Part shown: piece by piece, positions 1 through 64,000 of the stretch
Position numbering within the stretch: the stretch's first letter is position 1
How the letters are laid out: each line of letters opens with the position of its first letter
NCBI GenBank assembly: GCA_947579605.1
Contig: OX388315.1
Coordinates: forward strand, 496,001 to 560,000
Direction: 5' to 3'
Length of the DNA stretch: 64,000 nt
From: Athripsodes cinereus
Lineage: Eukaryota > Arthropoda > Insecta > Trichoptera > Leptoceridae
The notes under the pieces: generated by a model
Told to the model about the DNA's origin: nothing
Database searches by the model: none
Seen by the model: only the letters and a program-made list of their open reading frames with translations
Made by a program: the position numbers and the translations under genes

Positions 1-375
1 CCGGAAGATCGTTGAACAGCCTGAATCCTTTATAGAAAAGACTGCTCTCCCTAAAAGATATGTCTATTAGGGCAGTAGAAATTATAACATGTTTGCTTAT
101 AATATTGTATAAGCATAATGATTGTTGTGTATTTATGTGAAATAAATATTATTATTATTACAACATAATAATAATTTAATGTGTTGGTGCATAAAAAGTA
201 GAATTAATTAATAATGCAACAGTTTTTGTCCACTAGATTTTTAATTAAGCAACTTTTTGCACGGCAACATCTTCCAGCCAACCATTTAACTGTTAGAGTG
301 CTATGGAGCATAATCATGTTGCGGCATATAGTAGTGATAAAAACAAACATATACCACTGCGAACTTCAGTGCAAG

Positions 376-615
376 TTTTCAACCCTTGGGTGAGCACGCA
401 TCTTGATTTGCGCAACATATAAAGCGTGAATGTATTTTCAACCCTTGAGTGAGCACGCATCTTGATTTGCGCAACATATAAAGCGTGAATGTATTTTCAA
501 CCCTTGGGTGAGCACGCATCTTGATTTGCGCAACATATAAAGCGTGAATGTATTTTCAACCCTTGGGTGAGCACGCATCTTGATTTGCGCAACATATAAA
601 GCGTGAATGTATTTT
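376..615. repeat. 59-bp minisatellite, 4 copies
   Basis: A unit starting TTTTCAACCC recurs at 376, 435, 494 and 553, an exact 59-bp spacing, with a partial unit ending near 615. The copies differ by only one or two bases, for example GGGTGAG versus GAGTGAG. The array lies in the intron that follows the third coding exon of the carboxypeptidase gene. An open reading frame runs through it on the minus strand only because the copies lack stops in that frame. Confidence 0.95.
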
Positions 616-758
616 GATTCGTGTAATAAACACTTTATTTGTAAAAAAACATTTTGTGAACAAACTGAAAATGAGTCTGTTTTAGCAAAAAATACTTTGG
701 CACTAAAATGGTTAGAAGAAAATAAGGGTAGAAGAATTGAAATAATATGAATATTTAC

Positions 759-1094
759 CTTTTTATTATGAAATTTGAATGGACGTTGAGAAGTTGAATC
801 TGGAAAAAGATTCTTCAACCTCTCCTCCCTGGTGTTGGTTATTCCGTGATGTGAAGATATAGTCAGCATATCCATACGTCTGCCTTCCAGGGAGTAGCAT
901 ACATTCTCCCGAAAGAAATAGATGTCATCATCATTCCCAGTGCGATTTACGGCAGCCATCTTGTTGTCTATGACAGCTAGACTATTTTGTAGTTCTGTGT
1001 AGGAGTAGGGATATGTGAAGGCAAAATAAGATGTTGCGTTTATGTTCTCCGGCGTTTTGTATTTGAAACTCATTGTAAATATGTTATCTAGAGT
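759..1094 (-). CDS. AGBL5: AGBL5-like coding exon 3
   Basis: The exon is 336 nt (112 codons, phase 0 to 0), with acceptor TTTGCAG ending at 1095 and donor GTAAAT at 758. It encodes [11 protein letters not shown] and ends RPFKFHNKK. In the family this segment comes just before the catalytic HPGE strand. Confidence 0.9.
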
Positions 1095-3064
1095 CTGCAA
1101 ACATAAAAATATTCAATTGTTTATAATATTTACTTATCCTGTAACCTCCTCATACAATAGGTTAATTATAAAAGCAACATTGAAAATAAAAATATATGTG
1201 AGGGATTTGAGAGAAATTCCACATTAGAGATAAAATCTAACTAAAAACTGTATTGATTGTATTTCAGATGAATGTATTTTTATGTAAAATTCCTAGTAAT
1301 CAATGTATGGTAAAGAATTAACAGATAAATCAATTCTTTGACTTTTGTGTTGATGCATTGACTTTGTATAAATGAACGAGTCGTGTCCTTGAAATATAAT
1401 AAATCTTCTATTATTATTTGTAAATTTTCAAGTGTTTTGCAAAAGGTGGGTTTTTGTAAAAAAAAATTACAGACAATTTTGATCTACAATTCAAAGATGT
1501 CATATAACAGCGTAAAACAGGTAAACAGGTAGTAATAAGAAAGACTTACGAAATATGTTGGTCTATCTTTGATTCTCTCCCAGACGTTCTTCCCAGGCAA
1601 GGTTTTGGTAACGGGAGCCATGCCCTGACTGTACATCTTCCCCTGTCTGTTGAGATTTACAATGTTTAATTTGACCAGTACTTGGGGTGGAGCAGATTGT
1701 ACCCCGAAGTAGAACCATGTTCTGTTCCCATTCTCAAACTCTGTGCCAGCACAGTCGGGACGGGTCCATATGTTGAACTCATAATCTGGAGTCTCCAATG
1801 CATTTGTCAATGCATTCACACTGGGCTCTGCAAAATTAAATGTTTTTATTTTTTTAATCTTTTCCATTGATCAACTTTATGTTTATTCAATTAATTCCAC
1901 CTCACAAGGGAATGGGCAGGCATGATGAGATATACGTATCTATAATATTATATTTGTAGTTTTGGTGAACCTACCTACTGTATCTTTACAATATTGTTGT
2001 AATGTGTTGAGTCAGATATAGGTACATATGATATATTAATACTCAATATTCATTATGTGGTTATTCATCTGTTTCTAATACAGTGGATAATTTTAATAAC
2101 AAATATAAATATGATTTGAACTTTTACTGATTACTTTACAATAGTGACCTAGGTTTCGACATGCGATGTCTTTTTCAAACTAAACCTCTAGAACTAAACC
2201 ATCAGAGGTTTAGTTTTAAAACAACATCAAACGTCGACCCAGGTCACTATAATAAAGTAACTAGAAAAACTTTAAATCATATTTTTCTTTGTTATTGAAA
2301 AATATGAAGTTTTACAAAATAAATACGGATAAAATACTCTACAGTGGATAATGATTATTCATTCCATTCATCGCCCTCAACGCTCCTCTCGGGAGCACAG
2401 GGCAGAAACCAGTCTCCTCCATTCAGAGAGACTCTGTGACAATTGCATCACCTCTTTCCACGACATTCCCTGCACTCTAATGTCATTGTCATAGGAACGG
2501 TGTATTGTGACGCCCGGGCCGACGAAACCCTTGCGGATGGAAGAGCAGTGCTCTTTTTGGCCAACTATCATTGGGCATTCTCAGAACATGTCCCAGCCAG
2601 GACCATCGTTTCTCCAGTATTACGGAGATTACAGATCTCTACTGGGTGTGTCGGCGTACAGCATCATTTGTGACATGCTCATACCATTTGTCATCCAAAA
2701 TCTTTCTAAGACACTTATTTTCAAAGCTTAGTATCTTCTGCTCTTGAACCTTGGTTAAGTGCCATGACATAATGATAGTAAACATTAAATACTATATAAA
2801 ATCCAAATCATAATGTAGAAGAAATAGTTGACTTTGAAATCATTCCACATTTTAAAATTTTAAATACAGTATTTTTTTTATTTCATTACTAGTATAGTTG
2901 TAACCTCTTAATAAATTCAGGTTCGTTGTACGAAAATTGATTAAGAAATATAATTATTATTTACCAATATCTTCCTTAGCCACCTGCTCCACATGGCCTA
3001 GATTGCCGGAGTCAAAGTTATGTACAAACACAAAGCCACCACATTCTATGTCCTTGCCGTCCAT
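759..3064 (-). CDS. AGBL5: Cytosolic carboxypeptidase AGBL5/CCP5-like, first three coding exons (partial gene)
   Basis: The gene runs on the minus strand and leaves the window at its left edge. Three exons join in phase: 2965-3064 (ATG at 3064), 1550-1827 and 759-1094, together 238 codons. All have GT/AG borders. The protein begins [20 protein letters not shown] and later carries [50 protein letters not shown] and [11 protein letters not shown]. These are hallmarks of the N-terminal beta-sandwich domain of CCP5 (M14D metallocarboxypeptidases). Known family role: removal of glutamates, including branch-point glutamate, from polyglutamylated tubulin in cytosol and cilia. The zinc-binding HxxE motif would be in the next exon, which is not in the window, so catalytic competence cannot be judged. 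A possible 5' UTR acceptor (TTTCCAG) lies just upstream near 3119. Confidence 0.88.
1550..1827 (-). CDS. AGBL5: AGBL5-like coding exon 2
   Basis: The exon is 278 nt, with acceptor TTTTGCAG ending at 1828 and donor GTAAGT beginning at 1549. It enters in phase 1 and leaves in phase 0. It encodes the most conserved part of the N-terminal domain, including [15 protein letters not shown] and [14 protein letters not shown]. Confidence 0.9.
2095..2310. repeat. Inverted repeat with hammerhead-like stem (Penelope-like terminus?)
   Basis: Two imperfect inverted arms (about 2095-2195 and 2205-2310) share the sequence around GTGACCTAGGTTTCGAC. Read on the minus strand, the left arm gives GACATCGCATGTC followed by GAAACC. 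This is the stem II plus GAAA layout of hammerhead motifs found in Penelope-like elements. The CTGATGA box is degenerate. The fold is inferred only. Confidence 0.4.
2358..2770 (-). pseudogene. RTE-like LINE 3' fragment
   Basis: The minus strand encodes the C-terminal tail of an endonuclease/reverse transcriptase, including [18 protein letters not shown] and [16 protein letters not shown], with frame breaks. It is the same family as the copies at 30520-38040 and 57016-57357. It is 5'-truncated and noncoding today. Confidence 0.8.
2965..3064 (-). CDS. AGBL5: AGBL5-like coding exon 1
   Basis: The exon is 100 nt, from the ATG at 3064-3062 to a GT donor at 2964-2963, ending in phase 1. It encodes 33 residues plus one base and includes [18 protein letters not shown]. 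The start is chosen because this peptide matches the CCP5 N terminus and no longer upstream reading frame exists. Confidence 0.85.
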
Positions 3065-3147
3065 CACACAGATATATAAAGGGAGGTGTATATCTCACTC
3101 ACCACAATACTACAACATCTGGAAACATAAACCAATATATTGATTAA

Positions 3148-4043
3148 CCCTTAATTACTTGCACGAAGAAAATTACATAACTGCTCGCATGGGGTCACAG
3201 ATGACCCCAAATTGTAAGAATATTTTTTTTTATATTATAAATATTATATAGTAATAACATGACATAAGTATGTAATTAAACTAAAAAAAGCTAAATTAAA
3301 TTAATTATCAAAAATTAACAACTTGTACTTATACTGAGATCAAAATTAAAATTTTAGAATATTTTTAGGAACTCTCCGAATCACTTTTATTACACTGTTG
3401 ACAGTATATTTGAGAGTGATCATTGCACATAAGCTTTGCGCATTTTGTTGGTACTTTTTGATAATTTTTTCGCGGGCAGTTGTTGCAACGCCCACATTTT
3501 GCAGTTGTTGGTGGGACGCGGTTTTCCAACTCATGCAATTCCAAAACCGTTTTTTTTACAATCTTAGGAGTTGCACTGGTTTCAATTTGTCGTTTCTGGT
3601 GATTATGAACAAGTTCAATAGACAATTGCCGCAAAAAATGACGCCTCATATGAGTACGTAATTTGATGGTATTTACTCGAAGTACAATGAGTGCATTTAT
3701 AAGATGGAAAAAAATGGATAACAGCTATCGTTTGGTTCGCCTTCCTATGCTGTATGTACCACACAAGTGATCATTGGTATCCATTTCTTTTTTGCTGCTA
3801 ATATTACACAAAAAAATACACAAAATAAATAATATCTTTCAAAAAAGTAACGAAATTACTCGCATGGGTTTAATGTTCAAGAGCGCCGCGATGCACCCTT
3901 CCACTCCAGTGACTTGGTCACTATTGGAATACAAACTTCGACGTGGGTTATGAAGCTAGCGAGGGCACGGGGAAACTCGAGAAGCAGCAAATATTTAATT
4001 TTTTAATGCAAAATTGCTTTGACCCCATGCGACTAATTAAGGG
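3148..4043 (-). mobile_element. piggyBac-like element, internally deleted
   Basis: The element is flanked by TTAA at 3144-3147 and 4044-4047. The terminal inverted repeats begin CCCTTAATTA on both ends and share a subterminal GCATGGGGTCA. TTAA duplication plus a CCC terminus is diagnostic of piggyBac. At 896 bp it is far shorter than an autonomous copy and keeps only the transposase 3' end. It lies about 80 bp upstream of the AGBL5-like start codon. Confidence 0.85.
3365..3649 (-). pseudogene. piggyBac transposase C-terminal remnant
   Basis: The minus-strand frame encodes about 95 residues ending in a Cys/His cluster (CGRCNNCPRKNY, then CNDHSQIYCQQC) and a stop at 3365. This resembles the cysteine-rich C-terminal zinc domain of piggyBac-family transposases. 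The DDD catalytic core is missing, so the fragment cannot transpose by itself. Confidence 0.7.
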
Positions 4044-4047
4044 TTAA

Positions 4048-5275
4048 ACCCAATTTCAAAATTGACAAAAATTTTGCCACACATTCAAAACTAAAGTAAA
4101 ACTATAATATTTTGAACAATAAAGTTTACTATTATGGCATGAGAGCAGCTTCTTTGTTAAGAAATGGTATTCAAAGAAGGAATAGAAATTAAAACAGTTT
4201 CCCGTACTCTTTGATTGATTATATGATTATATAATGACTGCAAAGAACTAACAAAATGTAAGCAATTGAACAATTGCTGTTGTATATCGTCGTTGCATAT
4301 TCAAAAAGAGGCACGTGCGAACATTTTCATTTAGGCACACTCTTTAAAAACTCTTCATAAATGCATTAAAATTGTAGTTTGGACTATTGATTGGCATGTG
4401 ATATTATTCTTTAAGTATTGAATTTTAATATTTGATACTAAGAATTACTTTATTATAGAATGGTTGTGATGTCATTATAAGCAGTTTATTCTAGAAATGT
4501 CAAAACATTTATAAATTCACATACCTACCCCTTTTTGAATATGGAACGACAATATGCTTTGTCATTTGGTGTCTTCTGAGTTCAGTGTATGTGCATTGTG
4601 TGATTAAATTAAAACAACTGTCGATGACAATACGTGAGAGAAAAAGTCAGGCATTTCATCTTATAATAATATTTGGTGAAATATAAACGGCTTATCAAAC
4701 ATTATATGTAATTAAAATGTTGTTTCATAGTGACACTGAAACAATTTCAAATGTATTTCATTTCAACAATGAAGGAGATAGCGACAGACATAATGAATCA
4801 GAGCAAATATGTGCGTGAAGAGCTCCAATCTATTCAAGAATGGCCTTGATAGTTTACTTGAAGCTGCCTGATAGTAAATAATAATAAATAATTGAAAAAA
4901 TAAATGAAATCATGCAAACTAAATTGGGTAATATTTAAGATAAGGCGAACGCATCAAACTAAATCAATGAATTTTCTACTTATTTTAGGCGAACGCATCA
5001 AACTAAATCAATGTTTTTCACCCGAGATATACTAGTAGGTACATCTAAATTTGGTTAATTTTATGAGCACAAAATTAATTATTTGCATTTTTCGTACACA
5101 ATACTATAGCGTGAAATGACACCAGGCCTAACCTAACCTTACCTACAATCAGTCAAAAATAATTGTCAATAAATGTGCTGTTGTATAAAGTAACAAGATC
5201 AATCCTAACCTAACCTACAAATCAAACGTAAAAATTTAAGAATACTTGTGGTTCAAAAAATGCACAAAAATGCAA
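4048..5275. other. AT-rich intergenic stretch, no gene seen
   Basis: No open frame with recognisable protein content was found. A short direct repeat (AGGCGAACGCATCAAACTAA) occurs at about 4943 and 4988. A few CCTAACC words near 5130 and 5200 are too few to be telomeric. Confidence 0.5.
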
Positions 5276-5280
5276 ATAAT

Positions 5281-5565
5281 TGACATTGTACTTAAAAAAC
5301 AACAAAATTCTGAAAAGAGTGGGAGACCAATTGTTTGCCAGGTGTTCCACAGAGAGGACGTTTAGATACGTTAAAACATTCCTTGAACTCTTAAGGACAA
5401 TTGGTTAATGTGTAAGAATAATTGACATTGTACTTAAAAAACCACAAAATTCTGAAAAGAGTGGGAGAGCAATTGTTTGCCAGGTGTTCCACAGAGAGGA
5501 CGTTTAGATACGTTAAAACATTCCTTGAACTCTTAAGGACAATTGGTTAATGTGTAAGAATAATT
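5281..5565. repeat. 142-bp tandem duplication
   Basis: A block beginning TGACATTGTACTTAAAAAA occurs at 5281 and again at 5423, almost identical over about 142 bp. Each copy contains TTGCCAGGTGTTCCACAG, a terminal word also seen in the MITE at 29571. Confidence 0.9.
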
Positions 5566-6832
5566 GACGTGCTTGCATGAATGTGGAGTAAGTACTATAC
5601 ATATATTATGTCCGCTCCACACGAGATACAGTATCAACAATAGAGTTTTAATACCTGAATTTTGTTAAAATCAAACTGGAGATAACCGTACATAAATCTA
5701 CAACGATGTTATACTTAATCTTTATACTACACATTAGGTGGAAAATGAAAATATAGTTTAATTTTATGTAATATTTGGGTCAAGTTGAAGTAACTGCACT
5801 ATGAGTAATAATTGTATAGCAGATTCTGTTATATTTCAGCATGTATGCAATTGGAATATACAAAGGATGACACTAACAAACAAACATATTCACATAATAT
5901 TTTTAGTATTAGATTCAAGTGCCTACATCTTAAATAAACAGATAAAAAATTAAACCAGACAATTTACTGGCTAGTGTGTAAAAAAATTCACCCTTAGTTA
6001 GTTGATGAAGCGTTTATTATCTATCATTTTAAATATTTTATTTTAATTTGTGACGGTTGTCGTGTTACCGTTTTCACTAAAATTTGACGTTTTTCCAATG
6101 TTTTTTTGTTTTTCTTTAAGGAAACAAAATTATGTAATGTTTTTATCGAAGTTTTTAATGTCAACCACAACACACATTGACAAACAGCTGATTGAAAATA
6201 ATAAGCAGTCTATCATGTAAAATGGATGGAGCTTTAAGAATGTTTACCTTTAGCGATATAAATTGTCACAAATATGTATTCAGTGAGTGTTTATCTAATA
6301 AATGTTGCCTTTATACAAATATTCAGCTCTCACACTTTGATCGCCATTACATCAAAATGGTTGCGAAACAAAGAAATATTTCAACGTTGTGAAATTCTAG
6401 TTTTCAGTATTTGTAGTAACTAACTAAACCGTCTAGATTTTTATGAGTGATTAGATTGCTTTTCATTTGCATTCAATCGATAAACTACCATTATTTTTAC
6501 ATAAACTGTATGTAAAGGTTATAATATCGAGAAGATAAAAATTGACATTTCTCATGACACTTTGTTCTTCAGATTATTTTTATGGCTATCAGGTGTACCA
6601 ACATTTGTGGCCAGCAGTATAATGGTCACGTCTATCGTTTATTCAATAATGAACTTCAAATAAATTAAACGAAACACGTTTATAATGATAAAATATATAA
6701 TTTCTTAAACATTGCATGTTATGGTAAATCAGAAAAATATTAAATATTTCTATTTTAAAGATTTATGTTGTACTGTTGGTGTGCCTGCGCCATAATCATA
6801 GACAATCTTGCAACTTTCACACAGAATTCCAT

Positions 6833-9245
6833 AAGGGGCGTTCATATTATTTGTTCACTTGCACTGATCACTCCGGATGATCGTCCAAAATGAAAAGGCG
6901 TGAACAGGTGTCATCAGTAGTGAACACTAGCGATGACGGATGAAAACGATTACAACCCGACGTAACTTTGATGAAAAATTCTTTCACTGAAACGACCAAA
7001 AACAAATTTTATCCTATTATTTGTCTTAAATATTCTCTATGATTTTGCATTGAAAATCAGAATCATATACAAAGTTATCATGCTGTTGAGAATGATATTA
7101 TGTTATTTGTTTTAATTTTTAATAAGATGAGTGTGTTAAATTCAAACACGCATCTCTCTTATGTGGGAAAATGAATAAAACTGTTTTATCCACTTTTTGT
7201 TCCAGTGTAACTGAGTTTATAATTTTTTTTAAATTCTTTTGCACTATTTGAATACTTATTCGTAATTAAAAATTAATTTATGCTTCATTAAAAATTAATA
7301 ATAATAAATAATAATAAATTATTGGAGAGATGCAACATTGAATCTGACAGATGGAGAGATGTGCGTTTGTTTCTGAGAAAGTTGGAGAGATGTGTGTTTG
7401 TTTCTTAAGGGTCGTTCACATACGTTCACTTTACAGTGATCACTCCGGATGATCCTCCAAGATGAACAGGTGTGAACGGGCGTTTCATCGCTAGTGATCA
7501 CTAGCGATGACGGAGGAAAGAGATTACCACTCGTCATAATTTTGATGAAAGGTCCTTTCACTGAAATGACCATAAACAAGTTTAATCTTATTATTTGTTT
7601 CATTCTCTATGAATTTGTATTGAATGTCAGAATCATGTACAAAATTATTATGCAGTCGAGAGCTATATTAATTTATTTTAAGTGTTATTTTTGATTTTTG
7701 AATTTGTTTAATTATTTTTATACGAAAATACGTCAAACTACATACGACATGAGTGAGAAAGTAGACATGGCAGTGAAAGCATAGGATGAACAAATGTGAA
7801 CAGACGTGTTCACTTTCGATGAACAGGTTTGACCCTGACACTCTGGATGATCATCCAAAGTGAAGCAATGTGAATGCTACTTTACCATGATTAATTTATG
7901 TCACAAAACTACTGGGTGATTAAAATGAAACTATTTTTCATAACATTTTTCAATAAAATATAAAATCTTTAACTATTATTATATTGCGAAATTAATGCTG
8001 ACTTTCACCAAAAATAGATAAACACCTGTTTAAATAGGGAATGCCAAGAGATAGGCATTATAAAATAATTACGTTTCACCAGTTATTTTGATCGCACATC
8101 TAGCTAGGAATCTCCTGTTTAAGGTAAACTCCGATATTTAAAATTTCAACAATGATTAAAATATGGTATGTCTATGAAAATATGTAACTTTTAGTATGAA
8201 ACTGTTAAATATTCAAATCCTTTAGCCAAATGTCAGAAATAGAAATATGTAGGTAGATGAAACAAGTTAATTAAAGAGATAGAGATTGACGTAATTAAAA
8301 ATATTACGGATTTGTCATTCATTGTCCATTTTTTATAAATTTTTAATCATAAATACAATTACATAAAAATAAATAGGATAAATTTAATTCAAGTCACTAA
8401 ATACAGAATTGACCGGTAAAAGTAATTATCAATTTACAAATATACTTAAATACTTTATATATTTTAAATCTCATCACTTTGAAAAATCTTAAAAAAATAA
8501 AATTTATTTACTTCAAAACTTCCTATGAAAACTTCAAACTTTCCTAATTTAATTTTCCATGTTTCTTTTCCACTTATTTTTATTCATGGACCTCTTTCAG
8601 GGTCTCTCCGATATTACAGGATTAATGAATTCGTCCATTTTACTTTAAAGTCAATTAAAAACAATAATTTGTGATGACAAAATCTCATACAACTGACCGC
8701 TCTGACATAAGATCCGCCATTGCTATTTTTATTGAAATGCTGTCGTTTGATTGGCCAATTGGGAGAGATGTGAATTTGTTTTTGAGCTTACTTGGAGAGA
8801 TAGCGTTTTTGTACTTGACATAAGTTTTTAAAGAAGTTTTCTGCAGAATTCTGCATACATTGGTTTCTTACAAACTCATCAAATTTACAGAGAAAAAAAT
8901 AACGAACAATTTGGTATTAATATCTCAAAAACCGTCATTTTGGAGAGATGCGTCTTTGAATTTGACACACTCAAGTGTTATTTTTCATTTATTTAATTAT
9001 CTTTTAAGAAAATACGTCAAACCATACAATATTGTTTTCTCTGGGATCGCATTAGCCGAAGGCTGTAATGGTCCCAGTGGAATATGGTGTCGTTTTAATA
9101 ATAATAATATGACCGCGAGTGTTGACATTGCAGTGAAAGTATAAGATGAAAGAGTGTGAACAGACGTTTTCACTTTCGATGAACAGCTTTGGCCCTGATA
9201 CTCTGGATGATGATCCAAAGTGAAGCAATTTGAATGCTACTTTAG
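6833..9245. mobile_element. Cluster of related MITEs (GTTCACTT family)
   Basis: Starts at 6833 and 7408 share CGTTCA followed by GATCACTCCGGATGATC. The ends near 7885 and 9243 share CACTTTCGATGAACAG, CTGGATGATGATCC-like sequence and AAGTGAAGCAATGTGAATGC. Read as inverted repeats, the ends bound a copy at about 7408-7885, a left part from 6833 and a right part ending about 9243. GGAGAGATG words at 7323-7400 and 8760-8950 are a second repeat theme. No transposase is present. The superfamily is not assigned. Confidence 0.55.
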
Positions 9246-9429
9246 GAAGGGCTCAAAATTCCCCTGAAGACATTACCTTAACAAAATCCTTCCTGAAGTT
9301 AAATACAACCGTTAATGTCCACCAACTCTTTACTTTAACAATGTAGACTTAAAATTATCTTACAGGTACCTACGTATTTTTTACGTAGGATAATAAAAAG
9401 AAAAAAATAATATATTTTGAAGCAAAAAA

Positions 9430-9990
9430 AAAAAACTGAGTTGAGGTGTCCAGAAACTTCATCTAGCTAGGTATTTAGACCGGTGAACCCGAGGGTCACC
9501 GTTACCGGATTTGCTGCAGAAATACTTCCCTTCTCAAGGGACATTCCACCCAGACCTACTACTCTCCACCAAGGGAGACAGGACAACACAAAGACAAAGA
9601 AACTAGTTCGCCAGCGATAGCCACTATCATACAAGGCAAAATCAATCATCAAGCTCCTCCAGATAAGACGGGGGTGAGCCCGACTCACGTAGAAGATCTC
9701 ACCCAGACACCTAAATATCCACAAACTCCAAGAAAGCCCTGAAATTCCTTGAACAGTTCAGTCCATCAGTTCCCCAGTCCAGATGGGTCTGGGAGTATCA
9801 TCACTCATACTATCAATCATTACATCTCACGCATCCATCATATTCATCGGGCATTCCCACAGGATATGCCCCGCAAACTGAGTTCCCGTTCCACAAATAC
9901 ACCACGGATCGTCTGCCAGCCCTAGCTCAAATAGCTTGGCCTCTAGCTCCCCTTGGCCCGTTACCAAATGGGCCAAATCACTTTGCCGTG
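9430..9990 (-). pseudogene. R1-clade LINE 3' fragment
   Basis: On the minus strand this matches the C terminus and 3' UTR of the full-length R1-like element at 31677-37501. Shared words are GATCCGTGGTGTATTTGTGG (zinc knuckle region), CCTGTCTCCCTTGGTGGAGA and TTTCTGGACAC. Stops and shifts break the frame. The fragment ends in a poly(T) run on the plus strand near 9421. Confidence 0.8.
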
Positions 9991-10149
9991 CATTTGGTAA
10001 CGGATTTTAACGAATTTATTTGAATTTGCATAATTATTATGGTCTTTAGTTGTGTCTTAATTTAATTGACTTTTAGTACTTAAATAAAATTTACACTTTT
10101 AACCAAATTTTGTTAAAAATGTCAGGCTAATTCTGAGCTCGCGGTCTCT

Positions 10150-10370
10150 CGGACCTGGGCCCGAAGTCAAAACACATTTTAAAGTAACGTTTTCGTTCCT
10201 TAACGTTCGAATATATACGACAATGCAAGCAATGTTAATTTTGTAGCTAAAATATACAGTAGTTACGAAAATTTACACTTTGGCGCAACGTCGTCTATAT
10301 TCAAATGATTGCGACACGAAAACGTAACGCAAAAATGTGTTTTGACTCAGGCCTCTGGGCACCCCATCGG
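10150..10370. repeat. Small inverted repeat
   Basis: AAGTCAAAACACATTTT with TAACGTTTTCG near 10162-10193 is mirrored by CGAAAACGTAACGC with ATGTGTTTTGACT near 10317-10351. This gives arms of about 40 bp around a 120-bp centre, consistent with a foldback MITE. Confidence 0.6.
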
Positions 10371-10648
10371 GTCCGGAACCCGTGGCTGCCAATTCTGCCA
10401 CCTTATAGTTACGCCACTGATAGCTACCTATAGGTATAATATAGATGATAACTTGTAACGAACACAAATATTTCGTTTTAAATAAAAAAAAAACTAATTA
10501 ATTGTCCGGTGAACTCCGCGGCGCAGAATAGTATCCCACTTTTTTTTGTAAGTTATCAAGTGTCCTGTAAAAGGTTGGTATCCGTAAAACATCAATTCAG
10601 TGATATGATGAACGTTTTAACTTTTATTGGCACGGATATAATAATACA

Positions 10649-10960
10649 TCTAATATATAAAATTCTCCTGGCACGGTGTTAATTATCATACTCCTCCGAA
10701 ACAGCTGAACCGATTTTGATGACATTTTGTGTGCTTATCGGGTAGGTCTGAGAATTGGCCAACATTTATTTTTCATACCCCTAAAAATTAAGGGTGGCCC
10801 ACTCCGACTTTCTTTTATTTTTGGGTAATTTTTTTTATTTTCCTTTTTTATGGTGAGGCATAAAAAATACATACAGCCCTAAATTTTCACCCTTCTACCA
10901 TCAATCCCTATTTTTTAATAGCGATATTAGTAATTCAATCATTTTCAACTCCGGTCGATA
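10649..10960 (+). mobile_element. Helitron-like 5' end fragment
   Basis: The stretch starts TCTAATATATAAAATTCTC after an A, the usual A|TC boundary. It continues with text typical of lepidopteran Helitrons (CAGCTGAACCGATTTTGATG). No CTAG 3' end was found nearby, so the right limit is approximate. Confidence 0.5.
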
Positions 10961-11802
10961 CACATAATAATATAATGTATATGACAAATAAATAATGTAA
11001 AATTATGGCAAAACAATGTTTGCCGGATCAGCTATATACGTGTATTATTATCTTATCACCCTCTCGAAGTTTATCCTACATAAAGATTTTGAGGGTAGAT
11101 AGAGATAGGTATTATATATACAAGTATGACTATAGGCTCAGTGATATAATACCTATGTACATACATGTCCATATATACTTATATATAAAAATTCTTAATA
11201 TTTTCACTCTCGCAGGTGTAAAAATCCAGTTAATTGCGAAAACTTCGTTTATCATATATATATGAAAGACTGTATGATCTAATTTTCATCCGAAATGCAT
11301 GTACAACATGCACCTCATGAATGAAAGATCATTTGATTTTACGCAGGAGATAGTATGAGGTGAAGGTTTTACTCCATTTCACTGCGTACAGTCAGGCAGA
11401 GACTTGGCTCATGCCTTTGCAAAGGATAATAATAAAACTTAATAACAGCGATAATAAGGATTTGAAATATGTCAATTGATAAAAATAAATAAATTAATAA
11501 TAAATGGAGCCGATAATCCTTATCTTATCAGGTACCTCAAATTAATCAGTGCATTTCACAATTTAGGTGAAAAGTTTGTTTCACAATAATTATAATTATC
11601 AGGTTATTCATTTGCAGTTTAATTTAGGTTGGAATTATTTTTATGACAAGTTAATATTATTAATTTGAGAGTTTTTATTTTACCAAGTAGTGTATTACAG
11701 CAGGGCATTATGTACTCGTATTAATGAAAATAAGATCGTAGCAAGATCATAAACACACATATACACAACTACTTTACCTATAGGTAACAATTATTGGAAA
11801 TC
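10961..11802. other. AT-rich intergenic stretch, no gene seen
   Basis: No recognisable protein or repeat boundary was found. This lies upstream of the proposed first coding exon of the caspase gene and may contain its promoter. No clear core promoter motif was identified. Confidence 0.4.
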
Positions 11803-11812
11803 ATGTCTGAAC
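11803..11812 (+). CDS. Caspase gene, proposed first coding exon (10 nt)
   Basis: ATGTCTGAAC is followed by a strong GTAAGT donor at 11813. It leaves phase 1, exactly what the acceptor at 20385 needs, giving MSERTQEDNK. It is the best start I found, but the coding part is tiny and the intron is 8.6 kb, so another first exon cannot be excluded. Confidence 0.45.
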
Positions 11813-14800
11813 GTAAGTGATTTGAAATACTTCTATTTTTGTATTTGTTTTCTAACTTTATTTTATTATTCGTACATGCATTCTCTCAAGTCACTCAATA
11901 ACGGGTGGATAGCTGGAAGAAAGAAGTATAAATATGCTTATATGCATGTAAAGGAAAAAAAACAATCTATACGTCAAAGAGACAAAATAACGTTAATTTT
12001 TTTCTGAGAACCAGATCTGTTAATTAATAATTTAGTCTTAAACCTGATGGGAACACTGAATAAAACTTGATTTAATATTTAAGGAAGATTAAAAAATAAT
12101 ATTAAAATAAGGTGACCACTTTTTCTTCGATGCCCTCAAAATTTCTATCCCCGCCCATCGCCGTATTTTCAGTACAGTATAGGAATTTGAAATGTTACAC
12201 ATTCTCTTCGAAATACTCGTATGATTCGATGATACTGTAGGTATTATGTTACTTTTATGAAGGGAAAAATTGAGACAAACAGATGGTCTGAGTGTTGAAT
12301 TAGACTGTTTACAATATATTATTGGTCCAAGTAGAGATGAAAGTTTTATGATAATGTGTATTGTATTATTGATTCATAGCTCTCCGTTGACCACAAAATC
12401 ATACATTGACAAAAATGACTTTGAATATTGTATGTTCTTGCTAGGTTATACCATAAAATATTTCATAAAAATATATTTTATAGGTACAATGCAACATTTA
12501 TTTTGCGATAGGTACTTACTTTAATTTTTGTATGGCTTTGGCTTGTATTAATATTCTTAGCTAAATTGCTGCGTTCAATAGTTATTCCATTCAAATCCTT
12601 GGTTCCCGTCCAGAAAGCCACTGCACCGCCTCTGAGGTCGACTTATTTTGGATACGAGGATATTGGTGCTATATATTTTGTTCGTGTTCTATTGCTAAAT
12701 GGATATTATTGTGTAATAAATAAGCTATGTTGTGAAATTGTGATATTTGTGTGTCTGTGCCGATAAAACAAATGAGTACCTATGTTACCAACGTATCTTG
12801 CGTAATAATCTTCTATATATATAAAAGAAAGTGGTGTTACTTACGCCATTTATAACTCAAGAATGACTGTACTGATTTGAATGATCTCTGGTTTGTTGGA
12901 TTCTTCTCCGCCCCTAATAGCCGATAGGCTATTAAAATATCTTTTAAATTAAGGAAAGAAAAATTACGAAGATAATTATTAATATGGAGAAATATAAAGT
13001 AATAAATATGCGATATGGAGAATTATACAAAATCAACGATGATGTTTTTTATACATTGGTCTATATATAGAATAATTTTTGTATACATTTTCAAATTAGA
13101 ATCGTTATCCACATATCTCTGTAAAAATGAAATAAAAATAAAAACAATTTAACATCTGTGGTTCTGAAATTACAATTTTGAAAAAATCATGGATAAGTTT
13201 TTTTATAAATTTAAAATGAATAGGTATCAACCTGGTGTTGATGGGTGGCTGAATAGAGTGTCTCTGTGGATAAGATTAATTTAGTGCATTTACTCTGAAA
13301 ACAAACATATAGTCTCCGTGTTTTAGTGAGGTGTTTTAGATTATTTGCATCAGGATAATATGAGTGGTTGTGGATAGTGTGTGCAAAGGAGAGTGTTGAT
13401 TCATCAATTGTGGTCGGTGTTGTTTTCAATTTCAATACATACAGAATTTTTCATCAACATAGTGTTCTATTTGACATTTGAAATTAAAATTTTTAATTAT
13501 CTTCATAATCAAGAATCATAGACAAAATTCAAAATTTAAAAATAATATCACAAGTACTTAATTCAATGTCATCGTAGTCAACTTGACACGATGACGAGTT
13601 TATTAGAAGCAGAGCCACCAGATGGGCCAAGTAAAAAACGACGTTTTGATCATTCGTATGCAAATCCAGCGCCAATCAATGTTTACGGTCCTCACTCCTC
13701 ACCACCTTATTTGGTGATAGTGGAGAATAATGATAGTGAAAAATTTATACACCCTATGACTTTTGGAGGATTTTTGGCAAAAAATAAAGTAGAAGGCATT
13801 ACTCCAGGGGGCGTACGTGCGGATGGAAGAAAGAAAATTGCAGTCACTTTCGCTTCACCAGATCTAGCTAATAACTTTGTTGGAGCGGATATGCTGACTA
13901 AAAATGGACTAAAAGGATATATACCCAATTATAAATTATTCAAGAGTGGAATAATCAGAGGCGTCCCTTTGGACCTTACAGAAGAAGAAATTTTACGCAA
14001 CATAGAGGTTCCGTTATCGTACGGAAAAGTGAATAAAATTCGACGATTAAATAGGAGGGATACTTCTTCAGGAAACACAGAATGGAAACCCTCTACCACC
14101 ATTCTAATAACATTTGAAGGACAAAAACTGCCAAAAAATGTATACTTATTTTATAATTCAATAATTGTTGAAGAATATATTCAACCTGTTTATATTTGTC
14201 ATAACTGTCTTCGATACGGACATACCAAAGCGAGATGTACTTCAGCTCCAAGATGTAGTAATTGTGGAGGAAATCACCAATCCGAAACATGCCCCAAAAA
14301 AGAATCCCCGCCATGTTGTGTGAATTGCTCTGGAACCCACTCGGCAATAAACAACACTTGCCCTGAGTTCAACAGACAAAAAAAAATTAAACTTACCATG
14401 ACATCCGAAAACATTTCTTTCGCTCAGGCAGCTAAACTGATCCCACCATCTAAAAAGTCATACAGCGAAGTAACATCCGGTATGATCAACTCTCAAAAAC
14501 AATCTTTATCACCTAAAGCTAAAATCAATATTCCACGTCCCCGAACACCTACTGTTCCCCTAATAGACAAGAAAAAGTTGAAAGATCTTCTGGCTTACAC
14601 AAATGGCCAACCATCTAACCCTCAGAATGGATGCGCCCTTACCCAGCAAAAATCTACCGTCACCTCTTTTTCTGCCTCTGGTGAAACCTCACAAGCGGTC
14701 GCGGAACCTGTGTCCTCTACATTGGAGCAATTTATTTCTCATATTCTGTGTTTTGTAAATAATTCAAAAAATGATCAATTGAACGCCCTAATTCTTTCGA

Positions 14801-17800
14801 GCCTTTCACCAATTATTAATTGTTTAACTGATTCCCATCAAGATGGAGAGTCTAACTGAAGTTTCTTCGACGTGTACAATATTACAGTGGAACTGCAGAA
14901 GTGCAGTCTCCAACAAAATTGATATCGAACAACTGATCAAAAATTATGAGCCAAAAATTATTGCCTTGTCTGAAACTTGGTTAAACCCAAGTATTTCGTA
15001 TACTTTTCCTCATTACTCATGTATTCGCAGCGATCGTGCCGATGGAAGAGGAGGGTCGGCTCTATTAATACACTCATCCATCCAATTTACAACCATTAAC
15101 ATCCCAACAACCTCTAACACTACACAAATTGTTGCTGTGAACATAAACAATATTGGATATGCATCTATTTACATAGCTCCAAGCAATCCCTTCGATATGC
15201 ATTTCTGGAATTCCGTTATTTCCCAACTGCCATCCTCCTGTATCCTAATGGGAGACTTCAATGCTCATTCTCCTTCTTGGGGAAGCTCATTCTATGACTC
15301 AACCGGGAGGAACTTACTGGATTTCTTGGATGAAAATAATCTGATAGTTTTAAACGATGGTTCACCCACCCGCCTAAATCATCTCTCAGACAGACCTAGC
15401 GCTGTTGATCTTACTATCTGTTCACCCTCCTACGCTTCAAACTCGACTTGGTCGATTATTCCAGACGCTTACTCGAGTGATCATTTCCCGATAATAATAA
15501 ATATCCCAGCACATATTTTATCCTTAAGTACCAAAGCAAATACTGGCGTTTACACCACAAAAAAAATAGATTGGGAAAATGTTAGCAAAGATTTGTCGAG
15601 GATTTCTTCCAATTTGGCATCACCCTCAAATTACTTAGACATAAATTCTACGTACACATCGATCCATATGGCCTTATCGGAGATAATTAATAATAATACA
15701 ATAAAATCTGTAAAAAGTAAACAACCCAAGCAGAACCCTCCTTGGTGGGATGATGAGTGTGCAACTCAAGTGCGAAAAAGAAGGGAAGCGATGAGAAGAT
15801 ATCGAGGTGATATGAGCAATGCCAATTTTCTCAATGCAAAGGCTGTTCAGGCGGAAACAAAAAAGAAATTAAAACAGAAAAAAAGAGAAGGATGGAAAAA
15901 GTTTTGCCTGTCCCTCTCACCATATTCTTCGTTAAGTTATGTTTGGAACACTATAAATGGATTCAGAAATCGGGATAACGTGATAATAAGACAGCCAGAA
16001 ATAAGCTGCTTAGAGGAATTTGCGAATAAGTTGGCAATTGCCACTGCCCCAAATTGTAATGAACTACCAACAAATGAAATATTTGACAAATCATATTGTT
16101 GGCTAGATGCCCCCTTCCAAATAGAAGAGATAAAAGTTTTTCTCACAAATCTTCAAAATTCATCTCCAGGTCCCGATGGTATCTCATATAGGCTATTCAA
16201 GCAGTTTCCAGACTCGCTGTTACATATCTTACTCAACATATTTAATAAATGCTTCGAGTCAGGGACTCTACCAGAACAGTGGAAGCTGCAAAAAGTAGTT
16301 CCTATTTTAAAAAAATTTAAAGATCCCGCTTTAGCAGCATCATATCGACCAATAGCGCTATCGTCGTGCTATTTGAAGATACTAGAGAGGCTCATAAAAA
16401 ACCGTCTGGAATGGTACGTGGAACAAAATGATCTAATTCCCGCTTATCAGTTTGGATTTCGTAAATCTCGATCGTGCCTGGATAATCTATCCATTCTTAC
16501 TACTGACATAAGAGAAGCCTTCTGTAACAAGGAAATGACATTAGCAGCGTTCATAGACCTACGCTCCGCTTACGATAACGTACACTTACCGATCCTAAAA
16601 GAAGTATTGTCTGATTTGGGTACGCCACCTAAGTTAGTACAATTAATTCATAACATAATGTGTGATCGAACCATCATGATACAAGATAAAGGCAGAACCA
16701 TCCAAAGAAAAATATGGAGAGGTCTACCTCAAGGTTCGGTACTCTCTCCCATTCTCTTTAACTTATATTGTCGAAAATTGGGCTCGTCACTTCACAAAGA
16801 CTGTCAAATCCTTCAATATGCTGATGACATAGTACTTTATCTTTCAAGAAAAAATATTGATGATCTTACTGGGATAATGAATAGCTCTCTTACAAGCTTA
16901 AACCAGTGGCTCACAGGAGCTGGTTTGGAAATGTCTCCCGAAAAAAGTAAGCTTGTCTTGTTCTCTACAAAACATAATCCACCAGAATTCATAATAAATG
17001 TTGAGGGTAAAGATATTCCAGTATGCGACGAGGTGAAGTTTTTAGGTATCACCCTGAATCGAAAACTTTCATGGAACACACATATCTGCAATATTGTTGC
17101 TAACTGTGAAACTCATATAAATCCACTGAGAGCGGTATCACGAGTCTGGTGGGGAACCCATCCACTAACTATGAAAATGTTTTACAATGCACTAGTGAGA
17201 AGCCGAATAGATTTCGGAAGTTTTCTATGGGACCCACTACCTAAATATCTAGAGGATAAACTTAATAAAATTCAAGCTAAATGCATGAGACTCATAATCG
17301 GAGCTATGAGATCGACACCGATAAATTCATTGCAGATTGAAGTAGCTGAGATGCCACTAAGAATCCGAAGACAACTTTTGTCGGACAATTACTATTCTAA
17401 GAGATTCGTTTTAAACAATCATCCATTGACAGACAAACTCAGTTCCCTTTCTAACTCCCTACCATTGAACCTGAGAAGAGAAACACATAAGCCAAATCTT
17501 TGTCAAAGCCATGATTTCATGTCATCTTTAGATAACCAGTGCCGTAAGTACGACATTCCCCCAATATTCACATTACCTCTGAAAACCATCATCACTAACC
17601 CTCAAATTGTGAGTCTTGGCATTAACAAGGGCACGAAGTTCACACCAAAAATGACGGACCAAGTTTTTAACAACACCATCAACACCAATTTTCCTAAACA
17701 TATCCAAATCTTTACGGATGGCTCTAAAAACCCAACAACTCAGTCGTGTGGGGCAGCAGTGTTCATTCCCTCTATAAATTTGGAGGGAATGTTCAAGCTG

Positions 17801-20800
17801 TCCTCGCAATCATCGATCTTTACAGCCGAGTGCGTGGCAATTGAGGAGGCACTAAAGATCTGTCTTATGTATCAAGGTTGGAACAAGAAATTCATAATTT
17901 TGTCAGACTCTCTAAGTGCCATTCAGTCCCTCAGAGTAGGATCTCTGAGGGCATCTATAAACGAATTGATTTTGGACATCAAAAGACTTCTTTCGCTACT
18001 TGATTCTTCTGGCGTGGATGTGATCTTTGTGTGGATACCTTCGCATGCGGGAATAGCTGGCAACGAGTTGGTTGACGCCTTGGCAACTAGAGCTGCTGAC
18101 TCTGATTCACCCATTTTGGAATTTGCTCAACCGTTATCAGATATTTTGCTGGACTTCAAATCGAACGCTTTTGAAAAATGGAACAATCAATGGGGTAAGC
18201 CCAATGTTTTGGTTGGGGCAAGACTTAGGGCGATACAGCCAGAGGTTGTGCGTAAACCGTGGTTCAGTAAAATAAAAATGAATAAATTTGAGATTGCATC
18301 TATCTGCCGTCTGAGGCTGGGCCATTGTTTGGTCGCACAACATCTACACAGATTGGGAATTTTGACAGAACCATACTGCGAGTGTGGAGAAATCCAGACC
18401 ATCGATCATCTCTTGCTTGAATGCTCACTGCACAAGCAGTATCCTTTAACTGTTCCGGCCGAAGGGCCTTTACCTGGTAACTCCTTGAATCTCCTCTCGT
18501 CGACTCGACACTTTCGACAAATCTCTAAGTATCTTAAGTACAATGACATTAATATCTGATTTATTGGACTAACCTATTCTTATCACTTCTGTAGATAGGT
18601 TTAATTTCAACGAAACAGGATGGCACAAATCACTCCAAGGGGTGGATTGCCTAATTATATTAAAAAAAAAAAAGGTATCAACCTAAAAAATAAATTAGAA
18701 CCTACATATATTACGTACAGCAGATACCTAATTTATAAACAAATCTGGGTTAAGTAGGTACCTATAATTGTTCAACATAAATGAATTTTATTTTTTTACA
18801 CTATAAGATGACACACTTGGACAATTACGGGAGTTTGTAAAGAGATTAAAAACATTAATCGTTGTTTATAGATGAAAGAGTAGGTATGTATTTTCATTAC
18901 CTAGGTAGGTACTTAAATATTATTATTTAGGCATTCCACCCAATATTGTGTGATTGTGCCGTAATAAAAACAAAATTAATAAATGCAAGATACCACCCTA
19001 CTGAAACTATGCATTAGAAACGAGTATGAAATAAAAAATGTTACAACCCAACGAATATAAAACTTATCTAAGTAGAAGCTATTTCTATATACACGTGTAA
19101 CACAGGTTATTTTTATTCTAAAAATGTTAATTTTTAGGGACGGATTTTTAAATCAGTTAATTGTTTGCTTTCAAAAACTTCAATGAACACTATTGTCATT
19201 TAAAAACAATAAAATCATGTGCATTTCTTTCATAATGGACTATCTATATAGATTGTTTATAGATAGAGTACCTAAAATGTTATTTTTTTTTACCTAAATA
19301 TTGACATTCATTGTTTGTTAGGCGCTACGAAGTTCGCTGGGTCAGCTAGTCAAAATTAAATTATGTTTTATTTCTTTTGATTATTCTTTTTTTAAAAATG
19401 ATACATTTTTTAGATTTTTGGTAACCAGCGCCAATGCACGCATTGATCTACATTTTATATGAGAATAATCGGCACCATAAAAATTATTTATATTTAGGAA
19501 TGATCTATGTCACCACCCTGAATTTATTTATTTTATAGTGTGATAAGGACGATCTAAATGTTTATTATGAATCTATACTTACTAACTTACTGCTAGCCTT
19601 CTTCTCTCCACTGCTGAATATACGCCTCATCAAAACTTTTCCACACTTTTCGATCTCGAGCAACTCGACACCACTGTTTCCCCATCATTTGGACAATATC
19701 GTCGACCCATCTCTTTTGGGGTCTTCGAACATTTCTTTTGTCCTCCCACCTCCATTCAAGAATTCTGGAAGTCCACCTGCCATCCTCTCGCCTTGTCACA
19801 TGACCAGCCCATTGCCATTTCAGCTTGGAGACTTTATTTACAATTTCGACAATTTTGTCTTTTGTCGGATGGTTTCATTTCTTATTTTGTCTCTCAAGTT
19901 AATGCCTAGCATTTGTCTCTCCATGGCACGCTGTACACACCATTATAAATCTATACAGTATAAATCTATACCATAAATCTATACTTATTATAAATCTATA
20001 CATTAAAAACTATAGCATTATAAATCTATACAGAAATATTTTTTCTTTGAAGCAAAAAAATCATTACTTACTTACTTACTTTTCGTATGGCTCCGGATAA
20101 TGTCTTGGCCCATGTGGGTTGCGTCCTGGTATCACAGTTTTGGCTCCAGTCTCGTCAGCCAGTCCACCGCCTCCGGAGTCGCCTCATGAATGTCCTGGAG
20201 GCCACCATTGAAATCATTAAAAATCATTAAATTGAAGTAATTGTATGAAATCTTCAATGAACATTTTTTAAAGATGATATGAGTAAGTCGACAGAAGGTG
20301 GGATCGAACCCGAAATTTATAAAAATAAGATTAAAAAAATGTTAATGCTAGATAGAAATAACTTATAAAATACTGTTTTTTCAGGCACACAAGAGGATAA
20401 TAAATCATCGGCCAAATCTGGTAGGAATCAAGAGCCTCCAAAAAATGTAGTCATTCCAGTCAAGACGATATCGCCCGGACCTAAATATTGTACCAAAGGG
20501 AAAGTACTTGTCTTCTATCATGACATATTCGGCGGTAAGAATTATCTTGATTGAATCATTCTTGATGATGTTCCTAGTACATTATTATATACCGAAACGT
20601 CGGATGAAAATCCAAAACTCAAGCGGTTGCATAACCGAATTAGCCTTAAACTGATGATCCATGGTGCACATGTGGGACAGGAGCTCAATATGCGGAACAT
20701 ATCCTTTGGGTATATTTTTTGATGATGAATACAAGAGAGGAAATGATTTTGGGTATGACTGTTGACACTCCTCGATCCATCTGGTTTTAAAAAATGTTTT

Positions 20801-23800
20801 TAAATGCCACAAATGCTTCACACTTCAAGGTATTCGTGAATGTTTGGGTCTCAAGATGGGATTTGCTACGTCAGCCGGGTTTAGCGCCCACTGACGTGGT
20901 AGGGTCGGAGATGCCAATATTGGCTTAGCGGTACTGATGGATTTGAGAGAGTTTAAAAAATGTCACTTGTCATTAGCTCAAACGGTTTAATAAGAGTCCT
21001 TGGACTCCTGAAATATATGGGAAAAGAGGTTATTTCAACACATGGTTGCATACTCGAAGGAGAAGAAAATATTTCAACAAATTACAAAAATGTTACAACA
21101 TTACGACAACCTAAAGACTTATTTAAGTATTATTGTATTCAATTGTGTATTTGCATATTTTCCGGTATCCTCAGATGACAGTGGTGATAAGTGACATATA
21201 ATATAATAATAAGACAGGCTCAAATACAGCATGCAGAAGACCGTACTTCTATCGTCCACCAGGATAGTAAGAAGGTTTTTGTCCCTGTAGCTCTGTAAGT
21301 GATCTCCCATGATTGTACTATTTCATAGAACATCATGGAAGAATCAACTCGAATAATGTTGGGGTTCTACATTTTGAATATACATAAATTTATTTTAATA
21401 TTTTATGGTTTTTGTTATTTGATGTTATATTTAATTGTTAATCTTATATTGTGTTCAAAATGTAGAATCTAATATTGTTTTGTTAAATAAATGAGATATG
21501 AGATAATAAAAATAGGTAAACCTCACTAAAAAAGGTTGCCCTGTATCGAGGCGTGCTGCGTGAAAATGAAATAACTTGCCATTAATAAAATATTTAAAAT
21601 ATCCAATATAAAAATCCATAAACGAATTAAAAAAAATAATAAACAAAGAAATAAAAAATAAATTAGTCAACTAACAATGGAAAAATGCGCAACTTAGAGC
21701 ATGATTAAGTTAACAAATGTGCCAATTATACATTAAGTTTAATGAATTAATGATTTTATGATTATATAAATGTGTGAACAAACGATCAAATAAATTAATG
21801 AAAACAAAACAAAACTGAGACAATACAGGAAAATGAATTTGTAAACAAATACGCGAATGTTTCCCACATGACCAAATCAATAAAATATGTCAATGAATTG
21901 ATAGTCAAACGCATGCACAAAAAATGGACAAACTAACATTTATGAAAAATTAAACAAACAGATGCAAACAAACTTTAGTCAAGCTGATGAATACATTATA
22001 ATGTAATAATAATAATAATAATGATCATGATCATGCTCACGAAATCAAAGATATGTGGAGAACACCTACCACAATCATCGTGCCTATAGTGATGTCTGTG
22101 AATGGTTTAATACCTAAGAGTCTGTCAAACAATCTCAGAAAACTGGGAGTAGATGACAGGCTCAAATACAGCATGCAGAAGACCGTACTTCTATCGTCCA
22201 CCAGGATAGTAAGAAGGTTTTTGTCCCTGTAGCTCTGTAAGTGATCTCCCATGATTGTACTATTTCATAGAACATCATGGAAGAATCAATTCGAATAATG
22301 TTGGGGTTCTACATTTTGAATATACATAAATTTATTTTAATATTATATGGTTTTTGTTATTTAATGTTATTTTTAAATTTTATTGTTAATCTTATATTGT
22401 GTTCAAAATGTAGAATCAAATATTGTTTTGTTTAATAAATGAGATATGAGATAATAATAAAAATCTTTATTGCACAAAAATTTGAAATGTACCTACAAAA
22501 AAGTGAAATGCATTCCTTTGGTGATAGTTTTAGAATTCCACGACTTCCACAAGAGTTATTTATTTATTTTTATTTATTTCACATATCCACGGCGTGAGAC
22601 TTTTACATGTTCAAGAAAACACAATACACAAATCAAATTTCTCATTGGCGGCGTACAGACAGCTGGATGCGAACGTCAATAATCAAGCATCAAGCAAAAA
22701 TCTTAAATCTTTCTTTCCTTGTCACTCGCCATCATCAGGTCACTCACATTACATGCATTCCGCATCAGCGGGCATTGCAATAAGTGAGAATCACTCTGCT
22801 CTTCCCCACGGCCGCAGCTAGTGTCCTCCTCATCCAAAAAGCCCCACTTCTGCTGGTTACTTCTGCATCTAGTTACCCCAACTCATAGTCTGTTCAGTGT
22901 CTTCCACATGGGGTAGCTCAGACTATGCACGGTGTTTGTGCTTTCAGTTGGCATCATCCATGGATTGTCATCCAAGTTCCTGCCTCCAAAATTCCTCTCT
23001 ACGCTTCTGACGAGGTTGTAAGGTCATTTGTGACCTTAAGGAAGTTTTTCTCGACTAATTTAATTTGTGCGCAACGGGATTTTCGTGCACATTTTATCTG
23101 TTTAGTTGCTACTACTATCACTAGGTACTACTACTTCAAAAAACGAACAAAAATGCAAATATTTGACTTTGTACTTAAAAAATCCACAAAATTCTACCAA
23201 ATTCTTATTTTCCGGGTTGAAATACTGCATACCGGCATAAAAATAATACAAAATAATTGACGTTTAGATCTACTACTACTATACCCATCACAGCATATCC
23301 CACAAGTAGGGTAGCCAGCAGACCAGACGCATGCTATAATAAACATTTAAGCTGGCCTCTCCGCGCCAGCAAAAAAATAAAACATTCAGGATGGGTGGCA
23401 AACCTCTTCGCTAAATTTAAGATGCAAAATGTAGAGATGCAGCGACTAGTATATTTGCCGAATACCGAATATTATGCAAGATCTTGTGCGGAATAACCGA
23501 ATATTTGGCGAATATTCGGCAAAACAATGATAAGAGCGTGCGGTACCTACCCCCGACCGCGCATCTTCGTGTAAGTACATCATAGACATGTAGGACTGTA
23601 GGTACACCATAGCAGCACGGTACATTGTTTCGAAATTTTTGTGTACCAACATTAATAATATTATGTTGTTTCACTCCATATCAAATTAAATTAATTAATT
23701 AGAATTTTGAGAATTAATAATTATGCATCTCCAGCTGACAATGAAATAGCAACAATCTACAAGCTATTAATTAGTTCTTTCCGGTTTTGCATTTAAACCA

Positions 23801-26800
23801 TTAGTCAAAATGTTGCCGAATAGTTGCCTAATATTCGTTGCATCTCGTTTTGAGTAGTTTTGTTGTTCGATTTGAGATGTTTCAATGCCTTCGAAGAGAG
23901 AAATAAAAGTTATTCGTATTGGTGTTAACTGTTAACTGATACACAAAGAATAATGAAACAATACACTCATAAACACACAAAACGTCGTCAATTTTGTTTA
24001 TAATATTCTGACATTTGATTCAATTTTGTATTAAATAGGGTCCCTGCCGTGCTTAGCTTACAGTCGGTTAGGTGTAGCATCCTTACATGCTTGTCCCTGC
24101 CGTGCTGTGCCTACAGTCGGTTAGTGGAGCATCCTTACATGCTTGTCCCTTGCCGTGCTTAGCTTACAGTCGGTTAGGTGTAGCATCCTTACATGCTTGT
24201 CCCTGCCGTGCTTAGCTTACAGTCGGTTAGGTGTAGCATCCTTACATGCTTGTCCCTGCCGTGCTTAGCTTACAGTCGGTTAGGTGTAGCATCCTTACAT
24301 GCTTGTCCCTCCTGTGCTGTGCCGGCAGCCAGTCAGGTGTAGCATTCTTCACCTGCTTGTCGTTGGGACTTTAGTGGTGTCCTTAACGGAGCAGTGTTCC
24401 TCTAATCCTCCTCGTTTAGTTCCATGTCCTGCAGTAAATAGTCCGGGGATTGGAGACGTCCTTTCTGCCGCGTTATTCAGTGTAGCTTATTGGTTACTGG
24501 ATCAGTGCGGTATTCGTATGGTATTCAGAGAGTGTATTTATATAAAAAATGTTAAAGTTGTAAATAAAAGTGTTCTTAGTTAGGTAGTGTCAATAATTGT
24601 TCATTTATCTTGGTGTACCCCTTCAGGGACTACGCCTGGCGCCCAAAAGTAATTTTTAGTCTTGTCTTTCTGCTCTTTCCATAAGGGAGAAAATAACTAG
24701 TGTTTTTTATTTATTTATTTATTTATTCACCAATGACACACTTCAGATAATACATGTAAATTGAAACAATATACAAGAGACAAAATATAAACAATGTATT
24801 ACCCTATTTAAAAGTACGTGCAATTTTCACTAATCACAATATTTTAAGCCCATAAGGTTGTTATCTATAATAAAATTTAATTTAATTTATAAAATAAGAA
24901 TAAAACAGTTGTAATACAAACAAACAACATTAAAAAATCAATAGTCATTACAATTCCACAATTAAAATTGAATAATTGAGAATAAATCAATCAATTTATA
25001 TGGTTAAATGATTTTGTTATCATAATTCATTTTAATTCAGGTAGGTAGGTATTTAACTGTAAGTAAAGTAAAAGAAAATGCTTTTTTTTTCTCACCACAA
25101 AATTAGAATTATTCATTCAATTTTTTTCATACTTTTTTTACAAGAAGGGTGGTCAGTAAATACATTGCATGTAATAAACGTATTAGTTGTCCTCTCTGTG
25201 CAAATAAGACGTTTAATATGAGTGAGATGTCTCACCGTTGCATTAAAAATGTGAAATGTTTTGTACGTGAGGTTTTTCGAATACCCACCTTTCACAGGAC
25301 ACTCGAAAACTAACAGAATAGAGTGAAAAGAGGACTCCAAATACTAGAAACAATTGGTCTAATAACCAAGATGAATGTATATAAGTTAATTTGGGCAAAT
25401 GCGTTTGCACGATTATTTCTGTTTATCCTCGAAGGAAGCGGCTTGATGGAATCTGTGTGTAATAGGTAAAATCAATAAATTCGTCTCAACACGTAGATAG
25501 TTCTAAATACAAAGTTTTTTTGCAGATACTGAACATTCATCAGAACCAATAAAAGACTTCGAACGCATAGAAAAACATTTTGGAAGATCAATGAATTTCG
25601 AAACTGAACTTTTTCCCAATTTCACAAATCATGAGGTGATCGAAAAACTGATCGAGATAGGTAAGTTTGAAAGGTTTATAATATAATATTTATACTCGTA
25701 TTATATTTTATTTGAAATTTGCATTACATACTGTACGTAATAGAAAAAAGTACATGAAATAATTCGCAAAAATTATGTAATAAATACAGATTATAATAAA
25801 ATAAATGAATTTTCAAATACCTAATCTGCACATGAATTATAAATAATCATTCAAGCTTTTGTAGCAACTTATTATTATTATTGTGGTATGTTTTCGTACC
25901 TTCTGAGTGGATCTGCAATATCTATTCTTCTTCAAGCTTTCGGCCTCAGCATAATAATAATAAACTTTATTGCACAAAATCAATATGTAAAGAAGAACAA
26001 AAAACATGGTATCACATCACAACAATAGAATTAATAATTTTGTGCAATGGGCGAGTTTATTGCTGAAGCGCAATATCTTCCAACTAACCCATAAAATACC
26101 TAGCATACCATAGCATACCTACCCAAAAACATAAATAATATGTACGTATTCTAAAATCATGTCATTGAATTGATTTTGAGGTGTGTCGTAATTTTTTTTA
26201 TTACATGAACGGTCTCTAATTCATTAGATTGACTAAAATATGCGTTTGGGCACCTTGCTGCAATGTCGGGCGACAACTGCAATAATGTGGTGTTCTCATT
26301 TTGGCGAATATCGCCAGGCACCAAAATATCGCCAGCCATTTGAACCGTGTGAACAAAATGACAGCTAGTCTGAAACGATAAAAAACAGTAGAAACGATAT
26401 CGTCTCGAGTTGACCACCTTCCAACATTTTCGGACGATTGAACGATTCGCGCATGCGCAGATGTGCGCGGCGTTCATATCTATGGTAAAAACTTCATAAC
26501 CTATAAATTTTATAAATGTTTTCCGCTTCGTGACAGCTGTTATCTTTGTTGTTGGTTTGTGGCGTTTGTTTCCTTAATTAAAAGGCGCCTTATAACCTCT
26601 ACTATAACATTTTCGACTAAAAATAAATACTTCGCGATCTCCATCTCGACGTCATTTTGAAAACAGTGTCAAAATCAAAACGCATCTGACAGATCGTTTC
26701 TATATCGGTGGACTTGTGTGAACAGGTGTGACGATCAATGGGCGTACGGCGAATTTTGTTTTTTCGCCTGGCGTTATATTTTGAAATTCGGCTGGCGATA

Positions 26801-29800
26801 TTCGCCAAATGTGAACACCCCATAAGACAGGACTCGATTACGTCACGACGACCGATTGCAATGTTGTGTGGTGTTCTTTAATAAAATAAATTAGGTATTT
26901 TATTAAAGAAAAGTCATTGTTAGTTCTTCTACACAGTTTATTTGATTTTTGTAATCAGACGATTTGACAAGAAAGAGAGCTGTTACTAGAATGACAACAA
27001 TTATAATAATACCTTTACAATGTTAGTGTTGTCAGTACCTAAATATTACCATACATAACAAAATAGATGAGCGCCTCCAGCGTTTACGAAACCGGGCGAA
27101 CAATGCCAATTCGTTCAACAACGCTCTCATAATGTGGTGTTCTCACTTTGGCGAATATCGCCAGACACCAAAATATCGCCAGCCATTTGAACCGTGTGAA
27201 CAAAATGACAGCTAGTCTAAAACGATAAAAACCAGTAGAAACGATATCGTCTCGAGTTGACCACCTTCCAACTTTTCGGCCGATTGAACGATTTGCGCAT
27301 GCGCAGATGTGCGCGGCATTCGTATCTATGGTAAAAACTTTATAACCTATAAATTTTATAATGTTTCCCGCTTCGTGACGGCTGTTATCTTTGTTGTTGG
27401 TTTGTGGCGTTTGTTTCCTTAATTAAAAGGCGCCTTATAACCTCTGCTATAACATTTTCGATTAAAAATAAACACTTCGCGATCTCCATCTCGACGCCAT
27501 TTTGAAAACAGTGTCAAAATCAAAGCGCATCTGACAGATCGTTTCTATATCGGTGGACTGTGTGAACAGGTGTGACGATCAATGGATGTCCGGCGAATTT
27601 TGTTTTTTCGCCTGGCGATATATTTAGAAATCCGCCTGGCGATATTCGCCAAATGTGAACAGTGCTGAACACCCCATTTACATTTCATAGTACAATCGGT
27701 TGTCTTGACGTAATAGACAGCGGATATTATCCGCGCGTTCGTCGTCTATCGCCTGACGTGATGGTATTCTAGTTTCAGCGGAAAACATTGCTGATTATGA
27801 TATTCTGATTGTGTTCGTCATCACAAAGTATACAGAGTTGGAAAAATACTTGGCTAAAAAAGGATATTACACAGAGGAGGATATTGTCAAACCGTTTATA
27901 TTCCAAAGCAAAATAGTGAATACACCGAAACTATTTTTTTTTCAAGTAAGTACACATTTACTGACTTCATCACAACGAAAGAGATCCTTGTTTGATTCTG
28001 TTGTTTCATTTTGATGATTTTGTGTATGTGTATGACAGGGCAACTGTTATCGTTACACGAGTTCGTGTGTGTGTGAGAGCTTGGATGTTTATGTTTAAAT
28101 TGTGTAGAAAATATTTTCTCTTTCTATATTTTGAGAAAGGTTATTGGAATCAATAATCACCGTCCGACAGAGCAATCTAGTGAGACGGTGTAATTATTAT
28201 TAAAGTGTTTGTAATCAGGTGAGATTGATAATGACCTGATAAGTCGAAAGACGTCTCTCTCGGAATCAATTATCTTAAGTAGAAAGAAATACCACCACCA
28301 CCATACCACCATACCATCACGGCATATCCCACAAGTGGGGTAGCCAGCAGATCAGCTGCATGTAAGAAACATGCAAACTGTCCTCTCCGTGCCAATATAA
28401 AATCAAGACATTCAGGATGGGTGGCAAACCTCATCGCTGAATTTAAGATGTAAAATGTCTTAATTTTTTCGAAAATACTTGTTTCAAATTACATAATTAT
28501 GGAATTCTACTACGTGTGCACCGACACAATATAGTGGCATACACAATCACGTGGGCCGGGGGCGATACGATATGCGATCCTACTTCGGGAGACGTCTACC
28601 ATTTTAAGACGATTTTGAAATTCCGCTTGAAAATGGTGGACATTTCCACTGAAGCTATGGTAGAGATAGTTAAATTACATATATTTTTAATATAATAACA
28701 ATTAACGTAGTGCCTAAAACTACAACCAAATATGGATAAGAATTCATATGAAAAATGTGAAATTTTATCCATTACATGAGTGTGTGGGTTGGTTTAAAAG
28801 GGAATAATTTTACATAAAACTATTTTGCAGGCTTCCAAACAAGACGATAAAAATCAATTAGATAACGTCACAGAATTTGCTTCTTTACCAGCAGAAGCAA
28901 ACTTTTTTATAGTCAAAAGTTATTTGTCTCATAAGACTGAAGAGGGAGGAACATGGTTTATCGACAGCGTATGTAAACATTTGGTTAGTGGGAAACCTTT
29001 ACATGATTCAGTTGTGCAGATTGTTGAAGATGCCAAGACGTTATCAATTAATCAGCCATCAGATGATCATTATTTGCCACCAGATGCTTATAGCACTCTA
29101 CTTTATCCAGTTATTTTGAATCCAAAACCATACAAAAATGACAATTTTGGACAAGTAGTTGTGCTTAATTACAATAGAAGAATGGAATATGGAGGTAGGT
29201 TATATGAGTATTCATCATTTTTCAAAGTTTTTATCCAATAATCTTTATGTAATATATATACCCATATTAATCCTCCATTGGTCGCATTATGGTCGACTCA
29301 CCACGCTTTGTCTTAAACTACGTCACATATCATCAGTTCTAATTTTCCAACCCACTCTTCCATATACATATAATGTATTCTTTGTAAACATTACGTAGGT
29401 GATGTTTCGCTATCGACAACACAGTTACCATCGATATGCAGAGGGTAACTACTAACCGCATTGCTTTTTACACATGCATTTTAAGTGCCTACTGTGGAAT
29501 ATTGTATTGAACGTAGAGCAAATATCTTAATATATTTGAGTTTTATATTGACAATCGATATTTTTAGTATTCCGTGGATCACCCGGCAAATAATTAGTCT
29601 CCCACTCGTTTTCGTAAGGTTTCGAGTGTTTTGTAAAAGGCAGGTGTGCGAAAAAAATAAATGTCCACTGTTTTCGTACACTTGATGCCTTTAAACGACA
29701 CTCGAAAACTTACGGAAAAAAGAGAGTGACCAATATTCTTTGCCGGGTGCTCCACAGTCTTTTTTTGTAAGTACCTATATTTAGAAAAAAATGAAATAAA

Positions 29801-32800
29801 ATCGTAATACCTACCTATATATAAAATGCCTACATACTTTTTTCTTATAATACTTTGATTTGATTAATTTATCTTTATTTTTGTTGAAATGTTTTCAGAG
29901 TTCGTTCCAGATCGTGAAGGGACTGAGCATGATGTTGAAAGAATAAGAGACACCTTCTCAAAAATCGGTTTTGATGTCATTACTTTAAATAATTTATCAA
30001 AATTCCAAATTGAAGGCGGATTTTTAACAAAATTCTTGGATAGCATAACAGAAGGTATAATAATGTATAGGTATGAAATCAACTAACAAGAAACAAAATG
30101 TCTCGTCAGGACCATCTCACTCCAAACTGCATATTTTATAATAATTGTTAAATATACATAATGAAAATTAAATATACCTACATAATAATAATAATAATAA
30201 AAATTAAATATACATACATAATCACATGAATTAAGTATTTACACAATATCTTTGTATAACACGCATTTTTCACATTTTTTTTACAATTCAATATTCTTTT
30301 TATCTTTCTGACGATAATTTTCATCTGAAATTGTGTAATTTTTAAATGGATATGAATGTTGATCCTAAATAATGTAAAGCGCCCCCCTTGAAGTTATATT
30401 ATCACAACACTATTTAAGTAGTCAAATTATTATTAATATAATTCAGACCTTTTCTGTGCTCACTCTGTTTTTTTTAATTTTATTTTAATAATTTTGGTTA
30501 CATACTTTAATCATCATCATCATCATCATCGCCCTCAACGCTCCTCTCGGGAGCACAGGGCAGAAACCAGCCTCCTCCATTCAGAGCGTCTCTGTGCCAA
30601 TTGCGTCACCTCTTCCCACGACATTCCTTGCGCTCTGATATCGTTGTCATAGGAACGGTGTATTGTGAAAGAGGGACGCCCGGGCCTACGGAACCCCTGC
30701 GGACGGAAGAACAGTGCTCTTTTTGGCCAACTATCATTGGGCATTCTCAAAACATGTCCCAGCCAGGACCATCGTCTCTCTTGTATTACGGAGATTACAG
30801 GTCTCTGCTGGGTGCGCCGGCGCACAGCATCATTTGTAACATGTTCATACCATCTGACATCCAAAATCCTTCTAAGATACTTGTTTTCAAAGCTTAGTAT
30901 CTTCCGCTCTTGAGCCTTGGCTAAGTGCCAAGACTCGCAGCCATATAGAAGGATTGGGATGATGCACGCATTGAACAAGCGACATTTTGTCCTGATGCTG
31001 AGTCCAGACGCCTTCCAAACTTTGTTCATGTTGTTGAAAGCCCCGCTAGCTGCTCCTATGCGGATTGGTAATTCCGACCGGAGATCACCCTCTCGTTGCT
31101 CCCAGGTACCTGAATTTACTAACCTGAGATATTTGGGAATTTCCAACCATTAGTGGGGTGCGAGTACTCGTGCATGTACTATTACATATGTACTCCGTTT
31201 TACCAGCGTTGATACAAAGGCCAAGGCGCAAAGAATTTTCATAAAGAGCATTAGCGTTGCACTGTTATCCGTCCACAGATGTATCAAAAAGGGCTAGATC
31301 ATCCGCATATTCAAGATCGTGCAGCACTCCCACAGACGTCTCACTGTTTTCACGCTGTGATAAAGGCACACCGCCAGGGCCAAGAATAGATTTTCTGAGC
31401 AGGTACCTAGTCTATAATTATGGCAAATATAAAAGGCGCCAATACACAGCCCTGCCGGACTCCAGTGGTGATCCTGAAGGTGTCAGTTGGACCACTTGAT
31501 GTTCTGACAGAACATTCAGAGTCCATATGCAGGGCTTTGATCATGGTTACCACCTTGGGCGGGATGCCATACGCGGCCAGTATTTTCCATATGGTTGGTC
31601 TGTGGGGGCTGTCAAAAGCTTTTTCATAGTCAATGAAGCAACATGCAAGCGGTGAGTTGAACTCTTGCGACTGTTGTTGCGTCAGTTCGCCACCGATACT
31701 TGTCGGGTGCGGTTGATTTTTTTTCTGCTGTGAAAACCTTCTATCAATATTACTGTTTTTATTTAGTCAAACCATTTAAGGTTACAATCTGTATTCATAA
31801 TTGTATTTGTGATGTGAAAAGTGTTTGGCGGAGATGTATAAACAGTGATTATAATTGGATCTTAACATTATATTTGTGGAGTTAAATATTGCGCAATATA
31901 TTGTTATCTATTATTGTGATAAGACTTATTGTGACAATCACTTTGAAGTGAAGGGCATTTATTTTATTTCGTGTGAAGCCCCCCTTAAAGGGGGCTATGA
32001 TATCTTAAATATCTTATGAAGAGTGGATAATCTGTAACTTGTTCGTATATTTCTTCAAAGTGAATTAAGTTTTTTTTTTTGTGTATATATATTTCATTAC
32101 CATACTATAGTGATTTGTAGCTCGATTAATTTGAATGTATTTTGTTGAATAGCATAAAATAGATAAAACGTGTTTGCACTCACCCTGAAAGAGACATAAT
32201 ATATCAAGTATAAATAGTGTTGCATAGTTCGTGTGATTTGTGTGGTGTGAGGTCTTGATCGTATACCATGGAGACTGACGACTCTGAGGCGGAGAGAATT
32301 TTCACTCCGCGGAAGTCCCTCACAAGGACTCCTCCGCGTGATGCTAGAGAGGATGAAGGGGTGGTTGCTTCTGGGATGGCTCAATCGATGGCATCAGATG
32401 TTGCCGGAACTTCTACGGGAGAACAATCTACAAGGGACCCCATTTTGAGGATGCAGTCTGGTCTGACTACTCCAGAGCCAAAGAGAAGGAAGAAGAAGCA
32501 ATAAACCCGCCATTTGTGTTACTTTGTATATTCCACAATAAAGATTATTTTATTTTATTTTATTTTATTTATTTTAAGAAGACTAGAGGGACGCCTGTCG
32601 CTGAAGATGACGTCGACGACAGCAACGTTGAGTCAGCTGCTGAAGACGCTGCCCATTATATTCAGGGCCCTAAGAATGACAATGCGGCATTTCAGGAAGT
32701 GATTATGGGCATTGAAAGAGTGCTTGAAAGTGTGAGGGGACGAATAAGGGACGAGCAGAAAGCAGAGATAAAGAGCCTTGTTGCCGTGGCTGGTGGTCTC

Positions 32801-35800
32801 CTCGCGGGGGGTCATCTCCGTGAGGTGGCTGCAGCCTCGAGGGCAAGCGCGGCTGAGAGAGCTCTTACTGCTCTCCGTGAGGATCTTAGGATCTTAAGCG
32901 GGAACATGAGAGCGGTGACGGCGGCCGTGTCGCAGGTATCCTCACCTCAGGTTGTGGTACCCAAGGAAACTTATGCAGAGAGAGCTGCTCGGGTCGTCAC
33001 CCGGGCTGTTGAAAAAAAGGCTCCAGTTGTGCTGATCCGTCCTGATCAACAAGAGGGAGCTTCGTCAGAGAAGACGAAATTGGCTCTGAAAGAGATCTTG
33101 GACCCAGTCCAAGATGGATTTAGGGCAGTGAGAGTACGGAGGGCGCGCGGTGCTGGGGTGGTAGTGGAAACATCCACCAAGGAGGGTGCTGATAGAATTT
33201 TGGCTTCCACGAAGCTAAAATCTAAAGGGTTCACAGCTGCCGAACCTAAAGGAAGACTCCCGCGACTAGTGGTGTATGACACCCCGCGGGATCTATCTGA
33301 TGAGGATCTCCTTAAGGAGATCTTCACTCTTAACATAGAGGGGAAAGGTATCACTCAAGATACTTTTATGGCATCCACCAGAAGGGTTGCCAAATTTGGT
33401 TCCAAAACAGGGGCTCTTATAGGCAGCATACTAGCTTGCAATGGGCAAGTTAGGAATGTACTCCTGGCTCAGGGGGTTGTTTACATGGGCTGGAGTGCTT
33501 GTAAAGTTCGGGACTTTGTAGGCGCCACAAGGTGCTTTAGGTGCCAGCTGTATGGGCACACTCAAAGAGAGTGCAAGCGCAAGACCCCTGTGTGCGCACG
33601 TTGTGCCAGAGAAGGTCATGAGGAAAGGGACTGCAAAGTCTCTGTTGAGCAAAGAGTGTGCGCCACGTGCTCAATCTTCAGAAAGAACGCAGCCCACCCC
33701 ACGGGTGATCGGGATTGTCCCGCTCATAGGGTTGCAATGGATAGGCTGGCACAGGCTACGAACTATGATGGCTAATGCGGCATCCGTCCTGCTAGGCCAG
33801 ATTAATTTGGGACGCTCACGAGCATCGGCTATTGACCTGATTAGATGCATGTCGAAGCTATCTATTCCGATAGTTTCCATTCAGGAACATCTGTTTTCGA
33901 AGGTAATTCTCGATGGTGCAGACGTGCCCCTTGCCGTTGTAGACAGGGGGCCTAAGCCCATGGCGGGTTTCCTTTTTGACTCAAGTAGAGTCCAACCAAT
34001 GCTTCTGGAGGGACTTTCGGATGAATTCCGATGTTGTGTATGTCTTCGGATTGATGGTCGAGAGATCTTCTTGGTTTCTGTTTACTTCAAATACTCTGAC
34101 CCTGTGGGGACACACCTTCGGGGTTTGAGTGAGACCCTGGATGCTCTAAGGGGCAGACCGGTCATAGTTGCGGGTGATTTCAATGCGCGCTCTCCTCTCT
34201 GGCATGACAGACCTGGATCAGAACGCACTGGGAGTGGGGGACCTGTGGAGGATTTTATTTTCTCTACAGGACTCAATATTCTGAATGTTGCTGGTCCAGC
34301 CACGTTTGCTGGGCCAATGGGGGAGAGTTGGATTGACTTGACACTGTGCACTGATGATCTGCTCTTGACACTCTCTAATTGGAGGGTTCACGTCGGTAAA
34401 GTTTCCTGTGACCATCGATTGATCACTTGGTCAATTGGTGGTTCATTGGAGATTGAACCGTATGGTCTCTGGAGCTTCAGGGGCTCAAGGACTAACTGGG
34501 AACATTTTGGTATGGAATTGAAAGAAAGGATGAGAAATTTTGCAATTTGGCTGACAGAGGGGGCTGACAAAGCTGGGGAAAAATTTAACAGTGCGGTCGT
34601 TAATACGGCAGTTACTGTGATGGGAAGGTGTAGGCCTGGGGGACGGCGTACTACCAATTGGTGGACGCCTGAACTCACGGACCTAAGACGACAGTTCAAA
34701 TCCGCCGAACGGGCATTTTGCCCGGTGAGAAGTGGCAGCGTTTTGCGCGACTCTCCCGAAGGTAAGCGTCTCCTTGAGAGGCTTCAACGTGCGAGAGGCT
34801 CCTACCAATTGGCTATAAGGCATGCTAAGACCTCAGCCTGGAAGGAGTGGATCACTGAAACGGGAAATGCCGATCCTTGGTCAGTTACAAAGACCATTGT
34901 GAAGTCCAAGAGATCCGCTGATCACTACCTTACCAGCATTGTTGCTGGCGGTAGTGAGACAGTGTGTATTGACAGCACACTCAGGACGTTGCTGGATGGG
35001 CTTGTGCCTCTTGATTCGATATCGAGGGATACCCCATTTCATGCTGCGTTGCGTTTCCTGTCGCGCTGTCCACCAGATGAGTCTATAATCGAACCTGACG
35101 ATGTGACACATTCTGAGTTGGGAGAAATCGTCAAAAATTTAGGACCTAGGAAGGCACCTGGTTTTGACAGAATCAATGGTGCAATTGTGAAAAAGGTCTG
35201 GACGTACTGCCCTGCAGAAATGCTGGCTCTATACCAGGCCTGTCTGAATGAAGGAATATTTCCGGAAGTTTGGAAGAAAGGTATGCTGAGGGTTATACCC
35301 AAAGGCAATGATAAGCCACTGTCGGATATCAAGGCGTATAGACCCATTACCTTGCTGCCTTCCTTTGGCAAGATCCTTGAGATCTTGGTGAGGAACCGGC
35401 TTGCGGGGACTCTCGTGCCTGGAGATCCCAAACAGTTTGGCTTTAGCAGGGGTCTATCCACTGAGCATGCTATTGAGGCCTGCTTGAAATGGAGAAATGA
35501 GTGTGAGGATAAGAATGTTCTGGGTGTCTTCCTTGACATAGCTGGGGCTTTTGACAATGCGTGGTGGCCTCTTATCCTGGCCAAGCTAAAGATACGAGGT
35601 TGTCCTCGCTGGTTGTTTAATGTTGTTAGCAGCTACTTTAGCAACAGGTCAGTAATGATCACACACGCTGGAATTGTAGTGGAAAGGATTGTGGACATGG
35701 GCTGCCCACAGGGATCGGTTTTAGGACCATTTCTTTGGAATGTTCTGTTTGACGATCTGTTGAAAATGGATCTTCCGCCTGGCTGCACGATTTTTGCCTA

Positions 35801-38800
35801 TGCCGATGATGCGCTTCTCTTGCTATCTGGTAGTACGAGGAGCGCCATTGAGAATAAATTTAAAATCGCGATCGAACGTATCCTGACGTGGGGCAATGTG
35901 AATAGGCTGGTCTTCTCGCCGAGCAAGACCTCTGCTATGTGGTTGAGGGGTTCGCTTGGGGACAGGAATCCAGTTCTTCGGATGAGTGGATCACCCGTGA
36001 GGGTGGTCAACGAAGTCCGTTATCTGGGTGTAGTCCTGGACAGAGGCCTTTCCTTTCTCCCGCATGTTAGAGCGACTGCCGGAAAAGCGGGTGTGTTATT
36101 TTTCACTCTTCGCAGACTGAGTCGTGGAACATGGGGTCTAAGATGGCGAACTGTGAAGACTATATATCGGGCGACTTATGTGGCTCAGGTCACGTATGCC
36201 GCTCGTGTGTGGTCGCACAGGCTGTTAGTTGGATCTGTGTCGATGGCGGTCTTGAGGGGGCAAAGACTCCCGCTGCTCGCTGTCACGGGTGCGTATCGAA
36301 CTGCAGCAAGTGATGGCCTTCCAGTCATTGCTGGAGTGCTACCAGCCGATTTAGAAATTTTGGACTCTGTGGCCAGGCGCAAGATCAAGGCGGATGGAGT
36401 TGTGGTACATTTCGGCATGTCTGTGCATGCGGAACCCGGAATCAGAGGTTACAATAGGGCTGTCAGCACGATACGAAAGAGAACGATGGAAGTGTGGCAG
36501 GAAAGATGGGATGGAGGAAGAACTGCTAGATTAGTCTACAGTTTCCTCCCGAATGTTTGTGAACGAATGAAGAAGCGCTTCCTATCATTTGATCATTTCA
36601 CTGTACAGTTGATAACTGGCCATGGGGATCTGAGAGGCAAGCTCTTTGATCTTGGACTCGTGGATGATCCATGGTGTGTCTGTGGGATGGGGGCGCAATA
36701 TGCGGAGCATATCCTTTGGGAGTGCCCGGTGATGATGGATGCGAGAGATCTAATGCTAGAGGAAATGAGCGATGGCACCCCCAGGCCCGTTTGGTTTGGG
36801 GAAGTGCTACTTTGTCCTCAGAATTTCAGGGCTTTCCAGAGGTTTGTAGATTCCTGGGTGTCTAGGTGGGATCTTCTGCGTGGGCCGGGTTTACCCCCGG
36901 CTGACGCAGGGAGGTCTGAGAATTGAGCTGGCTTGGCGTGATGAATGTTGCGTGGCGAACTCTTGTTTTTCGTTTGTTTTGTGCGTCCTGTCTCCCTTGG
37001 TGGAGAGTAGCTTTGGTTGGAATATCCCCATTGGGAGGGAAATAGTTTTCCACACTACCCCGTTTCGGTGACCCCTGGGCTCACTGTCTTAAAACCGAAA
37101 TGTTTCTGGACACTTTATCTCTGTTATCTGTACCAACTGTATATGTATATATGTGTGTATGTATGTATGAATGTGTGTATGTATGTATGTGTATGTGTGT
37201 GTGTATGTATATATGTATATATTTATGTATATTATTGTATTGTACTTAATTTTTGCATATAATATTGGTTTAATTTATTATGGTTAATTATGTCACACAT
37301 GTATTGTGTGATATCACTTTATTTTAATTTTTCCCAATATGGGCTATTTTTGTTTCTTTTTGTTTATTGTTCCAACGAGGCGACTTACGTTGATCTGTTC
37401 TTCGGGTCGCCCCTGAGGAAATGAAAGTGATGTGTGCAAATTCGGATAAATAGGAGTCTCCGACTCCTGAGATATCCGAGTGTGTAGAGGTTCTTTCAAT
37501 GTCTTGCGACTGTTGGAGTACACATCTGACACAGAAAATTGCGTCCGAACAGGACTTGCCAGGCACAAACCCGCATTGTTGCTTTCTCAGAGATGCCAAC
37601 ACTGGTTTTTGAATGCGACTCAATATGATTTGTGAGAGAACTTTACCGGGCACACTAAGTAGTGTGATGCCACGGTGATTTCCGCATTCCAGTGGGTTTC
37701 CCTTCTTGAAAAGTGTCACGATGGATCCATTTCTCCAATCTTTCGGGCAGAGCTCCTCATTCCACACCTTGTTAAAAAGATGGTACAGTGGGTGGATAAG
37801 CGCATTCATGCCATACTTAAGGAGCTCTGCGTGGATTCCATCCTCACCTGGGGCCTTGTTGTTTTTTAGCCTTTTTAAAGCTGCCTCAATCTCCTCATGT
37901 GTTGGGGGGGTTTCGGCTATCCCAGATACCTGTGGGATATCTAGGTCGCTATCCTCATTGCCAACATCAAAAGGTGAGGAGGGGTCCGGTCGGTTTAGAA
38001 TGAACTCAAAGTGTTCTCTCCATCTTCCTCTTACTAAGTCAGGGGCAGAGATCAGGAAGGAGAAAAGAAGCAACAATGAGGTAAATAGTATGAATGCGAT
38101 CAGAAATAAAGACGGATGTATGTTGATGAATGGTGTTGACGTTGTGAATAGATGGAAAGAATATTTTGAGGAGCTGTTTGAAAGTGGAAGTGAATGTCCA
38201 AGCCAGAATAGTGAAAGGGAAAACGCGAATGAAACAAAGGATGAAGAAATAACTATGGATGAGATTAAGAATGCATTGAAAAAAGCAAAGAATGGCAAAG
38301 CGGTTGGATATGATATGATCTCTACGGAATTCATCAGTCTGAGTGGGCTGAGGACTCTCAAATGGTGTCATGCTCTCTTTAACCAGTGTTGGAGGGAAAG
38401 TTGCACGCCAGAAGACTGGCGAAAAGCTGTGATATGCCCGCTATACAAAGGAAAGGGGTCAAGACTAGAATGCGGGAGTTATCGGGCCATCAGTCTGCTG
38501 AGCTCGGTGGGGAAACTGTATGCAAGAATATTGATTGAAAGAGTTCGAAAAGTAACTGAGACGAATGTATGGGATGTGCAAGGTGCCTTTCAGAGTGGTA
38601 GAGGGTGTGTGGACCAGATCTTCTCCCTGCGAATGGTGACAGAGAAGCTCCTGGAGAAACACCAGAAGCTTTTCTGCGCGTTTGTTGATCTAGAAAAGGC
38701 TTATGATAGAGTAGATCGTGAGAAAATGTGGCAAGTACTATCAATGTGTGGGGTGGGTACTCAGCTAATTCGCGCCATTGCGTCCCTATATACAGGAAGT

Positions 38801-41800
38801 TCTGCGTGTGTTAGAGTGAACAATCTGTTGGAATGGTTCACACTGACCAAAGGAGTAAAACAAGGGTGCGCTATGTCGCCATGGCTTTTTAACCTATACA
38901 TTGATCATTGTATTCGTCCGTTGAAAGAAATTAATGTAGGTGTTGATATGAATGGGATGAATGTAAGAGCGTTAATGTTTGCCGATGATTTGGTATTGAT
39001 GGCTGAAAGTGAAAGTGATCTACAGCGAATGATGACGTGTGTGTATGAAAATTGTGCGATTAATGGATTGAGAATGAATGCAAAAAAGACAAAAATCATG
39101 GTGTTTGAAAGAGGAAGTGAGAGAACAGTATGCCAGGTAATGATTGACAACGAAGTGTTAGAGCAAGTTGACGAATGTGTGTACTTAGGTAGTTTGTTCA
39201 CGAGAGATGGGAAGTGTGAAAGCGATATTGAAAGGAGAAAAGTTGCTGGCAATAAGGTAAATGGTGCAATCCGACCAATAATTGCAAATAGAAACATATC
39301 TACCACAGCTAAAAGTTTGGTGCACTCTGCTATCTTAGTGCCAACACTTATGTATGCAAGTGAGACGTGGACATGGTTAAAGAAGGATGAAAGTGGCATA
39401 AATGCAGCAGAAATGAGATCGTTGAGAAGGATGTGTAGTAAAAGTCTGAGAGATCGTGTGCGTAACAGTGATATACGAAAGGAATGTGGAATGAAAGTGG
39501 GTGTAATAACAAGGATGAATGTAATAAGTTAAGATGGTTTGGGCGCGTGGAAAGAATGAATGAGGACAGAATGACTAAGAAGATATATTTGGCTGAGAGG
39601 AATGGTGCTCGGAGACGTGGACGTCCTAGGATTAAATGGCAAGATCATTTAAATCAAATCCTACAGGACGGTCACGTGTTGAGCACATTGAACAGGAGAG
39701 CATGCATGAGGAATTGTATGACGGTGACGGAAGCGAAAGATGTATGCAAGGATAGAAGGAAGTGGCGCTCAATCCTTTCTGCCAACCCCGCGAGGGAAGC
39801 GGAGTGATGGTATGTATGTATGTATACTTTAATACTATACTATACCGTCACGCCGTCGCGTCGTGTCGCAAGTGGGGGTAGGCAGAGAGAACGGAACGCC
39901 AATTAGATCTGTCCTTACATACTTCTTTCGCTTCTTCTACATTCATACAATTTCTCATACACGCACGTTGATTCCTCTTACTCAAAACATGACCGTCCGT
40001 GAGAATTTGATCAAACCACGTGGTTCTCGGACGCCCGCGCTTTTTTACACACCTTCTTTCAGACAAGTATATCCTCTTTATCATCCTTTCTATATTTATT
40101 CATTCAACATACTCTAATAATAATTATAATAAAAATCTTTATTGCACAAAAAAATTAACAATTTAAACTAGACAAATAAATTTTGTGCAATGGGAGAGTT
40201 TATTGCAGAAGCGTGATATCTTCCAGCTAACCCATTAAACAAAAACATAAATAAAAATAATAAATAAATAATTATAGATATAAACATACATACAGATAAT
40301 TATAAACTTTATTGTACAAAATATTTTGATACAAATAATAAGGTTACATGGTATAAACAAATAATTTTGCACAATGGGCGAGTTTATCGCAGGGACACGA
40401 TATCTTCCAACTAACCCAATATATACTTAAGATACTAAAACAAATATAAATAATATAAGTATAAAAAAAACACTTAAATATAAAAACAACTTAAACAATT
40501 TCGGATACGTGACACAACATAGATGATGGGATACGGGGATGGGATAAAGTGGTAGGAATGGATCAGGACTGCTCATTGTGTATAAATACACAAATATAAT
40601 AAATTAAAACCATGGGAAACCTCAATACAAGTTAATGAGATAGAAGACTAGCAACTATCAACTTCTTTCTTGAAGGTATAAAAAGAAGTACAAGTACACT
40701 GAGAAAAATACTAACGAAATTTCACAACGAATCATTGGTACGTTACGTACTATCAGATTAGGACCAGAGATCGTACAAACGATTTATTAGTACGAATCTA
40801 TAATATTAACTCTTCGCAAACAAGTTGTTGGTAAATTTACGAATGATTTGTTTGCGAAGAGTTAATATTATAAATTTATACCAATGAATCGTTTGTACGA
40901 TCTCTGGTCCTAATCTGATAGTACTGTACCAATGATTCGTTTTGAGTATTTTTCTCAGTGTACGGGTTTTTAGTGGAAGCTGGTTCCACAACCTAGCACC
41001 ATGAACTGAAAAAGAATCGGTGTAACAGTTTGAACGATGTGACGAGATCACTAGAAGATTGTTGGAGGTTGATCGTACTATTTTGAAGTTCTATTCTATT
41101 CTATTCTTCTCAAGGCCACTCAAACCACTCGTTTGCGAGTGGTTTAGGCCAATATGGAAAAACGAGTTTTTAACAATGATATGTGTATTTAAAAAAACAA
41201 TAATGAGGTGTTTCACAGCAAAATGAACCTTAATATAAAGACGGGGTAGTAAATAATAATGACAATACTTCATTCGATGCATCGCACAGCCGTTGTTTAC
41301 AATAATACACAGCTACCTATTACAACTAATTATACCTATTCTAATTCAATAACAAGGTGACTCGAAAAGTTAAATATTTTTATTACTTTGAGGAATTTCG
41401 TCATACATTTATACACCTCTATTGAGTTCAATGATAGTAAAAATTGCACATTGAGGGGGTATGTAATGCATTCCTTCACGAGATTGTCCAGGAATTCTGA
41501 TCTGTCATATTTGGGGCACTCGAAAAATACATGGTCCAGAGATTCCTCATTGGTACCACATTCGCACTCTGGGGAGGGGAAAACACTGATCCTTGCTAAG
41601 TGGGTGGCAACCAAACAATGCCCGATTCGCATTCTGGAAATGAGGGAAATGTCCAATTTTGATTGTCGTTCAATTTCAAACCACCGACGACATTATTTTG
41701 AAGTTATTCCTGTCACAAAAAAGTACACAATCTAATCCGCAGAATGGACTACAAGTAGGTAATGGAGTTTTTAGAGAATTCTGCACTTTGATAAAAAAAG

Positions 41801-44800
41801 GGCCAGCTTGTCACTTGTTGGGAAATCGACGGTTTGCATAGTGACGCCCCATCAGTGCTATACGATTTTTTTTTCCTTAATTTCTACTATTACTACTACT
41901 ACACTGGCCAGCAGACCAGCTGTATATAATAAGCTTGCAAACCGTCTTCTCCGCGTCAACAAAAAATTAAGATAATAATAATAATACTACTTTATTCAAT
42001 CAATAACAATAAAAACAAACGTGAAAACTGAAACAACATGGCTACAATTAAGTTGCAGCAGCCTCACTAGGTTACCCTGGATCGAGGCGTGCTGCGAATA
42101 AAAATAATAAACAATATACAATCAACAAACGATCATTATATCCAAGCAAAATCACAAATAACAAATAAATAAATAATTGACTAATTAATTAAAAATGAAA
42201 GTATGTCAATGAGTCAATAATTAAACGCATGCACAATAAAGTAAACAAATGAATATTCAGGATGGGTGGCAAACTTCATCGCTGAGTTTAAAATATAAAA
42301 TATCTTTATTTTTTTGAACACCTGTCGTAAAAAGGACACATAATAACTTATATAAATGGCAAAGCCGATGGTAGGAATTGTCAGGGCCAACTAAGGAACA
42401 TCTAGTAGTGTCCACCACATGGATCAGGAGGTGGACACTGCAGCACATAGGTACGTCGACGAAAAGAAAAAAAACAAGCTTGTTATAGACCAATCCAGGT
42501 AATTAAAAAAATAATAAAATACGAAATCAGAGAATGCTGAGCACCTAAAGGACAGAAACTCTTGAACAATAAATCTGATACAGTGTATGTGTATGAGTGT
42601 ACCTCACATTTAAAAATAGATGCACTATTTACGATGTTTTCGAAGAAGTATTATGAGCACACTGAGAAAAATACTAACGAAATTTCACAACGAATCATTG
42701 GTACGTACTATCAAATTAGGACCAGAGTTCGTACAAACGATTCACTAGTACAGATCTATTAACTTCGCAACCAATTCATTGGTACGTTTACCAACAACTT
42801 CTTCACAGTGACGTCATCAACTTGACGTTGGCTGCAGAACGAATCGTTGGTAAGAATCAATTGAATTACTTGTCATACTTACGTAGGTACCTATACATGA
42901 CCTTGCTCGTAGCTGTCAAAAGTCCAATAATATTAATCGCGTTTAGTTGTAAAATGTGATCTATTTTTCTAATAACACTATAATTATTATTTGAAAAAAT
43001 CTAACAAAAATAATAATATTATTAGAATAATTTTTCACATTTTACAAATAAACATTGTGATTAATATATAAGTAAAAAAAGTAGCAAGGAAATTAAAATG
43101 ATTTTTTTCTTTTAAGTTCTTATGTAATATAATCATTTATTAAAAATTTCAATTGAAAAAATATAAAAATAAGGACAATTTATAAAGACATAATAAATAT
43201 ATCAAACGCGTATTATAGGATTATTCCAAAGGTCGTGCAGAAATTACAACTCTTTCTTCAGGGATGTTGAATTTTACTTATTATTATTATTCACAGGCAT
43301 TCCACCCGGTAGGAGTGAAATTTTACTTATCATCATTGCCAAAAATCAACGGTGCTATTTCTAGATCTCTTCAGGGTTCTGGTTGATGATTGTCTTGAAT
43401 GTGGTGAGGTTCCCCTTCCCCAGTTTTTATTCAGAGAGAACTGATCCCCCCCCTGAGCATCAGTCATTGCTTGTGTTTACTTGTAATAGCCTATTCATTT
43501 CACGACTTCATGTTTTTCTTTTTTCTTTCATTGTTATTGCCTCGGTCGGTGCAATCGAGTTCATTTTGTTTTTATTTCTTTTTGTTGTTGGAACATAGCT
43601 GCAACATTATAACTGAACTCCATTATATTGATATAATGAAAACAAAACTGTTCTTGGTTTTACTAAGATTTATTTGTTAAATAAGTTACCAGGTTTCGAC
43701 CTATGAGGTCATTGTTAAACTAAATTTACTATAGGCCGTTTTGTTACTTAAATACTATGTCTTAATAGGTAGGTATAACAATATATTCTTAGAGCTAAGG
43801 TTTTATATAATGCAAAAATTATTGAGGGAAATTCAGAAAGAACAGTTGGTTGTGTTGTATGATTTAAATTATATTGATTATATATAATGTGACATTTTAT
43901 TGGTAAAGATTAAGGAAGACAGTTGGTTAGTATTGTGTAAATAAATGAAATAGGTTTGGGTATTTTGACTTCAACTAATAGATTGATGTAACAGATGTAC
44001 CTAATATTATTATCAACAGAGGAATATTGACAAAAAGCATCCATTTAGGAATAATAACATGTACAACATCTAGATTTTCAACTAGTTTCAACAATACCCA
44101 ATACTATTTCATTTATTTACACAATACTAATCAACTGTCTTCCTTATTAATCTTTACTCAACCAACTGTTCTTTCTGAATTTCCCTCAATAATTTTTGCA
44201 TTATATAAAACCTTAGCTTTAAGAATATATTGTTATACCTACCTACAAAGACATAGTATTTAAGTAACAACACGGCCTATAGTAAATTTAGTTTGACAAT
44301 GACCTCATAGGTTGAAACCTGGTAACTTATATAACAAATAAATCGTAGTAAAACCAAAAACAATTTTGTTTTCATTATATCAAAATAAATTAAAAAAACA
44401 CAAGTTCTAATTGTACCACTTTGTTGCTCTACGGGAGTTATTTTATTTGGTATTCTTCTCTGCAACATTTTTCTATGGGAACAAAAATTTTTCATGCTGA
44501 CAGTTGACCCTTTCTGTTTGAGTACGAATGCCCCAATTCTACTAATTTGTTTTCTTCTAGCCTTTTGATAATTCCATTTGACCTTTTTTCTGTAAATTTA
44601 AAAAAAATATATATAACTAAAAGTTATTTTTGAAAACGAAAGAATAGAAATTAAAATAACAGAATTTGAAGTATACAAACTTTTGCTATTGTTGTAGGTG
44701 ACACCAAACCCAGTGCAACAGCTTCACCAATTTGTTAATGTTCTGCAACATTCTGTAAAGTACAAATTTTAGTTAATCTTCAATAAAAACTCAAATTTGG

Positions 44801-47800
44801 CTTGTTGATAAAACAATTATTGCAAATTAAACATCTCATACCAACTCATCATGGACTGGACTTTATAAAGATTCATTATTTGTTGAGCTGTAAATGCTTT
44901 TGATCTTAACATATATTATGGCACCACTCGTGTGGACAAATTTGTTAGTGTAGAAATTTAGTCGGATAAATGTAAGTCCCCAGATTTCTGAACTATCCAG
45001 GTGGACGGTGGGTCTCCTTCAATGTATATACTCAATCACAACCTCATTTGTTTCCTCCACAGTCTAAAAGTACAAAAATGATTTATTAAACCAAATGATA
45101 ACTAATAAAGTTAGTTCATTAACAAACAAAATCAATGTTAGTCCAATATTACATACCGAATTGATGGTTGAAGTTTCACTTTCATTTCATCACATGGTTT
45201 TTAACATTAAATTCTGTAATCTGTAAAGCAAAAAATATTCATTAAATTAAATAACCTAATTAGTCCATCCACAAGCACTCAAGGTTAGAACAATGTTACT
45301 CACCAAATGGTTACTTGATGGTCCACTTTCATTCTGTAATTCCACGTTATTTTCCACATTGCGTTTCATCTATAAAGTAAAAACATATATCAAAATCATT
45401 AATGCTTTAAATCATACAAAAATAATAGTAAATAAGAAAAAATTTCAAAGGTTTACCTTGCATTTCCATGACAGGTGATTTTTTCATCCCATAATGCAAT
45501 ATTATGAGGGATCTTGTTTTAAATGTGAGTAAATGCACGGTCATATTTCAACAATTATCCTCAATCCACTAAAAAAAACACCGAAATACGAAAACGACTT
45601 GACAGAAATTAACACAGAACAAAACACAACGGAGAACCGATAAATGTCATCGAATATTAGCGTTGCCATTAGAATAATTAATAATGACCAAAGTATTGTT
45701 TTTTTTTTATCAAAATATAACACATTTTACAACCATTTTAGTGTATTCTTTATATTGAATAACAATAAATAAGTATTAGGTTATTTGTATAATAACGAAA
45801 ATACTACAAATAAATAAAACAATATTGTACTGTTGAAATACGTTTCGTCAATCATAATGTATTTTTATGCGTGTGGCAATTTTACAAGCCATATGTACTT
45901 ACCGGACTATTATTTTAAACCAACTAGCGCCATACACGGATGTTTGGGTAACTAAAACTAGTAAAAGATTGGTAAAGGCCGAACAAATCATTGTGCAGAA
46001 ATAGTTATCGGTAAATGCGAAATGATTTAATGTTACGTAATGTTGAATTTGATCTTTATGTCATATTATATCAATGGTAAGGCGAGCAAAACAATTTATT
46101 GTGAAATATCAATTGAATTTGTAGATGTACCTTTTCTCAGTGCATAGTTATAATCCAGTTCCATTATCCTAAACTATAAGTCCTTTACTAGGATTCAAAT
46201 GAAATGGCAAACTCTGTCGTAAAATGTGCGAGAAAGAAGGTGATCGACTACCTGCGCCAACAACAAGGTTAGCAAAATCAGGGATTTATGACAAAACGGC
46301 GTTGAAAATGTTCCTCAGAGGATTACCTCATCATTTGAGTATGGTGGTACGCCTCAAGAATCCAGATTCACTGGAATAAGCAATTACAATGGTGACAGAA
46401 GAAGAAAACTTCATTTACGTCCAAAATAGGGTAGAACACCTGAGTGCAGTAAAGGAGTATCGTCCACCTATGGTAACACAACAACAGCTAAGATTCTTTC
46501 CACGTGTACCAGCTGGAAACCCAATACCATTTGGAAGACAGAATCCTTCTTTCACAAGGACTAATTCTGGCAGATTTAACCCACCTATGAGGTGATCGAC
46601 TACCTGCGCCCGTCACACTCACGTCTCTTATGTACGTTAGTAGTGATGGGTAAATTATGTTCGATGTTACTAAATAAAACGCAGATGAAAAGGATTAATA
46701 TTTTTAAAATACGAATTAATATTTTAAGACGCTTATTTTATGCTTGTATTTGGGTTTGTAACAAAAACTCAGATACATCTTTAAAATGATACTTTTATAG
46801 TCATAGGTACAAACTATAGCTAATCACATAAACATATAAGTATGTTTTAAACACGAAAAATATAAATAAATATGCTTTACATTTCCTACTCAATGTAAAA
46901 CAGTTAAAACTAGTAAAAACAGGTCAGGAATAGGATTAGAAATAAGACGTGATATTTACATACCTACATCGAGTAACAAGAAAATATAGTTCGATCCATC
47001 GATACCCGTAAAACAAACTATCACCTCTAATTGGATTTTGTTTTATTATTAGAGTCGACAATTCATTTGAATACAAGTATAGAGCATTGGTTTTAATATA
47101 CATACGTTATATTTTTACTCCGGACATTTAACTATTAATTATTTATTTATTTATTTTGACAATAAACGGCATTTGCCTTTTACAATACATGAGAAGTTTA
47201 CAAAATTATACAGTCTTCAAAAATCAAACATCAAACTAGTAGTCCCATCTCAAAATTGTCATTTTTATACATTGCCTTTTTTATACCGAGATGTAGAATT
47301 ATTACTGAAATTTAAGTCAAAATGTTTTCAGAATTTGTTTTAGATGATGCAGAAACAGAAAATGAAGTCACAGAAGAAAAATACACAAATACCGATGCAG
47401 ATTGCATTCGTTCTGCTGATTTTTCAAAATTACCAACTGAAGTCCAATATGATGTACTTTCGGAGATACCTGACTCCATCAAAAGCAACAAAAATGGTGA
47501 AAATAATAATATATCTGAAATGTATAAATAAGAAATAATATAGGTACCTATTATATTTCTATAAAAGTATATTCGCCTGTCTTCATAGAGGTCAATTATT
47601 ATTTTTACTACGGAAAATGAATCGGGCAACAAATCCAACAACACCCTAGATACCCTCACATTAAGCAATATGCTTTTGTCGTGGAGTAAGTCAGATGTGG
47701 GTTGAATTGAAACCAGGTTTTGTATTAATTTAATTTCAAAATAAAAAAAAACTTTGTATTTTTGTCCCGTATCTCTCGAATGTTCAGCTATTTCACTGTT

Positions 47801-49442
47801 AATTTTCATATATTTCACTTCCTTTTCATGTTCTTTACATCGTTCAATTTTTCTTCCAGGTTTTTTGTTTTCTTCTTCTTCTTTCTCCTCGCACATGCAC
47901 ATCGATTTCTCATAACACGTGACTGCTTTTGAGATTCTCGGATATCTGTGTTTTCTTTCACCCCTACTCTCATACATATCATCGTGTTCTGTCTTCGTCA
48001 TCATATATAAATAATGATTATTTTATTTTAGACTGTCTGATAGTTATAGTTTTGGCTCATGGAGATACACACCTATTCAAAACTGACACTAGAAAAGACG
48101 TCTATGTTGAGAATTTTTTGGAAATAGTAAACACATCTTCAAAATGGAAAGGAAAGCACATAATATTTATCTTTCAAGTAAGTATTTAATTCCAAACCTT
48201 CCCACTTTTTATCACGCTTTTCTCCCCACATCTTACAGCAATATTAGTTTAAGTTTTATCTATTCTCCTCATGTAAGTTATTTATTTATTTATTTATTCT
48301 TCTTGCACATTATCATTACATAACAGTGTTAACAAAAAAATATTTTTTTTTTAAAAACTAGGACGATATGCAGTGGCGAGATTATCACTATAAAGTGATT
48401 TCTTCCATCTAACCACGTTATTCCTAAATACAGAGTTTAAAAAAATACTATATTTCTAACGTACAACATACCTACTTATTATAATATTATGCTTACCACT
48501 TATGTTTAAAAAATGACTGAAAACTATGACGGAATGGCACCTTTTCACGGTTGCAATATGTTCACAATGCAAGTACATATTATTAAAGATAATATTTAAA
48601 GTAAATCAAACACTGTTTCATTCCACTATGAGATTGTTTTAATTATTAGAACGTTTTCAACTACAATGAAGTCATCATCAGTAATAACACAATACTAAAT
48701 CTAAAATTAAAGGACATACAACAATATTAAAAATCTAAAGAGTGGCTACAATTGTCAGGGGGTGTGTGGTGGGCGGGGGTGACAAGTTTAGGGGTGGGCT
48801 CAGGAGCAGAAGTAGTGGTGATGTTATTTGTGGGTTTTGAATATTTACTAAATTTTTATGATTATTAATTTCTAATGTTTCCAAGATGTACAGTTTTTTG
48901 CCTTTAGAACATTTTTGCAGCAATTTCACACCGCTGAGGTCAAACTCATGGCCCGTCTCTAGCATGGTCCGCCATTTCAGAATTAATACCAAAGTTCCTT
49001 TTAGTCCAATTAATAAAATTGATAAATAAACAAATATTGTTTTTAGACGTGTCGTGGTCCCTATATTTCAAAGGAAGTGAAAATTGTTGACAATAGTGAG
49101 GAAGAAGAAGTTCAGGATTCACAATCTACTTATGATGAGGCAGGAACATCTTCAGGAAAGAAAAACCCTCTTCTTAAACACAATGACACAATAGTATTGT
49201 ACAGTACGCAGTTAGGACATACGTCATTACGGCCTGCTGAAGGTTCCTGGTTAATTCAAGAACTGTGTAATGCAGTAGAGATATTAATAAATGAACGTGA
49301 AAATGTATCATTGACAGATGTGTTTATTATGACACAAAGAAATGTGGCATTTAAAACAGCGATAGTATATGGAGAAAGCTACAAACAGATGCCAGCGTAC
49401 AGCAGTACATTGAGAAAGCTTGTTATGTTTTCAAAAGTTTAA
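11803..49442 (+). CDS. Tandem-domain caspase: inactive caspase domain fused to an active one
   Basis: Spliced model: 11803-11812, 20385-20534, 25526-25660, 27779-27945, 28831-29194, 29899-30054, 48032-48177 and 49047-49442, giving 1524 nt and 507 residues. All borders are GT/AG and all phases agree. Domain 1 (about residues 35-270) has the caspase layout, but the catalytic His is Lys115 (VITKY) and the Cys is Ser156 (FFFQASKQ). Domain 2 (about 255-507) has Arg281 in DREGTEHD, His337 in LAHGD, Cys378 in QTCRG, Arg438 in SLRP and KQMPAYSSTL at 489. His and Cys are 41 residues apart, as usual in caspases. An acidic linker (about 388-410, with IVD and VQD) could be the large/small subunit cleavage site. 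No CARD or DED is seen. Family knowledge: Asp-specific cysteine proteases in apoptosis or immunity. Inferred: the inactive domain pairs in cis with and regulates the active one. The exon at 47332 may be an additional or alternative exon. Confidence 0.82.
11813..12808. other. Intron sequence with a small LINE-tail relic
   Basis: Mostly unassigned AT-rich intron. On the minus strand near 12590-12640 a short peptide STSEAVQWLSGREPRI resembles the peptide ATPEAVDWLTRLEPKL encoded on the minus strand near 20115-20180. The two are probably C-terminal relics of one retroelement family. Confidence 0.4.
13222..13233. repeat. Target-site duplication, left copy
   Basis: AGGTATCAACCT directly precedes the LINE and is repeated at 18673-18684. 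The second Helitron copy carries a single near-identical site (AGGTATCTACCT, about 57638-57649 read on the minus strand), i.e. the empty state. Confidence 0.9.
13591..14859 (+). CDS. LINE ORF1, gag-like nucleic acid-binding protein
   Basis: A 422-residue protein. It has an RNA-recognition-like middle region (KLFKSGIIRGVPLDLTEEEI) followed by three zinc knuckles: CHNCLRYGHTKARC, CSNCGGNHQSETC and CVNCSGTHSAINNTC. The C-terminal third is Ser/Thr/Pro rich. Family role: binds element RNA to form the ribonucleoprotein. Its stop (14857-14859) overlaps the ORF2 start at 14843, so ORF2 is probably translated by termination-reinitiation. The frame is intact. Confidence 0.92.
   Translation: MTSLLEAEPPDGPSKKRRFDHSYANPAPINVYGPHSSPPYLVIVENNDSEKFIHPMTFGGFLAKNKVEGITPGGVRADGRKKIAVTFASPDLANNFVGADMLTKNGLKGYIPNYKLFKSGIIRGVPLDLTEEEILRNIEVPLSYGKVNKIRRLNRRDTSSGNTEWKPSTTILITFEGQKLPKNVYLFYNSIIVEEYIQPVYICHNCLRYGHTKARCTSAPRCSNCGGNHQSETCPKKESPPCCVNCSGTHSAINNTCPEFNRQKKIKLTMTSENISFAQAAKLIPPSKKSYSEVTSGMINSQKQSLSPKAKINIPRPRTPTVPLIDKKKLKDLLAYTNGQPSNPQNGCALTQQKSTVTSFSASGETSQAVAEPVSSTLEQFISHILCFVNNSKNDQLNALILSSLSPIINCLTDSHQDGESN
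14843..18559 (+). CDS. LINE ORF2, APE endonuclease / reverse transcriptase / RNase H
   Basis: A 1238-residue intact polyprotein. Residues about 10-230 are an AP-type endonuclease (LQWNCRS, ALSETWL, MGDFNAHSPSW, SSDHFPI). Residues about 430-720 are the reverse transcriptase (AAFIDLRSAYDNV, GLPQGSVLSPILF, catalytic YADD). Residues about 950-1090 are RNase H (FTDGSK, TAECVAIEEAL, LSDSLSA, WIPSHAGIAGNELVD), with the acidic residues and the late His present. A Cys/His tail follows (CECGEIQTIDHLLLEC). It would nick the target and copy the element RNA by target-primed reverse transcription. No frameshift or stop was seen. Confidence 0.95.
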   Translation: MESLTEVSSTCTILQWNCRSAVSNKIDIEQLIKNYEPKIIALSETWLNPSISYTFPHYSCIRSDRADGRGGSALLIHSSIQFTTINIPTTSNTTQIVAVNINNIGYASIYIAPSNPFDMHFWNSVISQLPSSCILMGDFNAHSPSWGSSFYDSTGRNLLDFLDENNLIVLNDGSPTRLNHLSDRPSAVDLTICSPSYASNSTWSIIPDAYSSDHFPIIINIPAHILSLSTKANTGVYTTKKIDWENVSKDLSRISSNLASPSNYLDINSTYTSIHMALSEIINNNTIKSVKSKQPKQNPPWWDDECATQVRKRREAMRRYRGDMSNANFLNAKAVQAETKKKLKQKKREGWKKFCLSLSPYSSLSYVWNTINGFRNRDNVIIRQPEISCLEEFANKLAIATAPNCNELPTNEIFDKSYCWLDAPFQIEEIKVFLTNLQNSSPGPDGISYRLFKQFPDSLLHILLNIFNKCFESGTLPEQWKLQKVVPILKKFKDPALAASYRPIALSSCYLKILERLIKNRLEWYVEQNDLIPAYQFGFRKSRSCLDNLSILTTDIREAFCNKEMTLAAFIDLRSAYDNVHLPILKEVLSDLGTPPKLVQLIHNIMCDRTIMIQDKGRTIQRKIWRGLPQGSVLSPILFNLYCRKLGSSLHKDCQILQYADDIVLYLSRKNIDDLTGIMNSSLTSLNQWLTGAGLEMSPEKSKLVLFSTKHNPPEFIINVEGKDIPVCDEVKFLGITLNRKLSWNTHICNIVANCETHINPLRAVSRVWWGTHPLTMKMFYNALVRSRIDFGSFLWDPLPKYLEDKLNKIQAKCMRLIIGAMRSTPINSLQIEVAEMPLRIRRQLLSDNYYSKRFVLNNHPLTDKLSSLSNSLPLNLRRETHKPNLCQSHDFMSSLDNQCRKYDIPPIFTLPLKTIITNPQIVSLGINKGTKFTPKMTDQVFNNTINTNFPKHIQIFTDGSKNPTTQSCGAAVFIPSINLEGMFKLSSQSSIFTAECVAIEEALKICLMYQGWNKKFIILSDSLSAIQSLRVGSLRASINELILDIKRLLSLLDSSGVDVIFVWIPSHAGIAGNELVDALATRAADSDSPILEFAQPLSDILLDFKSNAFEKWNNQWGKPNVLVGARLRAIQPEVVRKPWFSKIKMNKFEIASICRLRLGHCLVAQHLHRLGILTEPYCECGEIQTIDHLLLECSLHKQYPLTVPAEGPLPGNSLNLLSSTRHFRQISKYLKYNDINI
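18673..18684. repeat. Target-site duplication, right copy
   Basis: AGGTATCAACCT follows the A-tail and matches 13222-13233 exactly. Confidence 0.9.
19593..19940 (-). pseudogene. LINE endonuclease/RT C-terminal fragment
   Basis: The minus strand encodes VTRREDGRWTSRILEW, RNVRRPQKRWVDDIVQ and WCRVARDRKVWKSFDEAY. This is the GH-TRR / RPxKRWxDD tail common in RTE-like LINEs. Upstream text (NETIRQKTKIVEIVNKV, KLKWQWAGHV) extends it to about 19940. It is 5'-truncated. Confidence 0.8.
20085..20215 (-). pseudogene. Short retroelement C-terminal relic
   Basis: On the minus strand a frame reads DIHEATPEAVDWLTRLEPKL then stop, similar to a peptide near 12590-12640. The family is not identified. It lies 170 bp before a caspase exon. 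Confidence 0.35.
20385..20534 (+). CDS. Caspase gene, coding exon 2 (domain 1 first strand)
   Basis: The acceptor is TTTTTTCAG at 20376-20384 and the donor GTAAGA at 20535. It enters needing two bases of a codon and leaves in phase 1. It encodes a short basic N terminus, then KGKVLVFYHDIFGG, the first beta strand of a caspase domain. In domain 2 the equivalent is GQVVVLNYNRRMEYGG, and the next intron falls at the same place. Confidence 0.78.
20650..20935 (+). pseudogene. R1-clade LINE fragment
   Basis: GATCCATGGTG, GCTCAATATGCGGAACATATCCTTTGGG-type text and later GTCAGCCGGGTTTAGC match the end of ORF2 of the R1-like element at 31677-37501 at lower identity. It begins about 115 bp after a caspase exon. 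It is broken and noncoding. Confidence 0.7.
21213..21500 (+). repeat. LINE tail, duplicate copy
   Basis: GACAGGCTCAAATACAGCATG through AAATGAGATATGAG is nearly identical to 22155-22455. It encodes RLKYSMQKTVLLSSTRIVRR and then a stop, with a shared 3' UTR. The upstream part of the protein is absent. Confidence 0.75.
21500..22020. repeat. Dispersed repeat (GCGTGCTGCG family)
   Basis: It contains CCTGTATCGAGGCGTGCTGCG followed by AT-rich text with many AAACAAACG words. The same core occurs in a block at 41967-42254. It separates the two LINE-tail copies. Confidence 0.5.
22022..22455 (+). pseudogene. Non-LTR RT C-terminal fragment (R4/R2-like)
   Basis: The plus strand encodes HEIKDMWRTPTTIIVPIV, MSVNGLIPKSLSNNLRKL and KYSMQKTVLLSSTRIVRRFL with a stop at 22232. 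PIVxSxxGxIPKSL followed by QKxVLLxTxRIVRxFL is a frequent C-terminal signature of early-branching, APE-lacking LINEs. The clade is assigned tentatively. The fragment is 5'-truncated, preceded by (AAT)n. Confidence 0.6.
22556..22950 (-). pseudogene. LINE C-terminal and 3' tail fragment (Jockey/CR1-like)
   Basis: Read on the minus strand: TLNRL, VGVTRCRSNQQKWGFLDEED, then HLLQCPLMRNACNVSDLM. These are a zinc-knuckle-like tail of RT proteins. Further down is a 3' end with ACATGTAAAAGTCTCACGCC and an AAATAAATAAA tail. The same 3' end recurs at 58070-58155. Confidence 0.7.
23267..23440 (-). repeat. LINE 3' end (CCACAAGTGGGGTAGCC family), copy 1
   Basis: ATCACAGCATATCCCACAAG, GGGTAGCCAGCAGACCAG and TTCAGGATGGGTGGCAAACC are shared with 28285-28460, 41885-42305 and 60780-60960. 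The plus-strand left edge is a (TAC)n run, so the element probably lies on the minus strand with a (GTA)n tail. It resembles the 3' UTR of the LINE fragment at 60349-60690. Confidence 0.6.
24040..24358. repeat. 53-bp minisatellite, 6 copies
   Basis: GTCCCTGCCGTGC starts recur at 24040, 24093, 24145, 24199, 24252 and 24305. The unit is 52-54 bp and includes TTACAGTCGGTTAGGTGTAG and CATCCTTACATGCTT. The last copy is the most diverged. It lies inside a caspase intron. Confidence 0.95.
24360..25525. other. Caspase intron, AT-rich with repeat relics
   Basis: It holds (TTTA)n at 24706-24728 and a MITE-like relic near 25255-25345 (CACCTTTCACAGGACACTCG) related to the element at 29571. No gene was seen. 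Confidence 0.4.
25526..25660 (+). CDS. Caspase gene, coding exon 3 (domain 1)
   Basis: The acceptor is TTTTTTGCAG, the donor GTAAGT, with phase 1 in and phase 1 out. It encodes FERIEKHFGRSMNFETELFP then NHEVIEKLIEIG, the helix-strand-helix of the large subunit. The RxGTxxD motif that supplies the pocket Arg in active caspases is absent here. Confidence 0.82.
25951..26091 (-). repeat. LINE 3' end (CR1/Rex-like tail)
   Basis: On the minus strand GGGTTAGTTGGAAGATATTG, then CAATAAACTCGCCCATTGCAC-like text and a run of TTATTATTAT form a conserved 3' hairpin and tail. The same tail is at 40115-40228, 40293-40421 and, more diverged, 48275-48420. Confidence 0.65.
26286..26822. mobile_element. PIF/Harbinger-like MITE, copy 1
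   Basis: The element is 537 bp, flanked by TAA at 26283-26285 and 26823-26825. The ends are inverted repeats of the form TGKGGTGTTCWCA..TGGCGAATATCGCC. Three copies exist in the window and no transposase. The 3-bp TAA/TTA duplication fits the PIF/Harbinger group, but family assignment is inferred. Confidence 0.75.
27133..27676. mobile_element. PIF/Harbinger-like MITE, copy 2
   Basis: It is closely similar to copy 1 over its whole length, with the left TAA flank present. The right flank reads TTT and the end has a small partial duplication (GAACAGTGCTGAACACC), so the target duplication is no longer intact. It ends about 100 bp before a caspase exon. Confidence 0.75.
27779..27945 (+). CDS. Caspase gene, coding exon 4 (domain 1, dead His site)
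   Basis: The acceptor is TAGTTTCAG, the donor GTAAGT, with phase 1 in and phase 0 out. It encodes YDILIVFVITKYTELEKYL to PKLFFFQ. It aligns with LIVIVLAHGD..IFIFQ of domain 2. The His-Gly pair is replaced by Lys-Tyr, so the general base is gone. Confidence 0.85.
28285..28460 (-). repeat. LINE 3' end (CCACAAGTGGGGTAGCC family), copy 2
   Basis: ATCACGGCATATCCCACAAG, GGGGTAGCCAGCAGATCAGC and GGATGGGTGGCAAACCTCAT match the other copies. The left edge is (ACC)n. Confidence 0.6.
28831..29194 (+). CDS. Caspase gene, coding exon 5 (end of domain 1, start of domain 2)
   Basis: The acceptor is TATTTTGCAG, the donor GTAGGT, with phase 0 in and phase 1 out. It begins ASKQDD where active caspases have the Cys (QACRG), so Ser replaces Cys. 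It continues with a short linker, ANFFIVKSYLSHKTEEGGTW (small-subunit strand and pocket), a terminal YLPPDAYSTLL, and then FGQVVVLNYNRRMEYGG. That last segment is the first strand of domain 2, so one exon bridges both domains. Confidence 0.87.
29571..29757. mobile_element. Short MITE (CACCCGGCAAA termini)
   Basis: The left end GGATCACCCGGCAAATAATT is mirrored by the right end TTGCCGGGTGCTCC. Inner text CTCGTTTTCGTAAGGTTTCG is mirrored by CGAAAACTTACGG. Relics of the same family occur near 1426, 5340, 10510, 25260 and 60965. Confidence 0.7.
29899..30054 (+). CDS. Caspase gene, coding exon 6 (domain 2, pocket Arg)
   Basis: The acceptor is AATGTTTTCAG, the donor GTATAA (weak), with phase 1 in and phase 1 out. 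It encodes EFVPDREGTEHDVERIRDTF then SKIGFDVITLNNLSKFQ. RxGTxxD followed by a helix and GF-V is typical of the large subunit of active caspases, and the Arg lines the substrate pocket. It is the domain 2 counterpart of coding exon 3. A diverged copy lies at 47332-47496. Confidence 0.85.
30520..31662 (-). pseudogene. RTE-like LINE, 3' half (host of an R1 insertion)
   Basis: The minus strand encodes reverse transcriptase from CCFIDYEKAFD through TGVRQGCVLAPFIFA and EYADDLALF. It then gives [35 protein letters not shown] and a stop at 30535, followed by a (GAT)n tail. The 5' half is at 37516-38040. The two halves rejoin across the 14-bp target duplication of the inserted R1-like element. Stops in the RT part mark it as decayed. 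The clade is assigned from the C-terminal signature, with moderate certainty. Confidence 0.82.
31663..31676. repeat. Target-site duplication of R1-like element, left
   Basis: TCTTGCGACTGTTG is repeated exactly at 37502-37515. In the RTE-like host it encodes part of the QQSQ segment on the minus strand, found once on each side of the insertion. Confidence 0.88.
32268..33775 (+). pseudogene. R1-like LINE ORF1 (gag-like), disrupted by insertion
   Basis: The reading frame starts at 32268 (METDDSEAERIFTPRKSLTR) and runs to KRRKKK at 32498, then hits a stop in an inserted segment. After the insertion it resumes at 32576 in another frame (KKTRGTPVAEDD) and runs to 33775. The second part is Ala/Arg/Val rich and ends with zinc knuckles CFRCQLYGHTQREC and CARCAREGHEERDC plus a third Cys cluster. 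Family role: RNA chaperone. The frame shift is 83 nt (77 inserted plus 6 duplicated). Confidence 0.85.
32499..32575 (+). mobile_element. 77-bp retroposed insertion inside ORF1
   Basis: The insert sits between AAGAAG at 32493-32498 and AAGAAG at 32576-32581. It contains an AATAAA and ends in a (TTTTA)n run. It looks like the extreme 3' end of another retroelement copied by LINE machinery. Source not identified. Confidence 0.65.
33765..36926 (+). CDS. R1-like LINE ORF2, APE endonuclease / reverse transcriptase
   Basis: The open frame extends upstream to 33552, but that part lies over ORF1. The likely start is the ATG at 33765 or 33768, overlapping the ORF1 end by 11 nt. About 1050 residues. 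Endonuclease at the N terminus (GQINLGRSRAS, VSIQEHLF, VAGDFNARSPLW, SCDHRLITW). RT in the middle (KKGMLRVIPKGN, GVFLDIAGAFDNAWW, GCPQGSVLGPFLW, FAYADDALLLLSG). C-terminal knuckle CVCGMGAQYAEHILWEC. No RNase H. No stop or frameshift was seen, so this protein may be functional even though ORF1 in cis is broken. Confidence 0.92.
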   Translation: MMANAASVLLGQINLGRSRASAIDLIRCMSKLSIPIVSIQEHLFSKVILDGADVPLAVVDRGPKPMAGFLFDSSRVQPMLLEGLSDEFRCCVCLRIDGREIFLVSVYFKYSDPVGTHLRGLSETLDALRGRPVIVAGDFNARSPLWHDRPGSERTGSGGPVEDFIFSTGLNILNVAGPATFAGPMGESWIDLTLCTDDLLLTLSNWRVHVGKVSCDHRLITWSIGGSLEIEPYGLWSFRGSRTNWEHFGMELKERMRNFAIWLTEGADKAGEKFNSAVVNTAVTVMGRCRPGGRRTTNWWTPELTDLRRQFKSAERAFCPVRSGSVLRDSPEGKRLLERLQRARGSYQLAIRHAKTSAWKEWITETGNADPWSVTKTIVKSKRSADHYLTSIVAGGSETVCIDSTLRTLLDGLVPLDSISRDTPFHAALRFLSRCPPDESIIEPDDVTHSELGEIVKNLGPRKAPGFDRINGAIVKKVWTYCPAEMLALYQACLNEGIFPEVWKKGMLRVIPKGNDKPLSDIKAYRPITLLPSFGKILEILVRNRLAGTLVPGDPKQFGFSRGLSTEHAIEACLKWRNECEDKNVLGVFLDIAGAFDNAWWPLILAKLKIRGCPRWLFNVVSSYFSNRSVMITHAGIVVERIVDMGCPQGSVLGPFLWNVLFDDLLKMDLPPGCTIFAYADDALLLLSGSTRSAIENKFKIAIERILTWGNVNRLVFSPSKTSAMWLRGSLGDRNPVLRMSGSPVRVVNEVRYLGVVLDRGLSFLPHVRATAGKAGVLFFTLRRLSRGTWGLRWRTVKTIYRATYVAQVTYAARVWSHRLLVGSVSMAVLRGQRLPLLAVTGAYRTAASDGLPVIAGVLPADLEILDSVARRKIKADGVVVHFGMSVHAEPGIRGYNRAVSTIRKRTMEVWQERWDGGRTARLVYSFLPNVCERMKKRFLSFDHFTVQLITGHGDLRGKLFDLGLVDDPWCVCGMGAQYAEHILWECPVMMDARDLMLEEMSDGTPRPVWFGEVLLCPQNFRAFQRFVDSWVSRWDLLRGPGLPPADAGRSEN
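37502..37515. repeat. Target-site duplication of R1-like element, right
   Basis: TCTTGCGACTGTTG, identical to 31663-31676. Confidence 0.88.
37516..38040 (-). pseudogene. RTE-like LINE, 5' half of the split copy
   Basis: The minus strand reads LVRGRWREHFEFILNRPDPS, EIEAALKRLKNNKAPGEDGI, DWRNGSIVTLFKKGNPLECG and QQCGFVPGKSCSDAIF, the fingers and start of the palm of the reverse transcriptase. It continues in 30520-31662 once the R1-like insert is ignored. It is 5'-truncated at about 38040, where another LINE begins in the opposite direction. Confidence 0.83.
38041..39835 (+). pseudogene. Non-LTR reverse transcriptase, 5'-truncated and frameshifted
   Basis: The reading frame from about 38041 to 39532 encodes fingers (MDEIKNALKKAKNGKAVGYD), FCAFVDLEKAYDRVD, GVKQGCAMSPWLFNLY and MFADDLVLMAESESDL. 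The frame then shifts near 39484-39530 and continues to 39807 with LRWFGRVERMNEDRMTKKIY and RRRGRPRIKWQDHLN. The tail is (TATG)n, as in RTE-like elements. The endonuclease is missing. The upstream part of the same open frame (37706-38040) is antisense to the neighbouring LINE and is not part of it. Confidence 0.87.
39836..40090 (-). pseudogene. LINE 3' fragment of a related family
   Basis: The minus strand encodes IKRIYLSERRCVKKRGRPRT and DQILTDGHVLSKRNQRACMR, a tail close to the element at 38041-39835. It has a short 3' UTR (GTTCTCTCTGCCTACCCCC) and ends next to that element's own tail. Confidence 0.8.
40115..40228 (-). repeat. LINE 3' end (CR1/Rex-like tail)
   Basis: Minus strand GGGTTAGCTGGAAGATATCA with CTCTCCCATTGCACAAAATT and an (ATT)n tail, as at 25951. 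Confidence 0.65.
40293..40421 (-). repeat. LINE 3' end (CR1/Rex-like tail)
   Basis: Minus strand GGGTTAGTTGGAAGATATCG with CTCGCCCATTGTGCAAAATT. It lies in tandem with the previous tail. Confidence 0.65.
40697..40960. mobile_element. Palindromic MITE with TA duplication
   Basis: The 264-bp element starts CACTGAGAAAAATACT and ends AGTATTTTTCTCAGTG, flanked by TA on both sides. The arms are complementary over most of their length (AGATCGTACAAACGAT, TTAATATTATA). The TA duplication suggests a Tc1/mariner-type origin. A related left part is at 42659-42830. Confidence 0.75.
41340..41740 (-). pseudogene. I-like LINE ORF2 C-terminal fragment
   Basis: The minus strand encodes ISLISRMRIGHCLVATHLAR then CECGTNEESLDHVFFECPKY, homologous to the tail of ORF2 of the full-length I-like element (CECGEIQTIDHLLLEC). 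It is 5'-truncated. Confidence 0.8.
41885..42305 (-). repeat. LINE 3' end copy 3, interrupted by another repeat
   Basis: The left part, (CTA)n then TGGCCAGCAGACCAGCTG to about 41966, and the right part (TTCAGGATGGGTGGCAAACT, 42254-42305) are halves of the CCACAAGTGGGGTAGCC family. Between them, 41967-42254 carries (AAT)n, CCTCACTAGGTTACCCTGGA and GAGGCGTGCTGCG, a family also present at 21500-22020. Confidence 0.6.
42659..43617. other. MITE relic and AT-rich intron sequence
   Basis: CACTGAGAAAAATACTAACG at 42660 repeats the left arm of the palindromic MITE at 40697. A right-end-like TTTTCTCAGTG occurs near 46131, so a larger disrupted element is possible. No coding sequence was recognised. 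Confidence 0.4.
43618..44395. repeat. Large inverted repeat of a Penelope-like terminus
   Basis: Text running from ATGAAAACAAAACTG through AGGTTTCGACCTATGAGGTC and ACCTACCTATTAAGACATAG-type sequence on the left is mirrored on the right to about 44395. The arms are about 300 bp. Read on the minus strand, GACCTCATAGGTCGAAACC has stem II plus GAAAC of a hammerhead. The same unit recurs at 54514-55510. Confidence 0.55.
44396..46195. other. Caspase intron, AT-rich, no gene seen
   Basis: No recognisable protein or clear element boundary was found. Confidence 0.4.
46215..46595 (+). pseudogene. LTR retrotransposon gag relic (Ty3/gypsy, errantivirus-like)
   Basis: Broken frames encode KMFLRGLPHHLSMVV-type text, a stop, then TMVTEEENFIYVQNR, and a Pro/Arg/Phe-rich tail. 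The pattern FxRGLxxxLxxxV..P..LExAIxxxxEEENF is typical of gypsy-type gag proteins of insects. A stop and the lack of pol or LTRs mark it as a dead fragment. It is bounded by a 21-bp direct repeat. Confidence 0.6.
46240..46611. repeat. 21-bp direct repeat bounding the gag relic
   Basis: AGGTGATCGACTACCTGCGC(C) occurs at about 46239-46259 and 46590-46610, an exact 21-bp match. Confidence 0.85.
46745..46790 (+). repeat. SINE 3' tail fragment
   Basis: GTATTTGGGTTTGTAACAAA with AGATACATCTTTAAAA matches the 3' end of the SINEs at 52683 and 59490. Confidence 0.6.
47332..47496 (+). CDS. Caspase gene, diverged duplicate of coding exon 6 (alternative exon?)
   Basis: The acceptor AATGTTTTCAG is identical to that of coding exon 6. 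The donor is GTGAAA, with phase 1 in and phase 1 out. It encodes EFVLDDAETENEV, then SADFSKLPTEVQYDVLSEIP. It aligns with EFVPDREGTEHDV and LNNLSKFQIEGGFLTKF of exon 6, but the pocket Arg and the Gly are lost. Inserted after exon 6 it keeps the frame (562 residues); swapped for it, the active domain would lose its Arg. It could also be a non-used relic, though 55 codons stay open. Confidence 0.6.
48032..48177 (+). CDS. Caspase gene, coding exon 7 (domain 2, catalytic His)
   Basis: The acceptor is TTTTATTTTAG, the donor GTAAGT, with phase 1 in and phase 0 out. It encodes DCLIVIVLAHGDTHLFKTDT to HIIFIFQ. AHGD supplies the catalytic His. It is the counterpart of coding exon 4, with the same intron phases. 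Confidence 0.87.
48275..48700 (-). repeat. LINE tail and hammerhead-like relic
   Basis: 48275-48420 is a diverged CR1/Rex-like 3' end (minus strand GGTTAGATGGAAGAAATCAC). Read on the minus strand, 48640-48690 gives ACTGATGATGACTTCATTG followed by TAGTTGAAAACGTT, i.e. a CTGATGA box, a possible stem II and a GAAA box, as in hammerhead ribozymes of Penelope-like elements. Activity is not implied. Confidence 0.45.
49047..49442 (+). CDS. Caspase gene, terminal coding exon 8 (catalytic Cys, small subunit)
   Basis: The acceptor is TTGTTTTTAG, phase 0 in, stop TAA at 49440-49442. It starts TCRGP, completing QTCRG. An acidic linker follows (KIVDNSEEEEVQDSQSTYDE), then TIVLYSTQLGHTSLRPAEGS, WLIQELCNAV and KQMPAYSSTLRKLVMF. 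These are the small-subunit strands, pocket Arg and conserved tail. It is the counterpart of coding exon 5 in domain 1. Confidence 0.92.
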   Translation, partial: TCRGPYISKEVKIVDNSEEEEVQDSQSTYDEAGTSSGKKNPLLKHNDTIVLYSTQLGHTSLRPAEGSWLIQELCNAVEILINERENVSLTDVFIMTQRNVAFKTAIVYGESYKQMPAYSSTLRKLVMFSKV

Positions 49443-49473
49443 CCCGATGATCCTTATGAACAGCTAAGACAAC

Positions 49474-49479
49474 AATAAA
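49474..49479 (+). promoter_or_regulatory. Polyadenylation signal of the caspase gene
   Basis: AATAAA lies 32 nt after the stop codon and is followed by a GT-rich stretch. This fits a short 3' UTR. Confidence 0.6.
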
Positions 49480-49837
49480 GTGGTTAGATGACGGAAATCA
49501 CTATATAATTTTAAGTAGCGATAATCCTGAAATCGACTATCATCACAATCTTTCGTTTACATAACTATATTTATTTCAATCAATATAAGGTATTTATCTT
49601 TTACAATACATATAAAATAAACATAAAACATTTAGCAATCCTCAATACATGAAATTTAATATAATAGAACATAGGTAGGTACCAAAACATTAGCGCGTTC
49701 ATACAATCATGCATACATATTATACAACCATGGCAACTGGCAACACACCATTTGTCCATCCAGATCATGGATGTATATAACTCCTACAGCTAAACTAGCG
49801 CACGAATACTTTATTTTATAAGTTAACACAATATAAG

Positions 49838-51150
49838 CCATCGTACAGTATCAAAAATTCCATTCAACTAGTTAACAAAATCAAAAATATTGATCTACCC
49901 CCCAATTGTAAATTATTTTCACTTGATGTACAAAACCTCTTTACCAATATCCCAATTAAAGAAACATTAGATATTATGTACGACATCTTAGAATCTAAAA
50001 AGTTAACCCAGTTGTTGCAAGCGAACTCAATGAACTTATCAAAACCTGCGTGGAAACAAATTATTTCTGTTTCAACAATACATTCTACAAACAATTAGAT
50101 GGAGCCCAAATGGGATCCCCATTGAGTCCTCCACTTTCAGAATGTTTTATGGACAAATTAGAACACAAGCTACTAGAACATCCACTAGCTAAAAAATGTA
50201 TTATCTACTACGTAAGATACGTAGACGATATACTTGTTTGTTTCAATGGCACCGACAGACAAATAACACAGTTTCACAACGTAGCCAACTCATTACATAA
50301 CAAAATACATTTCACTATAGAACACGAACAAAATAATAGCATCAACTTCCTCGATTTAAAAATTATAAAACACAATAATCAAAACCATTTCGAAATCTAC
50401 AGAAAGCCAACTTTCACAGACACAACTATCAACGCTAAATCATTACACCCTTGGACATAAATAAACTATCAGCATACCATTCTATGATATACAGATTGAC
50501 AAACATTCCTTCAACAAACGAAGCATACAAGAAAGAACTAAAAATAATTCAGACCATTGCACTTAATAACGGTTTCTCATTAAAAATTATTAATAAAATG
50601 CATAACAAACTCAAACATAAACACACCTTATCACAAATATACCCAACAGTCAACCTCAATAAATACGAATTTAGATGTATCACATATTATGGACATTTAT
50701 CTTCAAAAATAGCCAATACAATTAAAAAGAAAACCACATTTAATATATCATACAAAACAAATAACATAGGCTCCCAGTTAAGAAATTCTAAAGACCCACA
50801 ACCACCACTAAAAGACAACGGTATATACAGTCTGAAGTGTGGTGATTGTGTTAACATCTATATAGGGCAAAGCAGACGTAATATTGAATGTAGGTTCCTT
50901 GAACATAAAAAAAGCATGGCTTAATAACAAACCAGAATGTTCCCAATTCGCCAAACACCTCCTTATTAATAACCACTCAATCCAAGATACCACCCTCCCA
51001 AAAAAATTACACTCGGAGAAGAAAGGTATACGTCTTAACGTATTAGAACAACTTGAAATCACAAAATCCAACAAATTAGATGGCACACTAATAAATGAAC
51101 AAACAAATATAATTAAATTCACCCATACTAGACATTTTGAAACCATTTAA
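49838..51150 (+). pseudogene. Penelope-like element, RT and GIY-YIG endonuclease, frameshifted
   Basis: Four consecutive frame segments: RT motif A (LFSLDVQNLFTNIP); GAQMGSPLSPPLSE and YVRYVDDILVCF (YVDD active site); the linker region (INKLSAYHSMIYRLTNIP); and GIYSLKCGDC with NIYIGQSRRN, a GIY-YIG nuclease. Shifts lie near 49998, 50457 and 50910 (an A-run). Penelope-like elements join RT to GIY-YIG; no other family does. It is 5'-truncated and dead. Confidence 0.88.
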
Positions 51151-51333
51151 TAAGTAACATAAAACGTTGGACATATAATAAAATAAATTAACCTTATAAG
51201 TTTGATACCCAAGTTCACAATTAGACTAAATTAAATCATATTAATTGAAAAAGACAATCGTTATAAAACAACTAATTAACACACTACTTATATAATCATA
51301 CGTCATCTATATGCAACATTACAATAAACTAAC

Positions 51334-52680
51334 ATGTTATACTTCTAAAGATATATTTTCACATATAATACTATAGATATGTACCGATACGTCTTGTAGA
51401 TATGTAATACTTCTTTAGATATCCTTACAACCATGTAACTGTACGTCTTCTACATATATACAACATTATAATAAACTAACATGTAATACTTTTAAAGATA
51501 TATTTTCACATATAATACTATAGATATGTACCGATACGTCTTGTAGATATGTAATACTTCTTTAGATATCCTTACAACCATGTAACTGTACGTCTTCTAC
51601 ATATATACAACATTATAATAAACTAACATGTAATACTTTTAAAGATATATTTTCACATATAATACTATAGATATGTACCGATACGTCTTGTAGATATGTA
51701 ATACTTCTTTAGATATCCTTACAACCATGTAACTGTACGTCTTCTACATATATACAACATTATAATAAACTAACATGTAATACTTTTAAAGATATATTTT
51801 CACATATAATACTATAGATATGTACCGATACGTCTTGTAGATATGTAATACTTCTTTAGATATCCTTACAACCATGTAACTGTACGTCTTCTACATATAT
51901 ACAACATTATAATAAACTAACATGTAATACTTTTAAAGATATATTTTCACATATAATACTATAGATATGTACCGATACGTCTTGTAGATATGTAATACTT
52001 CTTTAGATATCCTTACAACTATGTAACTGTACGTCTTCTACATATATACAACATTATAATAAACTAACATGTAATACTTTTAAAGATATATTTTCACATA
52101 TAATACTATAGATATGTACCGATACGTCTTGTAGATATGTAATACTTCTTTAGATATCCTTACAACCATGTAACTGTACGTCTTCTACATATATACAACA
52201 TTATAATAAACTAACATGTAATACTTTTAAAGATATATTTTCACATTTAATACTATAGATATGTACCGATACGTCTTGTAGATATGTAATACTTCTTTAG
52301 ATATCCTTACAACCATGTAACTGTACGTCTTCTACATATATACAACATTATAATAAACTAACATGTAATACTTTTAAAGATATATTTTCACATATAATAC
52401 TATAGATATGTACCGATACGTCTTGTAGATATGAAATACTTCTTTAGATATCCTTACAACCATGTAACTGTACGTCTTCTACATATATACAACATTATAA
52501 TAAACTAACATGTAATACTTTTAAAGATATATTTTCACATATAATACTATAGATATGTACCGATACGTCTTGTAGATATGTAATACTTCTTTAGATATCC
52601 TTACAACCATGTAACTGTACGTCTTCTACATATATACAACATTATAATAAACTAATTTATAATAATTTTATAGATATATT
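51334..52680. repeat. 147-bp tandem satellite, 9 full units
   Basis: Unit starts (ATGT(A/T)ATACTT) lie at 51334, 51481, 51628, 51775, 51922, 52069, 52216, 52363 and 52510, exactly 147 bp apart, plus a partial last unit. Apart from the first and last units, copies differ by only single bases (for example near 52018, 52246 and 52433). Each unit has two similar halves (GTAATACTT and GTACGTCTT-like words recur), so it probably arose from a dimer of about 73 bp. Confidence 0.97.
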
Positions 52681-52682
52681 GC

Positions 52683-52873
52683 GAGTTCGTCGGTAGCCTG
52701 GAGGTAGAGTCTCGGCCTCGTGAACATGGGGTCCGTGGTTCGATACCAGGTGCCGGCAAACTCCCCTTTCACGACACAAGCTTTTAGTAGCTTACTGTGA
52801 AAGGTGTATAAGGTTGTATTTGGGTTTATGACAAAAACCCAGATATATCTTTTTTAAAAAAAAAAAAAAATAT
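52683..52873 (+). mobile_element. tRNA-derived SINE, copy 1
   Basis: Pol III boxes are visible: A-box-like TAGCCTGGAGG and B box GGTTCGATACC. A body with CTCCCCTTTCACGACAC and TTTGGGTTTATGACAAAAAC follows, then a long A-run. It matches the minus-strand copy at 59490-59685. It lies directly after the 147-bp array. Confidence 0.82.
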
Positions 52874-54052
52874 TTGTTCAGTAGGCTATATATAATTTAC
52901 AAACAAACTTAAAATCACAATTTATTCAAATCAACACCTCATTATAATCATATATAATCATATAATCGCCCACTTTACTTAAGTAGAGTGCGTACTAATG
53001 CTGGTTTGAGAAACCCTCTACACCGCATTATGAGAGCTTACAACACCAGATTTGGTAGTGTTGACATGTTTGCCGGCAGCGCTCATACTTTCAAAATGTC
53101 AATTTTACAGGTTATGTGTAGCGACTCGTAAATACGTAATTTTTGTAATTATTTTTGTGAACATGGTTTCTCTGCATCGTAGATATTGTCTTCCCTTCCC
53201 ATTTTCCCAAATCCATGACACGCACTTAGATATAAGGTATAGGTAGGTATGTAGTTCTTTAATTTATAATGGTAGGTTGTGTTTGTATTGTTTCTGTTTT
53301 TGTCATTTCGATTTAAGGATATATGATTTATCTTGTTCATTTTAATCAAGTGTGTAGCATCATTTGATTGTTTTAATTAATCTCGCATAGAGATTGTTCT
53401 ACGAGGATAAAAATATAGTTATCAATTTCCTTGAATCCTTACTTTCATCAAAAATATTTATTAGTTTTCGTTTATATTCATTTCTAATTCTATGTTTGTT
53501 TTGTCATTATTATTGTTATTTTAATATGTATGACAACCGAATGGGCTTTGATTAAAATAAATTAATTTAAAGTTTGAACACTTATAAAGAGGACATTGCA
53601 TTGAGTACTTCTTTTCTTGTATAATATTTAGTTGTATTAGATAAGCATGTTTTGTTTGTAGTGTTCTGTTGATTGAATAAATAAATAAATATATTATTTC
53701 CTAATGTAAAATTATCCTTTGTCAATTTTGTTTTATCCCACATTATCCCAAGACGAATATTGCATTGTATAGAATCTATAATTACAAAACCTATAGATAT
53801 ACCTACCCATTTAGAACACAGTGTAAAAGATCAACTCCATACATATTAAACTAGAATACATTAAAACATCTACCAATACCACATAAAGTTCTTTATAAAC
53901 CAAAAATTATACCTTAATAAATATTGTATTATGTTATACTTTGCATTGTTACATCATTATCTGGGGTATGACAACATGTAATTAATATATACTATTACCT
54001 GGCCCAGGATAACATAGTGTAGTTTTGTTCTGGAATTATTCAATAGATATGT
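52874..54052. other. AT-rich intergenic stretch, no gene seen
   Basis: No recognisable coding sequence. (AAAT)n-type runs occur near 53678. Confidence 0.4.
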
Positions 54053-54064
54053 AATATAAACCTT

Positions 54065-54501
54065 GAAGCACGCGAAGGAACTGATGACAGGGTACTCGCG
54101 GAAATTCACCACAGAAGTTTTAAAACTTAATAAAAATCAAATAAGGATTCTAACCCGGACCTTGACAGGACACTGCAGACTAAGGAAGCATATGACAAAA
54201 ATTGGATTGTCAGATACCCCAACCTGCAGATTCTGTTCAGAGGAAAATGAAACGCCCATCCACATCCTCTGTAACTGTGACGCACTCGCTCGCAACCGAA
54301 GTCACATCCTCGGAGGTCCACTGCTGGACTCTGAGAAAGTGAGACTTCTCACACCAAGACAAATAGTGAGCTACATGACGCACCTAGGTCTTGAGAGTGA
54401 GATATGACACAGAAGGATGTCACAATAGATCTGTTATGGTCGCAGTGACACAAGGGATGTAAGGTCCCTTGACCTTTTAAAGAAAAAAAAAAAAAAAAAA
54501 A
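54065..54501 (+). pseudogene. 5'-truncated LINE with RNase H-type tail
   Basis: The plus strand encodes RILTRTLTGHCRLRKHMTKI, CRFCSEENETPIHILCNC and TPRQIVSYMTHLGLESEI, the Cys/His tail that follows RNase H in I/LOA-type LINEs. A 3' UTR and a long A-run follow. A 12-bp target duplication AATATAAACCTT lies at 54053-54064 and 54502-54513. The frame is open but only the C terminus is present. Confidence 0.87.
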
Positions 54502-54513
54502 AATATAAACCTT

Positions 54514-55510
54514 TATTGACTAGTTGTAAATCTAGATGTTGTACAAATGTTATTATTCCTAAATGGATGCTTTTTGTCAATATTCCTCTATTGATAATAA
54601 TATTATGTGGTGTTCTCACTTTGGCGAATATCGCCAGGGCACCAAAATATCGCCAGCCATTTGAACCGTGTGAACAAAATGACAGCTAGTCTGAAACGAT
54701 AAAAACCAGTAGAAACGATATCGTCTCGAGTTGACCACCTTCCAACTTTCTCTCTGCTTGAACGATTTGCGCATGCGTAGATGTGCGCGGCATCCGTAAA
54801 AACTTTCTAACCTATAAATTTTATAGTGTTTCCCTCTTCATGACAGCTTTTATCTTTGTTGTTGGTTTGTGGCGTTTGTTTCCTTAATTTAAAGGCGCCT
54901 TTAACCTCTACTATAACATTTTCGACTAAAAATAAACACTTCGCGATCTCCATCTCGACGTCCGCCATTTTGAAAACAATGTCAAAATCAAAGCGCATCT
55001 GACAGATCGTTTCTATATCGGTGGAGTGTGTGAACAGGTGTGGCGATCAATGGGCGTACGGCGAATTTTGTTTTTTCGCCTGGCGTTATATTTTTAAATT
55101 CGCCTGGCGATATTCGCCAAATGTGAACACCCCATTAGGTACACCTGTTATTACATCCATTAGTTGAAGTCAAAATACCCAATACTATATCATTTATTTA
55201 TACTATACTAACCAACTGTCTTCCTTAATCTGTACCAATAAAATGTCACATTATATAGAATCAATATAATTTAAATCACATACAACACAACCAACTGTTC
55301 TTTCTGAATTTCCCTCAATAAAATTTGCATTATATAAAACCTTAGCTGTAAGAATATATTGTTATACCTACCTACTAAGACATAGTATTTAAGTAACAAC
55401 ACGGCCTATAGTAAATTTAGTTTGACAATGACCTCATAGGTCGAAACCTGGTAACTTATTTAACAAATAAATCGTAGTAAAACCAAAAACAATTTTGTTT
55501 TCATTATATT
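54514..55510. repeat. Penelope-like terminus copy, split by a MITE
   Basis: The sequence from about 54514 to 54605 and 55135 to 55510 is colinear with 43990-44395 (TAGTTGTAAATCTAGATGTTG-type start; ACCTCATAGGTCGAAACCTG end). The MITE at 54606-55134 interrupts it. Confidence 0.7.
54606..55134. mobile_element. PIF/Harbinger-like MITE, copy 3
   Basis: The element is 529 bp, with TTA on both sides (54603-54605, 55135-55137) and ends matching copies 1 and 2. The split host repeat can be compared with its unsplit relative at 43990-44395. Confidence 0.8.
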
Positions 55511-55572
55511 AATATGTAAAAGTTGTTACAATAATAATCAATCACTAATAACTAAATTACGGTTACTATTTA

Positions 55573-55925
55573 CTACTTTTTATGAAAATCTCTAAAACAC
55601 GGATATACACACAATGCCACATTACATTCTTTACACATATAAAGAGTAGCTTTCCGCAATTTTTTATCGGAGCAGACGCGACATCTTCGATAAGGACGCT
55701 CACATTTGGAGGTGGAAGGCATTTTTGTTCTGGCATATGACTAGCAATCAAGGATCCAGGTATTCCAAATTTTAGAGGGTGATGAGGAGTTGAGGTGGAG
55801 CATTTAACATCCATTCTATATTTATCAAAAAGTTGCCTAATAACTTTTAAATGAAATTCTGCAAGACTCACTATTTGAGATGTTATGTGCTTAAACAAAA
55901 AATACGAATTAATTAAATACCGCAC
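55573..55925 (-). pseudogene. piggyBac transposase C-terminal fragment (second lineage)
   Basis: The minus strand encodes, with one frame change, STPHHPLKFGIPG, then RRCRVCSDKKLRKATLYMC and KECNVALCVYPCFRDFHKK before a stop at 55573. Spaced CxxC pairs ending in CFxxFH are the classic zinc ribbon of piggyBac transposases. It differs clearly from the relic at 3365-3649. Confidence 0.85.
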
Positions 55926-56139
55926 ATAAATCTACAACATTATACTTTCAATACAACAAACAATATGAAATTGAATATCACTATTCAACCATTTTTCATT
56001 ATAAATTGTTAATACTTAATCTTTATACTACAAATTACGTGGAAAATGAAAATATAGTTTAATTTTATGTAATACTAGCTGTCCCAGCGAACTTCGTACC
56101 GCCTAAGAATCAATGAATGATTACATACATACATCTTCT

Positions 56140-56330
56140 TCTCCCTGTCCTAGTTCAGTCGGGGTCCCATTGCCCCTAGGTATCTCCTCCAGAGAACCCC
56201 TGCCATCGCTGCTTCCAGGACCTCTGGCCACCCCAAACCAAGCTTTTCAACACACAGGTTCGACACCTGCCCTTGCCAGCTTCTTCTAGGGCGGCCCACC
56301 GGTCTTCTGCCCTCTCCCACTGACTTTATA
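56140..56330 (-). pseudogene. LINE C-terminal relic
   Basis: The minus strand reads GRPRRSWQGQVSNLCVEKLG then WRRYLGAMGPRLN and a stop, a terminal segment of an RT protein. It is noncoding now. Confidence 0.6.
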
Positions 56331-57015
56331 AATGATTAATATTATTAATCTCTTTACAAACTCCCGTAATAGGGAACATGCATGTGTGAGGAATATGAAT
56401 AAATGTTATCAATTCATATTAATAAATATACGCTGATCACGAATATCCTAATAAGAAACCATAAAATAAAACTTTTCATTCATTATTTTCATTTTAAAAA
56501 TCCATATTTTCTCTTATTGAATTAGTCCGGTGTGACGTCGCTAGGCGCTATTTTGTATTGCCACACATTTCACTCTTTGTACTGTTTGTAGCGCCTGATA
56601 TTGTCAAACAGTGCTCCGCCACGAGTGGACCTTTTTGCGGCGAAGTGTGAAAATTGCTTTTTTAAATGGCGATAAAAACCTTAAAAATGCACATTTAAAA
56701 ATATAAAAAGTACCATAATTTTTCTAATTTTCTGTACTATTTTTTGGGTTGAAATTTTTTTTTTGTGAAAGTTCCCCATTGTCCAAGTGTGTCGTCGTAG
56801 GTATAGTGTAAAAATATAAAATTCATTTACAACTTTCGCAGTTTAGCGGCCCCCACCCGTTGTCTAGTACTTTTTTCCATAGAAAAAGTAATATTTTGGA
56901 AACATGAGGAAATTGTTGCCATATGTAGAATTAATTCATAAGTTCCATTATTTTTTTTACATAGACAATTCACACACATCGAGCTAGTCCCAAACTCAGA
57001 TATGAATCTTGTAAT

Positions 57016-57357
57016 ATGGGTAGGATTTTGGATGTCAAATGGTATGAACATGTTACAAATGATGCTGTGCGCTGGCGCACCCAGCAGAGACCTATGATCT
57101 CCGTAATACAGGAGAGACGATGGTCCTGGCTGGGACATGTTTTGAGAATGCCTAATGATAGTTGGCCAAAAAGAGCACTGTTCTTCCGTCCGCAGGGGTT
57201 CCGTCGGCCCGGGCGTCCCTCTTTCACAATACACCGTTCCTATGACAACGATATCAGAGCGCAAGGAATGTCGTGGAAAGAGGTGACGCAATTGGCACAG
57301 AGACGCTCTGAATGGAGGAGGCTGGTTTCTGCCCTGTGCTCCCGAGAGGAGCGTTGA
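57016..57357 (+). pseudogene. RTE-like LINE 3' fragment
   Basis: It encodes [54 protein letters not shown] and SALCSREER with a stop, followed by (GAT)n. It is nearly identical in sequence to the copy at 30520-31146, so probably a young insertion, but strongly 5'-truncated. Confidence 0.87.
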
Positions 57358-57374
57358 GGGCGGTGATGATGATG

Positions 57375-57565
57375 ATGATTATGGGTACTAACACGACGAT
57401 ACACACATATACAATGCACTATACACACATAATTATATGTAACACCCAGATCCAGGACAATTTGAAAAAGGTCATTCTTCACTTTACCCTGGCCGGGAGT
57501 CGAATCCGGGACCTCGTGACTCAAAGGCAAGAGCGTTACCTCCGCGCCCCACCGACCGACATGAA
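57375..57565 (-). mobile_element. tRNA-derived SINE of a second family
   Basis: On the minus strand the head has an A-box-like GGGGCGCGGAGGTAACGC and a B-box-like GGATTCGACTCC, then GGTAAAGTGAAGAATGACC. The tail ends in (ATC)n, which merges with the (GAT)n tail of the LINE on the other strand. Confidence 0.72.
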
Positions 57566-58069
57566 CAATTAACTTAACTCAGATTTGTTTATAAATTATC
57601 TGCTGTACGTAATATAATTATGTAGGCACAAATTTTAGGTAGATACCTATTCATTTTAAATTTATAAAAATTCTTTCCATGATTTTTTCAAAATCGAAAT
57701 ATCAGAACCACAGATGTTAAATTGTATGGATTACGATTCTATACCTATTGAAAATGTATAGAAAAATTATTCTTTAAATAGACCAATCTATAAAAAAACT
57801 TCATCGATGATTTTGTGTATTCTCCATATTGCATTATTTATTGAAATTAAAAATATATGGCGTAAATAATTTTCTTCGTTTTTTTTCTTACCGTGAATTT
57901 GTAAGATGTTTTAATAGCCTATAGTTTATTCCGGGCGGAGAAGAATTCAACAAATCAGAGATCATTCAAATCGGTACAGCCATTCTTGAGTTATAAGTGT
58001 TGTAACACACACACTTCCTTTCATAAATAAGATTACTCTATTTATACAAAAATGTATATTTGACTATTG

Positions 58070-58155
58070 CGTCTGTTTGTGTTTGATGTTTATCATACTG
58101 CTTGTTTAACATGTAAAAGGCTCACGCCGTGTGTTCATCTAAATAAATAAATAAA
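58070..58155 (+). repeat. LINE 3' tail fragment
   Basis: AACATGTAAAAGGCTCACGC with CGTGTGTTCATCTAAATAAA matches the 3' end seen on the minus strand at 22556-22640. Confidence 0.6.
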
Positions 58156-58225
58156 TCCGGTAAGAAGTATAAGTGAGTGTCCAAGATTAGAAGGCCTTAT
58201 AAAATTGCCTGTGAAAAGTACATTT

Positions 58226-58315
58226 AAAAAAAAAAAATTAACTTGAATTTCCATGCTTACTTTTTACATGAAATTCATGTAAAAAATAATCAAAAATTCA
58301 AGTTATTTTTTTTTT
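58226..58315. repeat. Perfect-arm hairpin
   Basis: TTAACTTGAATTT...TTTTTACATGAA is followed by ATTCATGTAAAAA...AAAATTCAAGTTA. The two stems are nested in an approximately 90-bp inverted repeat with flanking A/T runs. Confidence 0.8.
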
Positions 58316-58596
58316 AAATGACAAAAATACTTCGATAGAACATTGAATTGAACATCGGTGAGATTGTGGGACGAAATATGTGAAGATTTATATTGGGAAC
58401 AAATTCTTTATTTTTTTTAAAATTTATTTTTTTGAATAATAAATATATTTATTTCCAGAGTACACAATACAATTATTATTTTCACTAAACGATAAAAAAA
58501 CAATCATAATAATATTCTACCTCCTTACTAGAGATATCTCGTGAATAGGGAGGGAGTATAGACCAATTAAAATACACTAATTAATTATTATATCCC

Positions 58597-58700
58597 TTGA
58601 CAAAACCCTTCCTGAAATTAAATACAACCGTTAATGTCTACCAACTCTTAACGTTAACAATGTAGATTCAAAATAAGCTTGCAGTTACGTATTTTTTACG
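58597..58700. repeat. Dispersed repeat shared with 9270-9395
   Basis: CTTCCTGAAATTAAATACAA, CCGTTAATGTCTACCAACTC and TACGTATTTTTTACGTA are found in nearly the same order at 9288-9390. The element type is not identified. Confidence 0.7.
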
Positions 58701-59049
58701 TACCTACTAGTTGTTTACTAAGGCTAACACAAGAGATTAAGACTATTATGGAAATTCTTAAAATAAATAGGTACATTCATAAATCACTCGATTGCGGGTG
58801 CATTGCCGTAAAATGAAATAAGAAGAAGAAGAAATAGGTACATGAATAAAAGTAGAGACACACAATAAAAATAAAGAAACTGCGTATGAGATACTTTTTT
58901 ACAGATATTTTTAGTCCAACCTCAAAATTCGGTATCTTCAGTCCTCGTGCGGGCACCTGAGCTTTTGTCAGGTTCCCCTTCCGTAAAGACCGCTACTGCG
59001 GTTCCTAAATACCGTACCAGAGTCTGTGTTCGATGCACAATGCAGTTCA

Positions 59050-59985
59050 TCATTGGGAACTTATTATTTGTTCGGCTATTAATCCATTCGTTCGGCAAGA
59101 AAAATCAGCATTTAAGTCATTTGCACAGCAAACAATGTTTTCATCGGCAAAAAATAAAAAAATAGCGCAACACTTGTTTTACAAACAAACTTGGTTATAT
59201 CGGCAAACCGACAAATTTAAGCGGCTTAATAAATACTCGCACACCAAATAATTAATTGACCGGCAGAAATGTTATTTGAGTGGCTCTATTATTTGTCCGG
59301 CAGAAAATATTAAGTGATAAACAATATTTTTCACACATCAATCTACCTTCGGATCCACATGAAGTTTTTGTGATTTCTTATCAAATTAATGATGACTACG
59401 AAAATAATCCCAGTTTCCGCTTTGCTATATCAACGAAATATCTTACTCGAATGTCGAAAACCGCAAGTGTCGTTCATTCAGATGCTACATTTTTTTTTTT
59501 TTAAATATATATCTGGGTTTTTGTTATAAACCCAAATACAACCTTATACACCTTTCACAGTAAGCTACTAAAAGCTTGCGTCGGTCGTGAAAGGGGAGTT
59601 TGCCAGCACCTGGTATCGAACCACGGACCCCTTGTTCACGAGGCCGAGACTCTACCTCCAGGCTACCGATGAACTCATATGAATTCACATACCTACAAAG
59701 AATTCTTATTTGAACAAGATTAAACATTTAGCTCACGCAAGTTTAATTAAAATTAGCTCACGTTTTGCCGCTCATTTATTTATTTTGCTGGACTAATAAT
59801 CATTTTGCCGGAAAAATAATAATTTTGCCGGTCGATTAAATTTAGAGTTTTTCAATATCATATTATTTGCAATAGATATCTAATATTCTCGCTGGGCATA
59901 AGTAGCATTATCAACATGATATATTTGTCGGCAGAATACATTTTTCTGCTGAACATAACATCAATATTTTGCTGATCGTTTAAAT
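59050..59985. repeat. Dispersed CGGCA-motif array, split by a SINE
   Basis: At least twelve CGGCA/TGCCG words, usually followed or preceded by A/T runs, lie at about 59060-59310 (mostly CGGCAAA or CGGCAGA) and about 59765-59990 (mostly TTTGCCGG or TTTGCTG). The orientation tends to flip between halves. Nothing like a protein was recognised. Confidence 0.5.
59490..59685 (-). mobile_element. tRNA-derived SINE, copy 2
   Basis: On the minus strand, B box GGTTCGATACC and A-box-like TAGCCTGGAGG, then the same body as 52683-52873, ending in a T-run (plus strand) at about 59490. Confidence 0.82.
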
Positions 59986-60348
59986 GATAGCCTTATTAAT
60001 TTATTCATGTATTTTTGACATGATTACGCAACGTAAACGTAACAGAAAATGTAAGTACCTACATAGGTGTATATCTTTGATATACCAAAAGTATTTTCGC
60101 AATGATATTGTACGTAATAGGTAGGTGCCTATAATTATGTATCAATATCTAGGTGTGGCATTTATCTGTATTACGTGGAAAGATAAATAATAAATTCAAG
60201 TGCTTGGTAAATAGTTATTTTAAGTACCTAACACTAAAATCTTTGTAATATGTTGTGATAAGAATCAATAGATATATTATGTAGGTATAGATATATTTCT
60301 AGGTAACGAAAATATCAATGTACCTAAATATACTGTAATCATATCTAT

Positions 60349-60690
60349 ATGCAGCTATGCAAGAGGAGTAGGATTGTGGATAGAATATTGTGTTTAAATG
60401 AATTACCATGTGCAGGACATGCGGAACAAATGACAATGAGGATAATATATTTATCTGAAATAGAGGGTGTGAGAAAGCGCAGACGTCCAGGAACTACGGG
60501 GTCTGATCACGCGGATCAAATTCTCAAGGACGGCCGTGTGCTGAGTAAAAGAAATTGACATGCGTGTGTAAGATATTGTATTAAATGTAGATGAAGAGAA
60601 AGAAGTAGGTACGTAAGGATATATCTACTTACATATATGGGGTTCCGTTCTCTCTGCCTACCCTACTTGGGATACGGCGTGAGGGTATAG
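60349..60690 (+). pseudogene. LINE 3' fragment related to 39836-40090
   Basis: Encodes RIIYLSEIEGVRKRRRPGTT then DQILKDGRVLSKRN, with breaks. The 3' UTR reads GGGTTCCGTTCTCTCTGCCT and GGGATACGGCGTGAGGG, equivalent to the minus-strand copy at 39836. Confidence 0.78.
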
Positions 60691-60779
60691 TTTAGATATA
60701 TAGTATTACCTAATCGTGATTGTACCTAGCAGTGGCGGGACTAGACTTTTTATATGGGTTATGCTTTCATAGTGAATAT

Positions 60780-60960
60780 TTTTATCTATTACTACTGCTA
60801 TACTATACCAGCACTGCATATCCCGCAAGTTGGGAAGCCAGCTGACCAGTCGCATGTAAAAAAAAGTGCAAGCTGTCCTCTTCTTGTTAACAAAAATTAA
60901 GGCATTCAGGATGGGTGGCAAATCTTATCGCTGAATTTTAGATGTAATATGTCGAAAAAA
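60780..60960 (-). repeat. LINE 3' end (CCACAAGTGGGGTAGCC family), copy 4
   Basis: GCATATCCCGCAAGTTGGGA and TCAGGATGGGTGGCAAATCT. It is diverged but colinear with copies at 23267, 28285 and 41885. Confidence 0.6.
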
Positions 60961-61060
60961 AAATTATCGTACACCTGCCTTTTACAAGACACTCGCAAAC
61001 TTACGGAAAAGAGTGTGTGACCAAATTAACTGACTAAATTTGTACACCCTCATCGCCAAA

Positions 61061-61560
61061 TTTTTAATTTGGTACCTATAGGAATTTAAGATATTTCACG
61101 ATAATATTAGGCATCGTTTTTGCTTTAACAATTTTGGACCAATTCAAATTCAAATATTTTTAATTTGATACCTATAGGAATTTAAGATATTTCATGATAA
61201 TATTGTCGTTTTTTTTTTTTAAATTTATAAATTACAATTTATTTGTTTTACAAAATATTTAAAATAATGTGACATATGTTTCGGCTGTACATGTATGATT
61301 TTGGCATTGCAGCCGAAATATAGGTCACATTATTTTAAATATTTTGTAAAACAAATAAATTGTAATTTATAAATTAAAATTATGGAGTTTTACAAGTTGT
61401 GCCTAAATAAAATCATAGATTATTGTTTTTGTTTTAACAATTTTGGACAAATTCAAATTCAAATATTTTTAATTTGGTACCTATAGGAATTTAAGATATT
61501 TCATGATAATATTATCGTTTTTGTTTTAACAATTTTGGACAAATTCAAATATTTTTAACA
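61061..61560. repeat. Direct repeat of about 95 bp, three copies, with inserted palindrome
   Basis: TTTTTAATTTGGTACCTATA begins copies near 61061, 61156 and 61466. Each continues with GGAATTTAAGATATTTCA and ends CAATTTTGGAC. A palindromic insertion separates copies 2 and 3. Confidence 0.8.
61221..61376. repeat. Long perfect inverted repeat
   Basis: The arms AATTTATAAATTACAATTTA... (61222-61287) and their complement (61307-61375) are nearly perfect over about 65 bp, around a 20-bp loop. The inner pair is TTTCGGCTG/CAGCCGAAA. It is probably a foldback element inserted in the direct repeat. Confidence 0.9.
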
Positions 61561-62990
61561 AGCTTTTGTGACCCGGCATTGCTCGGGTTTAAATAAACAG
61601 AAACCGTGCAAATACATGGGTTAAAATGACATAACATTGTTATGGTTCTGTATTTTAGAACGACCAAAAATCTCCCAAATACCTACATCTGTATGAGATA
61701 AGAAAAAAAAAATGTGAAATTTTGCTATCAGCGGCAAACTAGATAATTAGTAGAGCAATTATATTTATTGGTGACAAATATTTTGTTTACGAATATTATG
61801 GAAATATTTGCATATCTCACGGGGCAATAAACAGATTGCATTCGCACGTGGGAAGAGATGCCGGCATATTTCTTTGTGATTTTCTAAGGGGGTCGTAAAA
61901 TATTATAGAAGATAATATTATTAGGAAGTTCGAATATCTTGTTGTGAAATAATAAACGCGGCTTCCTCAAAGAGAAAAAGGACAATATAGAAATGTAGTC
62001 CGTGGGAATGAGATATTTTGCTGAAAACAATAAATGCGACAGTAAAATAGAACATGGAAAAAAAAGGGGAGCTGATAAGAAATTCTATCTAGGTGGCCAG
62101 TAATTATATACGTCACGAAATACCTACCACTAATATAACGCAGTATGTATGTACTTACTTGCATTTTTGGGGATTATTAATAAAGAAGTGTTGATCAATC
62201 AATTATGTATTACATTATCAATTGTTGAAAATCATATTGAAATGGATGGAAGGGTAGCCGGATTAATTAATAGGTGTGTAAGGAGGCTTATTAATACACA
62301 GGTGAAGATAGAAAGAGAGAATAATTTATAATTACGAGAGATTCGAATTAAAGGATAGAATAATTATAGAATGTTGTTGCAATGGACACAAAGTGTGTAT
62401 ACGTAAGATCTGATTTTATTGAATGAATAAGTAGAAGTGAATATAGATATATAGATAATTAATTGATATCGGGAATTTGTTATCAATAATTTTTATTGTA
62501 TATTGTACGAGGTGTATGTAAGACTTTCTTTACTAATCTTATACCTACTATGATTTTAGGTAATAATCATTGGACGTCTAGGTATAAATAAATAATGAAA
62601 TAGAATTATTTATACGATATTTACGAGGTATGAGTAGTCTTCATTATGTATTTGTAAATTTTAATTAAGTGTAGGAATAAGATAAAGATACCTAAATGTG
62701 AAACATGGATATCTTAATTAGGTATGTGTCTCGATAGAAATGAAATAAGAAAGATCTACCTAAATATGAAGGGGAGTAAATAGATAAACCGATAGATATC
62801 TTTAGAGTCGGGAATAATTATTGATATTATGAGTTTCGAACGGAGAAGGCGATGTGAAGCGCATAGATGATTAGTATCTAAGCCATAAATTACGACTCGA
62901 AAGGCGGTACAATGTTAGGAAGAGATAGAAGATGTTAAAATGAGATAGAACGACGTTCGGACCGCATCCCTGTGTTACATTGGCGAGAAT
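61561..62990. other. AT-rich stretch, no gene seen
   Basis: A GTGACCCGGCATTGCTCGGG motif near 61569 resembles a transposon end. Otherwise nothing was recognised. Confidence 0.4.
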
Positions 62991-63061
62991 CTTAGGGGGT
63001 GGATGCGAGAGATAAGGGAGTACGTCGTGATTGGAGAATTAGAGATTTTGTCCGCGAAATC

Positions 63062-63270
63062 TGGTATAAAAGCTCATACATATCGGAAAACTGTGAGAAT
63101 TCAAATTCAGTTGTGAAGAGGTACCGCGATTGTTATTCGCGGAAAGTGAGATTAAAATTTAGTTGAGAAGAGATATCGCGATCGTTATTCGCGGAGAATC
63201 GCGAGTAGTATTCGCGAAAAGTGATTTTGTTCTGAGAAATTAATTCGCGGAGATAACTTAGAGATTGTTT
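63062..63270 (+). promoter_or_regulatory. Possible promoter or LTR: TATA box and CGCG-rich leader
   Basis: GGTATAAAAGCTC at 63062 is followed about 40 nt later by TTCAGTTG (initiator-like). Then come at least five TTCGCG(G/A) or TCGCGA words between 63130 and 63245. This could be a gene promoter with 5' UTR or a retroelement U3/R region. No downstream ORF inside the window decides. Confidence 0.35.
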
Positions 63271-64000
63271 GTAGTGAGATCAAATTCATATTCAAATTCA
63301 AATTGATCGATCGAGATTGTTATACATAGTCGCGAAAATTTGGGAGAAATTAATAATAAGATATTAATAATCGTGAATAAGAACTAATAATTGTGAGTCA
63401 AATGATTCGTAGTGAACAAGTAAACGAATATATCGGTGTGTAATTACACAATACCAATCAACCAACTATTCTAATCTATAGTAAATCATTGATTACGGAT
63501 TGATTAGCTGTCGAAGCGGTGCGATAGACTTTACTCAATGAGTTGGCAAATTAAAATCATAACGCCAGAAGCCTACGACTAGTGTAAAACTGTGTGACGT
63601 CGCAGAGGGTCAGAGGTGAATTAGCCAACGGGAAGATTTCACTTAGAAGGGGAGGACACGTGAATGCTGTGCGTCAGGAAACGGGAGATACCTACATTCA
63701 GATTTCGATTAATTTTCTTATTTCGCTACTCGAGGTCGAAAGGGAAGATAAGATCTACATACATCGGAGGCGCGGTTAATCATATCGTAAGAAAAATTGT
63801 TTTAATTTAAATTTATGTCTACTTTATTTTTATTATACACATGGTTATCAAATTATTGATTGATAATTATTATGTTTTAATGAGAAACTAGTTATTGATG
63901 ACCTGGATAAATTATTATCGTGGATAGTTACCTTGTTGTGGTATGACTATTAGTTTGATTTTTGATTTTGTGTATTTAATATTATTTGATAATATTTTGT

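Follow-up and report, generated by a model that had tools for sequence, protein, structure and literature searches.

The window, the whole stretch of 64,000 nucleotides of Athripsodes cinereus DNA that we analysed, carries a gene on its forward strand at positions 11803–49442 (gene A). Exon reconstruction gave eight exons with GT-AG introns and joining phases, and 507 open codons encoding a 507-amino-acid protein with two caspase folds, here called D1 and D2. The features of the gene, in window positions, are as follows.

11803..11812, + strand: exon 1, start codon and first 10 coding bases (ATGTCTGAAC, followed by GTAAGT)
20385..20534, + strand: exon 2, short prodomain and first strand of D1; AG/GT borders, phase 1-1
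25526..25660, + strand: exon 3, the D1 counterpart of the D2 RxGT exon; RxGT absent
27779..27945, + strand: exon 4, the D1 counterpart of the HG exon, with Lys-Tyr in place of HG at 27826-27831; PF00656 match
28831..29194, + strand: exon 5, ASK of QASK (28831-28839), D1 small subunit, linker and first strand of D2
29899..30054, + strand: exon 6, the D2 REGT exon, with REGT at 29913-29924
30055..48031, no strand assigned: intron 6, 17,977 bp, with mobile-element-like open reading frames (ORFs); its counterpart in the neighbouring copy B is 2,565 bp
47332..47496, + strand: exon 6b, an in-phase, diverged duplicate of exon 6 without RxGT
48032..48177, + strand: exon 7, catalytic His-Gly of D2 at 48058-48063, aligned to LSHG of caspase-6
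49047..49442, + strand: exon 8, TCRG (49047-49058), intersubunit linker, D2 small subunit and stop; PF00656 match

The initial annotation had read the locus as eight phase-compatible exons encoding two caspase folds, and the GT-AG borders, the phases and the Pfam matches to both domains agree with it. Peptidase_C14 (PF00656, curated cut-off 21.4 bits) matched D1 at 49.5 bits (E 5.9e-13) and D2 at 106.7 bits (E 1.9e-30). It was the only family above the cut-off in a Pfam search of the 507-amino-acid protein, in which the tandem death effector domains of c-FLIP were absent, and the prodomain preceding D1 is about 40 residues long. D1 has VITKY at the catalytic His-Gly site and QASK at the QxCxG site, the latter split between exon 4 (Q, 27943-27945) and exon 5, and lacks RxGT. 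D2 has intact REGT, HG and QTCRG, the Q of QTCRG being the last codon of exon 7. The substitutions previously noted in D1 (Lys-Tyr for His-Gly, QASK for QxCRG, no RxGT) and the full set of motifs attributed to D2 were thus each verified in the rebuilt exons and, with the catalytic His-Cys pair missing (ITKY, QASK), D1 is by its residues a pseudo-caspase. Among solved structures, the alignment of D2 covered residues 2-250 of 253 with caspase-6 (best E 1.9e-14) and residues 23-250 with caspase-8, and the best match of D1 was an entry named Caspase-1 (1m72, E 1.9e-8, residues 21-206 of 258), which we take to be caspase-1 of Spodoptera frugiperda. The same entry was the best structure match of the caspase-1 gene of the A. 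cinereus genome, the caspase domain of which lies in one open frame.

The gene had been presented as a single one, a view that gave way when we searched the protein against its own genome (716 Mb, 160 contigs). Of the 29 matches that it returned at E 10 or better, seven fell on gene A itself, and with further exon searches the best-scoring candidates in this one genome resolved into at least six double-caspase genes at four loci: gene A and copy B, two genes on contig C17 (C17a and C17b), one on C7 and one on C4. The remaining matches were ordinary caspases and weak matches. Copy B lies on the same contig as gene A (C11), with exon 1 at C11:584586, where the 15-mer at exon 1 of gene A recurs about 0.9 kb 5' of exon 2 (from 585465), and with its stop at about 601964. 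The paralogue exon borders are predictions, and in all six models they follow a common layout: an RxG exon of phase 1-1, an HG exon of phase 1-0 and a bridging exon of phase 0-1, a series then repeated for D2. In the C7 and C4 genes the first D1 exon was located, C17a has an uncertain candidate for it, and an exon search found none in C17b, whose D2 HG exon was picked up first in a frame search and again with a paralogue as query. Because five further genes of the genome repeat the exon order, the phases and the residue pattern, and because the 10-nt exon 1 recurs at the matching place upstream of copy B, the layout of gene A is more than a product of chance.

D1 has lost the catalytic His in six of six genes (TKY, TEY, SQF, SQY, SKF and SQF) and the catalytic Cys in five (QASK, QASK, QASR, QASK and QAPK), the C7 gene retaining QACK. 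Both catalytic residues are retained in every D2, where CRG is intact in all but the C4 gene (QACRS), which is also the only one without the RxGT arginine (QKGY). Since the C4 D2 departs from these motifs, not every member of the family need be active. A search of a protein collection found no relatives at E 0.001 among 5292 candidates and no ordinary insect caspases either, so the collection is probably poor in insect proteins.

To place the domains we used maximum-likelihood trees. In a 19-row tree that also contained seven single-domain caspases from this genome, the six D1s formed one clade (100/98) and the six D2s another (90/98), and a 15-row tree gave the same clades (99/99 and 100/99, respectively). 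Since the D1s group with D1s and the D2s with D2s, a single origin of the dead-plus-active chain, predating the separation of the six genes, is most likely. D1 and D2 did not come together in the best tree, which is therefore no demonstration of an internal duplication; constraining them to do so gave p-AU values of 0.15 (19 rows) and 0.199 (15 rows), so that their union was neither supported nor rejected, and the long branches of the Dronc-like, C4 D2 and C9b sequences make deeper placements unsure. In gene structure, D1 and D2 have in common that an intron separates the first strand from RxGT and that one unsplit exon encodes CRG and the small subunit, and, judged on open frames, both traits are absent from three motif-bearing single caspases on C2 and from the Dronc-like gene, which favours D1 and D2 as sister domains. 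Most likely, a three-exon caspase cassette was doubled and its first copy lost the catalytic His before the six genes separated.

Caspases act as dimers. We think it rather probable that, within the chain, D1 serves D2 as a built-in partner, enabling it and also limiting it. D1 would pair with D2 inside one chain through the small-subunit strand normally used for caspase dimerisation; the terminal ST[LM] motif of D1, which lies in the stretch that we take to be this dimer strand, is kept in all six genes. D2 would thereby gain a ready-made, activity-competent partner, the chain would have one active site instead of two, and cutting of the D2 intersubunit linker at its Asp sites would tune activity or specificity. 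We infer that the gene is transcribed, that the doubling took place, that the intramolecular dimer forms and that D2 is active, with a role in death or immune signalling.

A built-in heterodimer is a reasonable proposal in view of three precedents, FLIP(L)/caspase-8, coral Caspase-X and caspase-16. In the first, a dead caspase fold and a live one are described as forming an active pair with a single active site (PMC7586951). The likeness lies in a dead fold acting with an active one, in a pair that was observed there and is proposed here; FLIP(L) and caspase-8 are, however, two proteins joined by death effector domains (PMC7586951), whereas the insect chain has a short prodomain and holds both folds. 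Mammalian caspase-16 (CASP16) is closer in layout, since a dead N-terminal caspase-like domain precedes a C-terminal domain with catalytic residues; its authors explain its origin as a duplication of caspase exons in which the first copy lost the catalytic His and Cys, propose that dead and live domains pair within one chain, and consider a caspase-like prodomain unique among the caspases known so far (PMC12198278). It is one mammalian gene, with each large subunit on two exons and the small subunit on two (PMC12198278), while in the insect family of six or more genes, compared by description, each domain has three exons and one exon bridges the two. Caspase-X of Acropora likewise has an inactive followed by an active caspase domain in one chain, again compared by description (PMC4715348). 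Four are described from A. millepora, and A. digitifera has seven sequences; HeLa cells lost viability with the full-length protein, and more strongly with a version reduced to the active domain (PMC4715348). These cell data hint that the dead domain may act as a brake. The arrangement shared by caspase-16 and Caspase-X, a dead fold N-terminal to a fold with catalytic residues in one open frame, was found in six of six insect gene models.

The same single gene could instead encode a D1 that pairs in trans, either as a decoy or enhancer for other caspases or through D1–D1 and D2–D2 contacts between chains. Pairing between chains is the alternative raised by the caspase-16 authors themselves (PMC12198278), and the linker between D1 and D2, only 10 residues in gene A as compared with 18-33 in the other five genes, may constrain pairing within the chain. 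Nevertheless, the fusion of both domains into one chain in all six models, which fixes the concentration of the partner, favours pairing within the chain, and we consider the trans arrangement rather unlikely.

It is more doubtful still that D2 is not a working protease in vivo and that the chain serves as a scaffold or an inhibitor sink, for instance for viral caspase inhibitors. The amino-acid sequences of A and B diverge fast, as might be expected of a host-pathogen conflict, and the D2 of C4 has lost both the CRG glycine and the RxGT arginine, either of which would suit such a role; against it, catalytic His and Cys persist in six of six D2s and the RxGT pocket arginine in five, which makes the proposal improbable.

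The divergence itself was evaluated at two levels. Over the six genes, mean pairwise identity was 0.36 for D1 and 0.36 for D2, indicating that the dead domain is not evolving faster than the active one. Between A and B, the closest two of the six genes, dS was 0.23 and dN 0.19 overall (Nei-Gojobori, dN/dS near 0.8), with dS/dN of 0.21/0.21 in D1 (dN/dS near 1.0) and 0.30/0.21 in D2, so these pairwise data alone show no purifying selection on D1. In exon 3 (dN 0.23, dS 0.13) and exon 4 (dN 0.18, dS 0.10) the point estimate of dN exceeded that of dS. Identical residues numbered 47 of 49 in exon 2, 29 of 44 in exon 3, 39 of 55 in exon 4 and 34 of 51 in exon 6. Exon 2 with its flanks (window 20281-20627 and C11:585362-585707) was 94% identical between the copies, as compared with 73-89% in the other collinear gene matches, which suggests recent recombination or conversion between A and B at this exon. 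No stop occurred in the compared codons of either copy at about 0.2 substitutions per site, whereas simulation without constraint (0.19 substitutions per site, 450 codons) produced 9.0 stops on average, with at least one in every one of 2000 runs. We read this pattern as relaxed or diversifying change on a maintained frame.

Some of these features would also fit a gene A that is a decaying pseudogene with introns filling with mobile elements: the dN/dS near 1 in D1, LINE-like ORFs in introns 1 and 6, and an end that comes directly after SKV, 18 codons before that of B. Yet that end lies just past the caspase fold, at the point soon after which C17a and C17b stop as well, the 507 codons run without stop or frameshift, the splice borders and the D2 active-site residues are intact, and about nine stops would be expected from the divergence had constraint been lifted; decay is thus a very improbable explanation.

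That one gene encodes both caspase domains, as had been claimed from gene A, is well supported by the comparison of the six models and by the separate D1 and D2 clades. Exon 5 bridges the end of D1 and the start of D2 in the predicted models of all six genes; in gene A it encodes the first strand of D2, FGQVVVLNYN, from about 29146. The intron between exons 5 and 6 measures 144-1027 bp across the six (704 bp in gene A), and the following one about 0.4-2.6 kb in the five paralogues versus about 18 kb in gene A. Exons 5 and 6 are 222 bp apart and exons 6 and 7 446 bp apart in the C4 gene, and the corresponding distances in C17a are 144 and 521 bp. Two separate genes with transcripts ending between 29194 and 47332, an outcome that the initial annotation had set against its own reading, therefore appear unlikely. 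A neighbouring pseudo-caspase and caspase mistakenly joined across 18 kb, which the long intron between exons 6 and 7 and the possible D1-only end produced by reading exon 5 through to a stop at 29239-29241 might suggest, are scarcely credible and were rejected, because the bridging exon carries the start of D2 in every model, the REGT exon follows only 704 bp on, C17a is compact at both introns, and the long gap of gene A is occupied by mobile-element-like ORFs.

The following mobile-element-like features were recognized by eye in the introns of gene A; where intron 1 has its LINE-like insert, copy B has only about 0.9 kb between exons 1 and 2.

13591..18559, + strand: LINE-like element in intron 1, with a zinc-knuckle ORF (13591-14859) and an endonuclease-reverse transcriptase-RNase H-like ORF (14843-18559)
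32516-36926 and 37706-39532, + strand: LINE reverse-transcriptase-like ORFs in intron 6
37324-38361 and 30535-31146, - strand: LINE reverse-transcriptase-like ORFs in intron 6

Intron 6 also holds exon 6b. Position 47332 had already been given in the initial annotation, but an in-phase ninth exon duplicating exon 6 was not described there. In a local DNA alignment exon 6b scored 112 against exon 6, the maximum in 200 shuffles being 71, and its protein score was reached by 3 of 500 shuffles in A and by none of 500 in B, which has a counterpart of its own between exons 6 and 7. Splicing as 5-6-7, 5-6b-7 or 5-6-6b-7 would each time preserve the frame, leaving room for a possible form of D2 without RxGT. 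Exon 6b is the least conserved exon between A and B (15 of 39 aligned residues identical), with a dS of 0.53 and a dN of 0.50, above those of the other exons compared. Neither the donors of exon 6b (GTGAAA in A, GTTAGA in B) nor those of exon 6 (GTATAA and GTATGG) conform to GTRAGT. Given the low conservation and the donors, exon 6b may be an alternative exon that is seldom included, or it may be decaying.

The D2s of the C7 and C4 genes end in a strongly hydrophobic C-terminal stretch resembling a tail anchor, with 19-residue mean hydropathies of 2.04 and 2.27 and with four and three residues beyond the stretch, respectively. The exons concerned lie at 8534-8995 of locus L033 (C7:20143000-20152900) and at 5253-5759 of locus L034 (C4:4770000-4778000). 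The stretch is missing in A and C17a (0.82 each) and, by eye, in B and C17b. To our knowledge, membrane-tethered caspases would be unusual.

The layout had been put forward as undescribed in insects. Among the literature matches listed, in which subscription papers are thinly covered, there was no insect double caspase, which agrees with this part of the claim; the layout itself is known, and since caspase-16 (PMC12198278) and Caspase-X (PMC4715348) already show a dead-plus-active chain, it is not of a new kind. Caspase-X is perhaps restricted to corals according to its paper (PMC4715348) and, on taxonomic grounds, the insect family is probably convergent with those of corals and mammals. An insect parallel is Aedes CASPS18/CASPS19, in which a decoy caspase is considered to enhance a paralogous caspase; these are two genes acting in trans (PMC4840389), unlike the one-chain double caspase. 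A survey of Lepidoptera from 2011 distinguished six caspase clades and reported no separate caspase-like decoy genes (PMC3141678). Lep-Caspase-1 to -6 belong to the same protease family as gene A and have a single caspase domain after a prodomain where gene A has two, and the available text of that survey mentions no two-domain caspase (PMC3141678). Its Caspase-4 is described as having a long prodomain and a long small subunit (PMC3141678). A silkworm survey describes a short form of Dronc as a possible decoy (PMC3091752).

With this background, we advance tentatively, as an account somewhat short of likely, that insects independently built a family of one-chain heterodimers of dead and active caspase domains. 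This would be at least the third origin after corals and mammals, with the dead domain first each time, and here would comprise at least six fast-evolving genes, two with a C-terminal membrane tail and one pair with a duplicate substrate-pocket exon, alternative splicing of which could turn D2 off. If the origin is independent, the repeated order of dead domain first and active domain second points to a structural reason. The tuning of an active caspase by a dead partner is studied in two-protein systems such as FLIP(L)/caspase-8; with both domains in one chain, in an insect amenable to rearing and editing, intramolecular pairing could be tested directly. As the first lepidopteran caspase was reached through p35, a baculovirus caspase inhibitor (PMC3141678), a fast-evolving family of caspases that had gone unrecorded may also bear on the conflict between insects and viruses.

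Further caspase sequences and repeats were observed in the genome and in the window. On the minus strand of C2:33163000-33202999 (L041-L044) lies an array of single-domain caspases with an exon layout unlike that of the double caspases, and an exon search across it found single-domain caspases only. Three of its units have HG and ACRG, the residue before ACRG apparently being Glu and not Gln in one of them; another unit has TRG for HG and no CRG exon that we could find, and there is one more degenerate fragment. A near-copy of caspase-1 (L001) lies on another contig (C20:10463193-10463870, L002) with its caspase domain in one open frame, possibly a retrocopy. In the window, two repeats of about 540 bases (26282-26825 and 27129-27661) are each about 90% identical to C11:604633-605174 and probably represent a short mobile element. 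In intron 2, between exons 2 and 3, units of about 55-60 bases (TGTCCCTGCCGTGCTTAGCTTACAGTCGGTTAGG...) recur, by eye, at 24019-24340. Just downstream of gene A, at 49880-51000, there is by eye a reverse-transcriptase-like stretch, which we take to be of the kind found in Penelope-like elements.
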